Shown: one piece after another, positions 1-64,000 of the stretch
Layout: the number at the start of each line of letters is the position of its first letter
Position numbering within the stretch: position 1 is the stretch's first letter
DNA from: Draconibacterium mangrovi
GTDB lineage: Bacteria > Bacteroidota > Bacteroidia > Bacteroidales > Prolixibacteraceae
Assembly (NCBI RefSeq): GCF_010586825.1
Contig: NZ_JAAAGB010000006.1
Span: forward strand, 186,001-250,000
Direction: 5' to 3'
Length of the DNA stretch: 64,000 nt
Position numbers and translations under genes: made by a program
Notes under the pieces: model-generated
What the model was told of the DNA's origin: nothing
The model's input: only the letters and a program-made list of their open reading frames with translations
Database searches by the model: none

Positions 1-1011
1 TAAGCTGGCCGTTGAAAAATCGAGTTGAAATGCACCGTATTGTTCGGTAATTTGTTCAAGAATGGCGTGTACCTCGTCGTTTGTTTCGGCGCGCAGCAGT
101 TGAATTTTTAGGTCTCTGAAATTTGGCAACCCCGGGAAATACTTGGCAAAATGACGACGCATCATTAAAATCCCCGATCGTTCATTGTCGCGCCACTCCA
201 GGTTTAGCCGGAGTTGTTCTTTTAATACTTCCACAACTTCGTTAACCGTTGGCTGTGCTAATTCTTCTCCGGTTTGAAGGTAATGTTTTACCTCGCGAAA
301 TAACCAGGGTCGACCAATAGCCCCGCGTCCGATCATCAGAGCATCTACTCCCGTTGCATCAAGCAATTGTTTGGCTTTTTTACCGCTGTTGATGTCTCCG
401 TTACCGATAATGGGAATATGAATTTTCGGATTGTTTTTTACTTCTCCAATCAATGTCCAGTCGGCTTCACCGGTGTACAACTGTTCGCGCGTACGACCGT
501 GAATGGCCAGCGCCTGAATTCCGGCATCCTGTAATCGTTCGGCCACTTCAACAATAGGTTGATTGTCTGCCGACCAGCCCAGTCGTGTTTTTGCGGTAAC
601 CGGAATTTTAACGGCTTTTACAATTTCTGCAGTCATCTTCTGCATTTTGTCCACGTCTTTTAACATGGCCGATCCGGCGCCGTGGCGCACGATCTTTTTC
701 ATGGGGCAACCGTAATTGATGTCGATAAAATCGGGTTCAAATTCTTCGGCTACCTGCGCCGCACGCACCATCGAGTCGATGTTGTGTCCATAGATTTGAA
801 TGGCTACCGGACGGTCGAACTCAAACAAATGCATTTTTTGTTTCGTTTTTTCCACATCGCGCACCAGTGCCTCCGACGATACAAACTCGGTGTACATTAA
901 ATCGGCGCCAAATTTTTTGCACATCATCCTAAACGACTTGTAGGTGACATCTTCCATCGGTGCCAGAAAAAGGGGAGTGCCCTCCAGATCTATGTTGCCA
1001 ATCTTAATCAT
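1..1011 (-). CDS. dusB: tRNA-dihydrouridine synthase DusB, C-terminus cut by window edge
   Basis: FMN enzyme that reduces uridine to dihydrouridine in the tRNA D-loop, in the cytoplasm. I translated the minus strand by hand: it starts MIKIGNIDLEG and soon gives the N-terminal barrel signature LFLAPMEDVT. The active-site cysteine is in NYGCPMKK, and GNGDI and GRGAIGRPW are the usual FMN/phosphate-binding loops. The ATG at 1009-1011 is chosen because an ATG a few bases upstream (MND) runs straight into a stop. All 337 codons in the window are open and the stop lies beyond position 1, so the protein is near the usual 320-340 residues. It is the last visible gene of a minus-strand series, 53 bp downstream of the amidohydrolase. 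The family call is secure; DusB rather than another Dus subfamily is inferred. Confidence 0.92.
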   Translation of the reverse strand, partial: MIKIGNIDLEGTPLFLAPMEDVTYKSFRMMCKKFGADLMYTEFVSSEALVRDVEKTKQKMHLFEFDRPVAIQIYGHNIDSMVRAAQVAEEFEPDFIDINYGCPMKKIVRHGAGSAMLKDVDKMQKMTAEIVKAVKIPVTAKTRLGWSADNQPIVEVAERLQDAGIQALAIHGRTREQLYTGEADWTLIGEVKNNPKIHIPIIGNGDINSGKKAKQLLDATGVDALMIGRGAIGRPWLFREVKHYLQTGEELAQPTVNEVVEVLKEQLRLNLEWRDNERSGILMMRRHFAKYFPGLPNFRDLKIQLLRAETNDEVHAILEQITEQYGAFQLDFSTASL

Positions 1012-1064
1012 TCATTAGAAAATTGCTGCAAAAATAGCTAAAAATATTTGGGTGGGAATTTGGG

Positions 1065-2255
1065 CTAAATCAATCGTTTAACTTTTGCTTTTGGAGTGAG
1101 TTTCATCGTTTTGAAATCGATGCCGGTAATCAGGTTTGCACCGGGCTTTTTACCTTTTTCAAACGATCCAAAAGCAGTTGAAATGTTTAAGGCTTTTGCC
1201 CCGTTTATGCAGGCCCACGACAACAACTCTTCCAGCGAAATAGTTGGAAAATTTTGCTGAATGGTGAGCATCTCCTGAAGTATCGAAAGTTCGGTATTCG
1301 ATGCTAAACTATCGGTTCCCAAACAAATCTGCATCTTTTCTTCCCGAAAAAGATCTACCGGTGGCAGCTCATTTTCAATAAAAAGATTGGAGTTGGGACA
1401 CAAAACAAAATAGGTATTAGCGAGGCTGCGGTACTGTTTTAATGCTTCAATATCCTCTTTTCGGGTTTGTATGTTGTGCACTAAGAGCAACTGATTTTCT
1501 TTTGGCAAATATTCAAGAATGGATTGCAACGACGATATTCCGGTAGGTTTCCAATGTGAGGTATCCAGCTTTAAATTATCGATGAAATGCCTGGAAATAT
1601 CCCCTTGCCCAAATAAAAAGAACTCTGTTTCAGCTTTGCTTTCCTGGTTGTGAATGGAGAGCGACCCTCCGTTTTTCTGTGCATGACTCTTCACTTTCTC
1701 GAACAAGTCTGGCGATACAGAATACGGTGAATGCGGAACGATGGAGGCAGAAAGATTAGCTTTTTCAAACGATTCAAACACTTCAAGCGCTTTGTTAAAA
1801 GCCCGCTCAGCCCGCGACGGATGAAAGCCAAAAACTTCAATAAAAGTGTAGTAGGTGATTTTACTTTTTTGTTTTACCGAAAGCGAAAGATTGAAGTTGG
1901 AAACATCTCCAACAGCGGCAATTCCTGCTGCCCACATTTTTCGGTCGGCAATTTGTATGGCCTTTTGTTTGTCGGCCGGTTCATCTCTTAACTGGTTAAT
2001 CTTTTCGAGAAAAGCACTAAAACCGATGTGCTTTTCAATTTTGTTGCGGAGATGCGAAAATTCTAAATGACAATGGGTGTTTACAAATCCGGGAGTTAAA
2101 ATGCCGCTGTAAAACTCCACACCGGCTTCTTCACGGAATGAATCGCCCCGATCCAGGATTTCGATGATTGTTCCATCATCGTCGCAAACTAAAATTCCGT
2201 TTTTTATTGGCGAAGTTGTTCCGGGGAAGACGTATGTGGCGGCGATTTTTCTCAC
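1065..2255 (-). CDS. Amidohydrolase, aminofutalosine-deaminase-like
   Basis: Metal-dependent TIM-barrel deaminase of the amidohydrolase superfamily, 396 aa. Visible metal and substrate motifs are FVNTHCHLEF (HxH on strand 1, about residues 58-67), SIHNQES and LVHNIQT (the following His-bearing strands) and LGTDSLASN (the Asp of strand 8). The small N- and C-terminal strands form the composite beta-sandwich typical of cytosine-deaminase/SsnA-like enzymes. Bacteroidota homologues are commonly labelled aminofutalosine deaminase family, which would place it in the futalosine route to menaquinone. That substrate is inferred, since no other mqn gene is visible here. It follows the DUF4296 lipoprotein by 11 bp and is probably co-transcribed. 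A guanine or other purine/pyrimidine deaminase remains possible. Confidence 0.75.
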   Translation of the reverse strand: MRKIAATYVFPGTTSPIKNGILVCDDDGTIIEILDRGDSFREEAGVEFYSGILTPGFVNTHCHLEFSHLRNKIEKHIGFSAFLEKINQLRDEPADKQKAIQIADRKMWAAGIAAVGDVSNFNLSLSVKQKSKITYYTFIEVFGFHPSRAERAFNKALEVFESFEKANLSASIVPHSPYSVSPDLFEKVKSHAQKNGGSLSIHNQESKAETEFFLFGQGDISRHFIDNLKLDTSHWKPTGISSLQSILEYLPKENQLLLVHNIQTRKEDIEALKQYRSLANTYFVLCPNSNLFIENELPPVDLFREEKMQICLGTDSLASNTELSILQEMLTIQQNFPTISLEELLSWACINGAKALNISTAFGSFEKGKKPGANLITGIDFKTMKLTPKAKVKRLI

Positions 2256-2266
2256 CTTACATTTAA

Positions 2267-2647
2267 TTATTCTTCTTCAAATGGCTCCAATTCCTCTTTT
2301 CGCCCTGAACGTTCCTGCTCCATTTCACTCAGTCTACTCATTACTCTGCGATACATTTTCTCAAAGTTTTTTGGGTGACTTTCGTAGAAAACCAGTGATT
2401 GCTCAAATAACGAGTCAGTAACTTCGTATTTATCCAAAACCGAGTAGTAAAAATTCTCTGTCCGGCTGTTTAACATGGCTGAGTCGTATCGGAAATGGTT
2501 AAAAGCAGCGTCGGCCAGGTGCACGTCAACGAGCATATTGATCATTTTCTTTTCCTTGATTAAATGCTCGGGCTTGGGCATAATCTCGTTTTCGCACGCA
2601 GTGAATGCGCACACAGCAATAATTATTATCAGAAAGGCATTTTTCAT
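2267..2647 (-). CDS. DUF4296 lipoprotein
   Basis: Small 126-residue lipoprotein. The N-terminal hydrophobic segment ends in a lipobox (FTAC), so Cys18 would be lipidated. The body has the DUF4296 pattern: a Pro/Glu-containing start (MPKPEHLIKEKKM), a conserved VDVHLADAA helix and a mainly helical middle. The C-terminus is acidic (EELEPFEEE). The family is nearly confined to Bacteroidota and its function is unknown; a periplasmic or outer-membrane-anchored role is inferred from the lipobox. It lies 94 bp downstream of radA and 11 bp upstream of the amidohydrolase on the same strand, an arrangement compatible with one operon. Confidence 0.85.
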   Translation of the reverse strand: MKNAFLIIIIAVCAFTACENEIMPKPEHLIKEKKMINMLVDVHLADAAFNHFRYDSAMLNSRTENFYYSVLDKYEVTDSLFEQSLVFYESHPKNFEKMYRRVMSRLSEMEQERSGRKEELEPFEEE

Positions 2648-2741
2648 TTGGCTGCCAAATTATAAATAGTTCAATCGTTTTTCAAAAAAAGGTCGTTAAA
2701 AAAGCTTATTTATACTGTTTTATAAGCTGTGAGAAATTATT

Positions 2742-4100
2742 TTACGCGAAAATAGTTTTGAATACTTCTTCTACCCGGCTAACCTTCACAATATCGATTT
2801 TAAATTTCGAAACATCAAAACCTTTGTTAAGTGTTGGTACATAAATGCGCGAAAATCCCAGTTTGGCCGCTTCGGCAATACGTTGCTCGATGCGGCTTAC
2901 GGCGCGTATTTCCCCGGTTAAGCCAACCTCGCCGGCAAAACATATTTTGTGGTTTATGGCAATGTCGATATTCGACGAAAGAATGGAGCAAATAACCGCC
3001 AAATCGGTTGCCGGATCATTGATTTTTAGTCCGCCTGCAATATTCAGGAACACATCTTTTGCAATGAGTTTAAAACCGGCGCGTTTTTCCAAAACGGCCA
3101 AAAGCATGTTCAGCCGGCGCAAATCAAAACCTGTGGATGAGCGCTGAGGTGTTCCGTAAGCTGCCGAACTTACCAATGCCTGAATTTCGATCAGGAATGG
3201 CCGTACACCTTCCACGGTTGCAGCAATGGCGGTGCCACTTACATCGACGTTTACTTTTGATATCAACTGCTCCGATGGATTTGTGATTTCACGTAATCCG
3301 TCGCTGCGCATCTCAAAAATGCCGAGTTCGTTAGTGGAACCAAAGCGGTTTTTATTCGAGCGTAAAATGCGATACATATAATTGGTGTCGCCTTCAAACT
3401 GCAAAACAGTGTCGACCATGTGCTCCAGTACTTTTGGCCCGGCAAGGCTGCCTTCTTTAGTAATGTGACCGATCAGCACCACGGCAACATGATTCTTTTT
3501 GGCAAATTTTAAAATAGCCGAAGTACATTCACGAACCTGCCCAACCGAACCCGGCGATGACTCGATAAGTTCTGTTGAAATAGTTTGGATAGAGTCGATG
3601 ATCAGTAACTCCGGTTTTGCCTGTTCGCTTTGGGCAACAATGTGTTCCAACGATGTTTCGCTTAAAAACAGGCAATTGCTTTGGGCGTTACTCAATCGTT
3701 CGGCACGCAGTTTTATCTGTTGCAGACTTTCTTCGCCCGAAATGTACAGTACTTTTTTCCCGTTTAATCCCAAAGCCAGTTGCAGTGCCAGTGTTGATTT
3801 CCCAATTCCGGGATCGCCACCCAAAAGTATTAGCGAGCCGGGAACGATTCCGCCACCCAAAACACGGTTAAATTCTTCAATCCCCACCGAAATACGCTGT
3901 GTTCTGGCCATCTCGATATTTTCGAGTGTAATGGGTTGGTTGCCCGAAATCTGCACCGAAAGTTTTCCGGTAGATTGTTTCTTCTCCACAATTTCTTCCA
4001 CGTAGGTGTTCCACTCGTTGCAGGCGGAGCATTTTCCGAGCCATTTGGGCGATTGGGCGCCGCAGCTCTGGCAGGTGTATATGGTTTTTGTTTGTGCCAT
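2742..4100 (-). CDS. radA: DNA repair protein RadA (Sms)
   Basis: RecA-like ATPase that promotes branch migration and processing of recombination intermediates. At 452 aa it has the normal family length. N-terminal zinc ribbon: C10, C13, C24 and C27. Walker A is GGDPGIGKST at about residues 93-102. The RadA-specific KNRFG motif is in RSNKNRFGSTNE. The C-terminal third is the Lon-protease-like domain (AGEVGLTGEIRAVSRIEQRI). It starts at the ATG at 4098-4100; the 87-bp gap to the upstream gene is filled by an inverted repeat described separately. Confident call. Confidence 0.97.
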   Translation of the reverse strand: MAQTKTIYTCQSCGAQSPKWLGKCSACNEWNTYVEEIVEKKQSTGKLSVQISGNQPITLENIEMARTQRISVGIEEFNRVLGGGIVPGSLILLGGDPGIGKSTLALQLALGLNGKKVLYISGEESLQQIKLRAERLSNAQSNCLFLSETSLEHIVAQSEQAKPELLIIDSIQTISTELIESSPGSVGQVRECTSAILKFAKKNHVAVVLIGHITKEGSLAGPKVLEHMVDTVLQFEGDTNYMYRILRSNKNRFGSTNELGIFEMRSDGLREITNPSEQLISKVNVDVSGTAIAATVEGVRPFLIEIQALVSSAAYGTPQRSSTGFDLRRLNMLLAVLEKRAGFKLIAKDVFLNIAGGLKINDPATDLAVICSILSSNIDIAINHKICFAGEVGLTGEIRAVSRIEQRIAEAAKLGFSRIYVPTLNKGFDVSKFKIDIVKVSRVEEVFKTIFA

Positions 4101-4106
4101 TCTTTT

Positions 4107-4184
4107 CTGTGTTACTCTGTGCGGTTCTCTGTTATCTCTGCGGTAAAAAATAGTTCCACAGAGAACGCTGAGGTTTACACGGAG
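4107..4184. repeat. Imperfect inverted repeat of CACAGAG-type words between rfaE2 and radA
   Basis: Left arm 4107-4144 is built from CTCTGTG/CTCTG words and right arm 4156-4184 from CACAGAG/ACACGGAG words, around a short A/T-rich centre (taaaaaatagtt). The reverse complement of the left arm matches the right arm at about 19 of 32 positions without gaps. It fills the 87-bp gap almost exactly. Similar words occur at 22199-22245 and the same style of ends flanks the GxxExxY gene at 37957-38412. It could be a MITE-like relic or a processing/termination hairpin. Confidence 0.5.
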
Positions 4185-4187
4185 TTG

Positions 4188-4676
4188 TTAAAGGTTTTTA
4201 ATTCGTTCAATAATTTCGCTGGTTGAAATTCCTTCAATCAATTCAAGTGTTTCCACCTTTCCACCGTTATTTAATACGGTATCGTGACCGGCAATTTCAT
4301 GTATTTCGTATTGGGCACCTTTTATCAAAACGTCGGGGATGATCTTAGCAATTATTTCGGCCGGCGTTTCTTCATCAAAAAGAATTACCGCATCAACACA
4401 TCCAAAGGCCGCCAGCACTTCTGCACGCGCCTGCTCATATATAATAGGGCGCTTATCGCCTTTTAATAATTTAACCGAAACATCGGAGTTAAGCCCAACA
4501 ATCAATTTGGTGCCATATGCTGCCGATTTGTGCAGTGAATCAACGTGCCCGTTATGAATAAGGTCGAAACAACCGTTGGTGAAAACGATGGTGTTGTTAC
4601 TTCCTTTCCATATTTCAAGCAGGGGACGGAGCGATTCAAAATCCTTAAAAATCTTTGATTTAAACATGAGATTCAT
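4188..4676 (-). CDS. rfaE2: D-glycero-beta-D-manno-heptose 1-phosphate adenylyltransferase
   Basis: Cytidylyltransferase-fold enzyme that makes ADP-D-glycero-beta-D-manno-heptose for the LPS inner core. The nucleotide-binding signature is NGCFDLIHNGHVDSL (GxFDxxHxGH type). Further matches are LNSDVSVKLLKGDKRP, LIKGAQY and the C-terminal GISTSEIIERI. It is the stand-alone C-terminal half of HldE, with no kinase domain, as usual in Bacteroidota. An in-frame TTG at 4685 overlaps a TAnnTTTG promoter box (4683-4690), so I prefer the ATG at 4674-4676 (MNLMFKSK); the ATG at 4665-4667 is also possible. Either choice gives a very short 5' leader. It is followed by radA on the same strand. Confidence 0.92.
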   Translation of the reverse strand: MNLMFKSKIFKDFESLRPLLEIWKGSNNTIVFTNGCFDLIHNGHVDSLHKSAAYGTKLIVGLNSDVSVKLLKGDKRPIIYEQARAEVLAAFGCVDAVILFDEETPAEIIAKIIPDVLIKGAQYEIHEIAGHDTVLNNGGKVETLELIEGISTSEIIERIKNL

Positions 4677-4682
4677 AATTGT

Positions 4683-4690
4683 CAAAAATA
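4683..4690 (-). promoter_or_regulatory. TAnnTTTG -7 box of rfaE2
   Basis: TATTTTTG on the minus strand matches the Bacteroidota -7 element TAnnTTTG exactly. Transcription would begin close to 4677, almost at the ATG 4676, so the mRNA would have essentially no leader. No clear -33 TTTG was seen. Confidence 0.4.
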
Positions 4691-4984
4691 ACTATTAAAT
4701 TGAAGTATCACTATTGCATTTTAAAGGATGTGTGAATTATTTTTATTCATTCTAAATCCCCCCTAAACCAATTTTTAACATATTATATTTTGAAAAAGAG
4801 AATTTGTTGAATTAAATTTAAGCTGTCGTTAAAGGAACCCCTGTTCTTCGACACAGATTTTCAGTAAAAGGATAGTATAAAGTGAGGTTGGAAATAAAAC
4901 ACAGTGGTGTTTTAGGGTGAAGGAAATAAAAGTTGTAAAAAAAGAACTTAGGTATAACTTCAGAAAACAATTAAACATATTCAA

Positions 4985-5530
4985 ATGAGAAAAATTACGC
5001 TCGTATTTCAACTACTTCTTTTTGTGATAATTTCATTCGGACAAGAGGAGAGTCCGTTAACTAAAAGTGGATTAAAACTTACTTTCTTGAACCCGGGAAT
5101 GGAATATGAATTTAAGTTGTCAGAAAAATCAACTTTCGCTTTAAATCTTGGCATCGGTTATGGTGGTTCATACAAAGATCTAAAAACCAGCGGAGATGGA
5201 TTTATGTATTTGTTATCACCGTTTTACGATATGCAGTATCGTAATTACTACAACATAACGAAAAGAAACAGTGCCGGTAAAAATGTAAAGTATAACTCAT
5301 CTAATTACTTTGGAGTAAGACTTCTTGTTCGAGGACCCGAGATTGCTTCCAGTTTCTCAAGAACCTCAGAATTGGATTATGCATTTGGACCAACATGGGG
5401 AATACAGCGCGCTTTTAATCAATTTTATGTATTATTTGATGTTGGGCCATATGTTTATTTTGACATGAAAGGGGAGTATGGATTTTTGCCAATGTTCCAG
5501 CTTAACATCGGTTATAATCTTAGAAAATGA
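4985..5530 (+). CDS. Secreted or outer-membrane beta-rich protein, unknown function
   Basis: 181 aa. N-terminal signal peptide (MRKITLVFQLLLFVIISFGQ, probable cut after FGQ). The remainder alternates aromatic and polar residues in short strands (ALNLGIGYGGS, YDMQYRNYYN, YVLFDVGPYVYF, FQLNIGYNLRK), which suggests an eight-to-ten-stranded outer-membrane barrel, although the last residues are not a perfect C-terminal aromatic signal. I do not recognise a named family. The leader carries AAACAATTAAA at 4965-4975, nine bases before the ATG, shared with the secreted paralogs further on. AT-rich like its downstream neighbour, unlike the housekeeping genes around it; possibly acquired. Confidence 0.6.
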   Translation: MRKITLVFQLLLFVIISFGQEESPLTKSGLKLTFLNPGMEYEFKLSEKSTFALNLGIGYGGSYKDLKTSGDGFMYLLSPFYDMQYRNYYNITKRNSAGKNVKYNSSNYFGVRLLVRGPEIASSFSRTSELDYAFGPTWGIQRAFNQFYVLFDVGPYVYFDMKGEYGFLPMFQLNIGYNLRK

Positions 5531-5586
5531 TCTTATTAACTGTGGCCAAATTGGGCGCAGTTTTTTTGTATTGAATAGTATTCCAA

Positions 5587-6285
5587 ATGACTAAAATATT
5601 CTCAAAACTCAACATTTCTATTTTAATCATATTTTGGGTTTTTTTGGAAGCTCTTAGTCCTACTGAGTGTAGTGCACAAGACGAAAAATTCCCGGCCCAT
5701 TTAAATTTTGATATGGGTACGAACGCATTTGTGCTGTATAATGACGATTTAGGATTTTATTTTGGAGGGGGCTATGAGTATTATATATCCAGAAAATTTG
5801 CCTTTGAACTGAAAGGATATGCGGGAAAGAATTCTCATAAAAAAATAGAGCCCATTGGTGGTGAAATCGTTCCGTATGGTAACGATTATATATTATTTAC
5901 CGAAGCCAGTTATTACACACTCAGCCTGTGTCCGAGGTTTTACCAGGAATTATCAGATATTATTTTCTTTTTTGCCGATGTAAATCTGGGATTTGAGGGT
6001 TCAAATAGTAACGCCACTTTTGGAAACGAAGAAACTGAGGAAGAAGAATATCTTGGAAGCTCAAAGTCGTATTTTAAATGGTATCCTGGATTTCATGCAG
6101 GGTTTAAAGTTATTGCAGAAGATCTTTCCGTGTGGTTTTATGTGGGTTGGGAGAAGGTTGATTTGGGAAGAAGTTTAAATAATTTGCCCATTGCTGAAAC
6201 CGGAATTTTTGACAATTATTCGGGTAGTACGGAGTTTTTGCAACTCGGAATTCGTCTGGGTGTTCCTTTGGGAAAAAATAGATAA
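5587..6285 (+). CDS. Predicted outer-membrane beta-barrel protein, unknown function
   Basis: 232 aa with a signal peptide that probably ends near ECSAQD. The body is rich in Tyr, Phe and Gly in alternating strands (FYFGGGYEYYISRKFAFELKGYAGK, LSLCPRFYQEL, FFADVNLGFEG, WFYVGWEKVDLG). It ends LQLGIRLGVPLGKNR, consistent with a small barrel. An acidic loop (NEETEEEEYLG) would be exposed. It sits 56 bp after the preceding barrel-like gene and is probably co-transcribed. It converges on panD, with a terminator hairpin between them. No family recognised. Confidence 0.6.
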   Translation: MTKIFSKLNISILIIFWVFLEALSPTECSAQDEKFPAHLNFDMGTNAFVLYNDDLGFYFGGGYEYYISRKFAFELKGYAGKNSHKKIEPIGGEIVPYGNDYILFTEASYYTLSLCPRFYQELSDIIFFFADVNLGFEGSNSNATFGNEETEEEEYLGSSKSYFKWYPGFHAGFKVIAEDLSVWFYVGWEKVDLGRSLNNLPIAETGIFDNYSGSTEFLQLGIRLGVPLGKNR

Positions 6286-6333
6286 GCTTTATCAAAAACG
6301 TCTCATTGATTGACTGAGATACCTTCAAATAAA

Positions 6334-6361
6334 AAACCTCGCAGTTAAAACTACGAGGTTT
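6334..6361. terminator. Bidirectional terminator between convergent barrel gene and panD
   Basis: Stem AAACCTCG (6334-6341) pairs with CGAGGTTT (6354-6361), with a further AGT/ACT inner stem. On the minus strand the stem runs into a T6 tract, so it fits best as the panC-panD terminator. Confidence 0.8.
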
Positions 6362-6382
6362 ACTATTTATCGTAAATGTATT

Positions 6383-6733
6383 TTATACTACAGTATTCGT
6401 CTCAATATCGGGGAATATCAAACTTGGTTTAAACGTTTTGGCTTCCTCAAAATCCATTAAGGCGTACGAAATGATAATTACCACATCGCCAACAGCCACT
6501 TTTCGTGCAGCCGGGCCGTTCAAACAGATGGTACCCGATCCGCGCTCACCCCTGATAACATAAGTCTCTAAACGCTCGCCGTTGTTAATATTAACAACCT
6601 GTACTTTTTCGTTCTCAATAAGGTTTGCCGCGTCCATCAAATCTTCGTCGATGGTAATACTTCCAACATATTGCAGGTTCGCTTCGGTAACGGTAACCTT
6701 GTGTATTTTCGATTTACAAACTTCAATTTGCAT
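6383..6733 (-). CDS. panD: Aspartate 1-decarboxylase
   Basis: Pyruvoyl-dependent enzyme that converts L-aspartate to beta-alanine for pantothenate synthesis. 116 aa, normal length. The self-cleavage site Gly24-Ser25 is present in QYVGSITID; cleavage would make the pyruvoyl group from Ser25. The Asn/Gly-rich turn LNGPAAR, with the conserved Asn and Arg, is present too. It follows panC by 19 bp, so both steps leading to pantothenate are made from one mRNA. Confidence 0.96.
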
Positions 6734-6752
6734 AACTATGCTTATTTCGGTC

Positions 6753-7589
6753 TTAAAAAACTATATTGTCAATTAACCTGATCTTTCCGCAAAAAACAGC
6801 AACACATCCAACTTTTGTAGAATCTTCGTCCCAGTTTTTCACCGGTTGCAGCTGTTCGTCGTCAACGATCTCAAAATATTCAACATCCAGGAAGGGGTTC
6901 TTGTTTATCGTTTCTGTCACCCAATCCGTGATTTCTTGTACGGATCTCTGCTCCTTAAGTTCTTTGGCTTTAAACAAAGTCTCTGAAATTACGGCTGCAT
7001 TTTTCCGCTGTTCTTCCGTCAATAACTCATTTCGCGAGCTCATGGCCAAACCACTTTTCTCGCGAATAATGGCGCAAGGTACAATTTCCACAGGAAGTTG
7101 CAGTTGTTTCACCATATTTTTAACGATAGCCAATTGCTGAAAATCCTTCAATCCGAAGTACGATTTGGTAGGTTTTACCATGTCGAAAAGCCGGCTAACC
7201 ACCTGTGCCACACCATTAAAGTGTCCCGGGCGATGTTTGCCTTCCATTACCTCTTCTAATTTTCCAAAGTTAAATTTACGTTTATCCGGCTCGGGATAAA
7301 CCTCTTTAGCATTGGGTGCAAAAACGATTGAACAACCTGTTGGTTCCAATAATTTCATATCGTTTTCGAGCGTGCGCGGATAACGTTCCAGGTCGGCCGG
7401 ATCGTTAAATTGTGTTGGATTTACAAAAATACTTACCACCACAACCGGATTCTCCGAAACGGCCTGTTTTACCAACGAAATATGGCCCTGATGAAGGGCC
7501 CCCATAGTGGGTACAAAACCCACTGTTTTCCCATTGGTAAGATGCTGTAATTCAGCTTGTAGCTCTTGTATTGTACTAACCAGTTTCAT
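6753..7589 (-). CDS. panC: Pantothenate synthetase
   Basis: Joins pantoate and beta-alanine with ATP hydrolysis to AMP. 278 aa. The HIGH-type motif is in [16 protein letters not shown], the pantoate-binding stretch is SIFVNPTQF, and the KMSKS-like loop is SGLAMSSRN. First gene of the panC-panD pair. On the minus strand TTACTTTG (7609-7616) is one mismatch from the TAnnTTTG box, about 20 bp before the ATG. The glycogen synthase promoter fires in the opposite direction from the same 90-bp gap. Confidence 0.96.
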
Positions 7590-7679
7590 GCCTAAAAAAT
7601 TGCGGCTGCAAAGTAAGTAATTTTAATTGTTAAAACAGCATAAAAAGGAAGTATACTGACTGAAACTAACGAACTTAAC

Positions 7680-7709
7680 TTGACTATTCGCATATTTTTA
7701 TTACTTTTG
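7680..7709 (+). promoter_or_regulatory. Bacteroidota-type promoter of the glycogen synthase gene
   Basis: TTG at 7680-7682 and TACTTTTG at 7702-7709 match the -33 TTTG / -7 TAnnTTTG arrangement with 19 bp between them. Transcription would begin near 7715. That rules out the in-frame TTG at 7680 as start codon and supports the ATG at 7740. Confidence 0.75.
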
Positions 7710-7739
7710 CACACTGTTTTTAACTGCACTTATAGGTTC

Positions 7740-8540
7740 ATGGAAAAGAAAAGAATCCTTTATATTTCACAGGAGATTACCCCTTATTTACCAGAAAGCG
7801 AGATGTCGGAGATTGGACGTTACCTGCCACAGGGCGTTCAGGAGAAAGGGAGAGAGATTAGAACTTTTATGCCGCGTTATGGCTGCGTAAACGAACGTAG
7901 AAATCAGTTGCATGAGGTAATCCGTTTGTCGGGTATGAACCTTGTGATTAACGATGCCGATCACCCACTTATCATAAAAGTAGCTTCCATTCAAGCTGCT
8001 CGTATGCAGGTGTATTTTATCGATAATGAAGATTATTTTCAACGCAAATCCGTATTACACGACGATGACGGCAAAGAGTTTGAAGATAACGACGAACGTG
8101 CGGTATTTTTTGCCCGCGGAGTGCTCGAAACTGTAATTAAGTTACGCTGGGCTCCCGATATTATTCACTGCCATGGATGGCTTACTTCGTTAGTGCCTTT
8201 GTATATTAAAAAGTACTATTACAACGATCCGTTATTCAAGAACTCGAAATTGGTTTATTCGGTTTATAACGATGATTTTAAACAAACGCTTGATAGCAGG
8301 TTTAACGAAAAACTATTGCTTGAAGGTATTACAACCGACGATGTAAAAATGATAGAAGAGCCAACTTTTGCCAATGTTAGCAAAATGGCTATCGATTATT
8401 CGGATGCGGTTATACAGGGAGCTGAAAGTATTAACGCCGACGTTAAAAATTATATTCAGGATAGCGAAAAGTTATTCCTTGATTTTCACCCAAAAGAAAC
8501 ATACATCGACGCTTATAACGAGTTTTACGATAAAGTGTAA
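7740..8540 (+). CDS. Glycogen/starch synthase, GT5 N-terminal domain only
   Basis: 266 aa from the ATG at 7740 (MEKKRILYISQEITPY). It contains just the GT5 Rossmann half: the ADP-glucose/acceptor N-terminal motif KRILYISQEITPYLP (replacing the classical KTGGL region), IHCHGWLTSLVP and a short C-terminal helix. Classical GlgA has about 480 residues with a second nucleotide-binding domain, which is absent here. Such short synthases are typical of Bacteroidota and sit between panC and a DUF4270 lipoprotein, as here. The KxGG lysine motif is not obvious, so whether it is catalytically active alone or needs a partner is open. Confidence 0.8.
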   Translation: MEKKRILYISQEITPYLPESEMSEIGRYLPQGVQEKGREIRTFMPRYGCVNERRNQLHEVIRLSGMNLVINDADHPLIIKVASIQAARMQVYFIDNEDYFQRKSVLHDDDGKEFEDNDERAVFFARGVLETVIKLRWAPDIIHCHGWLTSLVPLYIKKYYYNDPLFKNSKLVYSVYNDDFKQTLDSRFNEKLLLEGITTDDVKMIEEPTFANVSKMAIDYSDAVIQGAESINADVKNYIQDSEKLFLDFHPKETYIDAYNEFYDKV

Positions 8541-8622
8541 AGCTTCGGTGTTAAAGAATCAAAATTATATTTAAAAAGTTCAATTTTACTCCGATTTCAG
8601 AATCGCTCTCGTTGTAATTTTC

Positions 8623-8630
8623 TATGTTTG
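8623..8630 (+). promoter_or_regulatory. Possible TAnnTTTG -7 box upstream of the DUF4270 gene
   Basis: TATGTTTG matches the box exactly, but there is no good -33 element at the expected distance. It would give a leader of about 105 bases before the ATG at 8743. Confidence 0.3.
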
Positions 8631-8742
8631 TGTAATTTTTCGGAAATCAGAAAATTGAAGAGGCCATCCTAACTGTTTAAATAGGCTAATTTGCATTGGC
8701 TGCAGTGGGTAACGCTTCCTAAAATAAATTGGAATTATTGAC

Positions 8743-10113
8743 ATGAAATACAGTACAGTGCAGTTGTTAAAAATAGTTGGTGGATTATTCGTTCTTGTAA
8801 ACATTTTGGTTGCATGCAATAGCGAGCAAAACGATTTAGGGCTGGGTATCCTTCCGGATGAAGATCTTATTAATGTTCGAAATATTTCTGTTTCGGATAA
8901 AATAGCATCGTATACATTTACTGAAAATGGAATTATTTCCAACAAAGGAGCAACAAACCTTTTGGGAACCCTGAATGATCCGGTTTTTGGAAAAACAACA
9001 GCCAATTATGCAACACAGTTTCGATTAACTTCATATCCCGATTTTGGAACCAACCCGGTAGTCGATTCTGTTCGTTTGTACCTGTTTTACAGAAATATAT
9101 ACGGCGACACAACTACCGTGCAACATGTTAAAGTGTACGAAATGGAAACGTACCTTGATCCGGATGCCGAATACACCCAGGATATTGATTTGAAATCGAT
9201 GGCTTCGGATATTCCGCTTGCCGAATTTGAGTATACACCAAAAGTGGTGCTGGATTCTGCAACTCAGGATACTAATTACCAGTTATTGACGATTCCGCTG
9301 GATATTACTTTGGGCGAAAAGCTGATCGGAGCCGATTCGCTTGATATGATCAATAACGATGTTTTTCTACAATATTTTAAGGGCCTTTTACTCGAAAGTG
9401 CGGATGTTTCAGGGGAAGGAGCATTGGTGACCTTGCACACGGCATCGACCAGTACGTTTCAGGGATCGGCGTTGTTGGTATACTATAACAACGACGAAAA
9501 CACCGTGTTGCTGGAAGCAGACGAAGACCCCGATACCTTATCGCAAGCCTACCTGATAACCCAATATAGTTCGCGTGTTAGTGAATTTAAACACGATTAC
9601 ACCGAAGCGCCGTTTTTAGCCGACCTTGATCAGGAAGATGAGGAAAGCGATCTGATTTATGTACAGCCCACCGGAGGGTTAAAATCTCGAATTACAGTTT
9701 CAGGTCTTGAAAGCTGGAAAGACTCGGTTAATATGGGTATTAACAAAGCTGAAATAATTTTTCATGTTGATACTACTGCAAGCGATATTCATAACTATCC
9801 GCCGCCAAGCCAGCTGATGTTTACCTTTGAGGCGCCCGACGGAGAAGAATACCGCCCAATTGATTACTTCTTTAATCCTTCGTTTTACGGTGGTTTTTTA
9901 GATACCAGTGATTACACCTACACCTTTAATATTACGCAGCACGTTCAGCGTATTATCGATGTAACCGATCCTGATGACGAAGAATTTGTTGGGAACCAGG
10001 GATTTTACCTGACAACGGGTCGTCGTGCAGATATTGCCAACCGTGTAATTTTGAAAGGTGCAAAACAAGGTGGTGTTGATATGAGGATTACCTATTCAAA
10101 ATTCCTGGATTAG
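8743..10113 (+). CDS. DUF4270 outer-membrane-type lipoprotein
   Basis: 456 aa. Lipobox at the end of the signal segment (ILVAC, Cys25), followed by the family start NDLGLGILPDEDLI. The rest is beta-rich with the DUF4270 hallmarks TNLLGTLNDPVFGKTTANYATQF and VVDSVRLYLFYRN near residues 65-115, and a late GLESWKDSVNMGINKAEIIFHVD. The function is unknown; members are exported lipoproteins specific to Bacteroidota. It lies 200 bp after the glycogen synthase, a gene order frequently kept in the phylum. No terminator is seen after it. Confidence 0.85.
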   Translation: MKYSTVQLLKIVGGLFVLVNILVACNSEQNDLGLGILPDEDLINVRNISVSDKIASYTFTENGIISNKGATNLLGTLNDPVFGKTTANYATQFRLTSYPDFGTNPVVDSVRLYLFYRNIYGDTTTVQHVKVYEMETYLDPDAEYTQDIDLKSMASDIPLAEFEYTPKVVLDSATQDTNYQLLTIPLDITLGEKLIGADSLDMINNDVFLQYFKGLLLESADVSGEGALVTLHTASTSTFQGSALLVYYNNDENTVLLEADEDPDTLSQAYLITQYSSRVSEFKHDYTEAPFLADLDQEDEESDLIYVQPTGGLKSRITVSGLESWKDSVNMGINKAEIIFHVDTTASDIHNYPPPSQLMFTFEAPDGEEYRPIDYFFNPSFYGGFLDTSDYTYTFNITQHVQRIIDVTDPDDEEFVGNQGFYLTTGRRADIANRVILKGAKQGGVDMRITYSKFLD

Positions 10114-10396
10114 GCCGCGCTACTCAATAATTTATTCTTCCTCCATTTGTAAGCACTTTTGTAGTACATTGTGGTGCTGTGTTTATTTTTCAAGGATTCA
10201 GTATTGGATCCCTGTTGAATATAAAGCCCAATTTATAAAACATGGTACAAATTGAATGTTGTGGTATGTTTATCCCCCGAAAACTTTTATTTTAGCAGCC
10301 TTTACCAACAACTAAATTTATTGCACCGCTTAACCGGCTTTGCAAGCTGAGAATAAGGAAAGTTTTCGTTCTTGGCAAACCACAAAAAATATATTC

Positions 10397-12718
10397 ATGA
10401 AACCACTATTTTATTGCGCTGTACTATTGGTGCTGTCTATTTCCTGTAAAAATCAAAATGATAAGAATTCGGCGACAAATGTTACTTCCGAAGATTATTG
10501 CCAGTATGTAAATCCGATGGTTGGAACCAGCACCATGGGGCATACTTTTCCGGGGGCTACCGCTCCTTTCGGAATGGTGCAGCTGGGGCCGCAAACCGAT
10601 ATGCAGCCTTATTTTAATCCCGATGGCAGCTACAATAAAAAAACCTACGAATATTGTGCGGGTTACCAATATCGCGACACAACGATAATCGGTTTTGCAC
10701 ATACTAATTTTAGTGGAACCGGCCACTCCGATTTGGGCGATTTTCTGGTGATGCCAACCACCGGCGATTTAGTGCTCGATCCTATAAAAACCGACGAAGG
10801 AAGAAAAGGGTTTTACTCGGTTTACTCGCATGATAACGAAAACGCAGCCCCCGGTTATTACAGCGTAAAACTTGATGATTACAATATTGATGTGGAATTA
10901 ACCGCCTCCGAAAGAGTGGGATTTCACCAATATGCTTTCCCTGAAAGCGATGAGGCACATATTATTCTCGATCTGGTTTATAATATTTACCATTACGACC
11001 AGAAAAACGTGTGGACATTTTTGCGTGTTGAGAACGATTCGCTGGTTACCGGTTACCGCCAAACAAAAGGGTGGGGCCGCACGCGGAAAGTGTTTTTTGC
11101 CATGCAGTTTTCAAAACCTTTTAAGAGTTACGGACACAAAAAGTACGACGAGAATAATTACGACGGGCATTACCGGTATTTCGATCAGGAGAATAATTTC
11201 CCGGAAATGGCCGGACGAAATATAAGGGCTTATTTTAATTTCGATACTGCCGAAAACGAAAAGCTAAAAGTGAAATTTGCTTTGTCGCCGGTAAGTATGG
11301 CAGGTGCCTTAAAAAATATGGAGACCGAAATTCCTCATTGGGATTTTGCTAAAGTTAAAGCCGAAACGCAACAAAAATGGAATAACGAACTGGCAAAAAT
11401 AGAAGTTGAAAGTATTTCGGAGGATGATAAAAAAACATTCTACACAGCACTTTATCATACTCTTCTTAGCCCGATTGTGTACGAAGATGTAGATGGCAGT
11501 TACCGTGGTCTCGATCAGAATATCCACCAGTCGGAAGGATTCACCAACTACACCATTTTTTCGTTGTGGGATACTTACCGTGCTTTGCATCCTTTCTTTA
11601 ACCTCGTTCAGCCGTCGCGTAACAACGACATGATTAAATCGATGTTGGCGCACTACGACCAGAGTGTGCACCATATGTTACCCGTTTGGAGCCATTATGC
11701 CAACGAAAACTGGTGTATGATTGGTTATCACTCCACCACCGTTTTGGCCGATGCTGTAGTAAAAGGAGTGGGCGATTTCGACCGGAAACGGGCACTGGAT
11801 GCAGCAGTTACAACCGCTAAAGTTCCCTATTTTCACGGAATTGGCGATTATATGAAATACGGTTTTGTTCCCGAGGATAAAAGTTCGTACTCGGTATCGA
11901 AAACCCTGGAATATGCTTTCGACGACTGGTGTATTGCGCAGATTGCCAAAAACACCGGAGATGTAGCTATCGAAAAAGAGTTCCTGGAACGTTCAAATGC
12001 GTACAAAAAAGTGTACGATCCTTCCATTGGTTTTATGCGTCCGAAACTATCAAACGGCGAGTTCCGTAAGGAATTTGATCCGCTGGATACACACGGCCAG
12101 GGATTTATTGAGGGTAATGCCTGGAATTACGGATTGTACGTTCCGCACCAGGTGGAAGATATGGTGCAGCTAATGGGTGGAAGAGCACGTTTGTCGGGAA
12201 TGTTGGATTCGCTGTTTACCATGGAGCTGGACGATAAATACATTGAAAAAAACGAAGATATTACCCGCGATGGAATGATCGGGAATTATGTACATGGTAA
12301 CGAACCGGGGCATCATATTCCGTTTTTGTACAATTACACCGGCGAGCCATACAAAACACAAAGCCGTGTGCGCATGATCATGAAAACCATGTATGGCGCA
12401 GAAGTGAATAGTTTGTGTGGTAACGATGATGCCGGACAAATGAGTGCCTGGTACATTTTTAACAGTTTGGGTTTTTACCCGCTGGCACCGGGATCGGAAT
12501 ATTACGAGCTGGGAAGTCCTTTGGTGAAAAAAGCAGTCGTTTCTTTTGAAAATGGAAACCAGTTGACCATCACAGTCAAAAATCAAAATGAGGAGAATGT
12601 GTACGTCAATAAAGTTACCTTAAACGGGACTGAAATTGAAGGCACAAAAATCTCGCACTTTGATTTAATAAAAGGTGGAGACCTGGTATTTGAAATGAGC
12701 GATCAGGCAGCGAAATAA
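10397..12718 (+). CDS. GH92 family alpha-mannosidase, lipoprotein
   Basis: 773 aa from the ATG at 10397, which places a lipobox (SISC) after the hydrophobic N-terminus; an in-frame upstream ATG-less extension back to 10340 is unlikely. GH92 enzymes are calcium-dependent exo-alpha-mannosidases, mostly alpha-1,2, acting on N-glycans or mannans at the cell surface or in the periplasm. Visible signatures: NPMVGTSTMGHTFPGATAPF near the N-terminus, GFAHTNFSGTGHSDLGDF, GYHSTTVLADA, GNEPGHHIPFLYNY and GNDDAGQMSAWYIFNSLGFYP. No SusC/SusD pair or other glycosidase is close, so it is not part of a visible polysaccharide utilisation locus. Linkage specificity cannot be read from sequence alone. Confidence 0.93.
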   Translation: MKPLFYCAVLLVLSISCKNQNDKNSATNVTSEDYCQYVNPMVGTSTMGHTFPGATAPFGMVQLGPQTDMQPYFNPDGSYNKKTYEYCAGYQYRDTTIIGFAHTNFSGTGHSDLGDFLVMPTTGDLVLDPIKTDEGRKGFYSVYSHDNENAAPGYYSVKLDDYNIDVELTASERVGFHQYAFPESDEAHIILDLVYNIYHYDQKNVWTFLRVENDSLVTGYRQTKGWGRTRKVFFAMQFSKPFKSYGHKKYDENNYDGHYRYFDQENNFPEMAGRNIRAYFNFDTAENEKLKVKFALSPVSMAGALKNMETEIPHWDFAKVKAETQQKWNNELAKIEVESISEDDKKTFYTALYHTLLSPIVYEDVDGSYRGLDQNIHQSEGFTNYTIFSLWDTYRALHPFFNLVQPSRNNDMIKSMLAHYDQSVHHMLPVWSHYANENWCMIGYHSTTVLADAVVKGVGDFDRKRALDAAVTTAKVPYFHGIGDYMKYGFVPEDKSSYSVSKTLEYAFDDWCIAQIAKNTGDVAIEKEFLERSNAYKKVYDPSIGFMRPKLSNGEFRKEFDPLDTHGQGFIEGNAWNYGLYVPHQVEDMVQLMGGRARLSGMLDSLFTMELDDKYIEKNEDITRDGMIGNYVHGNEPGHHIPFLYNYTGEPYKTQSRVRMIMKTMYGAEVNSLCGNDDAGQMSAWYIFNSLGFYPLAPGSEYYELGSPLVKKAVVSFENGNQLTITVKNQNEENVYVNKVTLNGTEIEGTKISHFDLIKGGDLVFEMSDQAAK

Positions 12719-12840
12719 TTAATACGTTACTATAAAAGCTTTACCAGGTGAGATTCATGAGGAAAAGCAGCGAGGAAAAGTCTCCAAGGGTTCAACAAAA
12801 CAAATAATTTGCAATCAACTCATACTCAAAATTAGAACCG

Positions 12841-13416
12841 ATGAAAAAAGTATTACTGTTACTGGCTAACGGGTTTGAATTTTTCGAGGCAAGTGTATTT
12901 ATCGATTTAATTGGCTGGAATCTTGAAGAAGGTGACAACTCCACAAAACTGTATACCTGTGGGGTAACAAAAGAAGTCAAAAGTTCGTTCGATCAGACTT
13001 TGGTGGTCGATTACCGGATTGATGAAATAGATGTAAATGATTTTGACGCGCTTGCGCTTCCCGGAGGTTTTGAAGTTTACGGTTTTTATAACGATGCCTA
13101 CAGCGATAAGTTTCTCGACCTGATTAGGGCATTCCGCGCCGGTAATAAAGTTATCGCATCAATTTGTGTGGGCGCATTGCCATTGGGAAAAAGCGGTGTT
13201 TTAAAAGGTAAAAACGGAACAACTTACCGAAGTGCAGTAAGACGGGAAGCGCTGAAAAGTTTTGGCGTAAATGTGTTGGACCAGCCCATTGTTCTCGACG
13301 ATCAGCTGATTACATCGTGGAACCCTTCAACAGCCCTTGATGTAGCTTTATTACTGCTGGAGCTGTTGACCTCCAACGCAAATGCTGAAAAGGTTCGGAA
13401 GTTAATGGGATTTTAA
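12841..13416 (+). CDS. DJ-1/PfpI family protein
   Basis: 191-residue class I glutamine-amidotransferase-like fold. The DJ-1 pair is present: Glu16 in GFEFFEASV and nucleophile Cys109 at the elbow ASICVGALPLG. LALPGGFEVYG and DQPIVLDDQLITSWNPSTALDVALLLLE also match the YajL/ThiJ-like branch. Members act as glyoxalase/deglycase-like or redox-stress proteins; the exact activity here is not known. Sits 122 bp after the mannosidase and 22 bp before a GNAT gene, so the two small genes are probably one transcript. Confidence 0.85.
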   Translation: MKKVLLLLANGFEFFEASVFIDLIGWNLEEGDNSTKLYTCGVTKEVKSSFDQTLVVDYRIDEIDVNDFDALALPGGFEVYGFYNDAYSDKFLDLIRAFRAGNKVIASICVGALPLGKSGVLKGKNGTTYRSAVRREALKSFGVNVLDQPIVLDDQLITSWNPSTALDVALLLLELLTSNANAEKVRKLMGF

Positions 13417-13438
13417 AACCAGGCAAAAGCAGAAAACG

Positions 13439-13855
13439 ATGATTGAAATATCCACTGATAAGGGAAAGCTTGATGTCCTTGTCATTCACAATTATTTGGC
13501 GAACGAATCGTATTGGGCGAAAGGACGCACTTTGGAAACCGTAGAACGCTCAATCCAAAATTCGCTGTGTTTTGGTGTATACCTCGAAAGCAGGCAGGTT
13601 GGATTTGCACGCGTAATCACCGACTATGCTGTTTTTGCCTGGCTGCTCGATGTTTTTATCCTTCCCGAATTCCAGGGAAAGGGGTACGGCAAAAAATTAA
13701 TGGAAGCCATAATGACACACAATAATTTACAGGGGCTTCGTCGCTGGGGCCTGGGAACTGAAGATGCTCACGAATTGTATAAACAATTTGGGTTTATGTC
13801 TTTGCATAAGCCCGGTAATATGATGGAGATCCAGAACAAATCCGGCGGACAATAA
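13439..13855 (+). CDS. GNAT family N-acetyltransferase
   Basis: 138 aa with the acetyl-CoA-binding motif A in LDVFILPEFQGKGYGKKLMEAIM (QxxGxG type) and a following GLRRWGLGTEDAHELYKQFGF, the usual beta5/alpha4 region. The N-terminal YWAKGRTLETVERSIQNSLCFGVY is typical of a large uncharacterised GNAT subgroup. Substrate unknown. Probably co-expressed with the DJ-1 protein 22 bp upstream. Confidence 0.88.
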   Translation: MIEISTDKGKLDVLVIHNYLANESYWAKGRTLETVERSIQNSLCFGVYLESRQVGFARVITDYAVFAWLLDVFILPEFQGKGYGKKLMEAIMTHNNLQGLRRWGLGTEDAHELYKQFGFMSLHKPGNMMEIQNKSGGQ

Positions 13856-13918
13856 GTCGGCGTAATTCAAACCGATAATGCCACATTTAATATATTTGCT
13901 TCTATTTTTGTGATTTTT

Positions 13919-14173
13919 ATGCAGAATGTAAGCGAGATACTCGACTTGGCGATAAGTACCTTACTTTTTCTCTACCTGTTATCATTAATAGGTAAGAGTA
14001 CAAGCTACGCCAGAACCTGGTGGTTTTGGGGCGTTGTTTTTATATTGTTCTCAAAAGTCAACAGTGTTCTGGAAGTGCTTATTTTTTCCACTCAAATTAA
14101 TATAATCGAGCATACATTTTTTTTAATTGCCTGTATTCTGCTGTTTGTTAGTATCGTAAAAAAGGAGCTGTAA
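13919..14173 (+). CDS. Small membrane protein preceding a histidine kinase
   Basis: 84 aa (ATG at 13919; a GTG at 13910 is a less likely start). Three hydrophobic helices are visible: STLLFLYLLSLIG, WWFWGVVFILFSKVNSVLEVLIF and FFLIACILLFVSIVKK. Its last base overlaps the first base of the histidine kinase ATG (stop TAA around 14171-14173), so they are translationally coupled. This suggests it belongs to the signalling unit, perhaps as an extra sensor segment or a regulator of the kinase. No family recognised. Confidence 0.65.
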   Translation: MQNVSEILDLAISTLLFLYLLSLIGKSTSYARTWWFWGVVFILFSKVNSVLEVLIFSTQINIIEHTFFLIACILLFVSIVKKEL

Positions 14174-15741
14174 TGGAAAGTTATATTGTTGGAGTAAATG
14201 TAATATCAGCACTTCTTATTTCCATATCGGCAATAATTGTTTTTATGCGGCTCTATCGTAACCGGGGTCAATACAAAATATTATTGGGTGTTGCGTTAAT
14301 TATTTTACTGGCCGGATCGATCATCAATATATACCAGCATTCTACAATATGGGAAAATGCCGAAGAATTTGAACAGATTGTAAGTATACTTTTTTTGCCG
14401 ATTATAATTTTTGCCATTTACGAAAGTATTATAGGCGAACAGCTACGCACCCACATAAAGAGCGAGCAGATGTTTAAAGGCATTTTCAATCAAACATTTT
14501 CGTTTGTTGGCTTACTTGATAGTGAGGGGCGAATATTGGAAGCCAATTCAACCGCATGCGATTTTATCGGATATGGCAACGATGAATACAAAGGAGTATT
14601 TTTCCCTGAAACCAGGTGGTGGGAACATTCTGCCGAAGAAAAGACAAAATTAACCGGAGCTATTGAACAGGCCCGTCAAGGAAAAACCGTTCGGTACGAA
14701 ACCACAAATATCGATAAGGATGAAAAAGTTCATTACATCGACATTTCGTTAAAACCGATCCACGATTCGCACGATAAACTCATTTATTTAATTGCCGAGG
14801 GCCGCGATATTACCGAAATAAAATCGACAAGACTAGAGTTGGAGAAACACAAAAGGAACCTGGAAGACATTGTTGATAGACGTACATCGGAATTAAAAAC
14901 GGCCAATGAAAAGCTGCAGTTAAAAAACGAAACCTTACACGAAAAAAATACCATAATTAACGAGCAGAACGCTAAGTTAGTAAGTACCCTTATCGACTTA
15001 AAAGAAACCCAGGCGCAGCTGTTTCATTCCGAGAAAATGGCTTCGTTGGGGGTACTTACTGCCGGAGTTGCTCACGAAATTAATAATCCGCTTAACTATA
15101 TTATTGGTGCCTACGAAGCATTAAAACAAAAGGAAATACATCTTGGCGACGAGGAAGCCGAGATTATTTTTAATGCCATTAAAACAGGAGTCGATCGTGT
15201 TGCCGGTATTGTAAAAAGCCTGAACCAGTTTAGCCGAAATACCCCGTCAGATAACGAAGAATGTAAAATTCATGAAATACTCGACGACAGCCTGGTAATG
15301 CTGCAAAGCCAGTTAAATAACCGAATTGAAATTCATAAGAACTATTCTGACGAAACATTTGTTACTTTTGGAAATGTTGGAAATATTCATCAGGTTTTTT
15401 TGAATATTCTATCGAATGCCGAACAGGCCATTAACGAAAAAGGCCAAATTTGGATAAAAACAACTAAAAACGACAACCATTTAATCATTACAATAACCGA
15501 CTCAGGGAAGGGGATAGAAAAGGACGCTATAAATAAAATCACCGACCCGTTTTATACCACCAAAGATCCGGGGAAAGGAACCGGTTTAGGACTTTCAATT
15601 GTCTTTGGCATTATTAAAGAACACGGAGGTAGCCTCGAATTTGAGTCGGAAGTAAACAAAGGAACTACCGTAACAGTTATGTTACCACAAAAAGGAATGA
15701 AACATGAACAACAAACCCAAAATTCTTTATGTGGACGATGA
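14173..15741 (+). CDS. PAS-domain hybrid-less sensor histidine kinase
   Basis: 522 aa. Three N-terminal membrane helices (about residues 5-25, 36-54, 70-92), then a PAS domain (about 100-220, including FKGIFNQTFSFVGLLDSEGRILEAN and ending in AEGRDITEIK), then a coiled coil to about 285. The H-box GVAHEINNPLNY carries the phospho-acceptor His301. ATP-binding boxes: QVFLNILSNAEQAI (N), ITDSGKGIE (G1) and DPFYTTKDPGKGTGLGLSIV (F/G2). It overlaps the receiver gene by 38 bp, so the two are a coupled pair. The PAS ligand is unknown. The membrane helices match the tiny upstream membrane protein in style. Confidence 0.93.
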   Translation: MESYIVGVNVISALLISISAIIVFMRLYRNRGQYKILLGVALIILLAGSIINIYQHSTIWENAEEFEQIVSILFLPIIIFAIYESIIGEQLRTHIKSEQMFKGIFNQTFSFVGLLDSEGRILEANSTACDFIGYGNDEYKGVFFPETRWWEHSAEEKTKLTGAIEQARQGKTVRYETTNIDKDEKVHYIDISLKPIHDSHDKLIYLIAEGRDITEIKSTRLELEKHKRNLEDIVDRRTSELKTANEKLQLKNETLHEKNTIINEQNAKLVSTLIDLKETQAQLFHSEKMASLGVLTAGVAHEINNPLNYIIGAYEALKQKEIHLGDEEAEIIFNAIKTGVDRVAGIVKSLNQFSRNTPSDNEECKIHEILDDSLVMLQSQLNNRIEIHKNYSDETFVTFGNVGNIHQVFLNILSNAEQAINEKGQIWIKTTKNDNHLIITITDSGKGIEKDAINKITDPFYTTKDPGKGTGLGLSIVFGIIKEHGGSLEFESEVNKGTTVTVMLPQKGMKHEQQTQNSLCGR

Positions 15742-16087
15742 AGAAATGAATATCACTGTTTTTCGATTAACCTTCTCGAAAGTTTTTGAGGTGTTAACTG
15801 CCGAGAGCGGCGAGAAAGGAATGGAGATATTCACCAGCGATCCGGACATAAAATTTATAATTTCCGACATGAGAATGCCTGCTATGAATGGGCTGGAGTT
15901 TATCCGCAAAATAAGAAATGTATGTGCGCATGTTCCCTGTAGCATACTGTCGGGCTATCAGGAAAGCCCTGAGATTTTGGAAGCTCTGGATAATGGCGAA
16001 ATTGTCGACTATCTGCTTAAACCCTTTAACAGAGGAGCAATCGAGCAATTAGTACTAAAACACGTTAATGGCACTACCGGGAATTAA
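15704..16087 (+). CDS. Single-domain response regulator (receiver only)
   Basis: 127 aa, entirely a CheY-like receiver: acidic pair D11/D12 in YVDDEE, phospho-acceptor D55 in IISDMRMP, the conserved Ser in SILSGYQ and Lys in DYLLKPFN. There is no output domain, so it acts by protein contact or as a phosphorelay intermediate. The start lies inside the 3' end of the kinase gene. The pattern (SGYQES, LKPF) resembles RpfG-type receivers without their HD-GYP part. Confidence 0.93.
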   Translation: MNNKPKILYVDDEEMNITVFRLTFSKVFEVLTAESGEKGMEIFTSDPDIKFIISDMRMPAMNGLEFIRKIRNVCAHVPCSILSGYQESPEILEALDNGEIVDYLLKPFNRGAIEQLVLKHVNGTTGN

Positions 16088-16176
16088 TTGTTCCGGTAGC
16101 TACAACCCCCGCTTACACAAGTCTCTATGTTCGTGTGTTATACCGCTACCAAAACGAATCTTTTTGCGATGGAAAA

Positions 16177-16270
16177 GCTAGCCACTAGCCACTAGCCGCT
16201 AGCTACAAGTTTCAGGGCACAAGCATCCAGAATCTAGTATCTAGTTTCCAGAATCGGGTATCCAGCAACT
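16177..16270. repeat. 7-bp tandem repeat (gCTAGCC) plus degenerate CTAG words downstream of lipB
   Basis: Four consecutive 7-mers at 16177-16204: GCTAGCC, ACTAGCC, ACTAGCC, GCTAGCT. These are followed by two TCCAGAATC words 21 bp apart (16226-16234, 16247-16255) and more CTAG-bearing words. Nothing codes here. A matching 7-bp array of another sequence lies on the other side of lipB. Confidence 0.7.
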
Positions 16271-16302
16271 AGTGTCATTTAATCGACCAATGACTAAGAG
16301 TC

Positions 16303-16971
16303 TCAATAAGCTTCGTTGAATTTTTTCTTGGCAACCTCTTTTACTTCCTCCATCGAAATCTCTCTACCCAACTCTTGTTGAATAGAAGTTACCGCAGATG
16401 AAGCAAAACCACACGGGTTGATGTAGTTGTAATAACGCATGTCGGTGTTTACGTTTAGCGCAAAACCGTGCATGGTAACATAACGGCTCACACGTACCCC
16501 GATTGCACAGATTTTTCGTGCACGCACTTTATGGTCGGGTTGCAGCCACACGCCGGTAGCACCTTCTTTTCTTCCGGCTTCCAGTCTGTATTCGGCAACC
16601 GTTGCAATAATGGCATTCTCCATTCTTTCGATGTATTCGCGCACGCCAATTTTGTAGTGTTCCAGGTCGATAATCGGGTAACCAACCAATTGTCCGGGTC
16701 CGTGATAAGTAATATCGCCACCGCGGTTTATCTTGAAATAAGTGGCTTCAATCTTTTTTAAAAATTCGGCATTGGCCATCATGTTGGCTTCGTCGCCACT
16801 TTTGCCCAGCGTGTAAACATGTGGGTGTTCAACCAAAATAAAATGGTTGTCGGCAGTGGGTTTGCCGGTGCTGCGTTTTTGCGTGGTAAGCTCCTGAAGA
16901 CGCTCTTCCTGGTAATCCCAGCACGCTTTATATTCTTTTAAACCAAGATCGACGTAATTAAAATCTGCCAT
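16303..16971 (-). CDS. lipB: Octanoyl-[acyl carrier protein]:protein octanoyltransferase
   Basis: Transfers octanoyl from ACP to lipoyl domains, the first step of de novo lipoylation. 222 aa. Signatures: HPHVYTLGKSGD, the family block NRGGDITYHGPGQLVGYP, and the catalytic region RKICAIGVRVSRYVTMHGFALNVN with the conserved Lys. The acyl-accepting cysteine is in INPCGF. It lies downstream of lipA on the same strand, about 140 bp apart, so both lipoate-making steps are together. Short simple repeats flank the gene on both sides. Confidence 0.96.
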   Translation of the reverse strand: MADFNYVDLGLKEYKACWDYQEERLQELTTQKRSTGKPTADNHFILVEHPHVYTLGKSGDEANMMANAEFLKKIEATYFKINRGGDITYHGPGQLVGYPIIDLEHYKIGVREYIERMENAIIATVAEYRLEAGRKEGATGVWLQPDHKVRARKICAIGVRVSRYVTMHGFALNVNTDMRYYNYINPCGFASSAVTSIQQELGREISMEEVKEVAKKKFNEAY

Positions 16972-16983
16972 TTTTCTTTTTTA

Positions 16984-17012
16984 GCTACGAGCTACGAGCC
17001 ACGAGATACGAG
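16984..17012. repeat. 7-bp tandem repeat (GCTACGA) between lipA and lipB
   Basis: Four consecutive units at 16984-17011: GCTACGA, GCTACGA, GCCACGA, GATACGA. It lies just upstream of the lipB start codon, so it would be part of the lipA-lipB mRNA or the lipB leader. Confidence 0.7.
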
Positions 17013-17109
17013 TTTTTTCAACCTTTCTCAGTCAGTAACTCAAATTTTATAATTGCTAAACTGTTCTATTGTTAAACTGCCAACTGCGACTGAATACTGA
17101 TAACTTTCC

Positions 17110-17973
17110 TTACGCTTTTACATGTTCTTCAGCCCGGTATGAGCTGCGCACCAGTGGCGAACTTTCAACAAACTTAAAACCTTTACGGATTCCAATGTTG
17201 CGGTACTCCACAAATTTTTCCGGTTCGATGTATTCAACCACAGGCATGTGTTTTGTTGTTGGTGCCAGGTATTGGCCAATGGTCATTACCTTACAACCGG
17301 CTTCCAGCAAGTCGTCCATTGTTTTTAGCACATCTTCGTGGGTTTCGCCCAAGCCAAGCATAATACCCGATTTTGCCCGTCCGAAATTGTCGGCAACGTA
17401 TTTAATTACATCCAGGCTACGGCGGTATTTTGCAGCAAAGCGGATAAACGGAGTGCGCTCTTCGGTAGTTTCCAGGTTATGCGAAATCACATCCGGGCAG
17501 GCATCAATAACCTGTTGCACCAATTCCATTTTTCCTCTGAAATCAGGGATCAGCACTTCAATTTTGGTTTCCGGATTCACACGTTTTACTTCGCGAATGG
17601 TTTCAGCCCAGATTCCGGCACCCTGATCTTCCAGATCATCACGGTCAACCGAAGTAATAACACAGTGTTTTACGCCCATAATGCGCACCGATTCTGCCAG
17701 TTTTTTGGGTTCTTCCAAATCGGGGGCAAGCGGCATTCCATTAGGTACGGCACAGAATTTACATTTGCGGGTACAGATGTTTCCTAAAATCATAAATGTG
17801 GCTGTTCCACGGTTCCAGCATTCGCCAATATTCGGGCAGTTTCCGCTGGTGCAAATGGTGTGCAACCCATGTTTATTCACCAGGTTCTTTACCTTCGAAT
17901 AACTTTCCCCCTTCGGCATTTTCATCTTCATCCACTTTGGCAGGCGTTCTCTGCCATTCAACTCATGTGCCAT
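17110..17973 (-). CDS. lipA: Lipoyl synthase (radical SAM)
   Basis: Inserts two sulfur atoms into the octanoyl chain on lipoyl domains. 287 aa. The auxiliary 4Fe-4S cluster cysteines are in CTSGNCPNIGECW, the radical SAM CxxxCxxC is CTRKCKFC, and the closing RSSYRAEEH motif supplies the serine ligand. Normal family length. Starts ATG 17971-17973 (MAHELNGRERLPKW). Precedes lipB on the minus strand. Confidence 0.97.
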   Translation of the reverse strand: MAHELNGRERLPKWMKMKMPKGESYSKVKNLVNKHGLHTICTSGNCPNIGECWNRGTATFMILGNICTRKCKFCAVPNGMPLAPDLEEPKKLAESVRIMGVKHCVITSVDRDDLEDQGAGIWAETIREVKRVNPETKIEVLIPDFRGKMELVQQVIDACPDVISHNLETTEERTPFIRFAAKYRRSLDVIKYVADNFGRAKSGIMLGLGETHEDVLKTMDDLLEAGCKVMTIGQYLAPTTKHMPVVEYIEPEKFVEYRNIGIRKGFKFVESSPLVRSSYRAEEHVKA

Positions 17974-18241
17974 ATCCTAAACTGACTAAAAATTATTATA
18001 TCGTTCTATTCTGCGTCTTTTTCATTTATTCTGCTGCAAAACTTCCTTAAATAGCTGGTGCTATTCGCGTCAATTTTGCCTTGTCTAAATAAAAAATCCA
18101 TCAGAATATTTCCGACAAATAACATTTAGACAGTTCATGAAAAATTTCTGCAAATGTAAAAGTTTAAAATCAAACTAAAATTGATTAAACTCCTAACTCT
18201 CAAAATTGTTCTTAAAAAAAGTATAGTTTAAACAACTGTGT

Positions 18242-18249
18242 TATTTTTG
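18242..18249 (+). promoter_or_regulatory. TAnnTTTG -7 box of the TPR gene
   Basis: TATTTTTG matches the box exactly. Transcription would start near 18255. That fits the ATG at 18268 and rules out the in-frame GTG at 18238, which is inside the promoter. The -33 region is weak. Confidence 0.5.
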
Positions 18250-18267
18250 TACAACAAGCTGAAAACA

Positions 18268-20157
18268 ATGAGACACTTCATTATACTACTCCTCTTAATT
18301 ACGGGATTGAATGCCGGTTTTGCACAACAACAGCAGTCCGAGGTTCAAACCAAATCGAGTCTGGCCATTCGTTACTACAATGCGAAGGACTTTGAAAAGG
18401 CTGCGCCGTTATTAAAAGAGGTGTATCAGCTCACCCGCAACAGTACCTATTTCAGGTATTACATTAACAGCCTGATAGGTTTGGAGCAATATGGCGAGGC
18501 CGAGACGGAAATTCAGCGCGAGATTAAAAAGCAAAAACCACCGCGTCCGGAATATTATGTGCATTTGGGGCAGGTTTATAAAGAGCAAAACCGCAGTGAA
18601 GAAGCCGAAGCGATGTTTCGTGAGGCCATCAACAAAGTGCCGGCCAACCGCGGAGCTTACCTTACCACTGCCAATTCGTTTTTGGGATGGGGCGAATACG
18701 GTTTGGCGCGCGATACCTATTTAAAAGGAAGAGCTGCCATGCCCGAAGAGTCGTTTAATTACGAGCTGGCGCGGGCTTACCTGTATTTACGCGATTACAC
18801 CAACATGATGGAAGAATACCTGAACCTGTTACGCGAAGGAGAGCAACATCTGGCGCGGGTGCAAAGCAGTTTGGCCTCGGCCATGCGCTTGGATATTGAT
18901 GATGGTTTGCGCGACCAGTTTCGGGGGCAGGTGCTAAAACGTATTCAGGGCGAGCCCAATATAATTGGCTACAATCGTTTGCTGATCTGGTTTTTTCTGC
19001 AGGAAAAGAAATTTTCAAGTGCGCTGCGCCAGTCGATTGCTTTGGATAAACGAACCGGGGCAGAAGACGGGCAGATTGCACAATTGGGCGACATGGCTTT
19101 ACGAAATAAGGAGTATGCACAGGCACAAAAAGCCTACGAATATATACTGGACAAAGGAGAAGAAACGCCATATTTTCCGCAGGCTTTTGCCCGGAATATT
19201 CATGCAAAATACATGGAATATACCAAAGAGGGAGATGGCGACCCGGAGCAAGGTAAAGCTTTGGCCACCGATTTTGAAAACGGTTTGATATACCTGGGCA
19301 TTGGCCCGGCTACCCTGCAACTGGTGCGCGAGTATGCACATTTGCTGGCCTTTTACCTGAATGATACAGAAAAAGCAATTGCTGTTTTGGAGAAAGGTGA
19401 GAAAGTGCCGCAACTAAAACCCGAAGAGCTGGGGCAGCTGAAAGCCGAAATGGCGGATATCTATGTGTATGCCGACGATCAGTGGGAAGCCATGCTGATT
19501 TATTCGCAGGTAATTGAAGCCAACAAAAAGAATACATTGGGCGACGAGGTAAAACTGAAAAAAGCAAAATTGGGTTATTACATGGGTAACTTCAGCTGGG
19601 CAAAAGCACAGTTGGATGTGTTAAAAGCCAGCACTTCGAAACTAACGGCCAACGATGCCATGGAGCTGTCGATGCTGATTGGTAATAACCTTAACCTCGA
19701 TACTACCGCGGTTCCGCTGACCATGTTTGCTAAAGCTGATTTGCGCTTTTTCCAAAACAAAAGCGATGAGGCTATGACCATTCTCGATGGTTTGGCAGAA
19801 TTGTATCCGTATCATTCGCTGGTGGATAATATCCTTTTCCGTAAGGCAAAAATTGAAATGGATAAGCAGAACTACGCAATGGCTGCCGAGTATCTGCAAA
19901 CTATTGTTACCGATTTTAGTTACGACCTGCTGGGCGACGATGCTTTGTACCTGCTGGCTGAAATTAATAACTACCACCTGGTGCAGCAGGAAAAAGCAAA
20001 AGAGCTGTACAAACAAATGCTAACCAGCTATCCGGGAAGTGTGTTTATTGAAGAATCGCGCGAGAAATACCGGGAACTTCGCAAGGTTTACCCGGATAAA
20101 GAGCCGGAAAATAAAGAAGGATTGTTTGAGCGTGCTATTGAGAATTCGGAGTTTTAG
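18268..20157 (+). CDS. Exported tetratricopeptide-repeat protein
   Basis: 629 aa from the ATG at 18268, which directly opens a signal peptide (MRHFIILLLLITGLNAGFAQ). The rest is almost wholly helical repeats of TPR type, for example AIRYYNAKDFEKAAPLLKEVYQL, YYVHLGQVYKEQNRSEEAEAMFREAI and KAYEYILDKGEETPYFPQAFARNI. Later repeats (ALYLLAEINNYHLVQQEKAKELYKQMLTSYPGSVFIEESREKYRELR) resemble the YbgF/BamD-type TPR block. A periplasmic scaffold role is likely; no specific partner is evident. It converges with an orphan lipoprotein gene 18 bp away with no obvious terminator. Confidence 0.85.
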   Translation: MRHFIILLLLITGLNAGFAQQQQSEVQTKSSLAIRYYNAKDFEKAAPLLKEVYQLTRNSTYFRYYINSLIGLEQYGEAETEIQREIKKQKPPRPEYYVHLGQVYKEQNRSEEAEAMFREAINKVPANRGAYLTTANSFLGWGEYGLARDTYLKGRAAMPEESFNYELARAYLYLRDYTNMMEEYLNLLREGEQHLARVQSSLASAMRLDIDDGLRDQFRGQVLKRIQGEPNIIGYNRLLIWFFLQEKKFSSALRQSIALDKRTGAEDGQIAQLGDMALRNKEYAQAQKAYEYILDKGEETPYFPQAFARNIHAKYMEYTKEGDGDPEQGKALATDFENGLIYLGIGPATLQLVREYAHLLAFYLNDTEKAIAVLEKGEKVPQLKPEELGQLKAEMADIYVYADDQWEAMLIYSQVIEANKKNTLGDEVKLKKAKLGYYMGNFSWAKAQLDVLKASTSKLTANDAMELSMLIGNNLNLDTTAVPLTMFAKADLRFFQNKSDEAMTILDGLAELYPYHSLVDNILFRKAKIEMDKQNYAMAAEYLQTIVTDFSYDLLGDDALYLLAEINNYHLVQQEKAKELYKQMLTSYPGSVFIEESREKYRELRKVYPDKEPENKEGLFERAIENSEF

Positions 20158-20175
20158 GAATCACTGTATCAGTCT

Positions 20176-20634
20176 TTATTCAACTAATATTTTATATACT
20201 CCATCTAATTCGTTCAATTCAAATTCCGAACCGTCTATTTCTATTTCATTATACCGTGTAAAAGCACAACAATTCTCATTCAGCCTTTCAGCATCAACAA
20301 ACAAGGTAAACAAACTTTCTGAAGAGATTTCAATGGAGTAAGTAACAGTCTGGGTTTTCCAACCTATTGAATGAATGGTAATAACATTAAAATCGTTTTC
20401 ATCAATAAATTGAAATTCAGCGTTGCTATGGTCATCGATATTTACAATGTTAATGTCTTCAGGACTAAATACACCTGATGTAAATAGATTTTCTCCTGTT
20501 GATTTATCAACCAACTCAAAAACAAAGGGTGCTGGAGGTGTAAAACAATCAACACCATCACAATTGTTTTGTGTATCACAAGACCAGGTTGTGGTTGCAA
20601 AAACGAAAACTAAGAAGATTAGTGCTTTTCTCAT
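20176..20634 (-). CDS. Orphan lipoprotein, unknown function
   Basis: 152 aa; lipobox TWSC with the Cys at residue 19. Two more cysteines follow shortly (NNCDGVDCF) and a CC pair lies near residue 120, so disulfides are possible in the exported protein. The rest is beta-rich with acidic turns, and I do not recognise a family. More AT-rich than the TPR gene it faces, and bounded on its 5' side by the dyad-repeat array, so it may be a later arrival. Confidence 0.65.
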   Translation of the reverse strand: MRKALIFLVFVFATTTWSCDTQNNCDGVDCFTPPAPFVFELVDKSTGENLFTSGVFSPEDINIVNIDDHSNAEFQFIDENDFNVITIHSIGWKTQTVTYSIEISSESLFTLFVDAERLNENCCAFTRYNEIEIDGSEFELNELDGVYKILVE

Positions 20635-20832
20635 GATAGCTTTTTGGGATCAATGTTTTCTTTTAGGATTGTTTTTTGACGGTTATGGTTGCGTTGCTTT
20701 CAGAATTATGTTCATCGATAATATGACTCAATGTTTTGTTACTGCTATATGTGTTTATAATTACAGCGAATTTGAGTTTTACTGCATTAAATATAATCGC
20801 TTTCCATTACATTGAAAAAAACAGTTTTTTGG

Positions 20833-21149
20833 AATGTACAAATTACACGGGGAAAAGCTCGTTTGACGAATGTAGTTTTTACATTGCTCAAAAGGTGGCT
20901 AGTTTCCGAATGTAGTTTCTACATTGGCCAAAAGGGCGCTAGTTTCGAAATGTAGTTTCTACATTGGTCAAAAGGTCGCTAGTTTCAGGATGTAGTTATT
21001 ACATTACTCAAAAGTACGCTAGCCTCTGAATGTAAAAAGTACATTACTCAAAAGGATGCTAGTTGCGGAATGTAAATATTACATTGGGGCGAAAAGTCGC
21101 TAGTCGTAAAATGTAATCGCTGCACCAGCCAAAAGATTGTCGGTTTCCC
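20833..21149. repeat. Array of eight 40-bp units, each carrying the dyad AATGTA-N5-TACATT
   Basis: Units begin at 20833, 20869, 20909, 20949, 20989, 21029, 21069 and 21110; spacing is 36, then 40 five times, then 41 from 21069 to 21110. Each starts with AATGTA, five variable bases, then TACATT (units 2-4, 6 and 7 perfect; unit 5 starts GATGTA; units 1 and 8 degenerate). A CAAAAG word follows at about +19 and GCTAGT at about +30. The five-base centre varies (gtttt, gtttc, gtttc, gttat, aaaag, aatat) while the arms are kept. No ORF covers it. It fills the gap between an orphan lipoprotein and the EamA gene. It is not a CRISPR: there are no unique spacers. Confidence 0.85.
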
Positions 21150-21223
21150 CTTTTTCTGTATGACATTAGGCAAAAAACCATTCAATTTCTTTTCGTACTT
21201 TGGCGTTCTGATTTTACCAGCTT

Positions 21224-22111
21224 ATGTCGCGAACCGTAAAAACCTATTTATACGCCGGCTTGGCGGTTTTATTTTGGTCGACCGTGGCCACATCGTTTAA
21301 ACTGGCATTGCGCGAGTACGATTTTATTCAGCTTATATTTTATGTGTCGGCAGTAACGGTGGTGCTGCTGTTTTTTGTTTTGGTAGCACAGCGGAAAACA
21401 CATTTAATATTTCGGCAAACCAAACGCGAATGGTTGTATTCGCTGCTGATGGGGGCTTTTAATCCGCTGCTTTATTATTTGGTTTTGTTTAAAGCTTATT
21501 CGCTGCTTCCGGCGCAGGTGGCTCAACCACTGAATATGATCTGGCCGATAACGCTGGCGCTGCTTTCGGTGCCGATGCTCAAGCAGAAGATCAGCTGGAT
21601 CAGTTTTGTGGCGCTGCTGATCAGTTTTGTTGGGGTGTTTTTTATCTCGTCGCAAGGTGGTTTCAATGGATTTAGCAACACTAATCCACTGGGCGTGGCA
21701 TTGGCGGTTGGAAGTTCAATTCTGTGGTCGTTGTACTGGATATTTAATGTAAAAGACACGCGCGACCAGGTAGTGAAACTCTTTCTCAACTTTGCCATCG
21801 GGCTTATTTACCTGACTCCGGTGGTGGCACTGTTCTCATCGTTTAAAGTGCATTGGGGCGAAGCATTTATTGCCACCATTTACTCCGGAATTTTTGAGGT
21901 AGGAATTACCTACGTGTTGTGGTTAAAAGCCATGAACCTGACCAGCAGCAACGCCAAAATCGGCAACCTGGTGTTTTTTGCACCGTTCCTGTCGCTGGTG
22001 TTTGTTCACCTTATTTTAAAGGAAACCATTTACGTTACCACATTTGTTGGTTTGCTGTTTATTATTTCGGGTGTGCTGGTGCAGCAACTCGACCGGAGAA
22101 AACGGCGGTGA
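21224..22111 (+). CDS. EamA/DMT family transporter
   Basis: 295 aa with ten hydrophobic helices in two five-helix EamA halves (about residues 8-135 and 150-290). Typical DMT cues are the short N-terminal WSTVATSFKLAL, LYYLVLFKAYSLLPAQVAQPLNMIWPI at the end of the first half and EVGITYVLWLKAMNLTSSNAKIGNLVFFAPFLSLVFVHLIL in the second. Exports or imports small metabolites (amino acids, nucleosides and so on); the substrate cannot be told. Starts at ATG 21224, about 75 bp after the dyad array, so the array is well placed to influence it. Confidence 0.93.
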   Translation: MSRTVKTYLYAGLAVLFWSTVATSFKLALREYDFIQLIFYVSAVTVVLLFFVLVAQRKTHLIFRQTKREWLYSLLMGAFNPLLYYLVLFKAYSLLPAQVAQPLNMIWPITLALLSVPMLKQKISWISFVALLISFVGVFFISSQGGFNGFSNTNPLGVALAVGSSILWSLYWIFNVKDTRDQVVKLFLNFAIGLIYLTPVVALFSSFKVHWGEAFIATIYSGIFEVGITYVLWLKAMNLTSSNAKIGNLVFFAPFLSLVFVHLILKETIYVTTFVGLLFIISGVLVQQLDRRKRR

Positions 22112-22198
22112 ACGATAATCTTATGGATTTCGATTATCGATGCCAGAACAACTTTGTGAAATTTAGTGGGGACTTTGAGTGCGTTGTGGTAAAATTTT

Positions 22199-22350
22199 AA
22201 ACCACAAAGATTCACAAAGGAGGTACGAAGTAACACAAAGAACGATTAACGATCATAGATTGAATAGGCAATTGCAAATAGCAATAGGCAATCAAAAAAC
22301 TTTTAATTGAGAAAGTAAGCTAATGTGTTCTATGTGTCTATGTGTTTCAA
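22199..22350. repeat. CACAAAG / GTGTCTATGTG word repeats upstream of ruvC
   Basis: 22199-22245 contains CCACAAAG, TCACAAAG and ACACAAAG words; 22262-22296 contains AATAGGCAAT twice around GCAAATAGCAAT; 22325-22347 contains TGTGTTCTATGTGTCTATGTGTTTC. The outer parts are loosely inverted relative to each other (CACAwAG versus CTATGTG). They resemble the CACAGAG arms at 4107-4184 and may be a decayed copy of the same kind of element. Confidence 0.4.
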
Positions 22351-22372
22351 ATAAACAATATCTGTACTTTTG
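22345..22372 (+). promoter_or_regulatory. Promoter of ruvC
   Basis: TACTTTTG at 22365-22372 is an exact TAnnTTTG box with TTTC (one mismatch from TTTG) at 22345-22348. It would start the mRNA near 22378, 30 bases before the ATG at 22408. Confidence 0.6.
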
Positions 22373-22407
22373 CCAGCAGGTTAGCAACAAATTACTATTT
22401 TCATCGA

Positions 22408-22959
22408 ATGGATAAACCGCTTCGTATATTGGGTATCGACCCCGGAACAACGGTAACCGGCTATGGTTTGGTTGAGATTAGAAACAAAAAACCGGTTATT
22501 TTGCACATGGGAAACATTACGCCCAAGCGATACTCTGATCATTATATGAGACTGAAATATCTGCACGAGCGGGCACTGCACCTGGTAAAAGAATATCGCC
22601 CCGATGTAATGGCCATTGAAGCTCCGTTTTATGGCAAAAACGTACAGTCGATGTTAAAACTGGGGCGCGGTCAAGGCGTACTGATGGCCGCCGCACTGAT
22701 GTTTGACGTGCCGATTCACGAATACGCTCCTTTGCTGGTAAAACAGGCCATAACCGGAATGGGCCGTGCCTCGAAAGAGCAGGTGGCTTATTTCCTGCAA
22801 AAAGTATACGACCTGAAAGACATGGATCAATTGCTCGACGAAACCGATGCGGTGGCCGTAGCTATTTGTCATTTTATACAAATGAGCAAGCCGCAAAAAT
22901 CGAAGGAGTATAAAAATTGGGGCGACTTTGTTAAAAAGAATCCGGGTAAAATTAAATAA
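22408..22959 (+). CDS. ruvC: Crossover junction endodeoxyribonuclease RuvC
   Basis: Resolves Holliday junctions after RuvAB branch migration. 183 aa from the ATG at 22408 (MDKPLRILGIDPGTT); an upstream in-frame start at 22342 would lie before the promoter box. The acidic catalytic set is visible: D11 in GIDPGTT, E71 in AIEAPFYGKN, D144 and D147 in LLDETDAVAVA, plus the C-terminal His. Ends only 3 bp from the convergent aminotransferase gene. Confidence 0.95.
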   Translation: MDKPLRILGIDPGTTVTGYGLVEIRNKKPVILHMGNITPKRYSDHYMRLKYLHERALHLVKEYRPDVMAIEAPFYGKNVQSMLKLGRGQGVLMAAALMFDVPIHEYAPLLVKQAITGMGRASKEQVAYFLQKVYDLKDMDQLLDETDAVAVAICHFIQMSKPQKSKEYKNWGDFVKKNPGKIK

Positions 22960-22962
22960 TCC

Positions 22963-24132
22963 CTATCCGAAAGCCTTTTCCAAACGATTCAGCGCTTCCT
23001 TTAATACACTTCTCTGGCAGCCGATATTCAGACGAAGGAAACCATCGCCGCCAATACCAAAACGACCACCATCATTTAGTGCCACACCCGCTTTTTCAAC
23101 GGTGAATTTTGCCAGCTCCTCGTTTTTCATGCCGTAATCCGAAAAATCCATCCAGATGAGGTAAGTGGCTTCCGGTTTCATTACTTTAACACGAGGCAGC
23201 TTTTCCTGAATAAAGCTTTCAAGCAATTGATAGTTGCCCCAAAGGTAATCCAGCAATTGCGCCAGCCATTCGTCGCCGCGCGTGTAGGCCGCCTCTAATG
23301 CTACCGTGCCAAAAATATTACCCATGTGTAAATGCCCTACGCCAATGGTGCGTTCGTAGGAAGCCAGTTTTCGTTTGTTTGGAATGATAACCAGCGACGA
23401 GGTAAGCCCGGCAACATTAAACGTTTTGCTTGGCGCCATACTCACCATACAGTTTTGTGCCACCTCTTCGGAAATAGTGGCAAGTGGAATGTGTTTATGA
23501 CCCTTGTAAATTAAATCGGAATGAATTTCATCTGAAATGATCATGATGTTATTCTCCAGGCAGATATCCGTCAATGCAACCAGCTCTTCGCGTGTCCAAA
23601 CCATACCTCCCGGATTTTGTGGATTACACAGCAGCAGCAGTTTGGTATTTTCGTCAATCTTCGATTTCAAATCTTCCAGATCGAAAGTATAACGACCGTT
23701 TTCCATTTTCAGCGGATTCTGGATCATTTTCCGGTTGGTGCCTTTTACACTGTCGAAAAACGGGAAATACACCGGAGGCTGAACGATAACGCCGTCGCCC
23801 GGTCTCGAAAAACTTTCTATCGCATAAGTCAATCCTGCAACAACGCCCGGACTAAACGAGATCCATTCTTTTTTGATATCCCACTGATGGCGCCGGCTCA
23901 TCCAGTTAATCACCACCTCGTAATACGAATCGGAACGAAAGGTGTAACCATAAATCTCGTGTTCGGCACGTTCTTTTATTGCATTAACAATAAAATCGGG
24001 TGTTCTAAAATCCATGTCGGCTACCCAAAGTGGCAGGGCATCGGCCGAATTGAAAAAACGTTCAAGGGCATCGTGTTTTAAACAGTTGGTTCCTTTGCGT
24101 GGAACTATTTCGTCGAAATCGTATTGTTGCAT
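22963..24132 (-). CDS. MalY/PatB family PLP-dependent C-S lyase / aminotransferase
   Basis: 389-residue fold type I PLP enzyme. Lys236 in SMAPSKTFNVAGL should form the Schiff base. LLLLCNPQNPGG (Asn), SDEIHSDLIY (Asp/Tyr) and the C-terminal Arg in FLRLNIGCQR match the group. The MalY/PatB branch generally has cystathionine beta-lyase activity, releasing homocysteine, pyruvate and ammonia. Preceded by comB by 47 bp on the same strand, a possible sulfur-related pair. Confidence 0.9.
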   Translation of the reverse strand: MQQYDFDEIVPRKGTNCLKHDALERFFNSADALPLWVADMDFRTPDFIVNAIKERAEHEIYGYTFRSDSYYEVVINWMSRRHQWDIKKEWISFSPGVVAGLTYAIESFSRPGDGVIVQPPVYFPFFDSVKGTNRKMIQNPLKMENGRYTFDLEDLKSKIDENTKLLLLCNPQNPGGMVWTREELVALTDICLENNIMIISDEIHSDLIYKGHKHIPLATISEEVAQNCMVSMAPSKTFNVAGLTSSLVIIPNKRKLASYERTIGVGHLHMGNIFGTVALEAAYTRGDEWLAQLLDYLWGNYQLLESFIQEKLPRVKVMKPEATYLIWMDFSDYGMKNEELAKFTVEKAGVALNDGGRFGIGGDGFLRLNIGCQRSVLKEALNRLEKAFG

Positions 24133-24179
24133 TGTTACAAGGCTTTTGTTATACCTTATTTTATATAGGTAAAAACAGG

Positions 24180-24869
24180 TTAAATTTTGAGTTTTCGAAG
24201 ATAATTTAAATCACCAACCTTTTCAACTTTCAATATAAAATCAAAACGGTTTAAATCCATGCACAGGTGAAAATCACTTTCGGGCGACCAGCTTTCGGTA
24301 GCCGGATCAAAAAATCGGGCACCATCGGTTTCTTTAATCTTTTGTACCATGGCGGCAAAATCGTTTGGCCGTCCTTCCAGTTCATTTTTTATGTATTCGG
24401 CACACAGTGTATCTTCGGCAGTGGGGTACTGGCAGGCAAAACCCATACAAACCAACGAAACCTCCTTCGGATTGGTCTTTTGTATATAATTAATAATAGC
24501 ACCTGCATTAACAAAGCTGCCTGTAATTATTTCGTCGGCATTTATGGCATTTGCAATCCCCTGCGTACCCGAACTTGTGGTCTGAACCATTGTTTTGGCC
24601 GTAATTGCTGCATTGTTAATATGTGTTGGCGAATTCCCAAAATCAAAACCTTCCGGTTTCTGCTCGTGTCGTTCGCCTGTTAAAAGATAATCGGGGTTAG
24701 CCTCTTTTAACTGATAAGCTAAATCAATATCGCCAACTGGAATAATGGTTTCAATGCCTTTATTTATGGCATAACAAGCTGTGGAAAAGGCTCGTAATAC
24801 ATCTATTATAATAGCGGTTCCTTTTGCGTCTCTAGCACCTTCAGCGAGATGCAGGATATTTATATGCAT
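24180..24869 (-). CDS. comB: 2-phosphosulfolactate phosphatase family protein
   Basis: 229 aa. ComB dephosphorylates 2-phosphosulfolactate to sulfolactate, a step of coenzyme M synthesis in archaea; in bacteria it is found in other sulfonate pathways. Recognisable blocks: IIIDVLRAFSTA with the conserved Asp/Arg, LLTGERHEQKPEGFDFGNSP, TTSSGTQGI and GSFVNAGAI. No other sulfonate gene is visible, so the pathway is uncertain; the neighbouring C-S lyase hints at sulfur metabolism. Starts at ATG 24867-24869. Confidence 0.85.
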   Translation of the reverse strand: MHINILHLAEGARDAKGTAIIIDVLRAFSTACYAINKGIETIIPVGDIDLAYQLKEANPDYLLTGERHEQKPEGFDFGNSPTHINNAAITAKTMVQTTSSGTQGIANAINADEIITGSFVNAGAIINYIQKTNPKEVSLVCMGFACQYPTAEDTLCAEYIKNELEGRPNDFAAMVQKIKETDGARFFDPATESWSPESDFHLCMDLNRFDFILKVEKVGDLNYLRKLKI

Positions 24870-25016
24870 ATTTTACTGTTTATTCATAAATTACTAAAAA
24901 TTATTTAACATTTCAAAATGCAAAATGGCACGATAATTGTTAGTCAAAGTGTCGCATCTACATAAAGCCTTTATATAAGGGCATTACGCAAATTTAGAAA
25001 ATTACAAGTTAACTTC

Positions 25017-25092
25017 AATGTTAAATTATCACAACATTATTAATTATTTTAATATGTTATTCGACATGCATGCTGTAAAACATGTATGTTTG
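25017..25092 (+). promoter_or_regulatory. Promoter region of first secreted paralog with paired CATGCATG/CATGTATG words
   Basis: TATGTTTG at 25085-25092 is an exact -7 box. It is overlapped by two near-identical 8-mers, CATGCATG (25065-25072) and CATGTATG (25081-25088), separated by ctgtaaaa. AATGTTAA lies further up at 25017-25024. The same layout recurs before the second paralog (26112-26199), including the ctgtaaaa spacer. This looks like an operator overlapping a promoter. Confidence 0.6.
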
Positions 25093-25132
25093 CAGAGTGG
25101 TTTTAAAATGAAAACAATTAAAGAAAATAGTT

Positions 25133-25717
25133 ATGAAAACAATTAAATTTTTAACAACAGTAATGGCGCTGGCAATTGTAGCAGTTGCAACAGCCGTTGA
25201 GAAACCGAAAATGGATATCGTTCCTTTGTCTGAAGATAGAGCAGTTGTTTCTATTCTGAATGGCACTGAGGCTGTGTTTGAGTTGAGTATTAGTGCTAAA
25301 GACGGTGGTTTGGTGTATTATAAGCAAGCGGCAAACCCATCTCTTACTTATCAGAAAATTTTTGATTTTAAAAATATTGAAGACGGAGATTATACAATGG
25401 ATCTTCGTGTAAACGATACACGATTGATTAGAGATATTAAAGTTTCGTCAAAAGGTATCGCTGTGGGTGAGTCGAAAATGAGAATCGATCCTTACTTCGG
25501 ATTTTCAAACAATGTGTTGAAGCTTACCTATTTGAATTTCGACCAGGAAAACCTGAGTTTGAATATTTATGATGAGACCGGTTTGATTTACGAATCGAAA
25601 TTGGGTCAGGATTTTAATATTGCAAAAGGTTTTGATCTTGCGGCTTTGGCTGCCGGTCAATACGAAGTGATTTTGACTTCAAGAAATAATGATTTTACGT
25701 TTAGTTTAGTAAAATAG
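25133..25717 (+). CDS. Small secreted beta-sandwich protein, paralog family member 1
   Basis: 194 aa. Signal peptide MKTIKFLTTVMALAIVAVATA, then a mature protein of about 170 residues. Two halves look like repeats of one Ig-like fold resembling T9SS sorting or FlgD-Ig domains. Half 1 has SISAKDGGLVYYKQ then IFDFKNIEDGDYTMDLRV; half 2 has LNIYDETGLIYESKLG then FDLAALAAGQYEVIL. The family hallmark [DE]PYF followed by L(T/S)YLNF is at about residue 118. Four more members occur in the window (26237, 27048, 56122, 57116). Function unknown; periplasmic or surface location follows from the signal peptide. It has its own promoter and a double terminator. The leader holds AAACAATTAAA ten bases before the ATG, part of a duplicated ATGAAAACAATTAAA. 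Confidence 0.8.
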   Translation: MKTIKFLTTVMALAIVAVATAVEKPKMDIVPLSEDRAVVSILNGTEAVFELSISAKDGGLVYYKQAANPSLTYQKIFDFKNIEDGDYTMDLRVNDTRLIRDIKVSSKGIAVGESKMRIDPYFGFSNNVLKLTYLNFDQENLSLNIYDETGLIYESKLGQDFNIAKGFDLAALAAGQYEVILTSRNNDFTFSLVK

Positions 25718-25740
25718 ATTAGAAAATGTTATTGGTTTAG

Positions 25741-25809
25741 AAGGGCTGTCGGAAAATTCCGACAGCCCTTTTTTTGTTTTGGATTCGGTCTTGGACCGGA
25801 TTTTTTTTT
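25741..25809 (+). terminator. Tandem terminators after paralog 1
   Basis: First hairpin: AAGGGCTGTCGG (25741-25752) with CCGACAGCCCTT (25759-25770) and a T7 tail. Second hairpin: ATTCGGTC (25783-25790) with GACCGGAT (25794-25801) and a T9 tail. The rest of the gap up to 26111 holds no ORF I can support. Confidence 0.88.
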
Positions 25810-26111
25810 GTAGGGGCGTTTGTTCGTAGGTGAATGAAATGTTGCATGGCTGTAATTTTGTGCGCTAATTGGTGGGATTGATGTGCTTGAAGGGTGAAAA
25901 GTGAAGGTGCGGATTTTTGTTGTGATGAGGTGGTAGTGTGTTGCAAATAAAGACAATAAGGTGTTCTAATATGTCGACTTAACTGTTTATTGAGGAAATG
26001 CTAAAAGTAATTTAATATAGCTATTTGTAAAATGGCATGAAAATTGTAAAGAGGCGGAGCCGCTTTCGGAAGTCCTGAAAATAAAGGCGTTAAGATGGTG
26101 TTAGTATGTCC

Positions 26112-26199
26112 AATGTTAAGGCTAATGTTAAATATAGCGTAGTTATTTAATTTTTTAAACATGTTGTTTGGCATATATGCTGTAAAACATATATGTTTG
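26112..26199 (+). promoter_or_regulatory. Promoter region of second secreted paralog, duplicated layout
   Basis: TTTG at 26167-26170 and TATGTTTG at 26192-26199 form a good Bacteroidota promoter (21 bp between). Two perfect 8-bp words CATATATG (26172-26179, 26188-26195) are separated by ctgtaaaa, as in the first paralog. AATGTTAA occurs twice at 26112-26119 and 26124-26131. An upstream AAAATGGCA block at about 26029 is shared with about 24923, so some 200 bp of upstream DNA was duplicated with the gene. Confidence 0.65.
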
Positions 26200-26236
26200 T
26201 ACTGTCATTCAATGTTAAACTAAAAAATGAATGGTT

Positions 26237-26821
26237 ATGAAAACAATTAAATTATTATCTACAGTATTGGCAGTTGCAATTGTAGCAGTTGCAACAGCCG
26301 TTGAGAAACCGAAAATGAGTGTAACTCCGTTGTCAGCTGACAAGGCGGTGGTAACAATTATGAATGAAAATGCATCGTTGTTCGAGTTGAGCATTCAGTC
26401 CGAAGATGGTGAGTTGGTTTATTATAAACAAACTACAAAGCCATTGACTTCTTACCAAAAGATCTATGATTTCAAAAATCTTGAAAACGGAAATTATACC
26501 ATGGATCTTCGTGTAAACGACACACGTTTAATTCGAGATATTCAGGTAGCATCAAATGGTATATTCGTAGGCGAGTCAAAATTAAGAATTGATCCTTACT
26601 TCGCATTTGCTGATGGTATATTGAAACTTTCTTATTTGAATTTTGATGAGGAAAGACTGAGCATAAATATTTACGACGAAAACGGTTTGGTTTATAAATC
26701 AGATTTGGGTAAAGAGTTTAATGTAGCTTCAGGATACGATCTTTCTGCTTTGAGAAATGGAAAATACGAAGTGGTGCTGAGTTCTTATAATAATGAATTT
26801 ACGTTTAGTTTAGAAAAATAG
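26237..26821 (+). CDS. Small secreted beta-sandwich protein, paralog family member 2
   Basis: 194 aa from the ATG at 26237, chosen over the in-frame ATG at 26231 because it aligns exactly with member 1 (MKTIK start, same length). Signal peptide ends near VATAVEKP. Most closely related to member 1 throughout: VYYKQ, YDFKNLENGNYTMDLRVNDTR, LRIDPYFAFADG, YLNFDEERLSINIYDENGLVY and DLSALRNGKYEVVL. This is a recent tandem duplication that includes the promoter and the double terminator. Function unknown. Confidence 0.8.
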   Translation: MKTIKLLSTVLAVAIVAVATAVEKPKMSVTPLSADKAVVTIMNENASLFELSIQSEDGELVYYKQTTKPLTSYQKIYDFKNLENGNYTMDLRVNDTRLIRDIQVASNGIFVGESKLRIDPYFAFADGILKLSYLNFDEERLSINIYDENGLVYKSDLGKEFNVASGYDLSALRNGKYEVVLSSYNNEFTFSLEK

Positions 26822-26845
26822 TCAGAAAATGTTATTAGTTTAGTT

Positions 26846-26942
26846 AAGGCTATCAGGAAAGGCAACTGATAGCCTTTTTTTTTGTTTTAGTTTTTCCCCA
26901 GAATTTGATTGTAGGAGCCGGTTGTTGAGACCGGTTTTTTTT
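26846..26942 (+). terminator. Tandem terminators after paralog 2
   Basis: First hairpin: AAGGCTATCAG (26846-26856) with CTGATAGCCTT (26866-26876) and a T-run to 26884. Second, weaker hairpin: GCCGGT (26917-26922) with ACCGGT (26930-26935) followed by T7. The same two-hairpin arrangement follows paralog 1. Confidence 0.8.
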
Positions 26943-27047
26943 GTGTTGGCCGACACTAGCTTGTTGTTGGTCGACTAGTCGCCAAATGGAGTAACGAAAG
27001 GTGCTGTTTTTGTGTCTATTAAGTAAGAAACAATTAAATGAAAAGTC

Positions 27048-27629
27048 ATGAAAACAAAAGTTTGGGCTGTTATAGTCCTGGCATTTCTTGTTGCGGGAGC
27101 GGCAAGTGCCACAGAGTTACCAAAAATGAATGTTATTCAGGTGGAGGAGAATGCGGCAATACTTGCCTATAGTTTTTCTCACGAAGCACCCTTGCAGGTA
27201 AGCCTTACCAATTTCGACGGTGAATTGTTGTATTACAAGGAAACCGAACATCGGACAGAGTATAAAAAAATGTTCGATTTTTCTGAATTGGGTGATGGTC
27301 TGTATTGCGTAAGTATCAATTACGGCAATCAGAGTATAAATCGTGTATTAAAAGTAGCGGATAAGAAAATTACAGTGAGTAATGCTTCTTTTTGTTACGA
27401 GCCGTATTATAAAGTAAATGGAAAAATGGTTAATCTGTCATTTTTAAATACCAGGAATAAACCGGTGTACGTAAATATATACCAAAACGGAGAATATATT
27501 GACGGATCGAATCTTGGCCGCGATGTTAGTATTCAAACCCGGTTAGATTTTAGCCATTTAAAAAGAGGTACCTACGAAGTTGTGTTAACCGACTGTGTAA
27601 AAGATCATAGATATACGCTAAAATTATAA
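27048..27629 (+). CDS. Small secreted beta-sandwich protein, paralog family member 3
   Basis: 193 aa; signal peptide ending near AGAASA. More diverged than members 1 and 2 but with the same two-half pattern: LTNFDGELLYYKE / FDFSELGDGLYCVSI, then EPYYKVNGKMVNLSFLN / VNIYQNGEYID / LDFSHLKRGTYEVVL. The PYF hallmark is PYY here, and three cysteines (in YCVSI, ASFCYEP and LTDCVK) are not found in members 1 and 2. AAACAATTAAA lies at 27028-27038, nine bases before the ATG. It lies 285 bp before the large export operon, from which a terminator separates it. Confidence 0.78.
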   Translation: MKTKVWAVIVLAFLVAGAASATELPKMNVIQVEENAAILAYSFSHEAPLQVSLTNFDGELLYYKETEHRTEYKKMFDFSELGDGLYCVSINYGNQSINRVLKVADKKITVSNASFCYEPYYKVNGKMVNLSFLNTRNKPVYVNIYQNGEYIDGSNLGRDVSIQTRLDFSHLKRGTYEVVLTDCVKDHRYTLKL

Positions 27630-27695
27630 AAAATGGTGTTTTTAATCTGTAATTGTTGACTCCCTCACTTTCTTTGTTTACCAAACGAAAGTATC

Positions 27696-27724
27696 AGCTT
27701 TGCAAGGATTTGCAGAGCTTTTTT
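27696..27724 (+). terminator. Terminator after paralog 3
   Basis: AGCTTTGCA (27696-27704) pairs with TGCAGAGCT (27711-27719), one wobble, followed by T6. It separates the paralog cluster from the ABC/RND operon. 27725-27914 shows no ORF; a near-match to the -7 box (TATGCTTTG, one base too long) lies about 45 bp before the GTG start. Confidence 0.75.
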
Positions 27725-27914
27725 ATTTCTGTATAGTTCGGCTTATTGGTGTAATTGTGAATTTGCCGGCCGCAATTTCTTTGATGTATTCATAAAAAAA
27801 ACAAAAGAAATCTGCTGAGGGATGTAATTTAAATCATAAAAGTGCACCAACACTATTAAACGATTTTATGCTTTGTAAGTCCAAGGCAGTGTTCTCTTAA
27901 AATATTATTGCAAG

Positions 27915-28808
27915 GTGCATATTAAAATAGAAAATCTAAACAAAATCTACAAGGGAGGCAGTTACGCTGTAAATAACCTCAACCTTGAAATTCCAAATGG
28001 TATGTTTGGCCTTTTAGGTCCAAACGGGGCTGGGAAATCAACACTGATGCGCATTTTGGTAACGCTAATGAAACCAACAAGCGGCAAAGTATATTTCAAC
28101 GATTATGAACTTTCGAAACATCGCCGCGAGATTCGCTCGATGTTGGGTTATTTGCCCCAGGATTTTAGTTTCTTCTCTAAATTAAAAACCTCCGAATTTC
28201 TCGATTATACTGCCCGTTTGGCAGGTATGAAAAGCGGGGCAGCACGCCGCAGTGCCGTTGACCAAATGCTGGAAGAAGTAGGTTTGTTTGAAGTGCGCGA
28301 CAGAAATGCGAATAAACTTTCAGGTGGTATGAAACGCCGTTTGGGAATTGCCCAGGCGCTGATAAATGATCCGCAGATTATTATTGTGGATGAACCTACT
28401 ACCGGTCTCGACCCCGAAGAACGTATCCGCTTCCGTAACCTGCTTTCAACCATTAGTACCCGCGACGTAATTATTATCCTGTCGACACACATTGTGGGCG
28501 ATATTTCGAGTACCTGCGATAATATGGCATTACTCAACCAGGGAAAACTGGCATTTGCCGGATCGCCGGAGCAACTGGTAAAAGAAGCCGAAGGCCATGT
28601 TTGGGTAATAGAAGCTACTGAACAGGAATACCTTGAGATAAACGAAAAATACCCTGTAATTTCTACCATCCCGATCGATGGAGGCTGGGAGGTGCAGGTT
28701 GTTGCCAATGAGATTGACGGTTACCAGGGAAAACCCATGGACCCAAATCTGGAGCACGCTTATGTGCACTTTATGGAAAACAAACTAAACCAATGGTCTA
28801 ACGCTTAA
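27915..28808 (+). CDS. ABC transporter ATP-binding protein, first gene of the composite RND/ABC operon
   Basis: 297-residue cytoplasmic ATPase, GTG start. Walker A GLLGPNGAGKST with Lys41, Q-loop LPQDFSFF near residue 82, signature LSGGMKRRLGIAQ (135-147), Walker B IIIVDEPTTGLDP with Asp159/Glu160, and switch His in LSTHIVGD. ABC-2 (CcmA/NatA-like) type. The last 70 residues are a regulatory tail. It is followed after 10 bp by its evident membrane partner. It shares long blocks with the ATPase domain fused to the second RND permease (MFGLLGPNGAGKST, ERIRFRNLL, LEDAY-like tail), so the two ATPases are probably duplicates. Confidence 0.95.
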   Translation: MHIKIENLNKIYKGGSYAVNNLNLEIPNGMFGLLGPNGAGKSTLMRILVTLMKPTSGKVYFNDYELSKHRREIRSMLGYLPQDFSFFSKLKTSEFLDYTARLAGMKSGAARRSAVDQMLEEVGLFEVRDRNANKLSGGMKRRLGIAQALINDPQIIIVDEPTTGLDPEERIRFRNLLSTISTRDVIIILSTHIVGDISSTCDNMALLNQGKLAFAGSPEQLVKEAEGHVWVIEATEQEYLEINEKYPVISTIPIDGGWEVQVVANEIDGYQGKPMDPNLEHAYVHFMENKLNQWSNA

Positions 28809-28818
28809 AACCGGATAA

Positions 28819-31800
28819 ATGATTTCGTTACATAACATATTTTCGATAGCAAAATACGAGCGGAAAACACTTTTTCGCAGCTGGTTTTTCCGCATATTCA
28901 GTATACTCTCATTGTTCGTATTGTTTGGTTTAAACTTCGGAATGGTGATTGAAGGCGGTGGTGGTGAAAGCTGGGCCATCCGTGCGATTCCGAGTGCGAT
29001 TCCGTATTTTAATTTGCTGATTTTAAACGTGGCCCAGGCAGTAATTGCTGTGTTTTTGGCCTCCGACTTTTTAAAACGCGATAAAAAATTAGATACCACC
29101 GAAGTAATCTACATGCGCTCGATGACCAATGGCGAATACGTGATCGGAAAAACACTGGGCAACATGCAGGTGTTTATGATTCTGAACATCGCGGTGGTTA
29201 TTCTGGCACTTGTTTTTAATGCGCTGGCCAAAGGTACTCCCATCGATTGGGTTTCGTACGGCGTGTATTTGGTGCTGATAAGTATTCCAACCCTTGTTTT
29301 TATTATGGGCTTGTCGTTTTTGCTGATGAGCGTAATCCGCAACCAGGCCATCACTTTTGTTTTGGTGCTTGGTTATATCGGTATCACCCTCTTCCTTTTA
29401 CAGGCAAAATATTATTACATTTTCGATTACATGGCGTTTAACATCCCCATGTTAAGTTCCGATATTGTTGGATTTAGCAATCTTGATGTAATTCTTATCC
29501 ATCGCGGAATATATTTCGGATTGGGTTCAGGTTTCATTTTCCTTACCATTTTCTTGCTCAAACGTCTGCCACAGTCGGAAGCAATGACCTACGTGTCGCT
29601 ATTTTTTAGTGTTGTGTTTATTGGTGGTGCCGGTTATCTGGCTTTTAATCACATCAACAGTTTCAAAAAAACAGAAGCTTTACGTGCCGATATCATCGAG
29701 TTGAATAATCAATATGTAAAAGAACCACTGGCCGATGTGCTTTCGCACGATATTGTACTCGATCATAATGGCGAGTCGTTGAGTGTGCAGTCGGCAATGA
29801 TGCTGAAAAATAATTTGGAGCAGCCTTTGTCGAAACTGATTTTTAGTTTGAATGCAGGTCTGGAAATTACCGATCTGAAAGTAAACGGAAAAACTACCCC
29901 GTTTTTGCGCGAAGATCATCTGGTTATCCTGTCCGATCAGCTAAGCCTGCAACCCGGCGACAGTACAAAAGTTGAATTTACATACAACGGAACAATCGAC
30001 GAAGCGTATTGCTACCTGGATATCGACGAAGAACAACGACAGGAAAAATACGGACAATTTGTATTGAATGTTGACAAACGTTATGCTTTTGTAACGCCCA
30101 ATTATGTGTTGCTTACCCGCGAAGCCAACTGGTATCCGAAAGTTGGTGTTACGTACAGCTCTGAAGATGTGAGTTGGTACAAACCTGAGTTTGTGGATTA
30201 TTCGTTAACGGTGAACACAAAAGAGGGATTACAACCGGTTTCGGAAGGTGAAATGACAGAAGTTTCGGCAGGTAAGTTCCATTTTGAGCCGGAAACACCG
30301 CTAACACAACTTTCGCTGGCTATTGGCAAATATGAATATAAAAGTCTGGAGCATAATGATTTTGAATTTGGCATTTGGCTCGTCGAAGGTCACGATTATT
30401 TCAACAGTGTTTTCCCGGAGTCGAAAGATACCCTGGCATCAGTAATTTACGAGCGTTTTGAGGATTTCAAACGAGGTTATAACCTGGAGTACAATTCCGA
30501 TAAACTGGCACTGGTTGAGGTTCCGGCGCAGTTTAAAACCTACCAACGTATGTGGACATCGGTGCAGGAAGTTATTCAGCCAGGCAAGGTGCTGATTCAG
30601 GAAAAAGGCTACATGTTTCGCGAAGCCGATTTTGAAAAACAAAAAGAACGAATGGGCCGTTGGAGAGGTCGTGGAGGCGGTGGCGAAATGACCGACGAAG
30701 ACAAAGAGTTGCGCGTTCTTGGGCAGTTTCTCGAGAAATTTACAGAGCAAAATGAAACCGATCGCCGATGGTCGCGAGGAGAAATGAGCGTGGAACAATC
30801 GTCAAATCCGTATTTTATTTTTCCCTGGTTGTACAATTTTCAAAACAATATTCAATCGGACAAATGGCCGATTACCAACCGGGTTTTCGAGGCATATTTA
30901 AAAAGCCAGTCTACCGATATGCGATCACTTTTTATGAGTAGCATGAGTGGCGAAAGCCCTGATATTATGGCAAATATTGCCTTGCAGGATTATTCGTTCG
31001 AGGAAATTCTTGCCGATCCGGATCAAAGCGATATTATTAATAATGTAATTAAACTGAAAGGCGATGTGCTTTTCTCAACCATAAAACTGGAAGCCGGCCA
31101 GGAAGATTTTGAAGATTTTCTGCGCGGGGTGCTGGAGAAGTACAAGTACCAGAATATCTCGTTCGAGGAATTTGATGAAGAGATTAAAGCCAGGTTTGAG
31201 ATAGAGCTGGAACCAATGATGAACAGTTGGTTTAAAGCCAAATCATTGCCCGGTTACCTGGTTTCGCCAATAAAAGGTGTAAAAGTAAAATCGGGCGATG
31301 CCATGAAAACCATGATCTCGCTTAAAGTTACCAACTTCTCGGATGTTGATGGTATTATAAAACTCACCTTCCGCCTTGCCGGAGGTGGTGGCGGCGGTGG
31401 TTTTGGCCCTCCGGGAATGGGCTCGGAAGAAACGGTGGATAAACTTATTGAATTAGCCGCCCACCAAACCAAAGAAATGAGCTATCTGTTTGATGGCACT
31501 CCGCGTATGGTCATTTTTAATTCTTTAACATCGAAAAATGTTCCGCAAACCTATATGGAAATGTTCCGCGAAGTGGAAGAAGACCTGAAAGCCAGGGTGT
31601 GGGAAGGAGAACGTATCAGTTCAACTGCAGTACAAACAAAACTTCCGAATGAGGAGATTGTAGATAACGAAGATCCGGGATTTGAAGTGACAGAAAATCA
31701 CCAGGTGAGTTTGCTCGAAAAACTTATTGTAAAAGAAGAAGAGACAAAGCAGAAATATTCGAGTGTAAACCAGTGGAGGCCTCCAATGTCGTGGACTGCT

Positions 31801-32166
31801 ACTACCAGCGACGAGTTTTATGGCGAATACGTTCGTTCGGCCTATTATATTAAAGGCGGAAACGGCGAGCAGGTTGCCCGTTGGAATGTTCCGGTGAAAG
31901 AGGCCGGTTACTACGATGTGTATTACCACTTTTATAAAGGACGCGGGTTTGGCCGTAACCGTGGAGAAGAAAAAGGAAGTTTAAACTTTATAATTCATGC
32001 CGACGACGGAGAAGAAGAGGCTTACCTTGATTCGCAAAGTACCGAAACCGGGTGGGTGCATTTAGGCTCATTTTATTTCTCGTCCGAAAAGGCGGTTATT
32101 GAATTAACGGATAAAACCGAATTGCGAATGATATACGCCGACGCGGTAAAAATTGTGAAATTATAA
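28819..32166 (+). CDS. ABC-2 permease fused to a degenerate M1-peptidase-like region and a golvesin-like domain
   Basis: 1115 aa. The N-terminal quarter is an ABC-2 type membrane domain with about seven helices (around 18-42, 60-78, 105-130, 140-165, 170-195, 225-248 and 255-275). After that comes a large exported portion whose layout resembles the M1 aminopeptidase part of ABC permease/M1 proteins (LVEVPAQFKTYQRMW, VIQPGKVLIQEKGY near residues 565-600), but no HExxH zinc site can be found. In its place is a charged, glycine-rich insert (GRWRGRGGGGEMTDEDKE). A second Gly7 run lies near residue 860. The last 110 residues (YVRSAYYIKGGNGEQVARWNVPV, GYYDVYYHF, GWVHLGSFYF, YADAVKIVKL) match the golvesin C-terminal/xanthan-lyase-associated beta-sandwich. 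Pairs with the ATPase 10 bp upstream. Confidence 0.8.
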   Translation: MISLHNIFSIAKYERKTLFRSWFFRIFSILSLFVLFGLNFGMVIEGGGGESWAIRAIPSAIPYFNLLILNVAQAVIAVFLASDFLKRDKKLDTTEVIYMRSMTNGEYVIGKTLGNMQVFMILNIAVVILALVFNALAKGTPIDWVSYGVYLVLISIPTLVFIMGLSFLLMSVIRNQAITFVLVLGYIGITLFLLQAKYYYIFDYMAFNIPMLSSDIVGFSNLDVILIHRGIYFGLGSGFIFLTIFLLKRLPQSEAMTYVSLFFSVVFIGGAGYLAFNHINSFKKTEALRADIIELNNQYVKEPLADVLSHDIVLDHNGESLSVQSAMMLKNNLEQPLSKLIFSLNAGLEITDLKVNGKTTPFLREDHLVILSDQLSLQPGDSTKVEFTYNGTIDEAYCYLDIDEEQRQEKYGQFVLNVDKRYAFVTPNYVLLTREANWYPKVGVTYSSEDVSWYKPEFVDYSLTVNTKEGLQPVSEGEMTEVSAGKFHFEPETPLTQLSLAIGKYEYKSLEHNDFEFGIWLVEGHDYFNSVFPESKDTLASVIYERFEDFKRGYNLEYNSDKLALVEVPAQFKTYQRMWTSVQEVIQPGKVLIQEKGYMFREADFEKQKERMGRWRGRGGGGEMTDEDKELRVLGQFLEKFTEQNETDRRWSRGEMSVEQSSNPYFIFPWLYNFQNNIQSDKWPITNRVFEAYLKSQSTDMRSLFMSSMSGESPDIMANIALQDYSFEEILADPDQSDIINNVIKLKGDVLFSTIKLEAGQEDFEDFLRGVLEKYKYQNISFEEFDEEIKARFEIELEPMMNSWFKAKSLPGYLVSPIKGVKVKSGDAMKTMISLKVTNFSDVDGIIKLTFRLAGGGGGGGFGPPGMGSEETVDKLIELAAHQTKEMSYLFDGTPRMVIFNSLTSKNVPQTYMEMFREVEEDLKARVWEGERISSTAVQTKLPNEEIVDNEDPGFEVTENHQVSLLEKLIVKEEETKQKYSSVNQWRPPMSWTATTSDEFYGEYVRSAYYIKGGNGEQVARWNVPVKEAGYYDVYYHFYKGRGFGRNRGEEKGSLNFIIHADDGEEEAYLDSQSTETGWVHLGSFYFSSEKAVIELTDKTELRMIYADAVKIVKL

Positions 32167-32253
32167 AATAAATCAGCATACGTTTCGAGCTAAGTGCTTG
32201 TAAAACAAGGATGAATTCGGAGCGGAACCATTGAAGAAAAAATTTTAAAGAAG

Positions 32254-33750
32254 ATGAAAACAAAAATCAAACTTATGCAAAAGCTGGCAATTGCCTTGTT
32301 TCTTATGGCGGCTGCAACTTTTGCTCTTCAGGCACAGGAAGCCTTAACCCTGGAAAGGGCTTTAAGTATTGCCGAAACGGGAAGCCCTGATTTGAAGCTG
32401 TCGTTATTAAATCTCGAGCGCTACCAAAAAAATCTGGAAGCCCAGCGAGCCGCTCTGAAATCACGTTTCTCGTTGCAGGTTAATCCTGTAAATTACAGTA
32501 AACAGAGGCGTTTCGACAACCGTGTTTCCGAGTGGTATACCAACGAAAACTTCGAAACAAGTACTTTATTTACAGTTGCTCAGCCAATTTTAATAACCGA
32601 TGGTACTATCTCGCTAACCAACGAGTTTGGGTGGTCGAGTAATAATTCCAGTTCATCATTCACCGAAAGTGAGGTATTCTTTAATAACCTCTATTTAAAC
32701 CTGAATCAGCCCTTATTTACTTATAACACTTTAAAGTTACAACTTAAGGAGCTGGAGCTGAACTTTGAAAATGCCCGCATCAGTTACGCAATGCAGTATC
32801 TGAACCTTGAAAGAAGTGTGACTGAGTTTTTCTACAATGTTTATATGGCGCAAATGAACTTGTCGATTGCCAAAGATGAGCTGGTCAATACACAAAAAAG
32901 TTACGACATAATTAAAAACAAAGTTGAAGCCGGTTTGGCTGCAAAAGAAGAAGAATACCAGGCGGAATTGAACCTGGCATCGGCCAAATCTACTTTGCAA
33001 AACAGCGAAGTAACCTTCGAAAACGCCAAAGACCAGTTGAAGCTTTATTTAGGCATGGATCTTTTTGAAGATATCATGATTTTAGCCGATGTTAGCGTAA
33101 ACCCGGTTCCGGTTGATTTAGATAAAGCCATTAAAAATGGTTTGGAATCAAGAATGGAGTTGCGTCAACGCGAAATCGATGTGGAAACCAGTCAGTTCGA
33201 TCTTATCCGTACTAAAGCACAGAATGAATTCAGAGGAGACATGAATTTGCGTTTTGGTATTACCGGCGATAACAATGAGTTGGGTAATATTTACCAAAAT
33301 CCAACCAAAAGTCCGTCGGTAGGTATCAGTTTTAATATCCCAATTTTCGACTGGGGCGAACGTAAAGCAAGAATTGCCGCTGCCGAAGCGGCTATCGAAT
33401 CGCAAGAGTTGAACCTGAATGAAGAAAAGAAACAAATTGTTGTTGATATTCGCCAGGTTTACCGTAACATCCTAAACCAGTTGAACCAGATTGATTTGGC
33501 CAAACAAAATGAACGCAATGCTCAACTAACTTACGAAATTAACCTTGAACGTTACGAAAACGGCGACCTGACAGGTATGGATTTAAACCTGTATCAAAAC
33601 CAGCTTTCGTCTCAAAAAGTGGCATTGAGCCAGGCGCTTATAAATTATAAAATCGAATTATTAAACCTTAAAATACAATCGTTGTACGATTTCGAAAAAG
33701 ACGAAGCCATTATTCCTGAGGAATTGTACGTAATCGATAGTCAAAAATAA
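32254..33750 (+). CDS. TolC family outer-membrane channel
   Basis: 498 aa; signal peptide through FALQAQEA, then the outer membrane efflux protein repeats: long periodic helices (LTLERALSIAETGSPDLKLSLLNLERYQKNLEAQ; the second half begins near VPVDLDKAIKNGLESRMELRQREID) and short barrel strands (SVGISFNIPIFDWGERKARI, the conserved IPxFDWG box). It provides the outer-membrane exit duct of the tripartite pump. It follows the permease by 87 bp and precedes the adaptor by 20 bp. Confidence 0.94.
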   Translation: MKTKIKLMQKLAIALFLMAAATFALQAQEALTLERALSIAETGSPDLKLSLLNLERYQKNLEAQRAALKSRFSLQVNPVNYSKQRRFDNRVSEWYTNENFETSTLFTVAQPILITDGTISLTNEFGWSSNNSSSSFTESEVFFNNLYLNLNQPLFTYNTLKLQLKELELNFENARISYAMQYLNLERSVTEFFYNVYMAQMNLSIAKDELVNTQKSYDIIKNKVEAGLAAKEEEYQAELNLASAKSTLQNSEVTFENAKDQLKLYLGMDLFEDIMILADVSVNPVPVDLDKAIKNGLESRMELRQREIDVETSQFDLIRTKAQNEFRGDMNLRFGITGDNNELGNIYQNPTKSPSVGISFNIPIFDWGERKARIAAAEAAIESQELNLNEEKKQIVVDIRQVYRNILNQLNQIDLAKQNERNAQLTYEINLERYENGDLTGMDLNLYQNQLSSQKVALSQALINYKIELLNLKIQSLYDFEKDEAIIPEELYVIDSQK

Positions 33751-33770
33751 AACTGAAAAAATTACCAAAA

Positions 33771-34829
33771 ATGAAGCATATAAAATTACTTATCGTGTTA
33801 GGTGTTGTTGTTGCCGCCATTTCGTGTAACAACCAAACCGGTTCTGAGTCAACTGAGTTAGCTGTTCCTGTTTCAGTTGAAAACATCAAGCTTAAAAGTA
33901 TTCAGCAATTTGTAAGTACAACCGGAAGCGCAAAAGCCGTGTACGAGACCGAATTGAGTTCTGAAATTCAAGGAAATTATATTTTACAAACCAACCCGAG
34001 AACGGGCCGCAAATTTCAATTGGGCGACCGCGTAGAAAAAGGTCAGGTTATTGTAAAACTGGAAAATGCAGAATACCTGAACGGACTGAATATTGAGTCT
34101 ATAAAACTAAATCTTGAGATTTCAGAGCAGGAATACGAAAAACAGAAGTCGCTGTACGAAAAAGGTGGTGTTACACTGCTCGAAATGCGTAACTCTGAAG
34201 TTTCGATGATTTCAGCCAAAAATAACTACGAAAGTGCTGAAATACAGTTGGCAAAAATGCAGGTTGTTGCTCCTTTCTCTGGAATCATTGTAGCACTGCC
34301 TTATTACACCGAGGGTGTTCGCGTATCGTCTGGCGAGAGTATGGTTAGCCTGATGAACTACAACAAAATGTATGTGGAGATCAACCTTCCGGAAAAAAAC
34401 ATTTCGGAAGTAACTACCGGGCAGGAAGTAATGATTACCAACTATACACTTACCGAAGATACGCTTGTGGGGCATGTTACGGAACTGTCGCCAATTATCA
34501 GCGACGAAACACGCACATTTACAGGTAAGCTCGAAATTGATAATCCGGAACTGAAACTACGTCCGGGAATGTTTATAAAAGCCAACATTATTACGGCTCA
34601 AAAAGACAGTGCCGTAGTTATTCCGAAAGACGTGATAATGACCGGTTCGCGCGGGAAATATGTGTTTATTGTTGGGCGTAACAGCGCTGCCAACGATCGT
34701 CGTATCACGACAGGTATCTCCAACCAGGATGAAATTGAAGTACTGGAAGGCCTCAGCCCCAACGACCGTTTGATTATAAAAGGATTTGAAACACTCCGCG
34801 ATAATTCAAAAGTAAAAGTGATTTTATAG
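33771..34829 (+). CDS. RND efflux periplasmic adaptor (MFP), lipoprotein
   Basis: 352 aa. Lipobox AAISC anchors it to the inner membrane. Lipoyl/hairpin/beta-barrel order is visible: SSEIQGNYIL..GDRVEKGQVIVKLEN (first lipoyl half), an alpha-hairpin at about 95-145, VVAPFSGIIVALPYYTEGVRVSSGESM (second lipoyl half), the beta-barrel with LRPGMFIKANI, and the membrane-proximal end (GLSPNDRLIIKGFETLRDNSKVKV). The only adaptor in the operon, 30 bp before the first RND permease. Confidence 0.95.
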   Translation: MKHIKLLIVLGVVVAAISCNNQTGSESTELAVPVSVENIKLKSIQQFVSTTGSAKAVYETELSSEIQGNYILQTNPRTGRKFQLGDRVEKGQVIVKLENAEYLNGLNIESIKLNLEISEQEYEKQKSLYEKGGVTLLEMRNSEVSMISAKNNYESAEIQLAKMQVVAPFSGIIVALPYYTEGVRVSSGESMVSLMNYNKMYVEINLPEKNISEVTTGQEVMITNYTLTEDTLVGHVTELSPIISDETRTFTGKLEIDNPELKLRPGMFIKANIITAQKDSAVVIPKDVIMTGSRGKYVFIVGRNSAANDRRITTGISNQDEIEVLEGLSPNDRLIIKGFETLRDNSKVKVIL

Positions 34830-34859
34830 AGTAGCCGGTAAAACAAAGACAAATCAGTT

Positions 34860-37800
34860 ATGAAAAAATTAACGCAATTTTCTGTCAATTACCCGGTTAC
34901 CGTTTTAATGGTGGTGCTTGGCGTTTTATTGCTGGGCTACATTTCGTACGATAAATTGGGGGTCGACCTGTTTCCCGATCTGAACTCACCCCGCATTTTT
35001 GTGGAAGTGACTTCGGGCGAGCGCCCTCCGGAAGAAATGGAGCAGCAGTTTGTTGAAAACATCGAAGCACTTGCCATTCGTCAGTCCGACGTGGTACAGG
35101 TAACTTCTTCATCAAGGGTAGGATCGGCACAAATAACCGTAGAATACGCCTGGAATAAAGATATGGACGAAGCTTTTCTCGACCTGCAAAAGGCCTTGAA
35201 TACGCTTACCCAGAATTCCGATATCGACGAACTTCAGATAACCCAGCACGATCCGAACACAACCCCGGTAATGATAATTGGGCTGAAGCACAACGAAATT
35301 ACCAACATGAACGAGCTGCGAAAAGTAGCTGAAAACTATGTAAGAAACGAGTTGGTTCGTTTGGAAGGTGTTGCCGAAGTTGAACTGTCGGGCCAAGAAG
35401 AAAGTGAGATAATTATTGAAACCGATATTTACCGGCTCGATGCGCAGGGTCTTTCCATGGACGAAGTGGCATCGCGCATCCAGAATTTTAACCGCAACGT
35501 TTCCGGTGGTCAAATCACCGACATGGGTACGCAATACATTGTAAAGGGTGTATCGATGTTGCAAACGGTGGAGGATTTTGAAAACCTGATTGTGGGTTAC
35601 AAAGCTGTTCGCAGCGCTGAAACAAACGCTAATCAAAATCAGGGCTCAATGGCTCCGGTTTATTTAAAAGATATTGCAGCAGTTTCTATCGGCAATAAAG
35701 AACCAACAAACATTGTTCATATAAACGGCGAACGTTGTTTGGGACTATCTATTTACAAAGAAACCAAATTCAATACTGTAAATGCGGTTGATCAAATTAA
35801 CGAAGCATTGGTGGATATTGAAAAAGCACTTCCCGGTTACGAATTGATTGGCGTAACCAACCAAGGGCGTTTTATCAGCAGTGCCATTGGCGAAGTGCAG
35901 GATACAGCTTTACTGGGTATTTTGCTGGCAGTGGTGGTTTTATTTATTTTTCTACGTCGTTTCGGAACTACACTGATTGTAAGTGTTGCCATTCCAATTT
36001 CGATTGTTGCCACTTTCAACCTGATGTATTTTAACCACCTCACCATAAATATTATGACTTTGGGAGGGCTCGCCTTAGGTGCGGGTATGTTGGTTGACAA
36101 TGCCATTGTGGTTATGGAGAATATATTCCGAAACCACGAAAACGGCATGAGTGTAAAAGACGCGGCAATTAACGGAACTGCCGAGGTTGGCGGGGCAATT
36201 ACAGCATCAACGCTTACCACCATTATCGTTTTTCTGCCAATAGTTTATTTGCACGGTGCTTCGGGCGAGTTGTTTAAAGATCAGGCCTGGACGGTTGCAT
36301 TTTCGCTGCTTTCGTCGTTGGTAGTAGCTATCTTTTTAATCCCGATGATGTACCACCGTTTTTACCGAAAACGAACTGCACCGCTGAAATCAAAATCGGT
36401 AAAAGTTGGAGGGTATGGCCGTTTCTTATCAAAAGTAATCGATGCAAAATGGGTGGTTATAATAATTACAACCTTAGCGATTGGTGGAGCCGGATTGTTG
36501 ATACCGCACATTGGTACCGAGTTTATGCCAAAAACACAAACACACGAACTTACTGTTAACCTGAAATTGCAGGAAGGAACAGAACTGGAGCGCACAGAAT
36601 CGACAGTAAGAAATCTGGAAGGTATTTTAATGGATTACCTGGGCGATAATTTAGATAAAATTTATGCGCAGGCGGGTCCGTCGTCAAGTATTTCGGGTGA
36701 CCAGAATGCTGTTTTTGAAGGCGAAAATACGGCAGAGTTAAAAGTGATTCTTAAACCTGAATCAACCATCTCAACCGAAAGTATTGTAAAAACACTCGAC
36801 CAGTTAACTTCTAATATTGAAGGACTCGAAGTTAGTTTTTCGCAGGAAGAAAGTGCACTTCAGTCAATTCTTGGAACCGACGAAGCACCAGTTGTGGTTG
36901 AGGTTCGTGGCGAGGAACTGGACGAGATCGAGCGTGTTGTTAACCAGGTAAAAGAAAAAATGCAGGGTGTTAACGGACTGTTTAATATTCAAACATCGAT
37001 TGAAGATGGTGCGCCTGAAGTTGAAATTCATGTCGACCGCATGCGCGCCGGAATGTACAACATCGATATTAACAGTGTAATTACGCAAATGCAGGATCAG
37101 TTGCAGGGGAAAGATGCCGGCGAACTGGAACGCAGTGGCGAAATGCAGGATATTACCATTAAAGTTCCCGAGAAAAGTATCGATGAAATCGGTTCGCTGA
37201 TCATCACATCGGGCGACCAGGTTTTCCGTTTAAGCGAAATTGCCGATATCAGTTTTGGCGTATCGCCAAAAGAAATTTTCAGAAGGAACCAGAACCGCAT
37301 AGGAAAGGTTACTGCACAGTTGGAAGACGGTATTCCGTTGGATCATGTGGCAAACGATATTCGTATGCAGACAGCAAGCATCGATTTATTACCCGATTAC
37401 CGTATCATGGTAACCGGTGAAGAGGAGAAACGTCAGGAATCATTGACTAACCTTACTTTTGCATTGTTGCTTTCTATTGTGTTGGTTTACATGGTTCTGG
37501 CCTCTCAGTTCGAGTCGCTCATTCACCCGTTTACCATTCTGTTGACTATTCCGCTGGCTGTGGTTGGTAGTGTTCTCGTCTTCTTTATTCTCGGAAAAAC
37601 ATTCAACATTATGGCCATTATCGGGGTGATTATGTTGGTGGGTATTGCCGTAAACGACTCGATCATTCTGGTCGACCGGATCAATCAGCTCATCCGCGAA
37701 GGGGTAGAACGAAAACAAGCCATTCTGCAAGCCGGGCAGCAACGTATTCGGCCAATTGTTATGACCAGTTTAACAACCATATTAGCCCTGTTACCACTTA

Positions 37801-37955
37801 CCGTTGGTTTTGGCGAAAGTGCATCGCTGCGTTCGCCAATGGCGCTGGCAGTGGTTGGCGGTTTGGTAACATCAACTTTGCTTACCCTTATTGTAATACC
37901 TTGTGTTTACGATGTTTTGGATAGGGTGAGAAGTGTTTTTGTGAAGAAGAATTAG
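34860..37955 (+). CDS. RND (HAE1-type) efflux permease 1
   Basis: 1031 aa, normal AcrB-like length with twelve membrane helices and two large periplasmic loops. Family cues: VNYPVTVLMVVLGVLLLGYISY at the start and PDLNSPRIFVEVTSG. TM4 reads GAGMLVDNAIVVMENIFR, with Asp413 at the position of the first proton-relay aspartate of AcrB (D407) and Asn in place of the second. TM10 reads GIAVNDSIILVDRIN, with Asn where AcrB has its lysine. The C-terminal half has ASQFESLIHPFTILLTIPLAVVG. With the TolC and MFP genes just upstream it forms a classical tripartite pump. Confidence 0.95.
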   Translation: MKKLTQFSVNYPVTVLMVVLGVLLLGYISYDKLGVDLFPDLNSPRIFVEVTSGERPPEEMEQQFVENIEALAIRQSDVVQVTSSSRVGSAQITVEYAWNKDMDEAFLDLQKALNTLTQNSDIDELQITQHDPNTTPVMIIGLKHNEITNMNELRKVAENYVRNELVRLEGVAEVELSGQEESEIIIETDIYRLDAQGLSMDEVASRIQNFNRNVSGGQITDMGTQYIVKGVSMLQTVEDFENLIVGYKAVRSAETNANQNQGSMAPVYLKDIAAVSIGNKEPTNIVHINGERCLGLSIYKETKFNTVNAVDQINEALVDIEKALPGYELIGVTNQGRFISSAIGEVQDTALLGILLAVVVLFIFLRRFGTTLIVSVAIPISIVATFNLMYFNHLTINIMTLGGLALGAGMLVDNAIVVMENIFRNHENGMSVKDAAINGTAEVGGAITASTLTTIIVFLPIVYLHGASGELFKDQAWTVAFSLLSSLVVAIFLIPMMYHRFYRKRTAPLKSKSVKVGGYGRFLSKVIDAKWVVIIITTLAIGGAGLLIPHIGTEFMPKTQTHELTVNLKLQEGTELERTESTVRNLEGILMDYLGDNLDKIYAQAGPSSSISGDQNAVFEGENTAELKVILKPESTISTESIVKTLDQLTSNIEGLEVSFSQEESALQSILGTDEAPVVVEVRGEELDEIERVVNQVKEKMQGVNGLFNIQTSIEDGAPEVEIHVDRMRAGMYNIDINSVITQMQDQLQGKDAGELERSGEMQDITIKVPEKSIDEIGSLIITSGDQVFRLSEIADISFGVSPKEIFRRNQNRIGKVTAQLEDGIPLDHVANDIRMQTASIDLLPDYRIMVTGEEEKRQESLTNLTFALLLSIVLVYMVLASQFESLIHPFTILLTIPLAVVGSVLVFFILGKTFNIMAIIGVIMLVGIAVNDSIILVDRINQLIREGVERKQAILQAGQQRIRPIVMTSLTTILALLPLTVGFGESASLRSPMALAVVGGLVTSTLLTLIVIPCVYDVLDRVRSVFVKKN

Positions 37956-37956
37956 A

Positions 37957-38412
37957 ACACAGATGACGTTGATTTAACTGAAACTCGCTGATAGATGAAA
38001 ATGGATTACAAATATTCTGATTTAACCGAAGCAATAATTAAATGCTTCTATAAGGTTTACAATGAATTGGGATATGGTTTTCTGAAAAAAGTCTATCACA
38101 ATGCACTTTTAATTGAGTTGCAAAATGAGGAGTTGAAAGTTGAATCGCAGAAACCAATAAAAGTAAGTTATCAGGGTGATGTAGTTGGAGAATATTATGC
38201 CGATATTATTGTGGAGGATGTTGTAATTCTTGAGCTAAAAGCAACCGAAACTGTGACTGAAGCGCATGAGTTTCAACTGATAAATTATTTGAAAGCGACG
38301 AATATAGAAATTGGTTTACTGCTAAACTTTGGGAAGAAACCAGAAATACGGAGGAAAATATTTACTAATAAAAAATCTGTGAATATCAGCTAAACCTGCG
38401 TCATCAGCGTTC
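37957..38412. mobile_element. GxxExxY gene within imperfect terminal inverted repeats
   Basis: A 33-bp left end (37960-37992, starting CAGATGACGTTGATTT) and the reverse complement of the right end (about 38375-38407) agree at 24 of 33 positions. The unit of about 450 bp contains one gene, whose last codons lie inside the right repeat. It interrupts an otherwise tight operon between the two RND permease genes. No transposase is present and no clear target duplication was seen, so mobility is inferred. Confidence 0.5.
37995..38393 (+). CDS. GxxExxY protein
   Basis: 132 aa, the usual length for this PD-(D/E)XK-like family. Blocks: NELGYGFLKKVYHNALLIEL, where the signature G-x-x-E-x-x-Y reads G-F-L-K-K-V-Y with Lys replacing Glu, then IKVSYQGDVVGEYYADIIVEDVVILELKATETVTEAHEFQLINYLKATNIEIGLLLNFG. 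The nuclease-like Asp and ELK are intact (YADIIVED, ILELKA). The biological role of the family is unknown. Base composition is richer in A/T than the pump genes. Flanking inverted repeats suggest it arrived as a unit and is not functionally part of the pump. Confidence 0.85.
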   Translation: MKMDYKYSDLTEAIIKCFYKVYNELGYGFLKKVYHNALLIELQNEELKVESQKPIKVSYQGDVVGEYYADIIVEDVVILELKATETVTEAHEFQLINYLKATNIEIGLLLNFGKKPEIRRKIFTNKKSVNIS

Positions 38413-38426
38413 CAAAAAAGAAAAAA

Positions 38427-38513
38427 ATGAAACGAGCAATAAAAATATTTACGCCTAGTATGGTTAGATTATTTGCGAGTTCCATACGATACCTTTTAAA
38501 GCATAAAATCTAA
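38427..38513 (+). CDS. 28-residue cationic ORF directly before the RND-ABC fusion gene
   Basis: ATG at 38427 opens 28 codons ending at TAA 38511-38513, four bases before the ATG of the fusion gene. The peptide begins MKRAIKIFTPSMVRLF and ends RYLLKHKI: short, basic and amphipathic. The A-rich run before its ATG looks like a translation leader. It may be a coupling leader peptide, a small membrane-associated subunit, or chance. No homologue known to me. Confidence 0.35.
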   Translation: MKRAIKIFTPSMVRLFASSIRYLLKHKI

Positions 38514-38517
38514 TCGT

Positions 38518-41500
38518 ATGAAATTCATTATCAACAGAAAAATATTCATCAGTATGCTGTTTCTGGGATTAACCATGTTGGGTTATATCTCTTACAAACA
38601 GTTGCCGGTGGAACTTATGCCAAATGCCGAGCTCCCGATGCTGTATGTCCAGATCCGGTCGCAGATTGAGGTCGATCCGAGCTATTTGGAAAATCAGGCC
38701 GTTATTCCGGTTGAAGGAGCGATCGGGACGATGGAAGGTATTGAAGATATGGAGTCGTCTATTAATAACCGATCGGCATCTATCCAGGTAAATTTTAAAC
38801 AGAACGTCAACTTTAAATACACTTTCCTGAAATTGCAGGAGAAGATTGATCTTATTGCCGGCGAGCTCGATGATAACTTTACTGTAACGGTTAACCGTGT
38901 TGATCTGGATCAGCTTACCAATCAGTTTATGGAACTGCAGATTCGTGGTAGCGGGGGAGTTGATCGCGTGCGTAATATCGTTGACCAGGAAATTACCGCC
39001 CAAATGGAGAACATTGATGGGGTGGCTTCGGTTTCGGTTTTTGGTGGTAAAGAGCGTTCGATTGAAGTAACCTACGATGCAGGTGCCTGCGAGGCCTACG
39101 GAATTACACCGGCTCAAATTCGAAGTGCTATTTCAGGCAATTCTACCAACCGAACATTTACCGGTTACCTGCACGATGCACAGAAGCAGTATTTTGTGCA
39201 TGTTACGGCCGAATACGATAAAGTTTCGGATATCGAAAACATAGTTGTGGCCGATGGCCCGATTTATTTAAAAGATGTAGCCGATGTATTTTTTGGTGTA
39301 AAAGAAGAAACATCGATCAGTCGTATAAACGGATTGGATGCGGTTTCGATGAGCCTGGTGAGCGATTCACAGGCCAACCTTATCGAACTGTCGCATAACG
39401 TACAGGCCGAAATTGCGGAATTAAACAGAAAATTGGCTGCCAAAGATGTACAAATCGTGGTTCAGACCAACCTGGCCGAAACCATGGAGAAAAACATCGA
39501 TCAGATTATTGATCTGGCACTGGTTGGAGGTTTGCTGGCCATTTTTGTACTTTGGATGTTCCTGAAAAACCTGCGCATTGTTTCATTTATTGCACTGGCC
39601 ATTCCAATTTCCGTGTTTACCGCATTCAACCTGTTTTACGCTTTTAATATTTCGCTGAACAGTTTAACACTGGTGGGTCTTGTATTGGCTATTGGTATGC
39701 TGCTCGACAATAGTATTGTGGTGCTCGAAAATATATACCGACTCTCGGGAAATAAAATGAGCCCCGAGCAATCGGTAACACAGGGAACAAAAGAGGTTTG
39801 GCGTTCGATTGTAGCGGCTACGCTTACTACTGTAACTGTATTTTTACCCTTTGTTTTCTCTACCGATTACATGGTGAAACTGTTGGGTAACCACGTGGGG
39901 GTTTCCATTATTTCTACGCTCATTGTTTCGTTATTTGTGGCCTTGCTGTTAATTCCAATGGCGGCTCACTTGCTGTTGCGCAAAAAACGTCAACACAATG
40001 TGTTTTACGAAAAGGTTACCACCAATAACCGCATTATACAAATTTACATTCTGTTGCTGAAAGCCAGTATGCGCGTTCCTGCGCGTACAATTATTGGTGC
40101 ATTGGTGTTCTTCTTCTTAACCGTATTTATTGTGTTGGCAATTAGTGTCACCAACTTGCAGGAGGTTGAAGAGGAGCAATTCAATATTTATGTTACCATG
40201 CCAACCGGTACAACACTGGAAGCAACCGACAAAGTAGTTGCCGATGTGGAAAGCCGGCTGGAAGATGTTGCTGAAAAGCAGGATCTGTCCGCCAATATCG
40301 AGGCCGAGGAAGCTATTCTGACATTTATTCTTCGCGAAGATTACAAAGATATTGATGACCGTACTATTGCCGAAATCAAAAAGGATGTTGAAGATCGTCT
40401 TCGTAATGTTTCGCAGGGAGAGGTTGGCCTTGATGCGCCTACGTCGAGTGCACGTTTCCGTGGCGGTGGTGGCGGTGGTGGCCGTTCAGGCACCCAGGGA
40501 TTCCAGCAATTTATGGGAATTGGCTCGGATCAGGAGCGTGTAGTTATAAAAGGCGAAAACTTTGAGGTGATGAAAGGTGTGGCCGAAGACTTGCTGTACT
40601 ACATCGAAGATCTTGAAACGATTCGTCGTGCAAACATTAGTGTGGCGAACAACCGGCCCGAAGTACATATGTATTTCAACCAGATGCTGCTGACCGAATA
40701 TGGAATTACACTTCAGAATATAACATCGGAGCTGGGAACATTTACAAGCCAGTTTACCTCGGGAGTTAATTTTAAGCAGGGTACGGAAGAATATGAAATC
40801 GTAATCAAAGAAAAATTACCCGATGGTGTTGAAGAAGAGGATAATGAAAAAGGTATTGAAGATCTTCGTCGCCTGCAGGTAAGCAATAATCAGGGCGCTA
40901 CCTACGATATGGACGAACTGGCTGATATGGTGTATGCCGAAGGAATGGCCAGCATTACCCGTGTAAACCAGGAAAAACAGATTGAATTAACCTACCGGTT
41001 TGTTGATGAAGCCAGCGAGTCGAAAGATCTGCTGGAGGCTTACCGGTTGGAGATCGACGAGATAATCGGTGCTTATAAACTGCCTTCCGGAGTTGCGGTT
41101 GAGGTAATTCACGAAGAGGACCAGTATGCTGAATTTAAGTTTCTGATTGCTGCTGCATTCATTCTTATTTTAATGATTCTGGCATCGGTTTTCGAATCGG
41201 TATCAACGCCGTTTGTACTGATATTCTCAATTCCTCTGGCTGCCATTGGATCATTCCTGGCACTGATATTTACCGGAAACAGCCTGTTTAACGCCAACAC
41301 TTTAATGGGCTTTATTATCCTGATTGGGGTGGTGGTGAACAACGGAATTATACTGATTGATTATACCAATATTCTACGAAAACGGGGCTTCCGAAAATCG
41401 CGTGCCTTAATGGCTGCCGGTCTTTCGCGTGTTCGCCCGATTTTAATTACGGCCATTACTACCATTGTAGCATTATTTCCGCTGGCAATGGGGCAGGCTG

Positions 41501-43242
41501 AATATGTGGGTGCTATTGGAGCGCCGTTTGCCATTACTGTAATTGGCGGTTTGGCATTAAGTACGGTGCTTACCCTGGTTTTCATTCCAACATTATACGC
41601 AGGAATGGAAAATGCGTTAGACTGGATTAAATCGTTACATCTTGGCTTAAAACTCGGCATGTTAACGGTGTTTATCATCGGTGCTGTTCTTATTTACCTA
41701 CGCGTGGATAGCTTTGTATGGCAGCTGCTCGATTTTATTCTGTTGGTTATTTTGGTGCCGGGTGTTGTAGCTTTTACAATGACCAGTTTGCGCCAGGCCA
41801 GCGAAAAAGTTGTGGACGAAAACGAGCCGATAAGAATTAAAGTAAGAAGGCTGGTGAAAATTTACGATCGCGATTCTCGATTTGTACGCGAGTGGAAATC
41901 GGGATTAAGAATTCGCGAACGTGCCGGATTAAAGAAAGATTATAAACATCTCCGCGATTTTTCAGATCTCGTATGGCATATCCCGCTGTTTGTTTTTGTG
42001 GCTTATTTCACCTTCTTCTACATCGAAAACCATATCTGGATGTGGGTGTTGTCGCACGGTGTTTTCTTTTTCCTTTTCTTGCTTAGGGTGCCGCTAAACC
42101 AGGTGCTGATTAATAAACATGAAGCTACAGGCAAGGCATTCTATCTGAAACTGAATAAGTGGATCTATAACATATTGTTCTGGATTGTCCCGCTGGTTTT
42201 CCTGCTCTATTTCTACAAAGACTGGAATAACCTGGGCATGGTAATTTTCATTGCAATTATCTGGTATATTTTGCTGATTTTCTATGCTACCGCAGAATAC
42301 ATTCATAATAAAGAAGTAAATATTGCCCGTATTGAAGGACGTTTTGGTGGCTTGCGCCGTGGATACTTTAACATGGTTCGCCAAATTCCGGTAATCGGAA
42401 AACGCAAGAAGCCATTCAGGGCGTTGAACGGAGTTTCGCTGGAGATTAAAACCGGTATGTTTGGTTTACTTGGGCCAAACGGTGCCGGTAAATCAACCAT
42501 GATGCGGATTATTACCGGAGTGCTCGAACAGAGTTACGGAAAGATCTGGATTAACGGAATGGATACCCAAAAATACCGCGAGGAGTTGCAGGGTTTGATT
42601 GGTTATTTGCCACAGGCTTTTGGTACCTACGAAAATATGTCCGCATGGGAATTCCTGGATTATCAGGCTATACTGAAAGGTATAAAAGATACCAAAACGC
42701 GCGAAGACCGTTTGGAATATGTGCTGAAAAGTGTTCATATGTGGGAGCGTCGTACAGATAAAATCGGTGCATTCTCGGGCGGTATGAAACAACGTATTGG
42801 TATTGCACAAATTCTGCTGAACCTGCCACGTATTTTGGTGGTTGACGAACCTACCGCCGGTCTCGACCCGCGCGAACGTATTCGTTTCCGTAACTTGCTG
42901 GTAGAGCTGAGCCGCGAGCGGATCGTAATTTTCTCGACACACATTATCGAGGATATCTCGAGTTCGTGTAATCAGGTAGCCGTAATTAACCGGGGTAACC
43001 TGAAATATTTCGGAACACCAAACGATATGGTGAATATGGGTACTAATTTTGTTTGGCAATTCTCGGTTCCGGCTAAGGAATTTGATAATATGGCCAATAA
43101 ACAAATGATTGTTCACCACATGCGGGATGGCGAAAATATTAAGATGCGTTGTTTGGCGAAAGAAAAGCCTGCACCCGACGCTGTTAGTGTATTGCCAAAC
43201 CTTGAGGATGCTTATTTGTGTTTGTTAAAAGACTTTGTTTAA
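38518..43242 (+). CDS. RND permease fused to six extra membrane helices and an ABC ATPase domain
   Basis: 1574 aa in one unbroken frame. Residues 1-1035 are a complete HAE1-type RND permease: IFISMLFLGLTMLGYISYKQLPVELMPNAELP at the start; TM4 AIGMLLDNSIVVLENIYR with Asp397 as the proton-relay aspartate; TM10 GVVVNNGIILIDYTN; a Gly7 run near residue 648. Residues 1040-1260 hold about six further hydrophobic segments (near 1042-1062, 1066-1088, 1150-1170, 1174-1192, 1216-1234, 1238-1258). Residues 1295-1574 are a full ATPase domain: Walker A GLLGPNGAGKST near 1315-1326, Q-loop LPQAFGTY, signature FSGGMKQRIGIAQ, Walker B ILVVDEPTAGLDP, switch His in FSTHIIED. An RND pump normally runs on the proton gradient and an ABC transporter on ATP, so this combination is unusual. 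The downstream ABC-2 permease starts 6 bp later. Confidence 0.9.
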   Translation: MKFIINRKIFISMLFLGLTMLGYISYKQLPVELMPNAELPMLYVQIRSQIEVDPSYLENQAVIPVEGAIGTMEGIEDMESSINNRSASIQVNFKQNVNFKYTFLKLQEKIDLIAGELDDNFTVTVNRVDLDQLTNQFMELQIRGSGGVDRVRNIVDQEITAQMENIDGVASVSVFGGKERSIEVTYDAGACEAYGITPAQIRSAISGNSTNRTFTGYLHDAQKQYFVHVTAEYDKVSDIENIVVADGPIYLKDVADVFFGVKEETSISRINGLDAVSMSLVSDSQANLIELSHNVQAEIAELNRKLAAKDVQIVVQTNLAETMEKNIDQIIDLALVGGLLAIFVLWMFLKNLRIVSFIALAIPISVFTAFNLFYAFNISLNSLTLVGLVLAIGMLLDNSIVVLENIYRLSGNKMSPEQSVTQGTKEVWRSIVAATLTTVTVFLPFVFSTDYMVKLLGNHVGVSIISTLIVSLFVALLLIPMAAHLLLRKKRQHNVFYEKVTTNNRIIQIYILLLKASMRVPARTIIGALVFFFLTVFIVLAISVTNLQEVEEEQFNIYVTMPTGTTLEATDKVVADVESRLEDVAEKQDLSANIEAEEAILTFILREDYKDIDDRTIAEIKKDVEDRLRNVSQGEVGLDAPTSSARFRGGGGGGGRSGTQGFQQFMGIGSDQERVVIKGENFEVMKGVAEDLLYYIEDLETIRRANISVANNRPEVHMYFNQMLLTEYGITLQNITSELGTFTSQFTSGVNFKQGTEEYEIVIKEKLPDGVEEEDNEKGIEDLRRLQVSNNQGATYDMDELADMVYAEGMASITRVNQEKQIELTYRFVDEASESKDLLEAYRLEIDEIIGAYKLPSGVAVEVIHEEDQYAEFKFLIAAAFILILMILASVFESVSTPFVLIFSIPLAAIGSFLALIFTGNSLFNANTLMGFIILIGVVVNNGIILIDYTNILRKRGFRKSRALMAAGLSRVRPILITAITTIVALFPLAMGQAEYVGAIGAPFAITVIGGLALSTVLTLVFIPTLYAGMENALDWIKSLHLGLKLGMLTVFIIGAVLIYLRVDSFVWQLLDFILLVILVPGVVAFTMTSLRQASEKVVDENEPIRIKVRRLVKIYDRDSRFVREWKSGLRIRERAGLKKDYKHLRDFSDLVWHIPLFVFVAYFTFFYIENHIWMWVLSHGVFFFLFLLRVPLNQVLINKHEATGKAFYLKLNKWIYNILFWIVPLVFLLYFYKDWNNLGMVIFIAIIWYILLIFYATAEYIHNKEVNIARIEGRFGGLRRGYFNMVRQIPVIGKRKKPFRALNGVSLEIKTGMFGLLGPNGAGKSTMMRIITGVLEQSYGKIWINGMDTQKYREELQGLIGYLPQAFGTYENMSAWEFLDYQAILKGIKDTKTREDRLEYVLKSVHMWERRTDKIGAFSGGMKQRIGIAQILLNLPRILVVDEPTAGLDPRERIRFRNLLVELSRERIVIFSTHIIEDISSSCNQVAVINRGNLKYFGTPNDMVNMGTNFVWQFSVPAKEFDNMANKQMIVHHMRDGENIKMRCLAKEKPAPDAVSVLPNLEDAYLCLLKDFV

Positions 43243-43248
43243 GGAATT

Positions 43249-43971
43249 ATGGAAAGACAATTCGATATAAAAAACAGGCTGTATATTTTAATTAAAATGA
43301 TACGGTATAATTTAAGAATCATCTTTGCCAACCGGTTTATATGGTTTTTAATAGCAGCACTTGCATTCTTTTTGTTTTTTGCCATACAAACGGTATATAA
43401 TGGTGGCTCCATGTCGGAAGATGTGGTGTATAGCTTACTGATATTTCCTGGCATTTTACTCATTTTTTATCCTTCGGTTTTTGGTATACAAAATGATGAT
43501 GATTCGCGGATGTTGGAAATACTTTTCGGAATACCGAACTACCGTTATAAAGTTTGGCTGGTGCGGTTGGTAATGATCTATACACTTGTATTTGTTATTA
43601 TCTTTCTGTTTTCGGCCCTGGCTTCGGTACTGCTGTACAAAATTAACCTGCTGGAAATGTCGTACCAGTTAATGTACCCGATTATCTTTTTAGGATCGAT
43701 GGCATTTATGTTCTCTACCATTGTTAAAAACGGAAACGGAACAGCGGTAACCATGGTTTTAATTGGTGTGGCACTGCTGATATTGCGCGAAGATTTAATG
43801 CAGGGTACGCAGTGGGATGTTTTTCTGAACCCGTTTGAAATACCAAATAACCTGAACGAGGTGATCTGGATAGGAATAATCCGGAAGAACCGGATTTTTA
43901 TGGGGATAGCCACTCTGGTGTTTGTTCTGTACGGTCTTTTTAATCTGCAGAAACGAGAAAAGTTTGTTTAA
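43249..43971 (+). CDS. Small ABC-2 type membrane protein, last gene of the composite operon
   Basis: 240 aa with six membrane helices (about 28-48, 59-77, 103-124, 137-153, 160-178, 211-230) and a cytoplasmic N-terminus. FGIQNDDDSRMLEILFGIPNYRYKVWLVRL between helices 2 and 3 resembles the ABC-2 coupling region seen in NatB/GldF-like permeases. It has no stand-alone ATPase of its own. Its start lies 6 bp after the RND-ABC fusion, so the fused ATPase domain is the obvious partner. A strong terminator follows at 43989. Confidence 0.82.
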   Translation: MERQFDIKNRLYILIKMIRYNLRIIFANRFIWFLIAALAFFLFFAIQTVYNGGSMSEDVVYSLLIFPGILLIFYPSVFGIQNDDDSRMLEILFGIPNYRYKVWLVRLVMIYTLVFVIIFLFSALASVLLYKINLLEMSYQLMYPIIFLGSMAFMFSTIVKNGNGTAVTMVLIGVALLILREDLMQGTQWDVFLNPFEIPNNLNEVIWIGIIRKNRIFMGIATLVFVLYGLFNLQKREKFV

Positions 43972-43988
43972 GCAATAAGAATAGAGGT

Positions 43989-44030
43989 GATGCCCTTACT
44001 CTGAGAATGAGTGAGGGCATCTCTGTTTTT
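43989..44030 (+). terminator. Terminator of the RND/ABC operon
   Basis: GATGCCCTTACTC (43989-44001) pairs with GAGTGAGGGCATC (44009-44021), 13 bp with one wobble, followed by TCTGTTTTT. Confidence 0.88.
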
Positions 44031-44110
44031 AGGATGTTTGTGACTCTCAAATAATCTTCCTCCGGAAATTCAATGGGTAATGTTCAATAAACTGTGTCAT
44101 GAATAGCGAC

Positions 44111-44340
44111 AAGGAACACATAAAGGATGTTAAGGAATGGAAGATGGCGTGCAGGAACTCATGAGCAACGTGAAGGAACACAAGGTAAGCGCCAAGGAAC
44201 GCATGAGCAGCTTTAAGGAACACGTGGTAAGCGCTAAGGAACGCGTGAGCAGCGTTAAGGAACACATGGTAAGCGCTAAGGAACGCGTGAGCAACGTTAA
44301 GGAACACATGGTGAATGCTAAGGAACGTATGGGCAACGGT
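44111..44340. repeat. 21-bp minisatellite, eleven units, alternating A/B types
   Basis: Units of exactly 21 bp starting AAGGAAC run from 44111 to 44340 (for example at 44173, 44194, 44215, 44236, 44257, 44278, 44299, 44320). From 44173 they alternate between a CACATGGTAAGCGCT-type and a CGCGTGAGCAGCGTT-type tail, making a 42-bp higher-order repeat. The first three copies are degenerate. Confidence 0.92.
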
Positions 44341-44424
44341 AAAAAATACATAACCCACCTGATGAATGGGATAAGCGATGTCCTCATTATTTTCATCCCA
44401 TCCGTAATTCCCAAAAACTCTTAA
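44137..44424 (+). CDS. Possible repeat-encoded helical protein
   Basis: 95 codons read across the minisatellite. Each 21-bp unit adds a heptad, giving alternating VKEHMVSA / KERVSS segments that would form an amphipathic, highly charged helix, then a hydrophobic end (GISDVLIIFIPSVIP). Because 21 is a multiple of three, long ORFs also exist in two minus-strand frames, so openness alone is no evidence. The charged heptad pattern and ATG favour this frame. It may be an untranslated repeat instead. Confidence 0.3.
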   Translation: MEDGVQELMSNVKEHKVSAKERMSSFKEHVVSAKERVSSVKEHMVSAKERVSNVKEHMVNAKERMGNGKKYITHLMNGISDVLIIFIPSVIPKNS

Positions 44425-44429
44425 CTTTG
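44422..44429 (+). promoter_or_regulatory. TAnnTTTG -7 box of the U32 family gene
   Basis: TAACTTTG is an exact -7 box about 33 bp before the ATG at 44462. The -33 element is unclear. Confidence 0.45.
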
Positions 44430-44461
44430 CACCGCAATTTTTAAAACTTCACGCATAAGCA

Positions 44462-45721
44462 ATGGAAAGAAGAGATGTGGAAATAATGGCGCCGGTTGGT
44501 TCGTACGAATCGTTAATGGCAGCCATTCAGGGAGGAGCCGGATCGGTATATTTTGGTGTTGAAAACCTTAACATGCGTTCGCGCTCGTCTAATAATTTTA
44601 ATCTCGACGACCTGCGTAAAATCGTGCGTATTGCCACTGAAAATAAGGTAAAAACTTACCTTACCATGAACGTGGAAATTTTCGACGGCGAACTGGATAA
44701 AATGCATGAAGTTATCGATGCCGCCAAAGAAGCCGGTGTATCGGCAGTTATCGCCGCCGATGTTTCGGTAATTCAATATGCGCGTTCCGTTAATCTTGAG
44801 GTTCATATCTCAACCCAGGTAAATATCACCAACATCGAAGCTGTAAAATTCTACTCCAATTTTGCCGATGTAGTGGTGCTGGCGCGCGAAATGAACCTTG
44901 GCCGTGTGTGGGAGATCAGCGACCAGATTAAAAGGCAAAATATTACCGGGCCAAACGGCGAACTGATGAAAATTGAAATGTTTGTGCACGGTGCTTTGTG
45001 TATGGCAACGAGCGGCAAATGTTACCTGAGTCTGCACGAAATGAACTCGTCGGCAAACCGTGGTGCGTGTTTGCAAACCTGTCGCCGGGCATATACCGTT
45101 ACCGATAAAGAAACCGGTGCCGAACTGGAGATCGACAACGAGTACATCATGTCGCCCAAAGATTTGAAAACCATTCATTTCCTCAATAAAATTCTCGATG
45201 CCGGAGTTTCGGTGCTAAAAATTGAAGGGCGTGCCCGTTCAGCCGAATACGTAAAAACAGTTGCGCAGTGCTACCGCGAGGCTGTTGATGCTTATTTTGA
45301 CGAATCGTTTACCGAAGAAAAAGTTGAGGACTGGAATACGCGCTTGGAATCTGTTTTTAACCGTGGATTCTGGGATGGTTATTATCTTGGTCAGCGACTG
45401 GGTGAGTGGAGTAAAAACTATGGATCAAGGGCGAGCAAACGCAAATTGTATATCGGGAAATGCACCAATTATTTCAAAAAAATTGGTGTAGCCGAATTCA
45501 AACTGGAAACCAACAACCTGAAAGTAGGGGACGAGATAATTGTTACCGGCCCAACAACAGGGGTCTATCAAAACAACGTCAGCGAAATTCGTTTCGAGTT
45601 AAAACCTGTTGATGAAGGCTTAAAAGGGCAAAGAATCTCTGTGCCAATCGATGAAGTAATCCGCCGTGCCGATAAACTTTACAAGCTGGTTGATGCATCG
45701 CAGGTAAAAGAAAGACGATAG
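44462..45721 (+). CDS. U32 family protein (peptidase U32 / TrhP-like tRNA hydroxylation)
   Basis: 419 aa. The U32 N-terminal barrel begins EIMAPVGSYESLMAAIQGGAGSVYFGVENLNMR. The conserved cysteine set is in VHGALCMATSGKCYLS and NRGACLQTCRRAY, which bind a 4Fe-4S cluster in characterised relatives. KIEGRARSAEYVKTV and a C-terminal beta-barrel (VGDEIIVTGPTTG) complete the YegQ/TrhP-like form. Relatives TrhP and RlhA act in prephenate-dependent RNA hydroxylation, not proteolysis. Which RNA is the target cannot be decided here. Confidence 0.88.
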   Translation: MERRDVEIMAPVGSYESLMAAIQGGAGSVYFGVENLNMRSRSSNNFNLDDLRKIVRIATENKVKTYLTMNVEIFDGELDKMHEVIDAAKEAGVSAVIAADVSVIQYARSVNLEVHISTQVNITNIEAVKFYSNFADVVVLAREMNLGRVWEISDQIKRQNITGPNGELMKIEMFVHGALCMATSGKCYLSLHEMNSSANRGACLQTCRRAYTVTDKETGAELEIDNEYIMSPKDLKTIHFLNKILDAGVSVLKIEGRARSAEYVKTVAQCYREAVDAYFDESFTEEKVEDWNTRLESVFNRGFWDGYYLGQRLGEWSKNYGSRASKRKLYIGKCTNYFKKIGVAEFKLETNNLKVGDEIIVTGPTTGVYQNNVSEIRFELKPVDEGLKGQRISVPIDEVIRRADKLYKLVDASQVKERR

Positions 45722-45786
45722 ATTTATTTTACATTGTTTCCATTTCTGATAAAAACGGCTTAAATTAAACGCTGTAAGTCAAAGAG

Positions 45787-46695
45787 ATGGTTGTGAGAAA
45801 ATTGCTATTTGTTTTTATGATGCTTATGGTTGGTGCATTTTCAGTAAATGCACAGCTTATAGGTTTCAGGGTGGCAGCCAATTCAGGCATGCTTATGTCC
45901 GAATTCGGAACTTCTGATGTACCGCATCCCAATGCCTTGCTTGCATCGCCGGCTACCAGCAGCGACAGATTTACCCCGCAACTATCGGCCGGTCTGGAAG
46001 GTGAAATTCTGTTTCAGGTTACCGAAAAAACCTATTTTGGCATAGAGCTGGATTATACTCATCTTAGAGGTTTTAACGACGATCCACCAGTTTTTAACTA
46101 TTTTCTTACGCCTTATTTTCAGTATTACCAGGATGAGTTTATTGTTTCTCCGCTGGAGTACAACACCCGCTTGTTTAATGTGGCTGTTAACTACAAATAC
46201 TTTTTTATGCCCGACAAAACATTCACGCCTTTTTTTAAACTTACAGGTGTTGTGGCATTGGTGGGTACGGAATTAAAGTACCGGGATTTCTCTCAGGAAG
46301 AACCTTTGCCTGGTTTTGATCTGAACGTAATAGATTATGCTTTTAGTGAAGGTGCAGATGTGCTATATGCGCGCGGAACATCCATCTCGGAACAGAAAAA
46401 ATGGCCTGCATTTCACGTTGGCGGAGGAATTGGTTTTGATTATGCCCTTCGCGATAATTTACTGTTTGAAATTGATGGAACCTGTACGGTTTTAAACTCA
46501 GGCATTATCGACGGGGTGCCGAATTTCACTTACGCCAACGAAGATGGTGATGATCTGCTAAAATACAACCGCCGTTTGTCGTTAACTACACAAATTAGTG
46601 TGGGATTGGTATTCTTATTTGAGATTGGCGACGGCGGACGAGGCGGCGACGGAAGGATTGATCCGAACTTCCCATTCTACCGAAACAAACATTAG
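45787..46695 (+). CDS. Porin-family outer-membrane beta-barrel protein
   Basis: 302 aa; signal peptide ending GAFSVNAQ. Strand-rich sequence with the OmpW/PorT-like opening LIGFRVAANSGMLMSEF, TYFGIELDYTHLRGF, LFNVAVNYKYFF, FHVGGGIGFDYALRDNLLFEIDGT and a last strand LTTQISVGLVFLFEIG. A glycine-rich tail (DGGRGGDGR) follows. Probably a barrel in the outer membrane; no partner evident. A perfect terminator palindrome follows. Confidence 0.75.
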   Translation: MVVRKLLFVFMMLMVGAFSVNAQLIGFRVAANSGMLMSEFGTSDVPHPNALLASPATSSDRFTPQLSAGLEGEILFQVTEKTYFGIELDYTHLRGFNDDPPVFNYFLTPYFQYYQDEFIVSPLEYNTRLFNVAVNYKYFFMPDKTFTPFFKLTGVVALVGTELKYRDFSQEEPLPGFDLNVIDYAFSEGADVLYARGTSISEQKKWPAFHVGGGIGFDYALRDNLLFEIDGTCTVLNSGIIDGVPNFTYANEDGDDLLKYNRRLSLTTQISVGLVFLFEIGDGGRGGDGRIDPNFPFYRNKH

Positions 46696-46730
46696 GATAG
46701 TTTTATACGTGACAACGTGATTATAAATAA

Positions 46731-46767
46731 GGGAAGCGATGAATATTCATCGCTTCCCCTTTTTTTT
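46731..46767 (+). terminator. Terminator after the porin-like gene
   Basis: GGGAAGCGATGAA (46731-46743) with TTCATCGCTTCCC (46746-46758), then C and T8. The remaining gap to 46949 shows no further feature. Confidence 0.9.
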
Positions 46768-46949
46768 GAAAGACAAACAACTAATTACCTTTTCAACTTT
46801 GTATTAATTTCTCCAATCAACCCCTTTAAGTCCTTTTAGGTATACAAAGTTGTTTAGATTTACGCGTACACCACTTTATTGTTTCGAAATAAAGCAGGAT
46901 TAACAAAAATTAATGGTAAATAGCAATAGTCGAGTCTATTATAAAACTG

Positions 46950-47861
46950 TTATAGTGTTTTAAATACTTTTTCAAGAAGTACTTTTGTGGCTATTACACC
47001 TTCGCGTTCCGAAAGCTCGGAACCTTCATATTCAATACCTACAAAACCTTTGTAACCCGCATCGTCAACAATTTCCATCAGTCGGTAATAATCCATATTG
47101 GCTTCGTCGCCGGCAGCGTTAAAAACATTGGTTTTTGCACTCACTCCTTTTGCATAAGGCATTAAAAGTTCAACCCCTTTGTAGCGGTCGTATTCTTCGC
47201 CGGTGTCGCGGTTAATCATAAAGTTTCCGAAATCAGGCAAAGTGCCCACACGTTTGTGGTCAACCCTTTTCATTACTCCCGAAAGCCATTCACCATTGCT
47301 CGATAAACCACCATGGTTTTCAACTATAATGTTAATTTTTTGGGTGTCGCCATATTCGCAAAGCATGCGTAATCCATCGGCGGCCAGTTTTTGTTGCTCT
47401 TCGTAAGTGCCCCTACTTCCGGCATTTACACGAATTGAATGGCAGCCCAAAAATGCAGCCGCATCAACCCATTTTTTATGATTTTCAACTGTTTTTACAC
47501 GCTCGTCTTTTTCCGGATGGCCAACCATTCCTTCGCCATCGCACATAATCAGCACGTTGGTAACACCTTCGTTCTTTGCAATTTTCTTTAGTTCGCCAAG
47601 GTATTTTTCGTCCTTTGCTTTGTCTTTAAAAAACTGGTTTACATATTCCACGCCGTCAATTCCCAGTTCACGCGTAACTTTCGGAAAGTCGAGGTTTGTC
47701 ATTTCATTGGCAAACAAAGCCTTGTGAAACGACCATTCGGCCAGTGAAATCTGGTAACGCGATTTGGCACCATTCATTGCAAATGCCGGTGAAACAAGCA
47801 TTGTTCCTGCCGTTGCAGCTGCGGTAGTTCTTAAAAAGTTCCTACGATTTGTTTTCATCAT
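46950..47861 (-). CDS. TAT-exported sugar phosphate isomerase/epimerase-like TIM barrel
   Basis: 303 aa. N-terminal twin-arginine motif NRRNFLRT followed by an Ala/Thr-rich hydrophobic stretch ending PAFAMNGA. The body is a xylose isomerase-like barrel of the hydroxypyruvate isomerase/IolE type: [81 protein letters not shown]. Metal ligands (Glu, Asp, His, Glu) are plausible in those blocks. Folded cofactor or metal export would explain the TAT signal. Substrate unknown. It follows the DUF5009 gene by 30 bp, probably an operon. Confidence 0.88.
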
Positions 47862-47891
47862 TTTATAAATTTAGTTGATATCAAGTAAGTT

Positions 47892-49016
47892 TTAAACTCT
47901 AAAATATATTCGTTTTATAAACAGGTAATAGCAAAGCAGCCACTCCAATGCGAGAACACTTAAGGCAGTTGTGAGGTTTATTAAAAATTCAGGAGTTTTA
48001 AACCACTCCAAAAAGCCATGGGTAAAAATGCCAACAAACTGGTTTAACCATTGACCTCCAACCGTATTCGAAAACAGATAGATAAAAATGGAGTTGGTGC
48101 CAACAACCACAAAAGGAAAAATCCAGCGGTTTATTTTTTTTATGTCGATGAACCAGTAGCTTAAAGCCAGTACCAGCAGTGCCCAGCCACCCGATGCCAA
48201 AACAAACGACGAGGTGGAAATACGTTTTATAATTGGTGTTACCGAAGTCCAGTCGAGTAAATAACCTATAATCAGAATAATCAAACCTCCAATTGCTAAT
48301 TTTTTTACTTTCTCAGTCTGGCTTTTACCCGACTGCAACAGTTGCCCGGCCACTACGCCCCAAATGGTATGTGCGGCTGTTGGAATACAGTTGATGGCTA
48401 CCCAGCCACCGCCGTTGTTAATTTTCCCCATTAATAGCATGTCAACCCAGCTTCCGAAATTATGGTCTTTTACAAATGGCTGATTATAGCCATCAAGCGG
48501 GAATGTACGATAAAGAATTTCAGTTAGCAGCAATAAGCCAAACGAAACAATAATTTGAGTTGACCACTTGCAGCGCATTAAAAAGTAAGCGATTAAAATA
48601 GTTACCGAAAGTTGCGATAAAACGTTCCAAAGTTCCCAAACCAATCTTCGTTTGTAGCCACAGTGCAGGGCTACTCCAAAAGCCAAAAGGATAATGCAAC
48701 GTTGTATGATATGCCGGGTGATTTTAGTTTCTGAGTCGCCCCGTTTTTTTCGTTTGGCATACGAAAAAGGCATTGCCACACCAACAATAAACATAAAAAA
48801 GGGTTGAATAAGATCCCAGAATCTCAACCCGTTCCACGGATGGTGATGAAATTGTAGAAAGAAACTTTCAAAGACGGTTCCCGCAATTGGAGGCTCAACT
48901 AAAACCGACCACAAATGTGTGCCTTCAGCTACCAACAGAAACATTGTAATTCCGCGAAAGAAATCCAGCGACAACAGGCGATCCTCAGGAAAGAGTTTAC
49001 TTGACTTTAAGTTCAT
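47892..49016 (-). CDS. DUF5009 / HGSNAT-like membrane acyltransferase family protein
   Basis: 374 aa with about ten membrane helices. The opening RLLSLDFFRGITMFLLVAEGTHLW and the HHHPWNGLRFWDLIQPFFMFIVGVAMPFSYAKR block are typical of the DUF5009 / heparan-alpha-glucosaminide N-acetyltransferase-like group, where a histidine in the loop carries acetyl across the membrane. MGKINNGGGWVAINCIPTAAHTIWGVVAGQLL is also characteristic. Role probably sugar acetylation at the envelope (inferred). It precedes the TAT sugar isomerase in the same orientation. Confidence 0.8.
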   Translation of the reverse strand: MNLKSSKLFPEDRLLSLDFFRGITMFLLVAEGTHLWSVLVEPPIAGTVFESFFLQFHHHPWNGLRFWDLIQPFFMFIVGVAMPFSYAKRKKRGDSETKITRHIIQRCIILLAFGVALHCGYKRRLVWELWNVLSQLSVTILIAYFLMRCKWSTQIIVSFGLLLLTEILYRTFPLDGYNQPFVKDHNFGSWVDMLLMGKINNGGGWVAINCIPTAAHTIWGVVAGQLLQSGKSQTEKVKKLAIGGLIILIIGYLLDWTSVTPIIKRISTSSFVLASGGWALLVLALSYWFIDIKKINRWIFPFVVVGTNSIFIYLFSNTVGGQWLNQFVGIFTHGFLEWFKTPEFLINLTTALSVLALEWLLCYYLFIKRIYFRV

Positions 49017-49146
49017 TAAGTAGTAGTTAGTTGAAACAAATGTAGCAATATTTCCTGTTTAATTTGTATGTGAACATTTGTTCTGCCGCCTATTGATTCA
49101 GGTTTGATTTTTACCTAACTTGAAGAATATTCTAAATTAATATACT

Positions 49147-49971
49147 ATGAATGAACAAGTAACAGGTTATATTGAAAAGGCCTACGATTTGATAATTACC
49201 TACGGTTTAAAGGTAATTGCGGCCATTGTAGTTCTGATACTGGGTTTTTGGATTATTAAAATTATTACCCGGAGAACTGCAAAAGTTATGGAGAAACGCC
49301 ACGTTAATGTTTCGGTGAGCGGGTTTTTACAAAGTTTAATAAACATTCTTTTAAAGGTGATGCTTCTGATAAGTATTGCCAAAATGGTGGGGATTGAAAC
49401 CACGTCGTTTATTGCGGTGCTTGGTGCCGCCGGACTTGCTGTTGGCATGGCGATGCAGGGAACACTGGCGAATTTTGCAGCAGGAGTAATGATACTGGCT
49501 TTTAAACCCTTTAAAGTGGGCGATTTGATTGTTTCGCAAGGGCATCTGGGAACCGTTAAAGAGATACACATTTTTGTTACTATACTTTTAACACCCGAAA
49601 ACAAAACTGTAATCTTACCAAATGCCTCAGTATCGGGCAACGACATAGTAAATTATACTACTGAAGGTTTGATAAGGGTTGATATGGATTTTGGTATTTC
49701 TTACGGTTCAAATATAAAACAGGCCAAAGATGTGCTAATGAAGATAATTGAAAGCCATCCGAAAGTACTGAAAGAACCGGCACCTTTTGTTGGTGTAAAA
49801 GGTCTGGGCGACAGTTCTGTAAACCTCGCCGTTCGGCCCTATACCTTGCCTGCCGATTACTGGAAAGTATATTTTGATGTGTACGAAGCCGGAAAAATTG
49901 CACTCGATGAGGCCGGAATTGTAATTCCTTTCCCACAAATGGATGTGCATTTGGATAAGCTGGAGAAATAA
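49147..49971 (+). CDS. Small-conductance mechanosensitive channel, MscS family
   Basis: 274 aa, close to E. coli MscS in size. Three N-terminal helices (about 17-42, 58-80, 88-112); the third is the pore helix AAGLAVGMAMQGTLANFAAGVMIL with the Gly/Ala zipper. Then the beta-domain KPFKVGDLIVSQGHLGTVKEIHIFVTILLTPENKTVILPNASVSG and the C-terminal alpha/beta domain ending GIVIPFPQMDVHL. Releases solutes under hypo-osmotic shock. Faces the acyl-CoA ligase gene across a shared terminator. Confidence 0.96.
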   Translation: MNEQVTGYIEKAYDLIITYGLKVIAAIVVLILGFWIIKIITRRTAKVMEKRHVNVSVSGFLQSLINILLKVMLLISIAKMVGIETTSFIAVLGAAGLAVGMAMQGTLANFAAGVMILAFKPFKVGDLIVSQGHLGTVKEIHIFVTILLTPENKTVILPNASVSGNDIVNYTTEGLIRVDMDFGISYGSNIKQAKDVLMKIIESHPKVLKEPAPFVGVKGLGDSSVNLAVRPYTLPADYWKVYFDVYEAGKIALDEAGIVIPFPQMDVHLDKLEK

Positions 49972-49992
49972 ATTAAGACTATTTTGATAAAA

Positions 49993-50024
49993 AAAGGCTG
50001 TCTAATAAATATCAGACAGCCTTT
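49993..50024. terminator. Bidirectional terminator between mscS-like and acyl-CoA ligase genes
   Basis: AAAGGCTGTCT (49993-50003) pairs with AGACAGCCTTT (50014-50024). The plus side continues CTTTTAT and the minus side a T7 run. Confidence 0.88.
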
Positions 50025-50027
50025 CTT

Positions 50028-51668
50028 TTATACGTATTTGTAACGTTTTATATTTCGTTTTGGCGTTTTTTCGAACTCTTCGTCAACCAGCTCAATTCGG
50101 CTAACATGTTCGTAACGGGGTAATTCGGCATTGGCCTTTTTTTGGTTCTCGGCCATTATTGCCGGCAGCTCTTTTTCGTCAATATTATCGGTTTTCATCG
50201 ATTCAAAATCGGGGTAAACCAATGCCACAAGTTTATGGTCGCGCTCAACAACCACACACTCGGCAATATAACTTTGGTTGCAAAGTTTTGCTTCAATTTC
50301 TTCGGGGTAAATATTTTGCCCCGAGGGGCCAAGCAGCATATTTTTCGAGCGTCCGCGAATGTAAATAAAGTTGTTCTGATCGATTACACCCAGGTCGCCG
50401 GTTTTTAGCCAGCCATCTTCGGTAAGCACGGCTTTGGTTTCTTTTTCGTTTTTATAATAACCCAACATCACGTTTTCGCCTTTTACCTGAATTTCGCCAA
50501 CAACATTATACGGATCTTTCGAATCGATTCGAACTTCCATGCGATCGACAAGCGTTCCGGCCGAAGAGGACATTGTTTTGTACCATGCTTCATAACTAAT
50601 CAGCGGGCCACATTCGGTCATTCCGTAGCCAATGGTAAACGGGAAATTTATGCGTTTAAAGAATGCCTCCACATCGGCGCTTAATGGTGCACCGCCAATT
50701 ACAATTTCGTAGAAGCGTCCGCCAAATGTTTCAATCATTGTTGTCCTGATCTTTTTCAGAATCAAATTTGAAATGATCGGTACTTTAAGCATAAATTTTA
50801 CCGAAGGCTTTTCAATTGCCGGCAGAATGCGTTTTTTGTAGATCTTCTCAATTACCAGCGGAACCGATAAAATAAGGTGTGGTTTTATTTCGCCAAAAGC
50901 CTTTGTAATAACAGCGGGAGAAGGCATTTTACTCAGGAAAGTAATGTGGCATCCTTTACTAACCGGGAATAAAAATTCGAAAAGCAGTCCGTAAACATGT
51001 GCCATAGGCAAAAACGAAACAATTTTGTTACCGGCTTTTAACGGCATGTGTTCCTGTGCAAAAATTACGTTCGATAGCAGGCTTCGTTCGGGTATCATTA
51101 CTCCTTTTGTAAAACCCGATGTGCCCGATGTATACGAGATAATACACATTTCTTCGGGTTCCCATTCTTCAAAAACAAAAGCTGCTTTACTTAGGCGGTT
51201 TTCCTTGTAGTATTGAAATCCGTCATTGAGTTTGTATTGTATATTTTCGTCTTTGGCGGAATATAAACTAAAATCTTCGAGCTTAATTACTGCCTGCAGT
51301 TTTTCCGAAACTTCCAGGTCAACCTTTTCCAAAAGAGCGCTGGCTCCAATAACCAGTTTCGATTCGGAATGATTGATAATGTGGTTGGTATCGCTCTTGT
51401 TAAAATCGGGCAGAATAGGAACAATTACCAGCCCTGCAGAAAGCGCTGAGAGAAAAGTGGCTGCCCATTGCGATGAGTTTCTTCCCAGAACTGCAATTTT
51501 GTCGCCGCGTTGCAAGCCGGAAAGTTGATAAAAAAGGTGCAACGATTTTATGGTACCGGCAATGTCTTTGTAAATGAAATCACCACCTTCAAAATCGGAA
51601 AAGGCCAGTTCTTCCCAGTTTTCATGAAAAGCAGAAGTAAATAGTTTTGCTAATGTTTGATCACGCAT
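50028..51668 (-). CDS. AMP-forming long-chain acyl-CoA ligase
   Basis: 546 aa adenylate-forming enzyme. P-loop ISYTSGTSGFTKGVM, Y-loop IGYGMTECGPLISYE, hinge/A8 WLKTGDLGVIDQNNFIYIRGRSKNMLLGPSGQNIYPEEIE and the C-terminal catalytic Lys in KTPKRNIKRYKYV. It activates fatty or related acids to acyl-AMP and then acyl-CoA. The FadD-like branch is probable; chain length cannot be given. No other beta-oxidation genes are nearby. Confidence 0.92.
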   Translation of the reverse strand: MRDQTLAKLFTSAFHENWEELAFSDFEGGDFIYKDIAGTIKSLHLFYQLSGLQRGDKIAVLGRNSSQWAATFLSALSAGLVIVPILPDFNKSDTNHIINHSESKLVIGASALLEKVDLEVSEKLQAVIKLEDFSLYSAKDENIQYKLNDGFQYYKENRLSKAAFVFEEWEPEEMCIISYTSGTSGFTKGVMIPERSLLSNVIFAQEHMPLKAGNKIVSFLPMAHVYGLLFEFLFPVSKGCHITFLSKMPSPAVITKAFGEIKPHLILSVPLVIEKIYKKRILPAIEKPSVKFMLKVPIISNLILKKIRTTMIETFGGRFYEIVIGGAPLSADVEAFFKRINFPFTIGYGMTECGPLISYEAWYKTMSSSAGTLVDRMEVRIDSKDPYNVVGEIQVKGENVMLGYYKNEKETKAVLTEDGWLKTGDLGVIDQNNFIYIRGRSKNMLLGPSGQNIYPEEIEAKLCNQSYIAECVVVERDHKLVALVYPDFESMKTDNIDEKELPAIMAENQKKANAELPRYEHVSRIELVDEEFEKTPKRNIKRYKYV

Positions 51669-51792
51669 TTCGAGCAGTTTAAAATTTAACTTCTAAAAAT
51701 ACCATATTTAGCATTAAAACAAATTGTTTGACCTTAAATATGATTACCGTTGGAGGTGAAACCGATATTTGCCTGAAAAGTTTGAAATTGAA

Positions 51793-51827
51793 GCAAAAAA
51801 AAACCAACCCTTGAGGAAGTGGGTTGG
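51793..51827 (-). terminator. Minus-strand terminator 300 bp downstream of the LytS kinase gene
   Basis: CCAACCC (51804-51810) with GGGTTGG (51821-51827). Read on the minus strand the stem is followed by a T-run (51794-51803). It stops transcripts coming from 52127 or from a promoter within 51840-52070. Confidence 0.75.
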
Positions 51828-52068
51828 CTTTATTCCTTGTTTTGTTTGTCTTGATCTAACTATTAGTTTGCTTTCAGGGACAGTGAAGGACAGTTTGCGT
51901 TTGCGTAGTTAATAACCGCGGTGTTTGTAATTTTAATCAAGCCTAAACAAGGAACCGAATGTGAGGAGATAAATTCTTCTTGTTTCTTTTTTATAAATAA
52001 TTTAAAGAACTGTTTCGTAATTGTGATACAATACTACGCAATTGATTTGAAATAAAATTAGGTATTTT
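51828..52068 (-). other. Unassigned stretch between LytTR-like repeats and a terminator: possible small transcript
   Basis: 240 bp without an ATG on the minus strand. One minus frame is open for about 60 codons ending at TAA 51863-51865, with a coding-like end (NYANANCPSLSLKAN), but only a TTG could start it, late in the frame. The upstream edge is the 52069-52119 repeat set; the downstream edge is a terminator. A regulatory RNA, a tiny peptide gene or a gene remnant are all possible. 51669-51792 shows nothing. Confidence 0.3.
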
Positions 52069-52119
52069 ATAAACGGTAGGTTCTGGCGAATAAGCGGTAG
52101 GTTTTGCCGAATAAGCGGT
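52069..52119 (-). promoter_or_regulatory. Three LytTR-type 9-bp direct repeats at 21-bp spacing, downstream of the kinase gene
   Basis: On the minus strand the 9-mers are ACCGTTTAT (52069-52077), ACCGCTTAT (52090-52098) and ACCGCTTAT (52111-52119), exactly 21 bp apart. The published LytTR-site consensus is WMMGTTNRK repeated with about two helical turns between copies; the first fits fully and the others by all but one base. The set starts 8 bp after the kinase stop codon. Confidence 0.65.
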
Positions 52120-52126
52120 ATTGGGC

Positions 52127-55033
52127 TTACTCAACGATTGGCACCAGAAGTGTAATTTTTGCTCCCGGATTTGTTTCTCCGGGGTAAAGTTCTTCGTAAC
52201 TAAGTTGGGTTTTTACCTGGTACTTCTCACCAATTAGTTGAATTCTTTTTTGTGTGAGATTGGAAGCCATGTTAAGGTGGTTTTTCGTTTTTGAGAATGC
52301 TTTTGATTTCTCGAAACCAATACCATTATCTTCAATAATTATGCGAATACTTTTTTCATTAACATATATAAAACGGATGGTAATTCTTCCTTCGCCCGAA
52401 AGTTGTGAAATGCCGTGCCAAATGGCGTTTTCAACAAACGGTTGTACAATCATCGAAGGAATGAAATAATCGTCTTGCTGCAACTGCTCGTCGAGAATTA
52501 CACTAAAATCAAAATGGTTTTCCATTCTGAATTGCTCTAGTTCGATATAGTTCCTCAAACGTTCCACTTCGTCATCCAATAAAACGGAGTTCGATTTAAT
52601 GGAATTCATGGTTTGCCTTATCAGTCGGGCAAATCGCGAAAGATAAGCCCCTGCTTCTTCCGATTTATTCTGTAGTAAAAACTTCTGAATCGACCCCAAC
52701 GAATTGAAAATAAAATGGGGGTTCATCATCGATTGTAAAGCCCGGTTTTCGAGTGTAACCAGCTGGTTGTCCTTTTCACGCTCGCGAAGTTGACGGCGGT
52801 AGTAGTTTCTTACCATCAGAAATCCTAAAAACAACAGGATAAGCAGTGCCCCGATTCTTGTAATTATTCGTTGAAAGAAAGTTGGAACAACGGTAACAGG
52901 AAGTTCGATGACTTCGCTGTAGGGCTCCATATTTTTTCTTGATTTTAGCTTAAATGTATAGTGCCCGGGTTTTAGGTTAAGGTATACCACCTGTTTTTCG
53001 GTACCGGTAATCCAATCGTTATTTACACCTTCAAGCATATATGCATAGTTTGATGGCGATGATGAGAAATTAAGACTCGAAAATTCAATGTTTAAGCGGT
53101 CTTTGTTTTTGTAAACAATTTCTCCTTTACCAAGTACCATCTCTTTTTCGTCGAGTGTTACTTTCGAAAAATAAGGTTTTGTAGGGATCAAAACAGCATT
53201 AACGCATTCGCTTACCGGAATAAGTGTTAGCCCGTTATCGGAGGCAACATATAAAATTTCGTTTTGGCAATATAGGTCGTTAATGTTGTTGAATGTGATG
53301 TTTAGGCGGTTAAGTACTGCCATTTCACCCTGGATAACTTCTGTTGGATTTGAAATAAAATAAACTGTTTGCTGATTATACAGAAAAAGCGTTTTATCGT
53401 AGTAAATCATATCTTTTATTTTCAGGCTGATATGATCGTCGAGATTGTTGATAAGTTGGTATGTACTATCGTTATGGTTTAAAACAAGCTCCGATTTGTC
53501 GGCTTCTTCTATCTGCAGTATCTCGCTGGTTGAGTCGATTGTAATGTTCGATGCGATCCATTTTCCGTCGAAAGCACTATAAGTAGAATTGGTAGAAATT
53601 TGGCCGTTTGAAACAACATGGTTTGTGTTTCCATTTACAATTAAATCATTTTTGTAATTCAGAAATATATTGCGTACTCGCCCCCAATTGGTATAGGGAA
53701 TGCGAAATTGCGGGTAGTTGTCTCTCAACTCGCGAAAGAATAAATTGTCGTTTAAATAAAAACTCACTCTCGATTCGGAAGGATCGACTACCGGTTTCCT
53801 CACATGGATATTCGACTTGTCCAGATCATCGTATTTTATGGTGTTGCTTCGCGTATCTATTCTAAGGTTTTTATAAATGTATAATGGCGTACTTATGCCG
53901 CTTATCAGCAATGTGTTATCTCTTGTTTGGGTAATTTCGTCGAGAATGTATTCTCCTACATCGATTTTATTATCGAAGAGTTTTCCATTTTTAAAAATGA
54001 ATATGGATTCTCCATTGGTAAGCCACAAAAAATCGTCATTCGATGGGGCAATTGCTCTTACGCCTTTTTCATCGAACTGCTCGGCTTCAATTGTTAGGTA
54101 TTTTAGTATGCCGTCGCTTATTTTTAAAACGCCGTAGGTAGTTGAGCTTGTCCATAAATTGTTTTGAGCATCGAGCACCAGGTTTTGAATTTTATTCATT
54201 GCATGATGAAAGATCAGGCTGTCGTTTTTAAAACAATACAGTCCGTTGTCGAATGTCGATACCCATAATAATTCATCCTTAATGAGCATGTCGTTTACCA
54301 CCTGCGCATTAATGTGTACAAAGTTTCTCGAAACCAGTCGCGAGCCTTGAAACAGATGAATATTACCATTCATATCGCACACATAGGTAACTCCTTCGGG
54401 CGATGTGGTAACCCGGGTAACGTTAAAATCAAGCGGATGAATTTCTATTATTTCATCAACAGTACGTTTTTCAACTATCCGGTTACTATCCCAAAAAAGC
54501 AGGTTGTCGTTTGTGTTTCGGGTGATATTAAAAACGACTGCGCCGTTACGGGTTGAAGGTATATAATCGATGTAGATGTTGCCTTTTACGATTCCAACTT
54601 CTCCGGCACCATTAAAGAAGTAAATGGTTGAATCTTTATCCTGAAACAGGTCGTGATAATAGAAGTCGGTTTTTACTTCACTCAGGAACGGAGCATTTTT
54701 TTCGTTGAAAACCTTGTTTTTATAAATGTAGTTAACTGATCCATCAATGTTCAGGCACCAAATTCTACCCTCCATATCTTCTTTCATACGGACGATGCGG
54801 TTGTAACTCATTCCGTCTTTGGTAGTATACCGAACAAAGCTTGTCCCGTCGAAACGAACAACACCGGCTGATGTGCCGAACCACATAAAATCATTTTTAT
54901 CCTGCAATACACAAAACACTTTGTTGGTGGGCAATCCATTGGCAATAGTATAGTTTGTTATAAACGGATTTTGTCCGCAAACAAACTGGGTAATGAATAA
55001 AATTAGTGTTGGTATTAAAAGGAATTTTTTCAC
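52127..55033 (-). CDS. Two-component-propeller LytS-type sensor histidine kinase
   Basis: 968 aa, GTG start sharing one base with the stop codon of the upstream regulator gene. Signal peptide through QFVCGQ, then a periplasmic seven-bladed propeller series (GLPTNKVFCVLQDKNDFMWFGTSAGVVRFDG and later weaker repeats), a Y_Y_Y domain near 640-710 (NYAYMLEGVNNDWITGTEKQVVYLNLKPGHYTFKLKSR), one membrane helix (about 723-741) and the LytS-type His_kinase block QSMMNPHFIFNSLGSIQKFL with His773. The ATPase region includes QPFVENAIWHGI and EDNGIGFEKS. Senses an extracytoplasmic signal, possibly a glycan or envelope state (inferred). Confidence 0.95.
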   Translation of the reverse strand: MKKFLLIPTLILFITQFVCGQNPFITNYTIANGLPTNKVFCVLQDKNDFMWFGTSAGVVRFDGTSFVRYTTKDGMSYNRIVRMKEDMEGRIWCLNIDGSVNYIYKNKVFNEKNAPFLSEVKTDFYYHDLFQDKDSTIYFFNGAGEVGIVKGNIYIDYIPSTRNGAVVFNITRNTNDNLLFWDSNRIVEKRTVDEIIEIHPLDFNVTRVTTSPEGVTYVCDMNGNIHLFQGSRLVSRNFVHINAQVVNDMLIKDELLWVSTFDNGLYCFKNDSLIFHHAMNKIQNLVLDAQNNLWTSSTTYGVLKISDGILKYLTIEAEQFDEKGVRAIAPSNDDFLWLTNGESIFIFKNGKLFDNKIDVGEYILDEITQTRDNTLLISGISTPLYIYKNLRIDTRSNTIKYDDLDKSNIHVRKPVVDPSESRVSFYLNDNLFFRELRDNYPQFRIPYTNWGRVRNIFLNYKNDLIVNGNTNHVVSNGQISTNSTYSAFDGKWIASNITIDSTSEILQIEEADKSELVLNHNDSTYQLINNLDDHISLKIKDMIYYDKTLFLYNQQTVYFISNPTEVIQGEMAVLNRLNITFNNINDLYCQNEILYVASDNGLTLIPVSECVNAVLIPTKPYFSKVTLDEKEMVLGKGEIVYKNKDRLNIEFSSLNFSSSPSNYAYMLEGVNNDWITGTEKQVVYLNLKPGHYTFKLKSRKNMEPYSEVIELPVTVVPTFFQRIITRIGALLILLFLGFLMVRNYYRRQLREREKDNQLVTLENRALQSMMNPHFIFNSLGSIQKFLLQNKSEEAGAYLSRFARLIRQTMNSIKSNSVLLDDEVERLRNYIELEQFRMENHFDFSVILDEQLQQDDYFIPSMIVQPFVENAIWHGISQLSGEGRITIRFIYVNEKSIRIIIEDNGIGFEKSKAFSKTKNHLNMASNLTQKRIQLIGEKYQVKTQLSYEELYPGETNPGAKITLLVPIVE

Positions 55034-55827
55034 TATTCAATTGATTTGGAATATTTTGAAACAGCTTCCTTAAACTCATTGTATTTTCTGCGCGAAATAG
55101 CCAATTCTGTTTGATCGTCCAATATCGCGTAGTTGCCTTCGAAACTCGAAAATCCCCGAAGAAAATTTAAGTTTATCAAAGTGGATTTATGGATGCGAAC
55201 AAACATGGAAGGATCGAGAATTTTTTCAATGTCTCCAACCGGTTTGCTCGAAACAACATTATCCAACCCCGATAAATGTATCACTGAATAAGCTCCATCA
55301 GCTTCAATATATCTTATCTTATCAACTTCAATAATTTTAAAACCAAATTTTTCGATTACCGTTATTTTTGGGGCAAATACAAATCCTTCATTAGCTTGGA
55401 GGGTAAGATTGTTTAATGATTCGCCATAGGTTTTTTGCATGTCATGGTTTTGCATGCGAAGATCGAGGAGCGATGTTGCTTTGGTTACTGCTACTTTTAG
55501 CTCCTCCGCATCGATAGGTTTTAGCAGGTAATCAATAGCATTTGTTTTAATAGCTCGTAACGCATATTCTTCGTAAGCTGTGGTAAAAATAATGGCGTAA
55601 TCTTCTTTCGGAATACTATCCAGAAAATCGAATCCATTTTCTCCGGGCATCGATATATCGAGGAAGATTAATTGCACATCCCATTGGTTTAATAATTCGC
55701 GTCCCTGGCTGGCCGAGCTTGCCGTATCGCAAATGTTAATATTCGGACAATTGCGCTGAAGTAAGATCTTTAAAGCCTCCTGCACATTCTTTTCGTCGTC
55801 GATAATTATGGCGTTGTAATTAGTCAT
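55033..55827 (-). CDS. LytTR-family response regulator
   Basis: 264 aa from the ATG at 55825-55827 (MTNYNAIIIDDEKN). An in-frame extension back to 55971 merely translates the repeat array (giving PEPTAY repeats) and lies upstream of the promoter. Receiver: D10/D11, phospho-acceptor D57 in LIFLDISMPG, Thr in IIFTTAYEEYA, Lys in DYLLKPID. C-terminal LytTR DNA-binding domain at about 155-264 (IRYIEADGAYSVIHL, RIHKSTLINLNFLRGFSS, ELAISRRKYNEFKEAV). Overlaps the kinase by one base, so it is the partner of that kinase. Confidence 0.95.
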   Translation of the reverse strand: MTNYNAIIIDDEKNVQEALKILLQRNCPNINICDTASSASQGRELLNQWDVQLIFLDISMPGENGFDFLDSIPKEDYAIIFTTAYEEYALRAIKTNAIDYLLKPIDAEELKVAVTKATSLLDLRMQNHDMQKTYGESLNNLTLQANEGFVFAPKITVIEKFGFKIIEVDKIRYIEADGAYSVIHLSGLDNVVSSKPVGDIEKILDPSMFVRIHKSTLINLNFLRGFSSFEGNYAILDDQTELAISRRKYNEFKEAVSKYSKSIE

Positions 55828-55833
55828 TACTAA

Positions 55834-55841
55834 CAAAGATA
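55834..55841 (-). promoter_or_regulatory. -7 box of the LytTR regulator gene
   Basis: TATCTTTG on the minus strand is an exact TAnnTTTG element ending 6 bases before the ATG, so the transcript is leaderless or nearly so. The direct-repeat set lies 32-82 bp upstream of it, a classical activator position. Confidence 0.55.
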
Positions 55842-55872
55842 GGATTAATTGTAAAAAATATTTTGTTTTTAT

Positions 55873-55923
55873 ATAAGCGGTAGGTTCTGGCAAATAAGCG
55901 GTAGGTTCTGGCGAATAAACGGT
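55873..55923. promoter_or_regulatory. Three LytTR-type 9-bp direct repeats at 21-bp spacing, upstream of the regulator gene
   Basis: ACCGCTTAT (complement of 55873-55881), ACCGCTTAT (55894-55902) and ACCGTTTAT (55915-55923) on the minus strand, spacing exactly 21 and 21. Intervening bases are also conserved (the plus-strand unit continues AGGTTCTGGC). Located between the regulator gene and the divergent secreted paralog at 56122, so either or both could be controlled. Confidence 0.7.
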
Positions 55924-56121
55924 AATTATTACTCTTTCTAATCTCCGATATTTTATCACGTTTTTCAACAATTTTAGCGCTTAACATGACATTAACACAG
56001 GTATAATGTGCTGATAATAAAAGACTAAAACATCTTTAACAATCAATTAACAGGATACAATTAAACTTTATCCATATATTTCTGTCAGAGAAAATGAAAA
56101 CAATTAAAAAGAAAACAAATT

Positions 56122-56718
56122 ATGAAACGATTAAACAAAGTTCTTTTAACACTTGCTCTTGCACTTAGTGCAGGAGCTGTAATGGCGACAGGAAACCTAA
56201 GTGTAAGCATTTCGGAAGGCGAAGGTGCTGAGGCGCATGTTCGTGTTACCAATGCGGTTGAAAGCCAATTTGAAATGGAAATCCGCAACAGGAACAACGA
56301 TATTATTTATTACAAGCAAATTCAGCAACCATTAAAACTGGTTTTAAACACTTATGATTTCTCAAAACTTAGCGATGGAGAATACACCTTTTTGGTGAAG
56401 CTTGACAACGAACAAAATATGACCACGCTCGCAGTAAAAGACGGCGATGTAAAAGTTGTTGATCAGGTGAAACAGGTTGATCCTTATTTTGGGTTATTCA
56501 ACGATCGATTGAACATCTCTTATCTGAATCATGGAGCGGGCGATGTAAAATTGTACCTGTATGATGAAAAAAACAACAGTTTGGTTCATGAAGATGTACT
56601 GGGATCGGAGTTTGCCTTACATCACGCCATCGATCTTTCGAAACTTAACAATGGCAGCTACGAGGCCGTTTTGGTAAGTAACAACGGAACATATGAATAC
56701 GAAATAACTCTCAATTAG
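56122..56718 (+). CDS. Small secreted beta-sandwich protein, paralog family member 4
   Basis: 198 aa; signal peptide through GAVMA. Two Ig-like halves: EIRNRNNDIIYYKQ / YDFSKLSDGEYTFLV, then KQVDPYFGLFNDRLNISYLN / LYLYDEKNNSL / IDLSKLNNGSYEAVL. Closer to member 5 than to members 1-3 (AIDLSKLN). AAACAATTAAA at 56098-56108 precedes the ATG by 13 bases, and paired TTAACA words lie at 55981-55998. Divergent from the LytTR regulator gene with the 21-bp repeat set between, which suggests that this two-component system may control it. Function unknown. Confidence 0.8.
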   Translation: MKRLNKVLLTLALALSAGAVMATGNLSVSISEGEGAEAHVRVTNAVESQFEMEIRNRNNDIIYYKQIQQPLKLVLNTYDFSKLSDGEYTFLVKLDNEQNMTTLAVKDGDVKVVDQVKQVDPYFGLFNDRLNISYLNHGAGDVKLYLYDEKNNSLVHEDVLGSEFALHHAIDLSKLNNGSYEAVLVSNNGTYEYEITLN

Positions 56719-56757
56719 CATTTTTCGTAAGTATAGTTAGATTAGTTAGTTTTGGTA

Positions 56758-56789
56758 AAGCGAATCCGATGGGATTCGCTTTTTTTTTG
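56758..56789 (+). terminator. Terminator after paralog 4
   Basis: AAGCGAATCC (56758-56767), loop GATG, GGATTCGCTT (56772-56781), long T-run. The rest of the gap to 57115 contains two TTAACATG words (56950-56957 and 56961-56968) and no supported ORF. Confidence 0.9.
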
Positions 56790-57115
56790 CTAAAATCAAA
56801 GTGTAAGCAATTGCCTCTTTTCGTGCTTAATGTCAGCAATGAAATACTTTAATCATTCACAGACTATATCTTCTTATCTGTAAATGATTGAGATACTTCT
56901 CTTTTCGCTGGCTTGAGGTTCAATAGTTTTTCCTCGTTAAGTTTGCATATTAACATGTAATTAACATGCCCTTGGAACGCCTGCTATTATTGGGTTATAT
57001 CCTTTTATTTTATAGAAATGTTTAAATATGTCGGCGAAAGAATAAACAAAAGTATGTATTGATTCCTTTCTTTTGTAGAAAACAATTAGAAATCAGAATT
57101 TAAAAATTTAGAAAC

Positions 57116-57697
57116 ATGAAAACTTTATTTGTAGGAATTATTGCAATGTGTGTAGCAAGTGTTGCCATGGCATCAGGAAATTTGAGAGTGAATATGGAAG
57201 CCAACGAAAATGAGGCAACGGTGGTTGAAATCTCAAGCGGTGAAATGGTTCATTTTGAGATTGAATTAACAGACGAATACGGAAATAGTATTTACGAGAT
57301 GAATTCAGAAGTTCCGAGAAGTGAGATGGAGAAACGTTATGACTTTTCGGCACTTGACAATGGTACATATTGGTATTATGTAAGAACTGGTGATGAAGAA
57401 ATTCGTAAGCAGTTATCAATTGAGTACGGCGAAGTTGAAGTAATGGATGTGCGAAAAACAGTAGAACCATACTTTTTTCAGGAAGGAGATCAGATTATAC
57501 TTTCGTATTTGAACTTCGAAAATGAGAATATTAATTTGTATGTATACGAAAACAATACTTTGTTGACGGAAGTAGCTTTGGGTAAGGATTTTGCAATACA
57601 CAAGGCCATCGACTTATCTAAATTAAATTACGGAGAGTACGAGGTAGTATTGACCAACGAAAATGATATTTACGAACATAGTGTAGTAATTGAATAG
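57116..57697 (+). CDS. Small secreted beta-sandwich protein, paralog family member 5
   Basis: 193 aa; signal peptide through ASVAMA. Same two-half layout: IELTDEYGNSIYEM / YDFSALDNGTYWYYV, then KTVEPYFFQEGDQIILSYLNFENENINLYVYENN / IDLSKLNYGEYEVVL. The acidic mature protein has no cysteine. A variant leader word AAACAATTAGA lies at 57080-57090. Function unknown; with member 4 it forms the second genomic cluster of the family, next to the LytTR system. Confidence 0.8.
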   Translation: MKTLFVGIIAMCVASVAMASGNLRVNMEANENEATVVEISSGEMVHFEIELTDEYGNSIYEMNSEVPRSEMEKRYDFSALDNGTYWYYVRTGDEEIRKQLSIEYGEVEVMDVRKTVEPYFFQEGDQIILSYLNFENENINLYVYENNTLLTEVALGKDFAIHKAIDLSKLNYGEYEVVLTNENDIYEHSVVIE

Positions 57698-57719
57698 AGG
57701 CTGAATGATGAGAAAAGGT

Positions 57720-57750
57720 AAGGCGGATTCGTGGGAATTCGCCTTTTTTA
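57720..57750 (+). terminator. Terminator after paralog 5
   Basis: AAGGCGGATTC (57720-57730) folds with GAATTCGCCTT (57735-57745), one mismatch, then T6. Confidence 0.82.
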
Positions 57751-57895
57751 TTGAATTAATTTCATACAACTGCTTTCTGTCTCCTTGTCTTTTGGTTATT
57801 GATTTTCGGTAAAAAAAGTAGTGGTTTGCCATTGATAAATATGAAGAACTTTTCGCTTTGTTATATGTTTTAGTGCTATCAAAAAATACTTCAAC

Positions 57896-58444
57896 ATGAA
57901 AACAATTATTACCATTTTATTAGTCCTTATTTTTGTTCCTGCATTTTCGCAACCTCATGCCAACGTAAAAACCGGAGATATAATCATTGATTTTACTGCA
58001 CAACTAATTGATGGAAGCGAAGTTCCAATAAACAAATTATACAATGAGTCGCCGCTTGTTCTGATTGTTCTGAGGGGCTGGCCCGAATATCAGTGTCCGG
58101 TTTGTACCCGCCAGGTAGGGGAGTTTGTTTCCGAAGCCGATCAATTTAAAAAGTACGGTGCAAAGATACTTATGATTTATCCAGGGCCATCGGAAGTGCT
58201 ACAGGAAAAAGCAGACGAATTTGCTGAAGACTTTACTTTTCCTGAAGGATTTTATTTTGCCCTTGATCCGAACTACTCCATGATAAATAAATACGGCTTG
58301 AGATGGAATGCTCCAAAAGAAACGGCTTACCCATCAACTTTTGTAATTGATAAGGCCGGAAAAGTGCAGTTTGTCAAAGTTAGCTCCACTCACGGAGGAA
58401 GAGCTGATGTTGAAGAAATAGTTGCTGCATTAAAAAAATTGTAA
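57896..58444 (+). CDS. Exported peroxiredoxin-like (AhpC/TSA) protein
   Basis: 182 aa. Signal peptide MKTIITILLVLIFVPAFSQ, then a thioredoxin fold with a CxxC at Cys67/Cys70 in GWPEYQCPVCTRQVGEF, LMIYPGPSEVLQEKA, GFYFALDPNYSMINKYGL and a cis-Pro block YPSTFVIDKAGKVQFV. The RGWxxYQCPxCxxQ sequence is typical of the peroxiredoxin-like family that reduces peroxides or maintains thiols in the periplasm. Followed by an imperfect hairpin at 58451-58476. Confidence 0.9.
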   Translation: MKTIITILLVLIFVPAFSQPHANVKTGDIIIDFTAQLIDGSEVPINKLYNESPLVLIVLRGWPEYQCPVCTRQVGEFVSEADQFKKYGAKILMIYPGPSEVLQEKADEFAEDFTFPEGFYFALDPNYSMINKYGLRWNAPKETAYPSTFVIDKAGKVQFVKVSSTHGGRADVEEIVAALKKL

Positions 58445-58531
58445 CCAAGATAAAAGCCAGATCCATCAGGAACCGGCTTCAATTTTATCTTATTCATGGG
58501 ATGACTCAGAGTCATACCATGAAATTATTGG

Positions 58532-60604
58532 TTAATTAATAAGTTCTGCTTCTTTCAGCAACTCGCAATAATTTAATACACTTTGTAAATCCGAAACTTG
58601 CTTGTGTTGTGTATCCAACATCTTTTTAATGTCCAAAGCACTGTTTTTGCCATTAATCAATGCACAAAGTTCGGTAGTGCTGGCAATGTTTGTGTACGGA
58701 TATTTTTCCTGAATAGCCTTGGGTAAAGTACGTACCGCTCCTTCAACACGGAAAGCGCCAACCTTTATTTCTTCCGAAGGAACAGGAATGAATTCGCTGG
58801 CTTCCTTTTCCAGTTTTGTTAACTTATATGCCGGGACTTCTAACCCAAACTTTGAAGCTGTTAGTTCAATTTGATTATCCAGAACAACAGAGTTGGCCTC
58901 GAAAAGCTGCTTTGTTGATGCCGATAAGGTTTCCAGTTGCGTAGCAAGTAATTTGCTATCCGGTGCCAGTTCTGTTACCGATTGAAGTGTGGCAAGTTCG
59001 TTTTTGCAGGTAGCTTCCAGATAAGCTTTCACTTTTTTGCATGTCGATTCAAACGACTCTGCATCGGTGTATTTCAGCTCATCCAACGCACGACCCAATT
59101 CAATCCCCATTCTTTTCGATCCGTAGGAAAATGACGTTGCCGCAATTGATCCGGCCATTTCTTCGTCGGCCGATGCAATGTTATAAGCGCCGGCTGCTGC
59201 AATAACTGCGGCGCGTTTCATTTGCGTGGCATCGAGTTTATCCGGCGTATCCTGCGAAGTGTGGTAGTACATATCAGGCCAGGTAATCAGCATTACGCCC
59301 GGCACATGCGTGGTCCAGTTGTTAAACACTTCATGGTCAGACGAGCCGTAATGTTGCTCAATCTGGTAATAAAACGCATCGTCCGTTCCGCTTGGAGCGA
59401 TAATCTGATTTGCAATTCTTTTGTTACTTCTGTTGGCAAGAATTTCGCGGTTTGCTTCACCCATGTAAACAAAGTAGTTTTCCATTACATCGTTTATGTA
59501 GTGCGGATTACCAAATGTGGTGCGCATTAGGCTAAAAAACGAATTGTTACTTTTCAGATGCAATCCAACCATGTCGAGGTTGATGTTACAAAGCGTTTGT
59601 TCCATAATATCAGCATGGGCACTTACCCAAGGAATTGTTCCCGAAAATTCAGGCACCCAGATAAAGCGGATACTTCTTTTTGGTTGTGGAATGCGGCCAT
59701 CGGCAACCAACTGGTTGATGATGCGTGCCACTTCCAAAATGGCTGCACCACCTGAAACGTTATCGTTGGCTCCCTGTTTGGTATAACCTTCAAAAATGTG
59801 TGCCGAAAGAATTATCTCTCCGGCGTCAGGATCGCTACCCGGAATAACGCAGGTTGGTACCTGCAAATCGTAAGGCAACATTTGCGACTCGACAACAGCA
59901 TGTACTTTAATTTTTTCGCCACGAATCAAACGGTCGCGTAATTTGTAACCTTCACGCGGCGTGAGGTAAAAACCAAAAGTGGCGTTTTCGCTCCTGATCC
60001 CACTGGCAGGGATGGCAAGTGGAGCAGTAAGTTCGCGGCTCGAGCCAAAAGCAACAACACCCAGTGCACCTTTTTCAATTGCTGTATTATGAACTCTGCT
60101 AACCTTAGCGGATGTTACAACAATTTTGCCTTTAACGTCCAATCCTTCAAAGTCGTTTTCCAGTCCTTCTTCCACCCACACCAATTCGGCAGTTACATCG
60201 GTAGGTTTACTTCCTTCTGCCAACGAAAGGGCAATATCTTTATAATCGGCCAGTTTTATTTTTCCCGGTTCTACTTCCCATAATTCTCCTTTTATTCCGT
60301 CCCAGGTTTTACCGCCGTCGAAACGTTCTATTTCTGCTCCGGCAATTCCGTATTCATTTAATTTGTCCAGCACGTATTTCCCTTCGCGGAAATATGCAGA
60401 ACCATATTCACTTGCCGGCCGGTTACGCTGGTAACCCACCATTTCAATAACGTGATTGATTGCCGTTTCGCCCGATGATTCTCCGATAATTTCATCCATT
60501 ACCTCAGGAGGCAGTAAGGTGTATTGGTAAAACGGTGTGTATTGTGCAAAAGCACTGGTAGTACTAAACAGAAACAGTAAAATGAAAAAGAGATTTTTCT
60601 TCAT
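58532..60604 (-). CDS. Secreted M28 family metallopeptidase
   Basis: 690 aa; signal peptide through TSAFAQ. A PA insert is present in the N-terminal part (LDVKGKIVVTSAKVSRVHNTAIEKGALGVVAFGSS). The co-catalytic zinc site reads: His in LSAHIFEGY, Asp in GANDNVSGGAAILEVAR, Glu in WVPEFSGTIPW, Asp in NLDMVGL and His in MYYHTSQDTPDKLD. A helical C-terminal region (about 520-690) is long for the family. An aminopeptidase or carboxypeptidase acting outside the cytoplasm; substrate unknown. Confidence 0.9.
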   Translation of the reverse strand: MKKNLFFILLFLFSTTSAFAQYTPFYQYTLLPPEVMDEIIGESSGETAINHVIEMVGYQRNRPASEYGSAYFREGKYVLDKLNEYGIAGAEIERFDGGKTWDGIKGELWEVEPGKIKLADYKDIALSLAEGSKPTDVTAELVWVEEGLENDFEGLDVKGKIVVTSAKVSRVHNTAIEKGALGVVAFGSSRELTAPLAIPASGIRSENATFGFYLTPREGYKLRDRLIRGEKIKVHAVVESQMLPYDLQVPTCVIPGSDPDAGEIILSAHIFEGYTKQGANDNVSGGAAILEVARIINQLVADGRIPQPKRSIRFIWVPEFSGTIPWVSAHADIMEQTLCNINLDMVGLHLKSNNSFFSLMRTTFGNPHYINDVMENYFVYMGEANREILANRSNKRIANQIIAPSGTDDAFYYQIEQHYGSSDHEVFNNWTTHVPGVMLITWPDMYYHTSQDTPDKLDATQMKRAAVIAAAGAYNIASADEEMAGSIAATSFSYGSKRMGIELGRALDELKYTDAESFESTCKKVKAYLEATCKNELATLQSVTELAPDSKLLATQLETLSASTKQLFEANSVVLDNQIELTASKFGLEVPAYKLTKLEKEASEFIPVPSEEIKVGAFRVEGAVRTLPKAIQEKYPYTNIASTTELCALINGKNSALDIKKMLDTQHKQVSDLQSVLNYCELLKEAELIN

Positions 60605-60766
60605 GTTGATGATTTTAGTTTTTGACTTAATTGTGTTGGTAAAAGTAGCATAAATTCATTTTTACGAACTGACTGATGTCATATATACATTAAGATATTG
60701 ATACTTGTAGTAAATCGTTCGCTATTGTTTGTGTTTTGCATCTTTTTGTGTGCTGTTGCTATAATC

Positions 60767-60940
60767 GAATCCGTACCGGATTCTTTTTTGGGATTGTGGT
60801 TGGTATTGTTACTAGAATCAAACTCGTACCGAGTTTTAAATTATTTGAACGAAATAGAATGCGCAGAAAAAGAACGCAGTAAGCGTTCGACTATAATAGC
60901 AACATTGTAAGATGTTGTAAACACAACCCGGGACGGGTTG
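60767..60940. repeat. Cluster of short perfect hairpins, mostly 17 bp
   Basis: GAATCCG-TAC-CGGATTC (60767-60783, followed by T6), AAACTCG-TAC-CGAGTTT (60820-60836), GAACGC-AGTAA-GCGTTC (60872-60888), AACAT-N6-ATGTT (60901-60916), CAACCCG-GGA-CGGGTTG (60924-60940). Three have 7-bp arms around a 3-base loop, and two share the CGTACCG centre. No gene is supported in 60605-61040. Confidence 0.7.
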
Positions 60941-61040
60941 GATAGAGAACCGCGCTAAAAATCACGGGTAATTCGAATCAGTGTTATAGGGAAGAGGCTT
61001 TCTTTTCGCATAATTTTATGTTTTGTATCTTTAAATAAAA

Positions 61041-62018
61041 ATGACTGAAAAAGTATGCTATATTTCGAATAAGGGCAAAGAGAATCAGAGAATTCATACA
61101 AGTCGTGTGTCAGCAAGTCATATTCTTAATAAGATAGAATATCCCAAAGAGACAGTACCTCCAAAAAATTTGCTTAAGTTTTACTCTATTACCCAAAACA
61201 GTGTGGATGCTTTAATAAAGAATTATTTATTTTCTGCCAATCCTTTAAGTTTTAATGATCCATTTGATTGCCCCGTTCAAGTCTGGGATGAAATGATTTT
61301 TTCACAAGAGACTATGCTTAATTCAGTGAATCCATTATTTAAAAGCATTTGGCAAAATGATAATAATATAAACAAAGAAAATTTCTTTAATTTTTTCTTT
61401 GGATTTATAGGAATAATCTGTCTTAATAATCCAGCATATGAGAATCAAGATCTAATGTGGGGATATTATACTAATCAGCAAGGATTTGCAATCTCATTTA
61501 AAAGTTCAGAGTTACTAAAAATATGGCATCAGCCATTTTTGGTTGAATATTTAGAAAAAGATAAATTAGATAAATTCTCTGCTGATTCTATCGCAACAAG
61601 GAATATAATTGATTTGTTCCCGAGAATTATAAGATGGTCAACACAAAAAGACAATAAGTGGGATAAAGAAAATGAGTGGAGATTTGTATTTTTAGATTGC
61701 TTAATTGATCCCTTAACTTTTAAACCAAAGATTGAAGATCGGAAAAAGAATTATACTCCTGAGTCAATTGAAGAAATCTTGCTAGGGAATCGTTTTTTTG
61801 ACTCACAATATTCCGTGTACCAAAATAGAGAGCAATTTCTATACCTAACAAATGAAAAGACCAAACTTCAAAATGAGTTGCTTTCGTACTTAGCTTTTCC
61901 TAATTCGATTAAAGTAAGACATCTATTTATGAAAAAAGAAGAACTTTATCTCTATCCTAGAGAATGTCGAATTTGGAGACAAGACAAAGAAAGATTTAGG
62001 ATTGAGTACTTGGAATAA
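61041..62018 (+). CDS. DUF2971 protein
   Basis: 325 aa, cytoplasmic, no signal peptide. The DUF2971 pattern is seen: LLKFYSITQNSVDALIKNYLFSANPLSFNDPFDCPV, then LMWGYYTNQQGFAISFKSSEL, and IIRWSTQKDNKWDKENEWRFVFLD. Function unknown; members are scattered and often strain-specific. The gene is clearly richer in A/T than its neighbours, lies after a hairpin cluster and before a terminator, and has no neighbour on its strand: a likely acquired singleton. Its promoter may include TATCTTTA just upstream, one base from the -7 box. Confidence 0.85.
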   Translation: MTEKVCYISNKGKENQRIHTSRVSASHILNKIEYPKETVPPKNLLKFYSITQNSVDALIKNYLFSANPLSFNDPFDCPVQVWDEMIFSQETMLNSVNPLFKSIWQNDNNINKENFFNFFFGFIGIICLNNPAYENQDLMWGYYTNQQGFAISFKSSELLKIWHQPFLVEYLEKDKLDKFSADSIATRNIIDLFPRIIRWSTQKDNKWDKENEWRFVFLDCLIDPLTFKPKIEDRKKNYTPESIEEILLGNRFFDSQYSVYQNREQFLYLTNEKTKLQNELLSYLAFPNSIKVRHLFMKKEELYLYPRECRIWRQDKERFRIEYLE

Positions 62019-62021
62019 TAA

Positions 62022-62047
62022 AAGCCGGTCCCAAACGGAACCGGCTT
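62022..62047. terminator. Terminator between DUF2971 and the mutase gene
   Basis: AAGCCGGT (62022-62029) pairs with ACCGGCTT (62040-62047). On the minus strand it is followed by TTTTATTATT, so it serves chiefly the mutase gene. Confidence 0.75.
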
Positions 62048-62092
62048 CGTAGAAGTTATATAGCGACTTCTTATTTAGTCTTGCATTTAAAG

Positions 62093-64000
62093 CTAGTCTT
62101 CTTTATAAGCTTCGATCAAAATTTCAAGGATTTTTTTACCTGCACCTGCAACGCTGGTACCCGGGCCAAAAATGGCAACTGCACCTGCATCGTAGAGGTA
62201 TTGGTAATCCTGGTGAGGAATTACACCACCACAAATAACCATGATGTCTTCTCTTCCCAGTTTTTTCAGCTCCTCGATAATGGCAGGAACCAGTGTTTTA
62301 TGACCGGCTGCCAGTGAAGAAACACCTACCACGTGCACATCGTTTTCAACGGCTTGTTTAGCACTTTCTTCAGGAGTCTGGAATAATGGTCCCATGTCAA
62401 CATCGAAACCAAGGTCGGCATAACCGGTAGCAACAACTTTTGCTCCGCGGTCGTGACCATCCTGACCCATTTTAGCGATCATAATACGTGGCTGACGGCC
62501 TTCCATCTCTGCGAATTTCTTCGCTAAAGCCTGAGCTTCCTGGAACTCCGACTTGTCTTGTGCTTCTGCTTTATACACGCCTTCAATAGTTCTGATTACT
62601 GCTTTATAACGTCCTGCAACTTTTTCGCAAGCGTCTGAAATTTCACCTAACGAAGCACGTTTTTTAGCGGCTTCAACCGACAAGGCCAACAAGTTGCCTT
62701 CGCCTGTTTCGGCAGCTTTTGTAATGGCTGCCAACGCTTTTTGCACGTCTTCTTCGTTACGCTCGGCACGCAGCTTGTTCAATCTTTCGATTTGCGATTT
62801 ACGAACTGCAGTGTTGTCGATATCCAGAATGTCGATCGGATCTTCTTTCTCCAAACGGTATTTGTTGATACCCACAATGGTTTGAGTTCCACCATCAATA
62901 CGTCCCTGTGCACGCGCTGCGGCTTCTTCAATACGCATTTTTGGCACACCGGTTTCAATAGCTTTGGCCATACCGCCCAGTTTTTCAACCTCTTCGATAT
63001 GTGCCCATGCTTTTTGTGCCAGCTCGTGTGTTAATGCCTCAACGTAGTACGAACCTGCCCAAGGATCTGCCGAACGACAAAGTTCAGTTTCCTGTTGGAT
63101 GTACAACTGCGTATTACGTGCAATACGAGCCGAGAAGTCGGTTGGCAATGCAATCGCCTCATCAAGCGCGTTGGTGTGCAAACTTTGTGTTCCACCCAGT
63201 GTTGCTGCCATTGCTTCAATAGCAGTACGGCCAACGTTGTTAAACGGATCCTGCTCGGTTAACGACCAGCCCGAAGTTTGCGAGTGTGTACGCAATGCCA
63301 TCGATTTTGGATTTTTCGGGTTAAACTGTTTAACCAGTTTTGCCCAAATCATACGAGCAGCACGCATTTTTGCAATTTCCATAAAGTGGTTCATTCCCAC
63401 GGCCCAGAAGAAGGACAAACGTGGCGCAAAAGCATCGATATCCAAACCGGCTTTAACACCTGTGCGCAAGTAGTCCAAACCGTCGGCAAGGGTGTAAGCC
63501 ATTTCAATGTCGGCAGTTGCACCGGCTTCCTGCATGTGGTAACCCGAAATGGAGATCGAGTTGAATTTCGGCATATTTTGAGACGTGAACTCAAAAATGT
63601 CGGCAATAATTTTCATCGAGAATTCCGGTGGGTAAATGTATGTGTTACGCACCATAAATTCTTTCAGAATATCGTTCTGAATTGTTCCTGAAAGTTGCTC
63701 TAAAGTAGCGCCTTGTTCCAAACCTGTAACAATGTAAAATGCCAGCACAGGAAGAACAGCACCGTTCATGGTCATCGATACCGACATTTTATCCAGAGGA
63801 ATCTGATCGAAAAGGATCTTCATATCCAGGATAGAGTCGATAGCCACACCTGCTTTACCAACGTCGCCAACCACACGTTCGTGGTCAGAGTCGTATCCGC
63901 GGTGTGTAGCAAGGTCGAATGCCACTGACAAACCTTTCTGACCGGCCGCAAGGTTACGGCGGTAGAATGCGTTTGATTCTTCGGCAGTTGAGAAACCAGC
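62093..64000 (-). CDS. Methylmalonyl-CoA mutase large subunit, N-terminus cut by window edge
   Basis: Adenosylcobalamin enzyme interconverting succinyl-CoA and R-methylmalonyl-CoA. 635 residues are inside the window; the frame stays open to 64000 ([15 protein letters not shown]), so roughly 80 N-terminal residues are missing, and the ATG at 63931 is internal. Substrate barrel: [68 protein letters not shown]. The C-terminal B12 domain has [10 protein letters not shown] (His ligand), [11 protein letters not shown] and [10 protein letters not shown]. It normally pairs with a small subunit gene, probably beyond the right edge. Supports propionate or succinate fermentation. Confidence 0.96.

Follow-up and report, generated by a model that had tools for sequence, protein, structure and literature searches.

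Tripartite exporters are generally portrayed as having either an RND or an ABC pump for their engine. The stretch of Draconibacterium mangrovi DNA analysed here (64,000 nucleotides, referred to as the window) encodes parts of both kinds, and one of its proteins is both RND and ABC. This locus makes it possible to test directly whether a single substrate can be expelled by proton and ATP motors via a shared exit. The export gene set occupies the coordinates given in an initial annotation (27915-43971) and lies, as described there, on a single strand (+). It comprises eight co-directional ORFs rather than the nine originally counted, and the gaps between them, in order, are 10, 87, 20, 30, 39, 124 and 6 bp, so that the range is 6-124 bp instead of 4-87 bp. 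The features are as follows.

27696..27719, +, terminator-like hairpin separating the operon from the gene upstream (consensus match only)
27915..28808, +, ABC1, stand-alone ABC ATPase of 297 aa, DrrA/GldA-like, referred to as NBD1 (PF00005, 1.9e-32)
28819..32166, +, ABC2M1, 1115 aa, with an ABC-2 membrane domain, a degenerate M1-peptidase-like region and Golvesin_C (Pfam)
32254..33750, +, TolC/OEP outer-membrane channel of 498 aa (PF02321, 1.9e-45)
33771..34829, +, RND-type periplasmic adaptor of 352 aa with a lipoprotein-like N-terminus (TIGR01730 RND_mfp, 1e-56, above cut-off)
34860..37955, +, RND1 permease of 1031 aa (PF00873, 1.1e-216; nearest solved chain MdtB, top PDB sequence match 9lyq)
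37995..38393, +, GxxExxY PD-(D/E)XK protein of 132 aa between the two RND genes (TIGR04256, 1.9e-40)
38518..43242, +, RND2::ABC fusion of 1574 aa in one ORF (PF00873, 8e-166 at residues 2-1028; PF00005, 1.2e-27 at 1303-1447)
38518..41607, +, RND2 domain of the fusion, residues 1-1030
41608..41817, +, linker of the fusion, residues 1031-1100, two long hydrophobic helices, probably transmembrane (model helices 12-32 and 36-61)
41830..41895, +, first strand of NBD2 with an A-loop-like motif, IRIKVRRLVKIYDR..RFVREW (model strand 77-86)
41965..42312, +, insert after the first strand of NBD2, four long hydrophobic helices, probably transmembrane (model helices 124-138, 142-174, 178-206 and 209-234)
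42412..43107, +, catalytic part of NBD2, Walker A to H-loop (motif alignment; Foldseek matches to ABC NBDs)
43249..43971, +, TM240, predicted ABC-2-type membrane protein of 240 aa and candidate partner of NBD2 (AF2 pLDDT 89, pTM 0.86)
43989..44021, +, terminator-like hairpin and T-run (-26.5 kcal/mol, z -6.1, 0/200 shuffles equally stable)

Profile scans agree with the list of parts given in the initial annotation, namely one TolC-type channel, one RND adaptor, two RND permeases, two ABC ATPase domains and two ABC-2-type membrane parts, although the 240-aa ABC-2-type part has no Pfam match of its own and was assigned from a model with weak structure matches. The strong terminator reported at the end of the operon corresponds to the last feature listed. 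The spacing of the genes and the terminator-like sites would be compatible with a single transcript over all of them. The operon encodes the adaptor and the OEP channel along with a pair of dissimilar RND permeases, the trait of a two-permease RND pump. The inner-membrane part does not, however, consist of RND permeases only: the second ATPase is fused with the second permease, a point overlooked previously, and further ABC parts are encoded in the operon.

The fusion protein was examined at the level of its domains. Walker A, signature, Walker B Glu and H-loop are complete in both NBDs of the window (in NBD1, GPNGAGKST, LSGGM, VDEPT and STH), and in NBD2 the residues G1319-K1325, S1420-Q1425, D1443-E1444 and H1475 are invariant among 34 fused sequences. 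Judged by these motifs, both NBDs are probably competent. Structure searches with Foldseek matched NBD2 to the NosF, ABCA and LptB ATPases. Its first strand is the best match to the first-strand profile of NBD1 in 49 of 49 fusion proteins, with 7 of the 49 scores, the window's included, inside the control range. The four-helix insert that follows is poorly conserved, and is shorter in two loci (L082 and L083). Pfam and NCBIfam scans of the parts of the fusion returned only general pump families, and annotations of the fused gene therefore probably recognise nothing beyond individual pump components.

The ABC-2 nature of TM240 is suggested by its predicted model. A Pfam scan gave no match for the window protein, and Pfam ABC-2 families match 4 and 3 of 38 aligned TM240 sequences, the window's not among them. 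A search against PDB sequences returned one designed protein only (E 0.76). When the model was compared with solved structures by Foldseek, rows 1-32 were all ABC exporters, with a best E of only 0.022, and the closest membrane subunits were those of NosDFY and PmtCD, which are ABC-2/type V exporters. We know of no RND part, TolC or NBD membrane insert in either of these systems.

The first ABC-2 partner, ABC2M1, carries a M1-peptidase-like region and Golvesin_C, which the initial annotation had missed and which were seen by Pfam. In the window protein, PF12679 (5.4e-7) is above cut-off, PF01433 (1.3e-4) is below it, and PF25275 scores 5.1e-17; among 36 aligned family members, the window's included, Golvesin_C was matched in 36, ABC2_membrane_2 in 23 and M1 in 17 (E 0.01). 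Fusions of an ABC permease with an M1 aminopeptidase are annotated in Bacteroidota genomes, and ABC2M1 shares with them an ABC-2 domain joined to an M1-like region. It differs from them in having Golvesin_C, in lying beside RND genes in 46 of 46 complete loci, and in the absence of the M1 zinc motif HExxH from 46 of 47 sequences, which makes peptidase activity unlikely. The sole match of this type, HETKH at residue 884 in L068, is outside the stretch corresponding to the M1-matching residues 728-804 of the window protein.

These data lend strong support to the proposal of a composite RND/ABC export operon: the fusion joins an ATPase and an RND permease in one polypeptide, and ABC2M1 and the fused gene co-occur, as described below. 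The preferred reading, to which a probability of roughly 0.6 is assigned, is an RND/ABC hybrid tripartite exporter, a putative mixed RND trimer with a tethered heteromeric ABC-2 exporter. The mixed trimer would consist of RND1 together with the fusion's RND portion and sit beneath the adaptor and TolC, like MdtABC, while NBD2, on the cytoplasmic side, would pair with the stand-alone NBD1, and TM240 and the ABC-2 part of ABC2M1 would be the two ABC membrane halves. PMC7015380 gives the MdtABC trimer as MdtB2C1. If the composition here were, similarly, (RND1)2(RND2::ABC)1, there would be exactly one NBD2 per RND trimer and therefore one heteromeric ABC-2 exporter, and the mismatch of trimer and dimer would be solved. 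The ABC unit would use ATP to move a substrate residing in the cytoplasm or inner leaflet, or to extract it from there, and the substrate would be handed to the RND part, perhaps over the M1-like/golvesin periplasmic domain, and driven by the RND part into TolC with the ion gradient. That the substrate is an amphiphilic envelope compound or a lipid-like molecule is a guess. Even odds are given to the broader proposition of an obligate primary/secondary hybrid forming a new transporter class, in which an RND permease and an ABC ATPase are linked within one polypeptide via a membrane-inserted NBD, ATP and the ion gradient act on one substrate, one ABC unit serves each mixed RND trimer, and the system is common to Bacteroidota, Latescibacterota and Acidobacteriota. 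Such a distribution would make the hybrid probably ancient or long exchanged between these phyla. A conserved RND/ABC fusion also brings trimer-dimer matching, and the kind of cargo that needs both motors, within reach of direct tests.

With MdtABC-TolC and MuxABC-OpmB, the window set shares one adaptor, two different RND permeases and a TolC-type channel; in contrast to them, it has an NBD attached to one of the permeases, along with additional ABC parts. There is, to our knowledge, no ATPase in MdtABC or MuxABC. With tripartite ABC pumps such as MacAB-TolC and VarACDEF, it shares an ABC engine, an adaptor and an outer-membrane channel, but its adaptor belongs to the RND_mfp family. YbhGFSR is a tripartite ABC pump of the ABC-2 type. 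In VarACDEF of Vibrio cholerae a single ATPase, adaptor and channel accompany a pair of translocase subunits, and the available part of PMC5595328 mentions no RND component. Searches of an open-licence PMC library, which lacks the bulk of subscription papers and every preprint, returned no description of an RND-ABC fusion or of a combined RND and ABC exporter. PMC12669032 describes RND mutants and ABC mutants in P. merdae and B. thetaiotaomicron; no tie to the window operon was found in its available part.

The 48 loci compared, from other genomes, were picked for the fused gene (20 from the window's family, 24 from its order and 4 from a further survey), and therefore test only its company. 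The initial annotation had suggested related genomes as the place to look for the same gene order, and it was found there: ABC1, ABC2M1, TolC, adaptor, RND1, RND2::ABC and TM240 keep strand and order in all 46 loci with the seven genes on the stretch, L058 and L070, which are cut by contig ends, being left out. Among named carriers, L087 and L090 have all seven in order, and so do L088 and L091, where the locus edge truncates ABC1; L089 begins at ABC2M1. Some junctions are wide, which counts against the preferred reading: that between RND1 and the fusion exceeds 100 bp in 12 of the 46 loci (maximum 927 bp). The GxxExxY PD-(D/E)XK ORF, also overlooked initially, is present in 3 of 49 loci, the window among them, and is an occasional insertion outside the core set. 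Of the 140 genomes surveyed in the window's family, 126 carry the fused gene (counted by hand; contig ends truncate some of the matches); in the family that includes Parabacteroides massiliensis it is carried by 39 of 118.

An order-wide survey of ABC2M1, independent of the fused gene, covered 295 genomes. The pattern named beforehand as speaking against a joint system, parts that occur independently and never together, was not seen: both genes were found in 39 genomes, only one of them in 3 and 3, and neither in 250 (p=1.7e-41 and 1.8e-47, values that are overstated because the genomes are related). This co-occurrence bears on the possibility that two pumps share one operon, with ABC1/ABC2M1 forming an exporter of its own that has nothing beyond TolC or regulation in common with an RND pump, the second permease of which bears an accessory ATPase. 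Only 3 of the 295 genomes have ABC2M1 but not the fused gene, and in the 2 inspected the contigs run out just past the adaptor or within RND1. Extra copies of ABC2M1 on separate contigs, seen in four genomes (G315, G414, G226 and G426; one, L200, apart from RND genes) and in part in a fifth (G327), indicate that it may also act alone and are in favour of two pumps.

Stretches from other phyla bear on the same point. In Latescibacterota, ABC1, ABC2M1, TolC and adaptor follow one another on one contig (G821), and RND2::ABC and TM240 on a contig of another genome (G836). In Acidobacteriota, the order adaptor, RND1, RND2::ABC, TM240 was observed in 3 of 4 stretches, the fourth having the fusion end and TM240 only; no TolC match was obtained in the four. 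In 2 of these stretches ABC1/ABC2M1 is divergent beside the RND set, so that separate transcription is possible and the block appears separable, yet even when inverted it is still adjacent. Two separate pumps are thus considered unlikely, and the maintenance of the seven-gene set in distantly related bacteria suggests an undescribed way of powering export.

A second alternative is that the ABC module is an ATP-driven regulator or gate, in which NBD2/TM240 and NBD1/ABC2M1, rather than carrying substrate, would open or assemble the RND pump or recharge it, by analogy with the mechanotransmission proposed for MacB or FtsEX. The tethering of NBD2 to RND2 is consistent with this alternative, and the large, degenerate, enzyme-like part of ABC2M1 could signal rather than transport; what would be a full transporter set is nevertheless encoded, with a pair of ATPases whose motifs are intact and two membrane parts that are, or resemble, ABC-2 domains, and a purely regulatory role appears improbable.

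The residues of the ion relay were compared with those of AcrB, whose second TM4 Asp and TM10 Lys we take to be the reference positions. In both permeases of the window, TM4 Asp-Asp is replaced by Asp-Asn and TM10 Lys by Asn, so that the relay is not AcrB-like. The TM10 position is Asn in 49 of 49 RND2 sequences, and the residue after the first TM4 Asp is invariably Asn in RND1 and mostly Asn in RND2. These replacements would fit RND domains whose ion coupling is lost or changed, with the ABC part as sole motor. The first TM4 Asp is, however, invariant in the 49-row alignments of both RND1 and RND2, and another RND of the same genome (L005, a 1179-aa frame) has the same Asp-Asn and Asn-Asn motifs, and a solely ATP-powered RND pump is regarded as very unlikely.

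A frameshift, misassembly or chance neighbourhood can be dismissed, as the same fusion occurs in 48 of the 48 loci from other genomes picked for it, was seen in three phyla, and is full length in many other assemblies, with no internal stop among the matches listed in surveys that include the window's family and order. One RND2::ABC row with a TAG was observed in the survey of the family of Parabacteroides massiliensis. A plasmid origin was also rejected: blastn of the NBD2 end against plasmids returned six Halobacterium records with an ABC ATPase annotation, at a coverage of 23%.

In phylogenetic trees, RND1, RND2 and NBD2 each form one clade at 100/100, and NBD1 at 96/91. The comparison ABC genes in the NBD tree derive from a contig scan with two NBD patterns and are not a fair sample; that scan gave at least 80 loci, and 74 of the 80 listed match only in or near the NBD. 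NBD1 and NBD2 are 42% identical, and the tree did not show them as sister duplicates. MdtB is the top solved-sequence match for both RND1 and RND2. The nearest unfused RNDs seen, from a sample of the phylum Latescibacterota (L195 and L197), are situated in adaptor-RND-RND sets in which no match to ABC profiles was obtained, and the branch that would join them to RND2 in the tree is supported at 86/89 only. The genes flanking the operon in the window, considered for hints of a substrate, encode an aminotransferase, a phosphatase, T9SS-tail proteins, a U32 peptidase and others.

Positions 27915-43971 of the window hold an operon of eight ORFs on the + strand, as read from the window itself. The initial annotation, a composite RND/ABC tripartite export operon, gave nine ORFs and gaps of 4 to 87 bp; these figures are corrected here to eight ORFs and gaps of 6 to 124 bp (5′ to 3′: 10, 87, 20, 30, 39, 124 and 6 bp). 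The composite reading is itself much strengthened by the seventh ORF, a fusion of an RND permease to an ABC ATPase (RND2::ABC), which had been missed.

Features of the operon and its flanks
27696-27719: terminator-like hairpin, upstream of the operon
ORF 1, + strand: ABC ATPase (ABC1, with NBD1)
ORF 2, + strand: 1115-aa ABC-2 permease with an M1-peptidase-like region and a Golvesin_C domain (ABC2M1)
ORF 3, + strand: TolC-type channel
ORF 4, + strand: RND adaptor
ORF 5, + strand: RND permease (RND1)
ORF 6, 37995-38393, + strand: GxxExxY protein, PD-(D/E)XK
ORF 7, + strand: 1574-aa protein (RND2::ABC fusion, with NBD2)
ORF 8, + strand: 240-aa membrane protein (TM240)
43989-44021: terminator-like hairpin, downstream of the operon

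The number of terminators in a window-wide scan was near the shuffle expectation (21 found vs 18.9 expected). The downstream hairpin, the sole one folded singly, lay far outside its own shuffles, in keeping with the strong terminator initially placed there. The GxxExxY ORF appears to be a sporadic insertion in the operon; it lies between RND1 and the fusion in 3 of 49 loci (the window, L039 and L044), and a 92-aa ORF in L063 is a possible remnant of it.

This is a real operon, conserved widely and found in three phyla. Among 140 genomes of the window's family, the best fusion match had E=0 in 126 (a hand count, some of the 126 being cut by contig ends); E=0 was taken to denote the fusion because RND-only matches in the family table score near 370 bits. 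The remaining 14 gave weaker best matches and include all four genomes of genus g8; seven of the ten outside g8 are <90% complete. At E 1e-120 the fusion was found in 42 of 295 genomes of the order and in 6 of 395 in a phylum sample, the 6 including the window's own genome and one other from the order. At E 1e-150 it was found in 39 of 118 genomes of the family of Parabacteroides massiliensis. Named carriers, among the matches listed, are two Bacteroidales MAGs, a Proteiniphilum MAG, P. massiliensis and a Carboxylicivirga MAG. On this evidence the window's host probably belongs to Bacteroidales.

Forty-eight loci were fetched around the fusion, and 46 hold all seven core genes (those listed, less the GxxExxY ORF). 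Gene order in related genomes, proposed initially as a check, is kept throughout: the seven genes lie on one strand and in one order in 46/46 complete loci. Each junction is ≤100 bp in 34 to 44 of the 46, with single gaps of up to 927-947 bp. In L071 a second ABC2M1-like ORF (27% identity, 896 aa) lies directly 5′ of the operon, ahead of ABC1.

Searches of the order for ABC2M1 and TM240, run independently of the fusion, found them in 42 and 40 of the 295 genomes, respectively. Fusion and ABC2M1 occurred together in 39, fusion alone in 3, ABC2M1 alone in 3 and neither in 250; the corresponding counts for TM240 were 40, 2, 0 and 253. Two of the three genomes with ABC2M1 alone were fetched, and both contigs stop just past the adaptor or within RND1. 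Across 47 loci the seven genes' pairwise identities are correlated at 0.85-0.97, and across the 27 loci outside the family at 0.72-0.94, in part through shared species history. Second copies of ABC2M1 occur on other contigs in G315, G414, G226 and G426, with a partial copy in G327; the one fetched (G315, L200:8370-11819) lies away from RND genes and is possibly a stand-alone relative of the ABC-2/M1 protein.

Profile searches matched residues 2-1028 of the fusion to the RND family and 1303-1447 to an ABC ATPase. The RND part is followed by two long hydrophobic helices, a conserved motif (I-x-I-x-NLVK-I-Y-DR..RF.REW), four long hydrophobic helices and the start of the ABC domain. This motif resembles an ABC domain's opening strand and A-loop. 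When residues 2-14 of the ABC1 family were made into a position profile, the best match fell on the motif in 49/49 fusions (mean score 18.1 bits, lowest 7.4); RND1 controls gave a mean of 5.0 and a maximum of 10.3, so that 7/49 fusion scores, including the window's 10.0, lie within the control range, and the constant position of the match is the stronger evidence. In an AlphaFold2 model covering residues 1031-1574 (42 sequences, mean pLDDT 84, pTM 0.66), residues 1107-1116 form a strand and four long helices fall within 1154-1264, with NBD strands thereafter. From motif position and model together, NBD2 seems to be split by the membrane segment. The four helices are poorly conserved in the alignment; motif and Walker A are 189-207 residues apart in 44/49 fusions and 135 apart in L082 and L083. 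The L080 and L081 fusions (1633 and 1623 aa) have long extra stretches, of low-complexity appearance, between motif and insert.

Both window ATPases have the Walker A, signature, Walker B Glu and H-loop elements, which are invariant in NBD2 of 34 fusion proteins. In the RND1 and RND2 alignments (49 rows each) every row has the first TM4 Asp of the ion relay; the next residue is Asn throughout RND1 and mostly Asn in RND2. At the site that we take to be that of the AcrB TM10 Lys, Asn is found in the window's RND1 and in 49/49 RND2. Another RND of the same genome (L005) has the same TM4/TM10 pattern, which is thus not special to the fusion. No HExxH was found in the M1-like region of ABC2M1 in 46/47 sequences. 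The TM240 model is confident, and its first 32 Foldseek matches are without exception ABC exporters (PmtCD, NosDFY, ABCG, ABCA), with weak E values from 0.022.

Beyond Bacteroidota, the fusion is found at 34% identity on a Latescibacterota contig, where motif and insert are both kept; further contigs of that genome carry ABC1, ABC2M1, TolC and adaptor, in order, and, separately, RND1. A second Latescibacterota genome has the fusion followed by TM240. At E 1e-130 the fusion was found in 2/16 genomes of the phylum, the other 14 matching over the RND part only. The fusion is present in 4/199 Acidobacteriota genomes; three of the four fetched stretches have the order adaptor, RND1, fusion, TM240, and the fourth has the fusion end and TM240 only. 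ABC1 and ABC2M1 adjoin this set in the opposite direction in two, and the four stretches, two being short contigs, gave no TolC match. In one stretch (L193:4355-7910) ABC2M1 is split into adjacent ORFs (N-terminal 764 aa, C-terminal 419 aa). The class of an Ignavibacteria genome had the fusion in 1/119 genomes, which to judge by coordinates is probably G546, already counted in the phylum sample.

Trees recover RND1, RND2 and NBD2 as single clades, all three at 100/100, and NBD1 as one at 96/91; each clade includes Bacteroidota, Latescibacterota and Acidobacteriota. Identity is 27% between RND1 and RND2 and 42% between NBD1 and NBD2. The nearest unfused RND genes seen (L195, L197) are in adaptor-RND-RND sets without matches to ABC profiles, and their kinship to RND2 is weakly supported in the tree (86/89). 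In a simple history, a two-permease RND operon would have gained an ABC-2 exporter, with a single fusion then fixing both together.

ArsB with ArsA is a precedent for one transporter run on two energy sources. In the arrangement proposed here, one subunit of a mixed RND trimer would be the fusion, giving the trimer a single NBD2, which would pair with one NBD1, and TM240 and ABC2M1 would be the membrane halves of the ABC unit. ATP would power removal of substrate from the cytoplasm or inner leaflet; its passage into TolC would be driven by the RND trimer. Judged by anatomy, this appears to be the simplest arrangement using every part. MdtB2C1 is a precedent for a 2:1 RND trimer (PMC7015380). 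We place the system among the tripartite exporters, as an RND/ABC hybrid type that is new relative to the open-licence literature, and stop short of calling it a wholly new class.

At 25133-27629 lie three small adjoining proteins (193-196 aa) with T9SS sorting-tail matches, two of them also matching DUF3244. Oddly, the tail-like match in two of the three is at residues 40-100 and not C-terminal.
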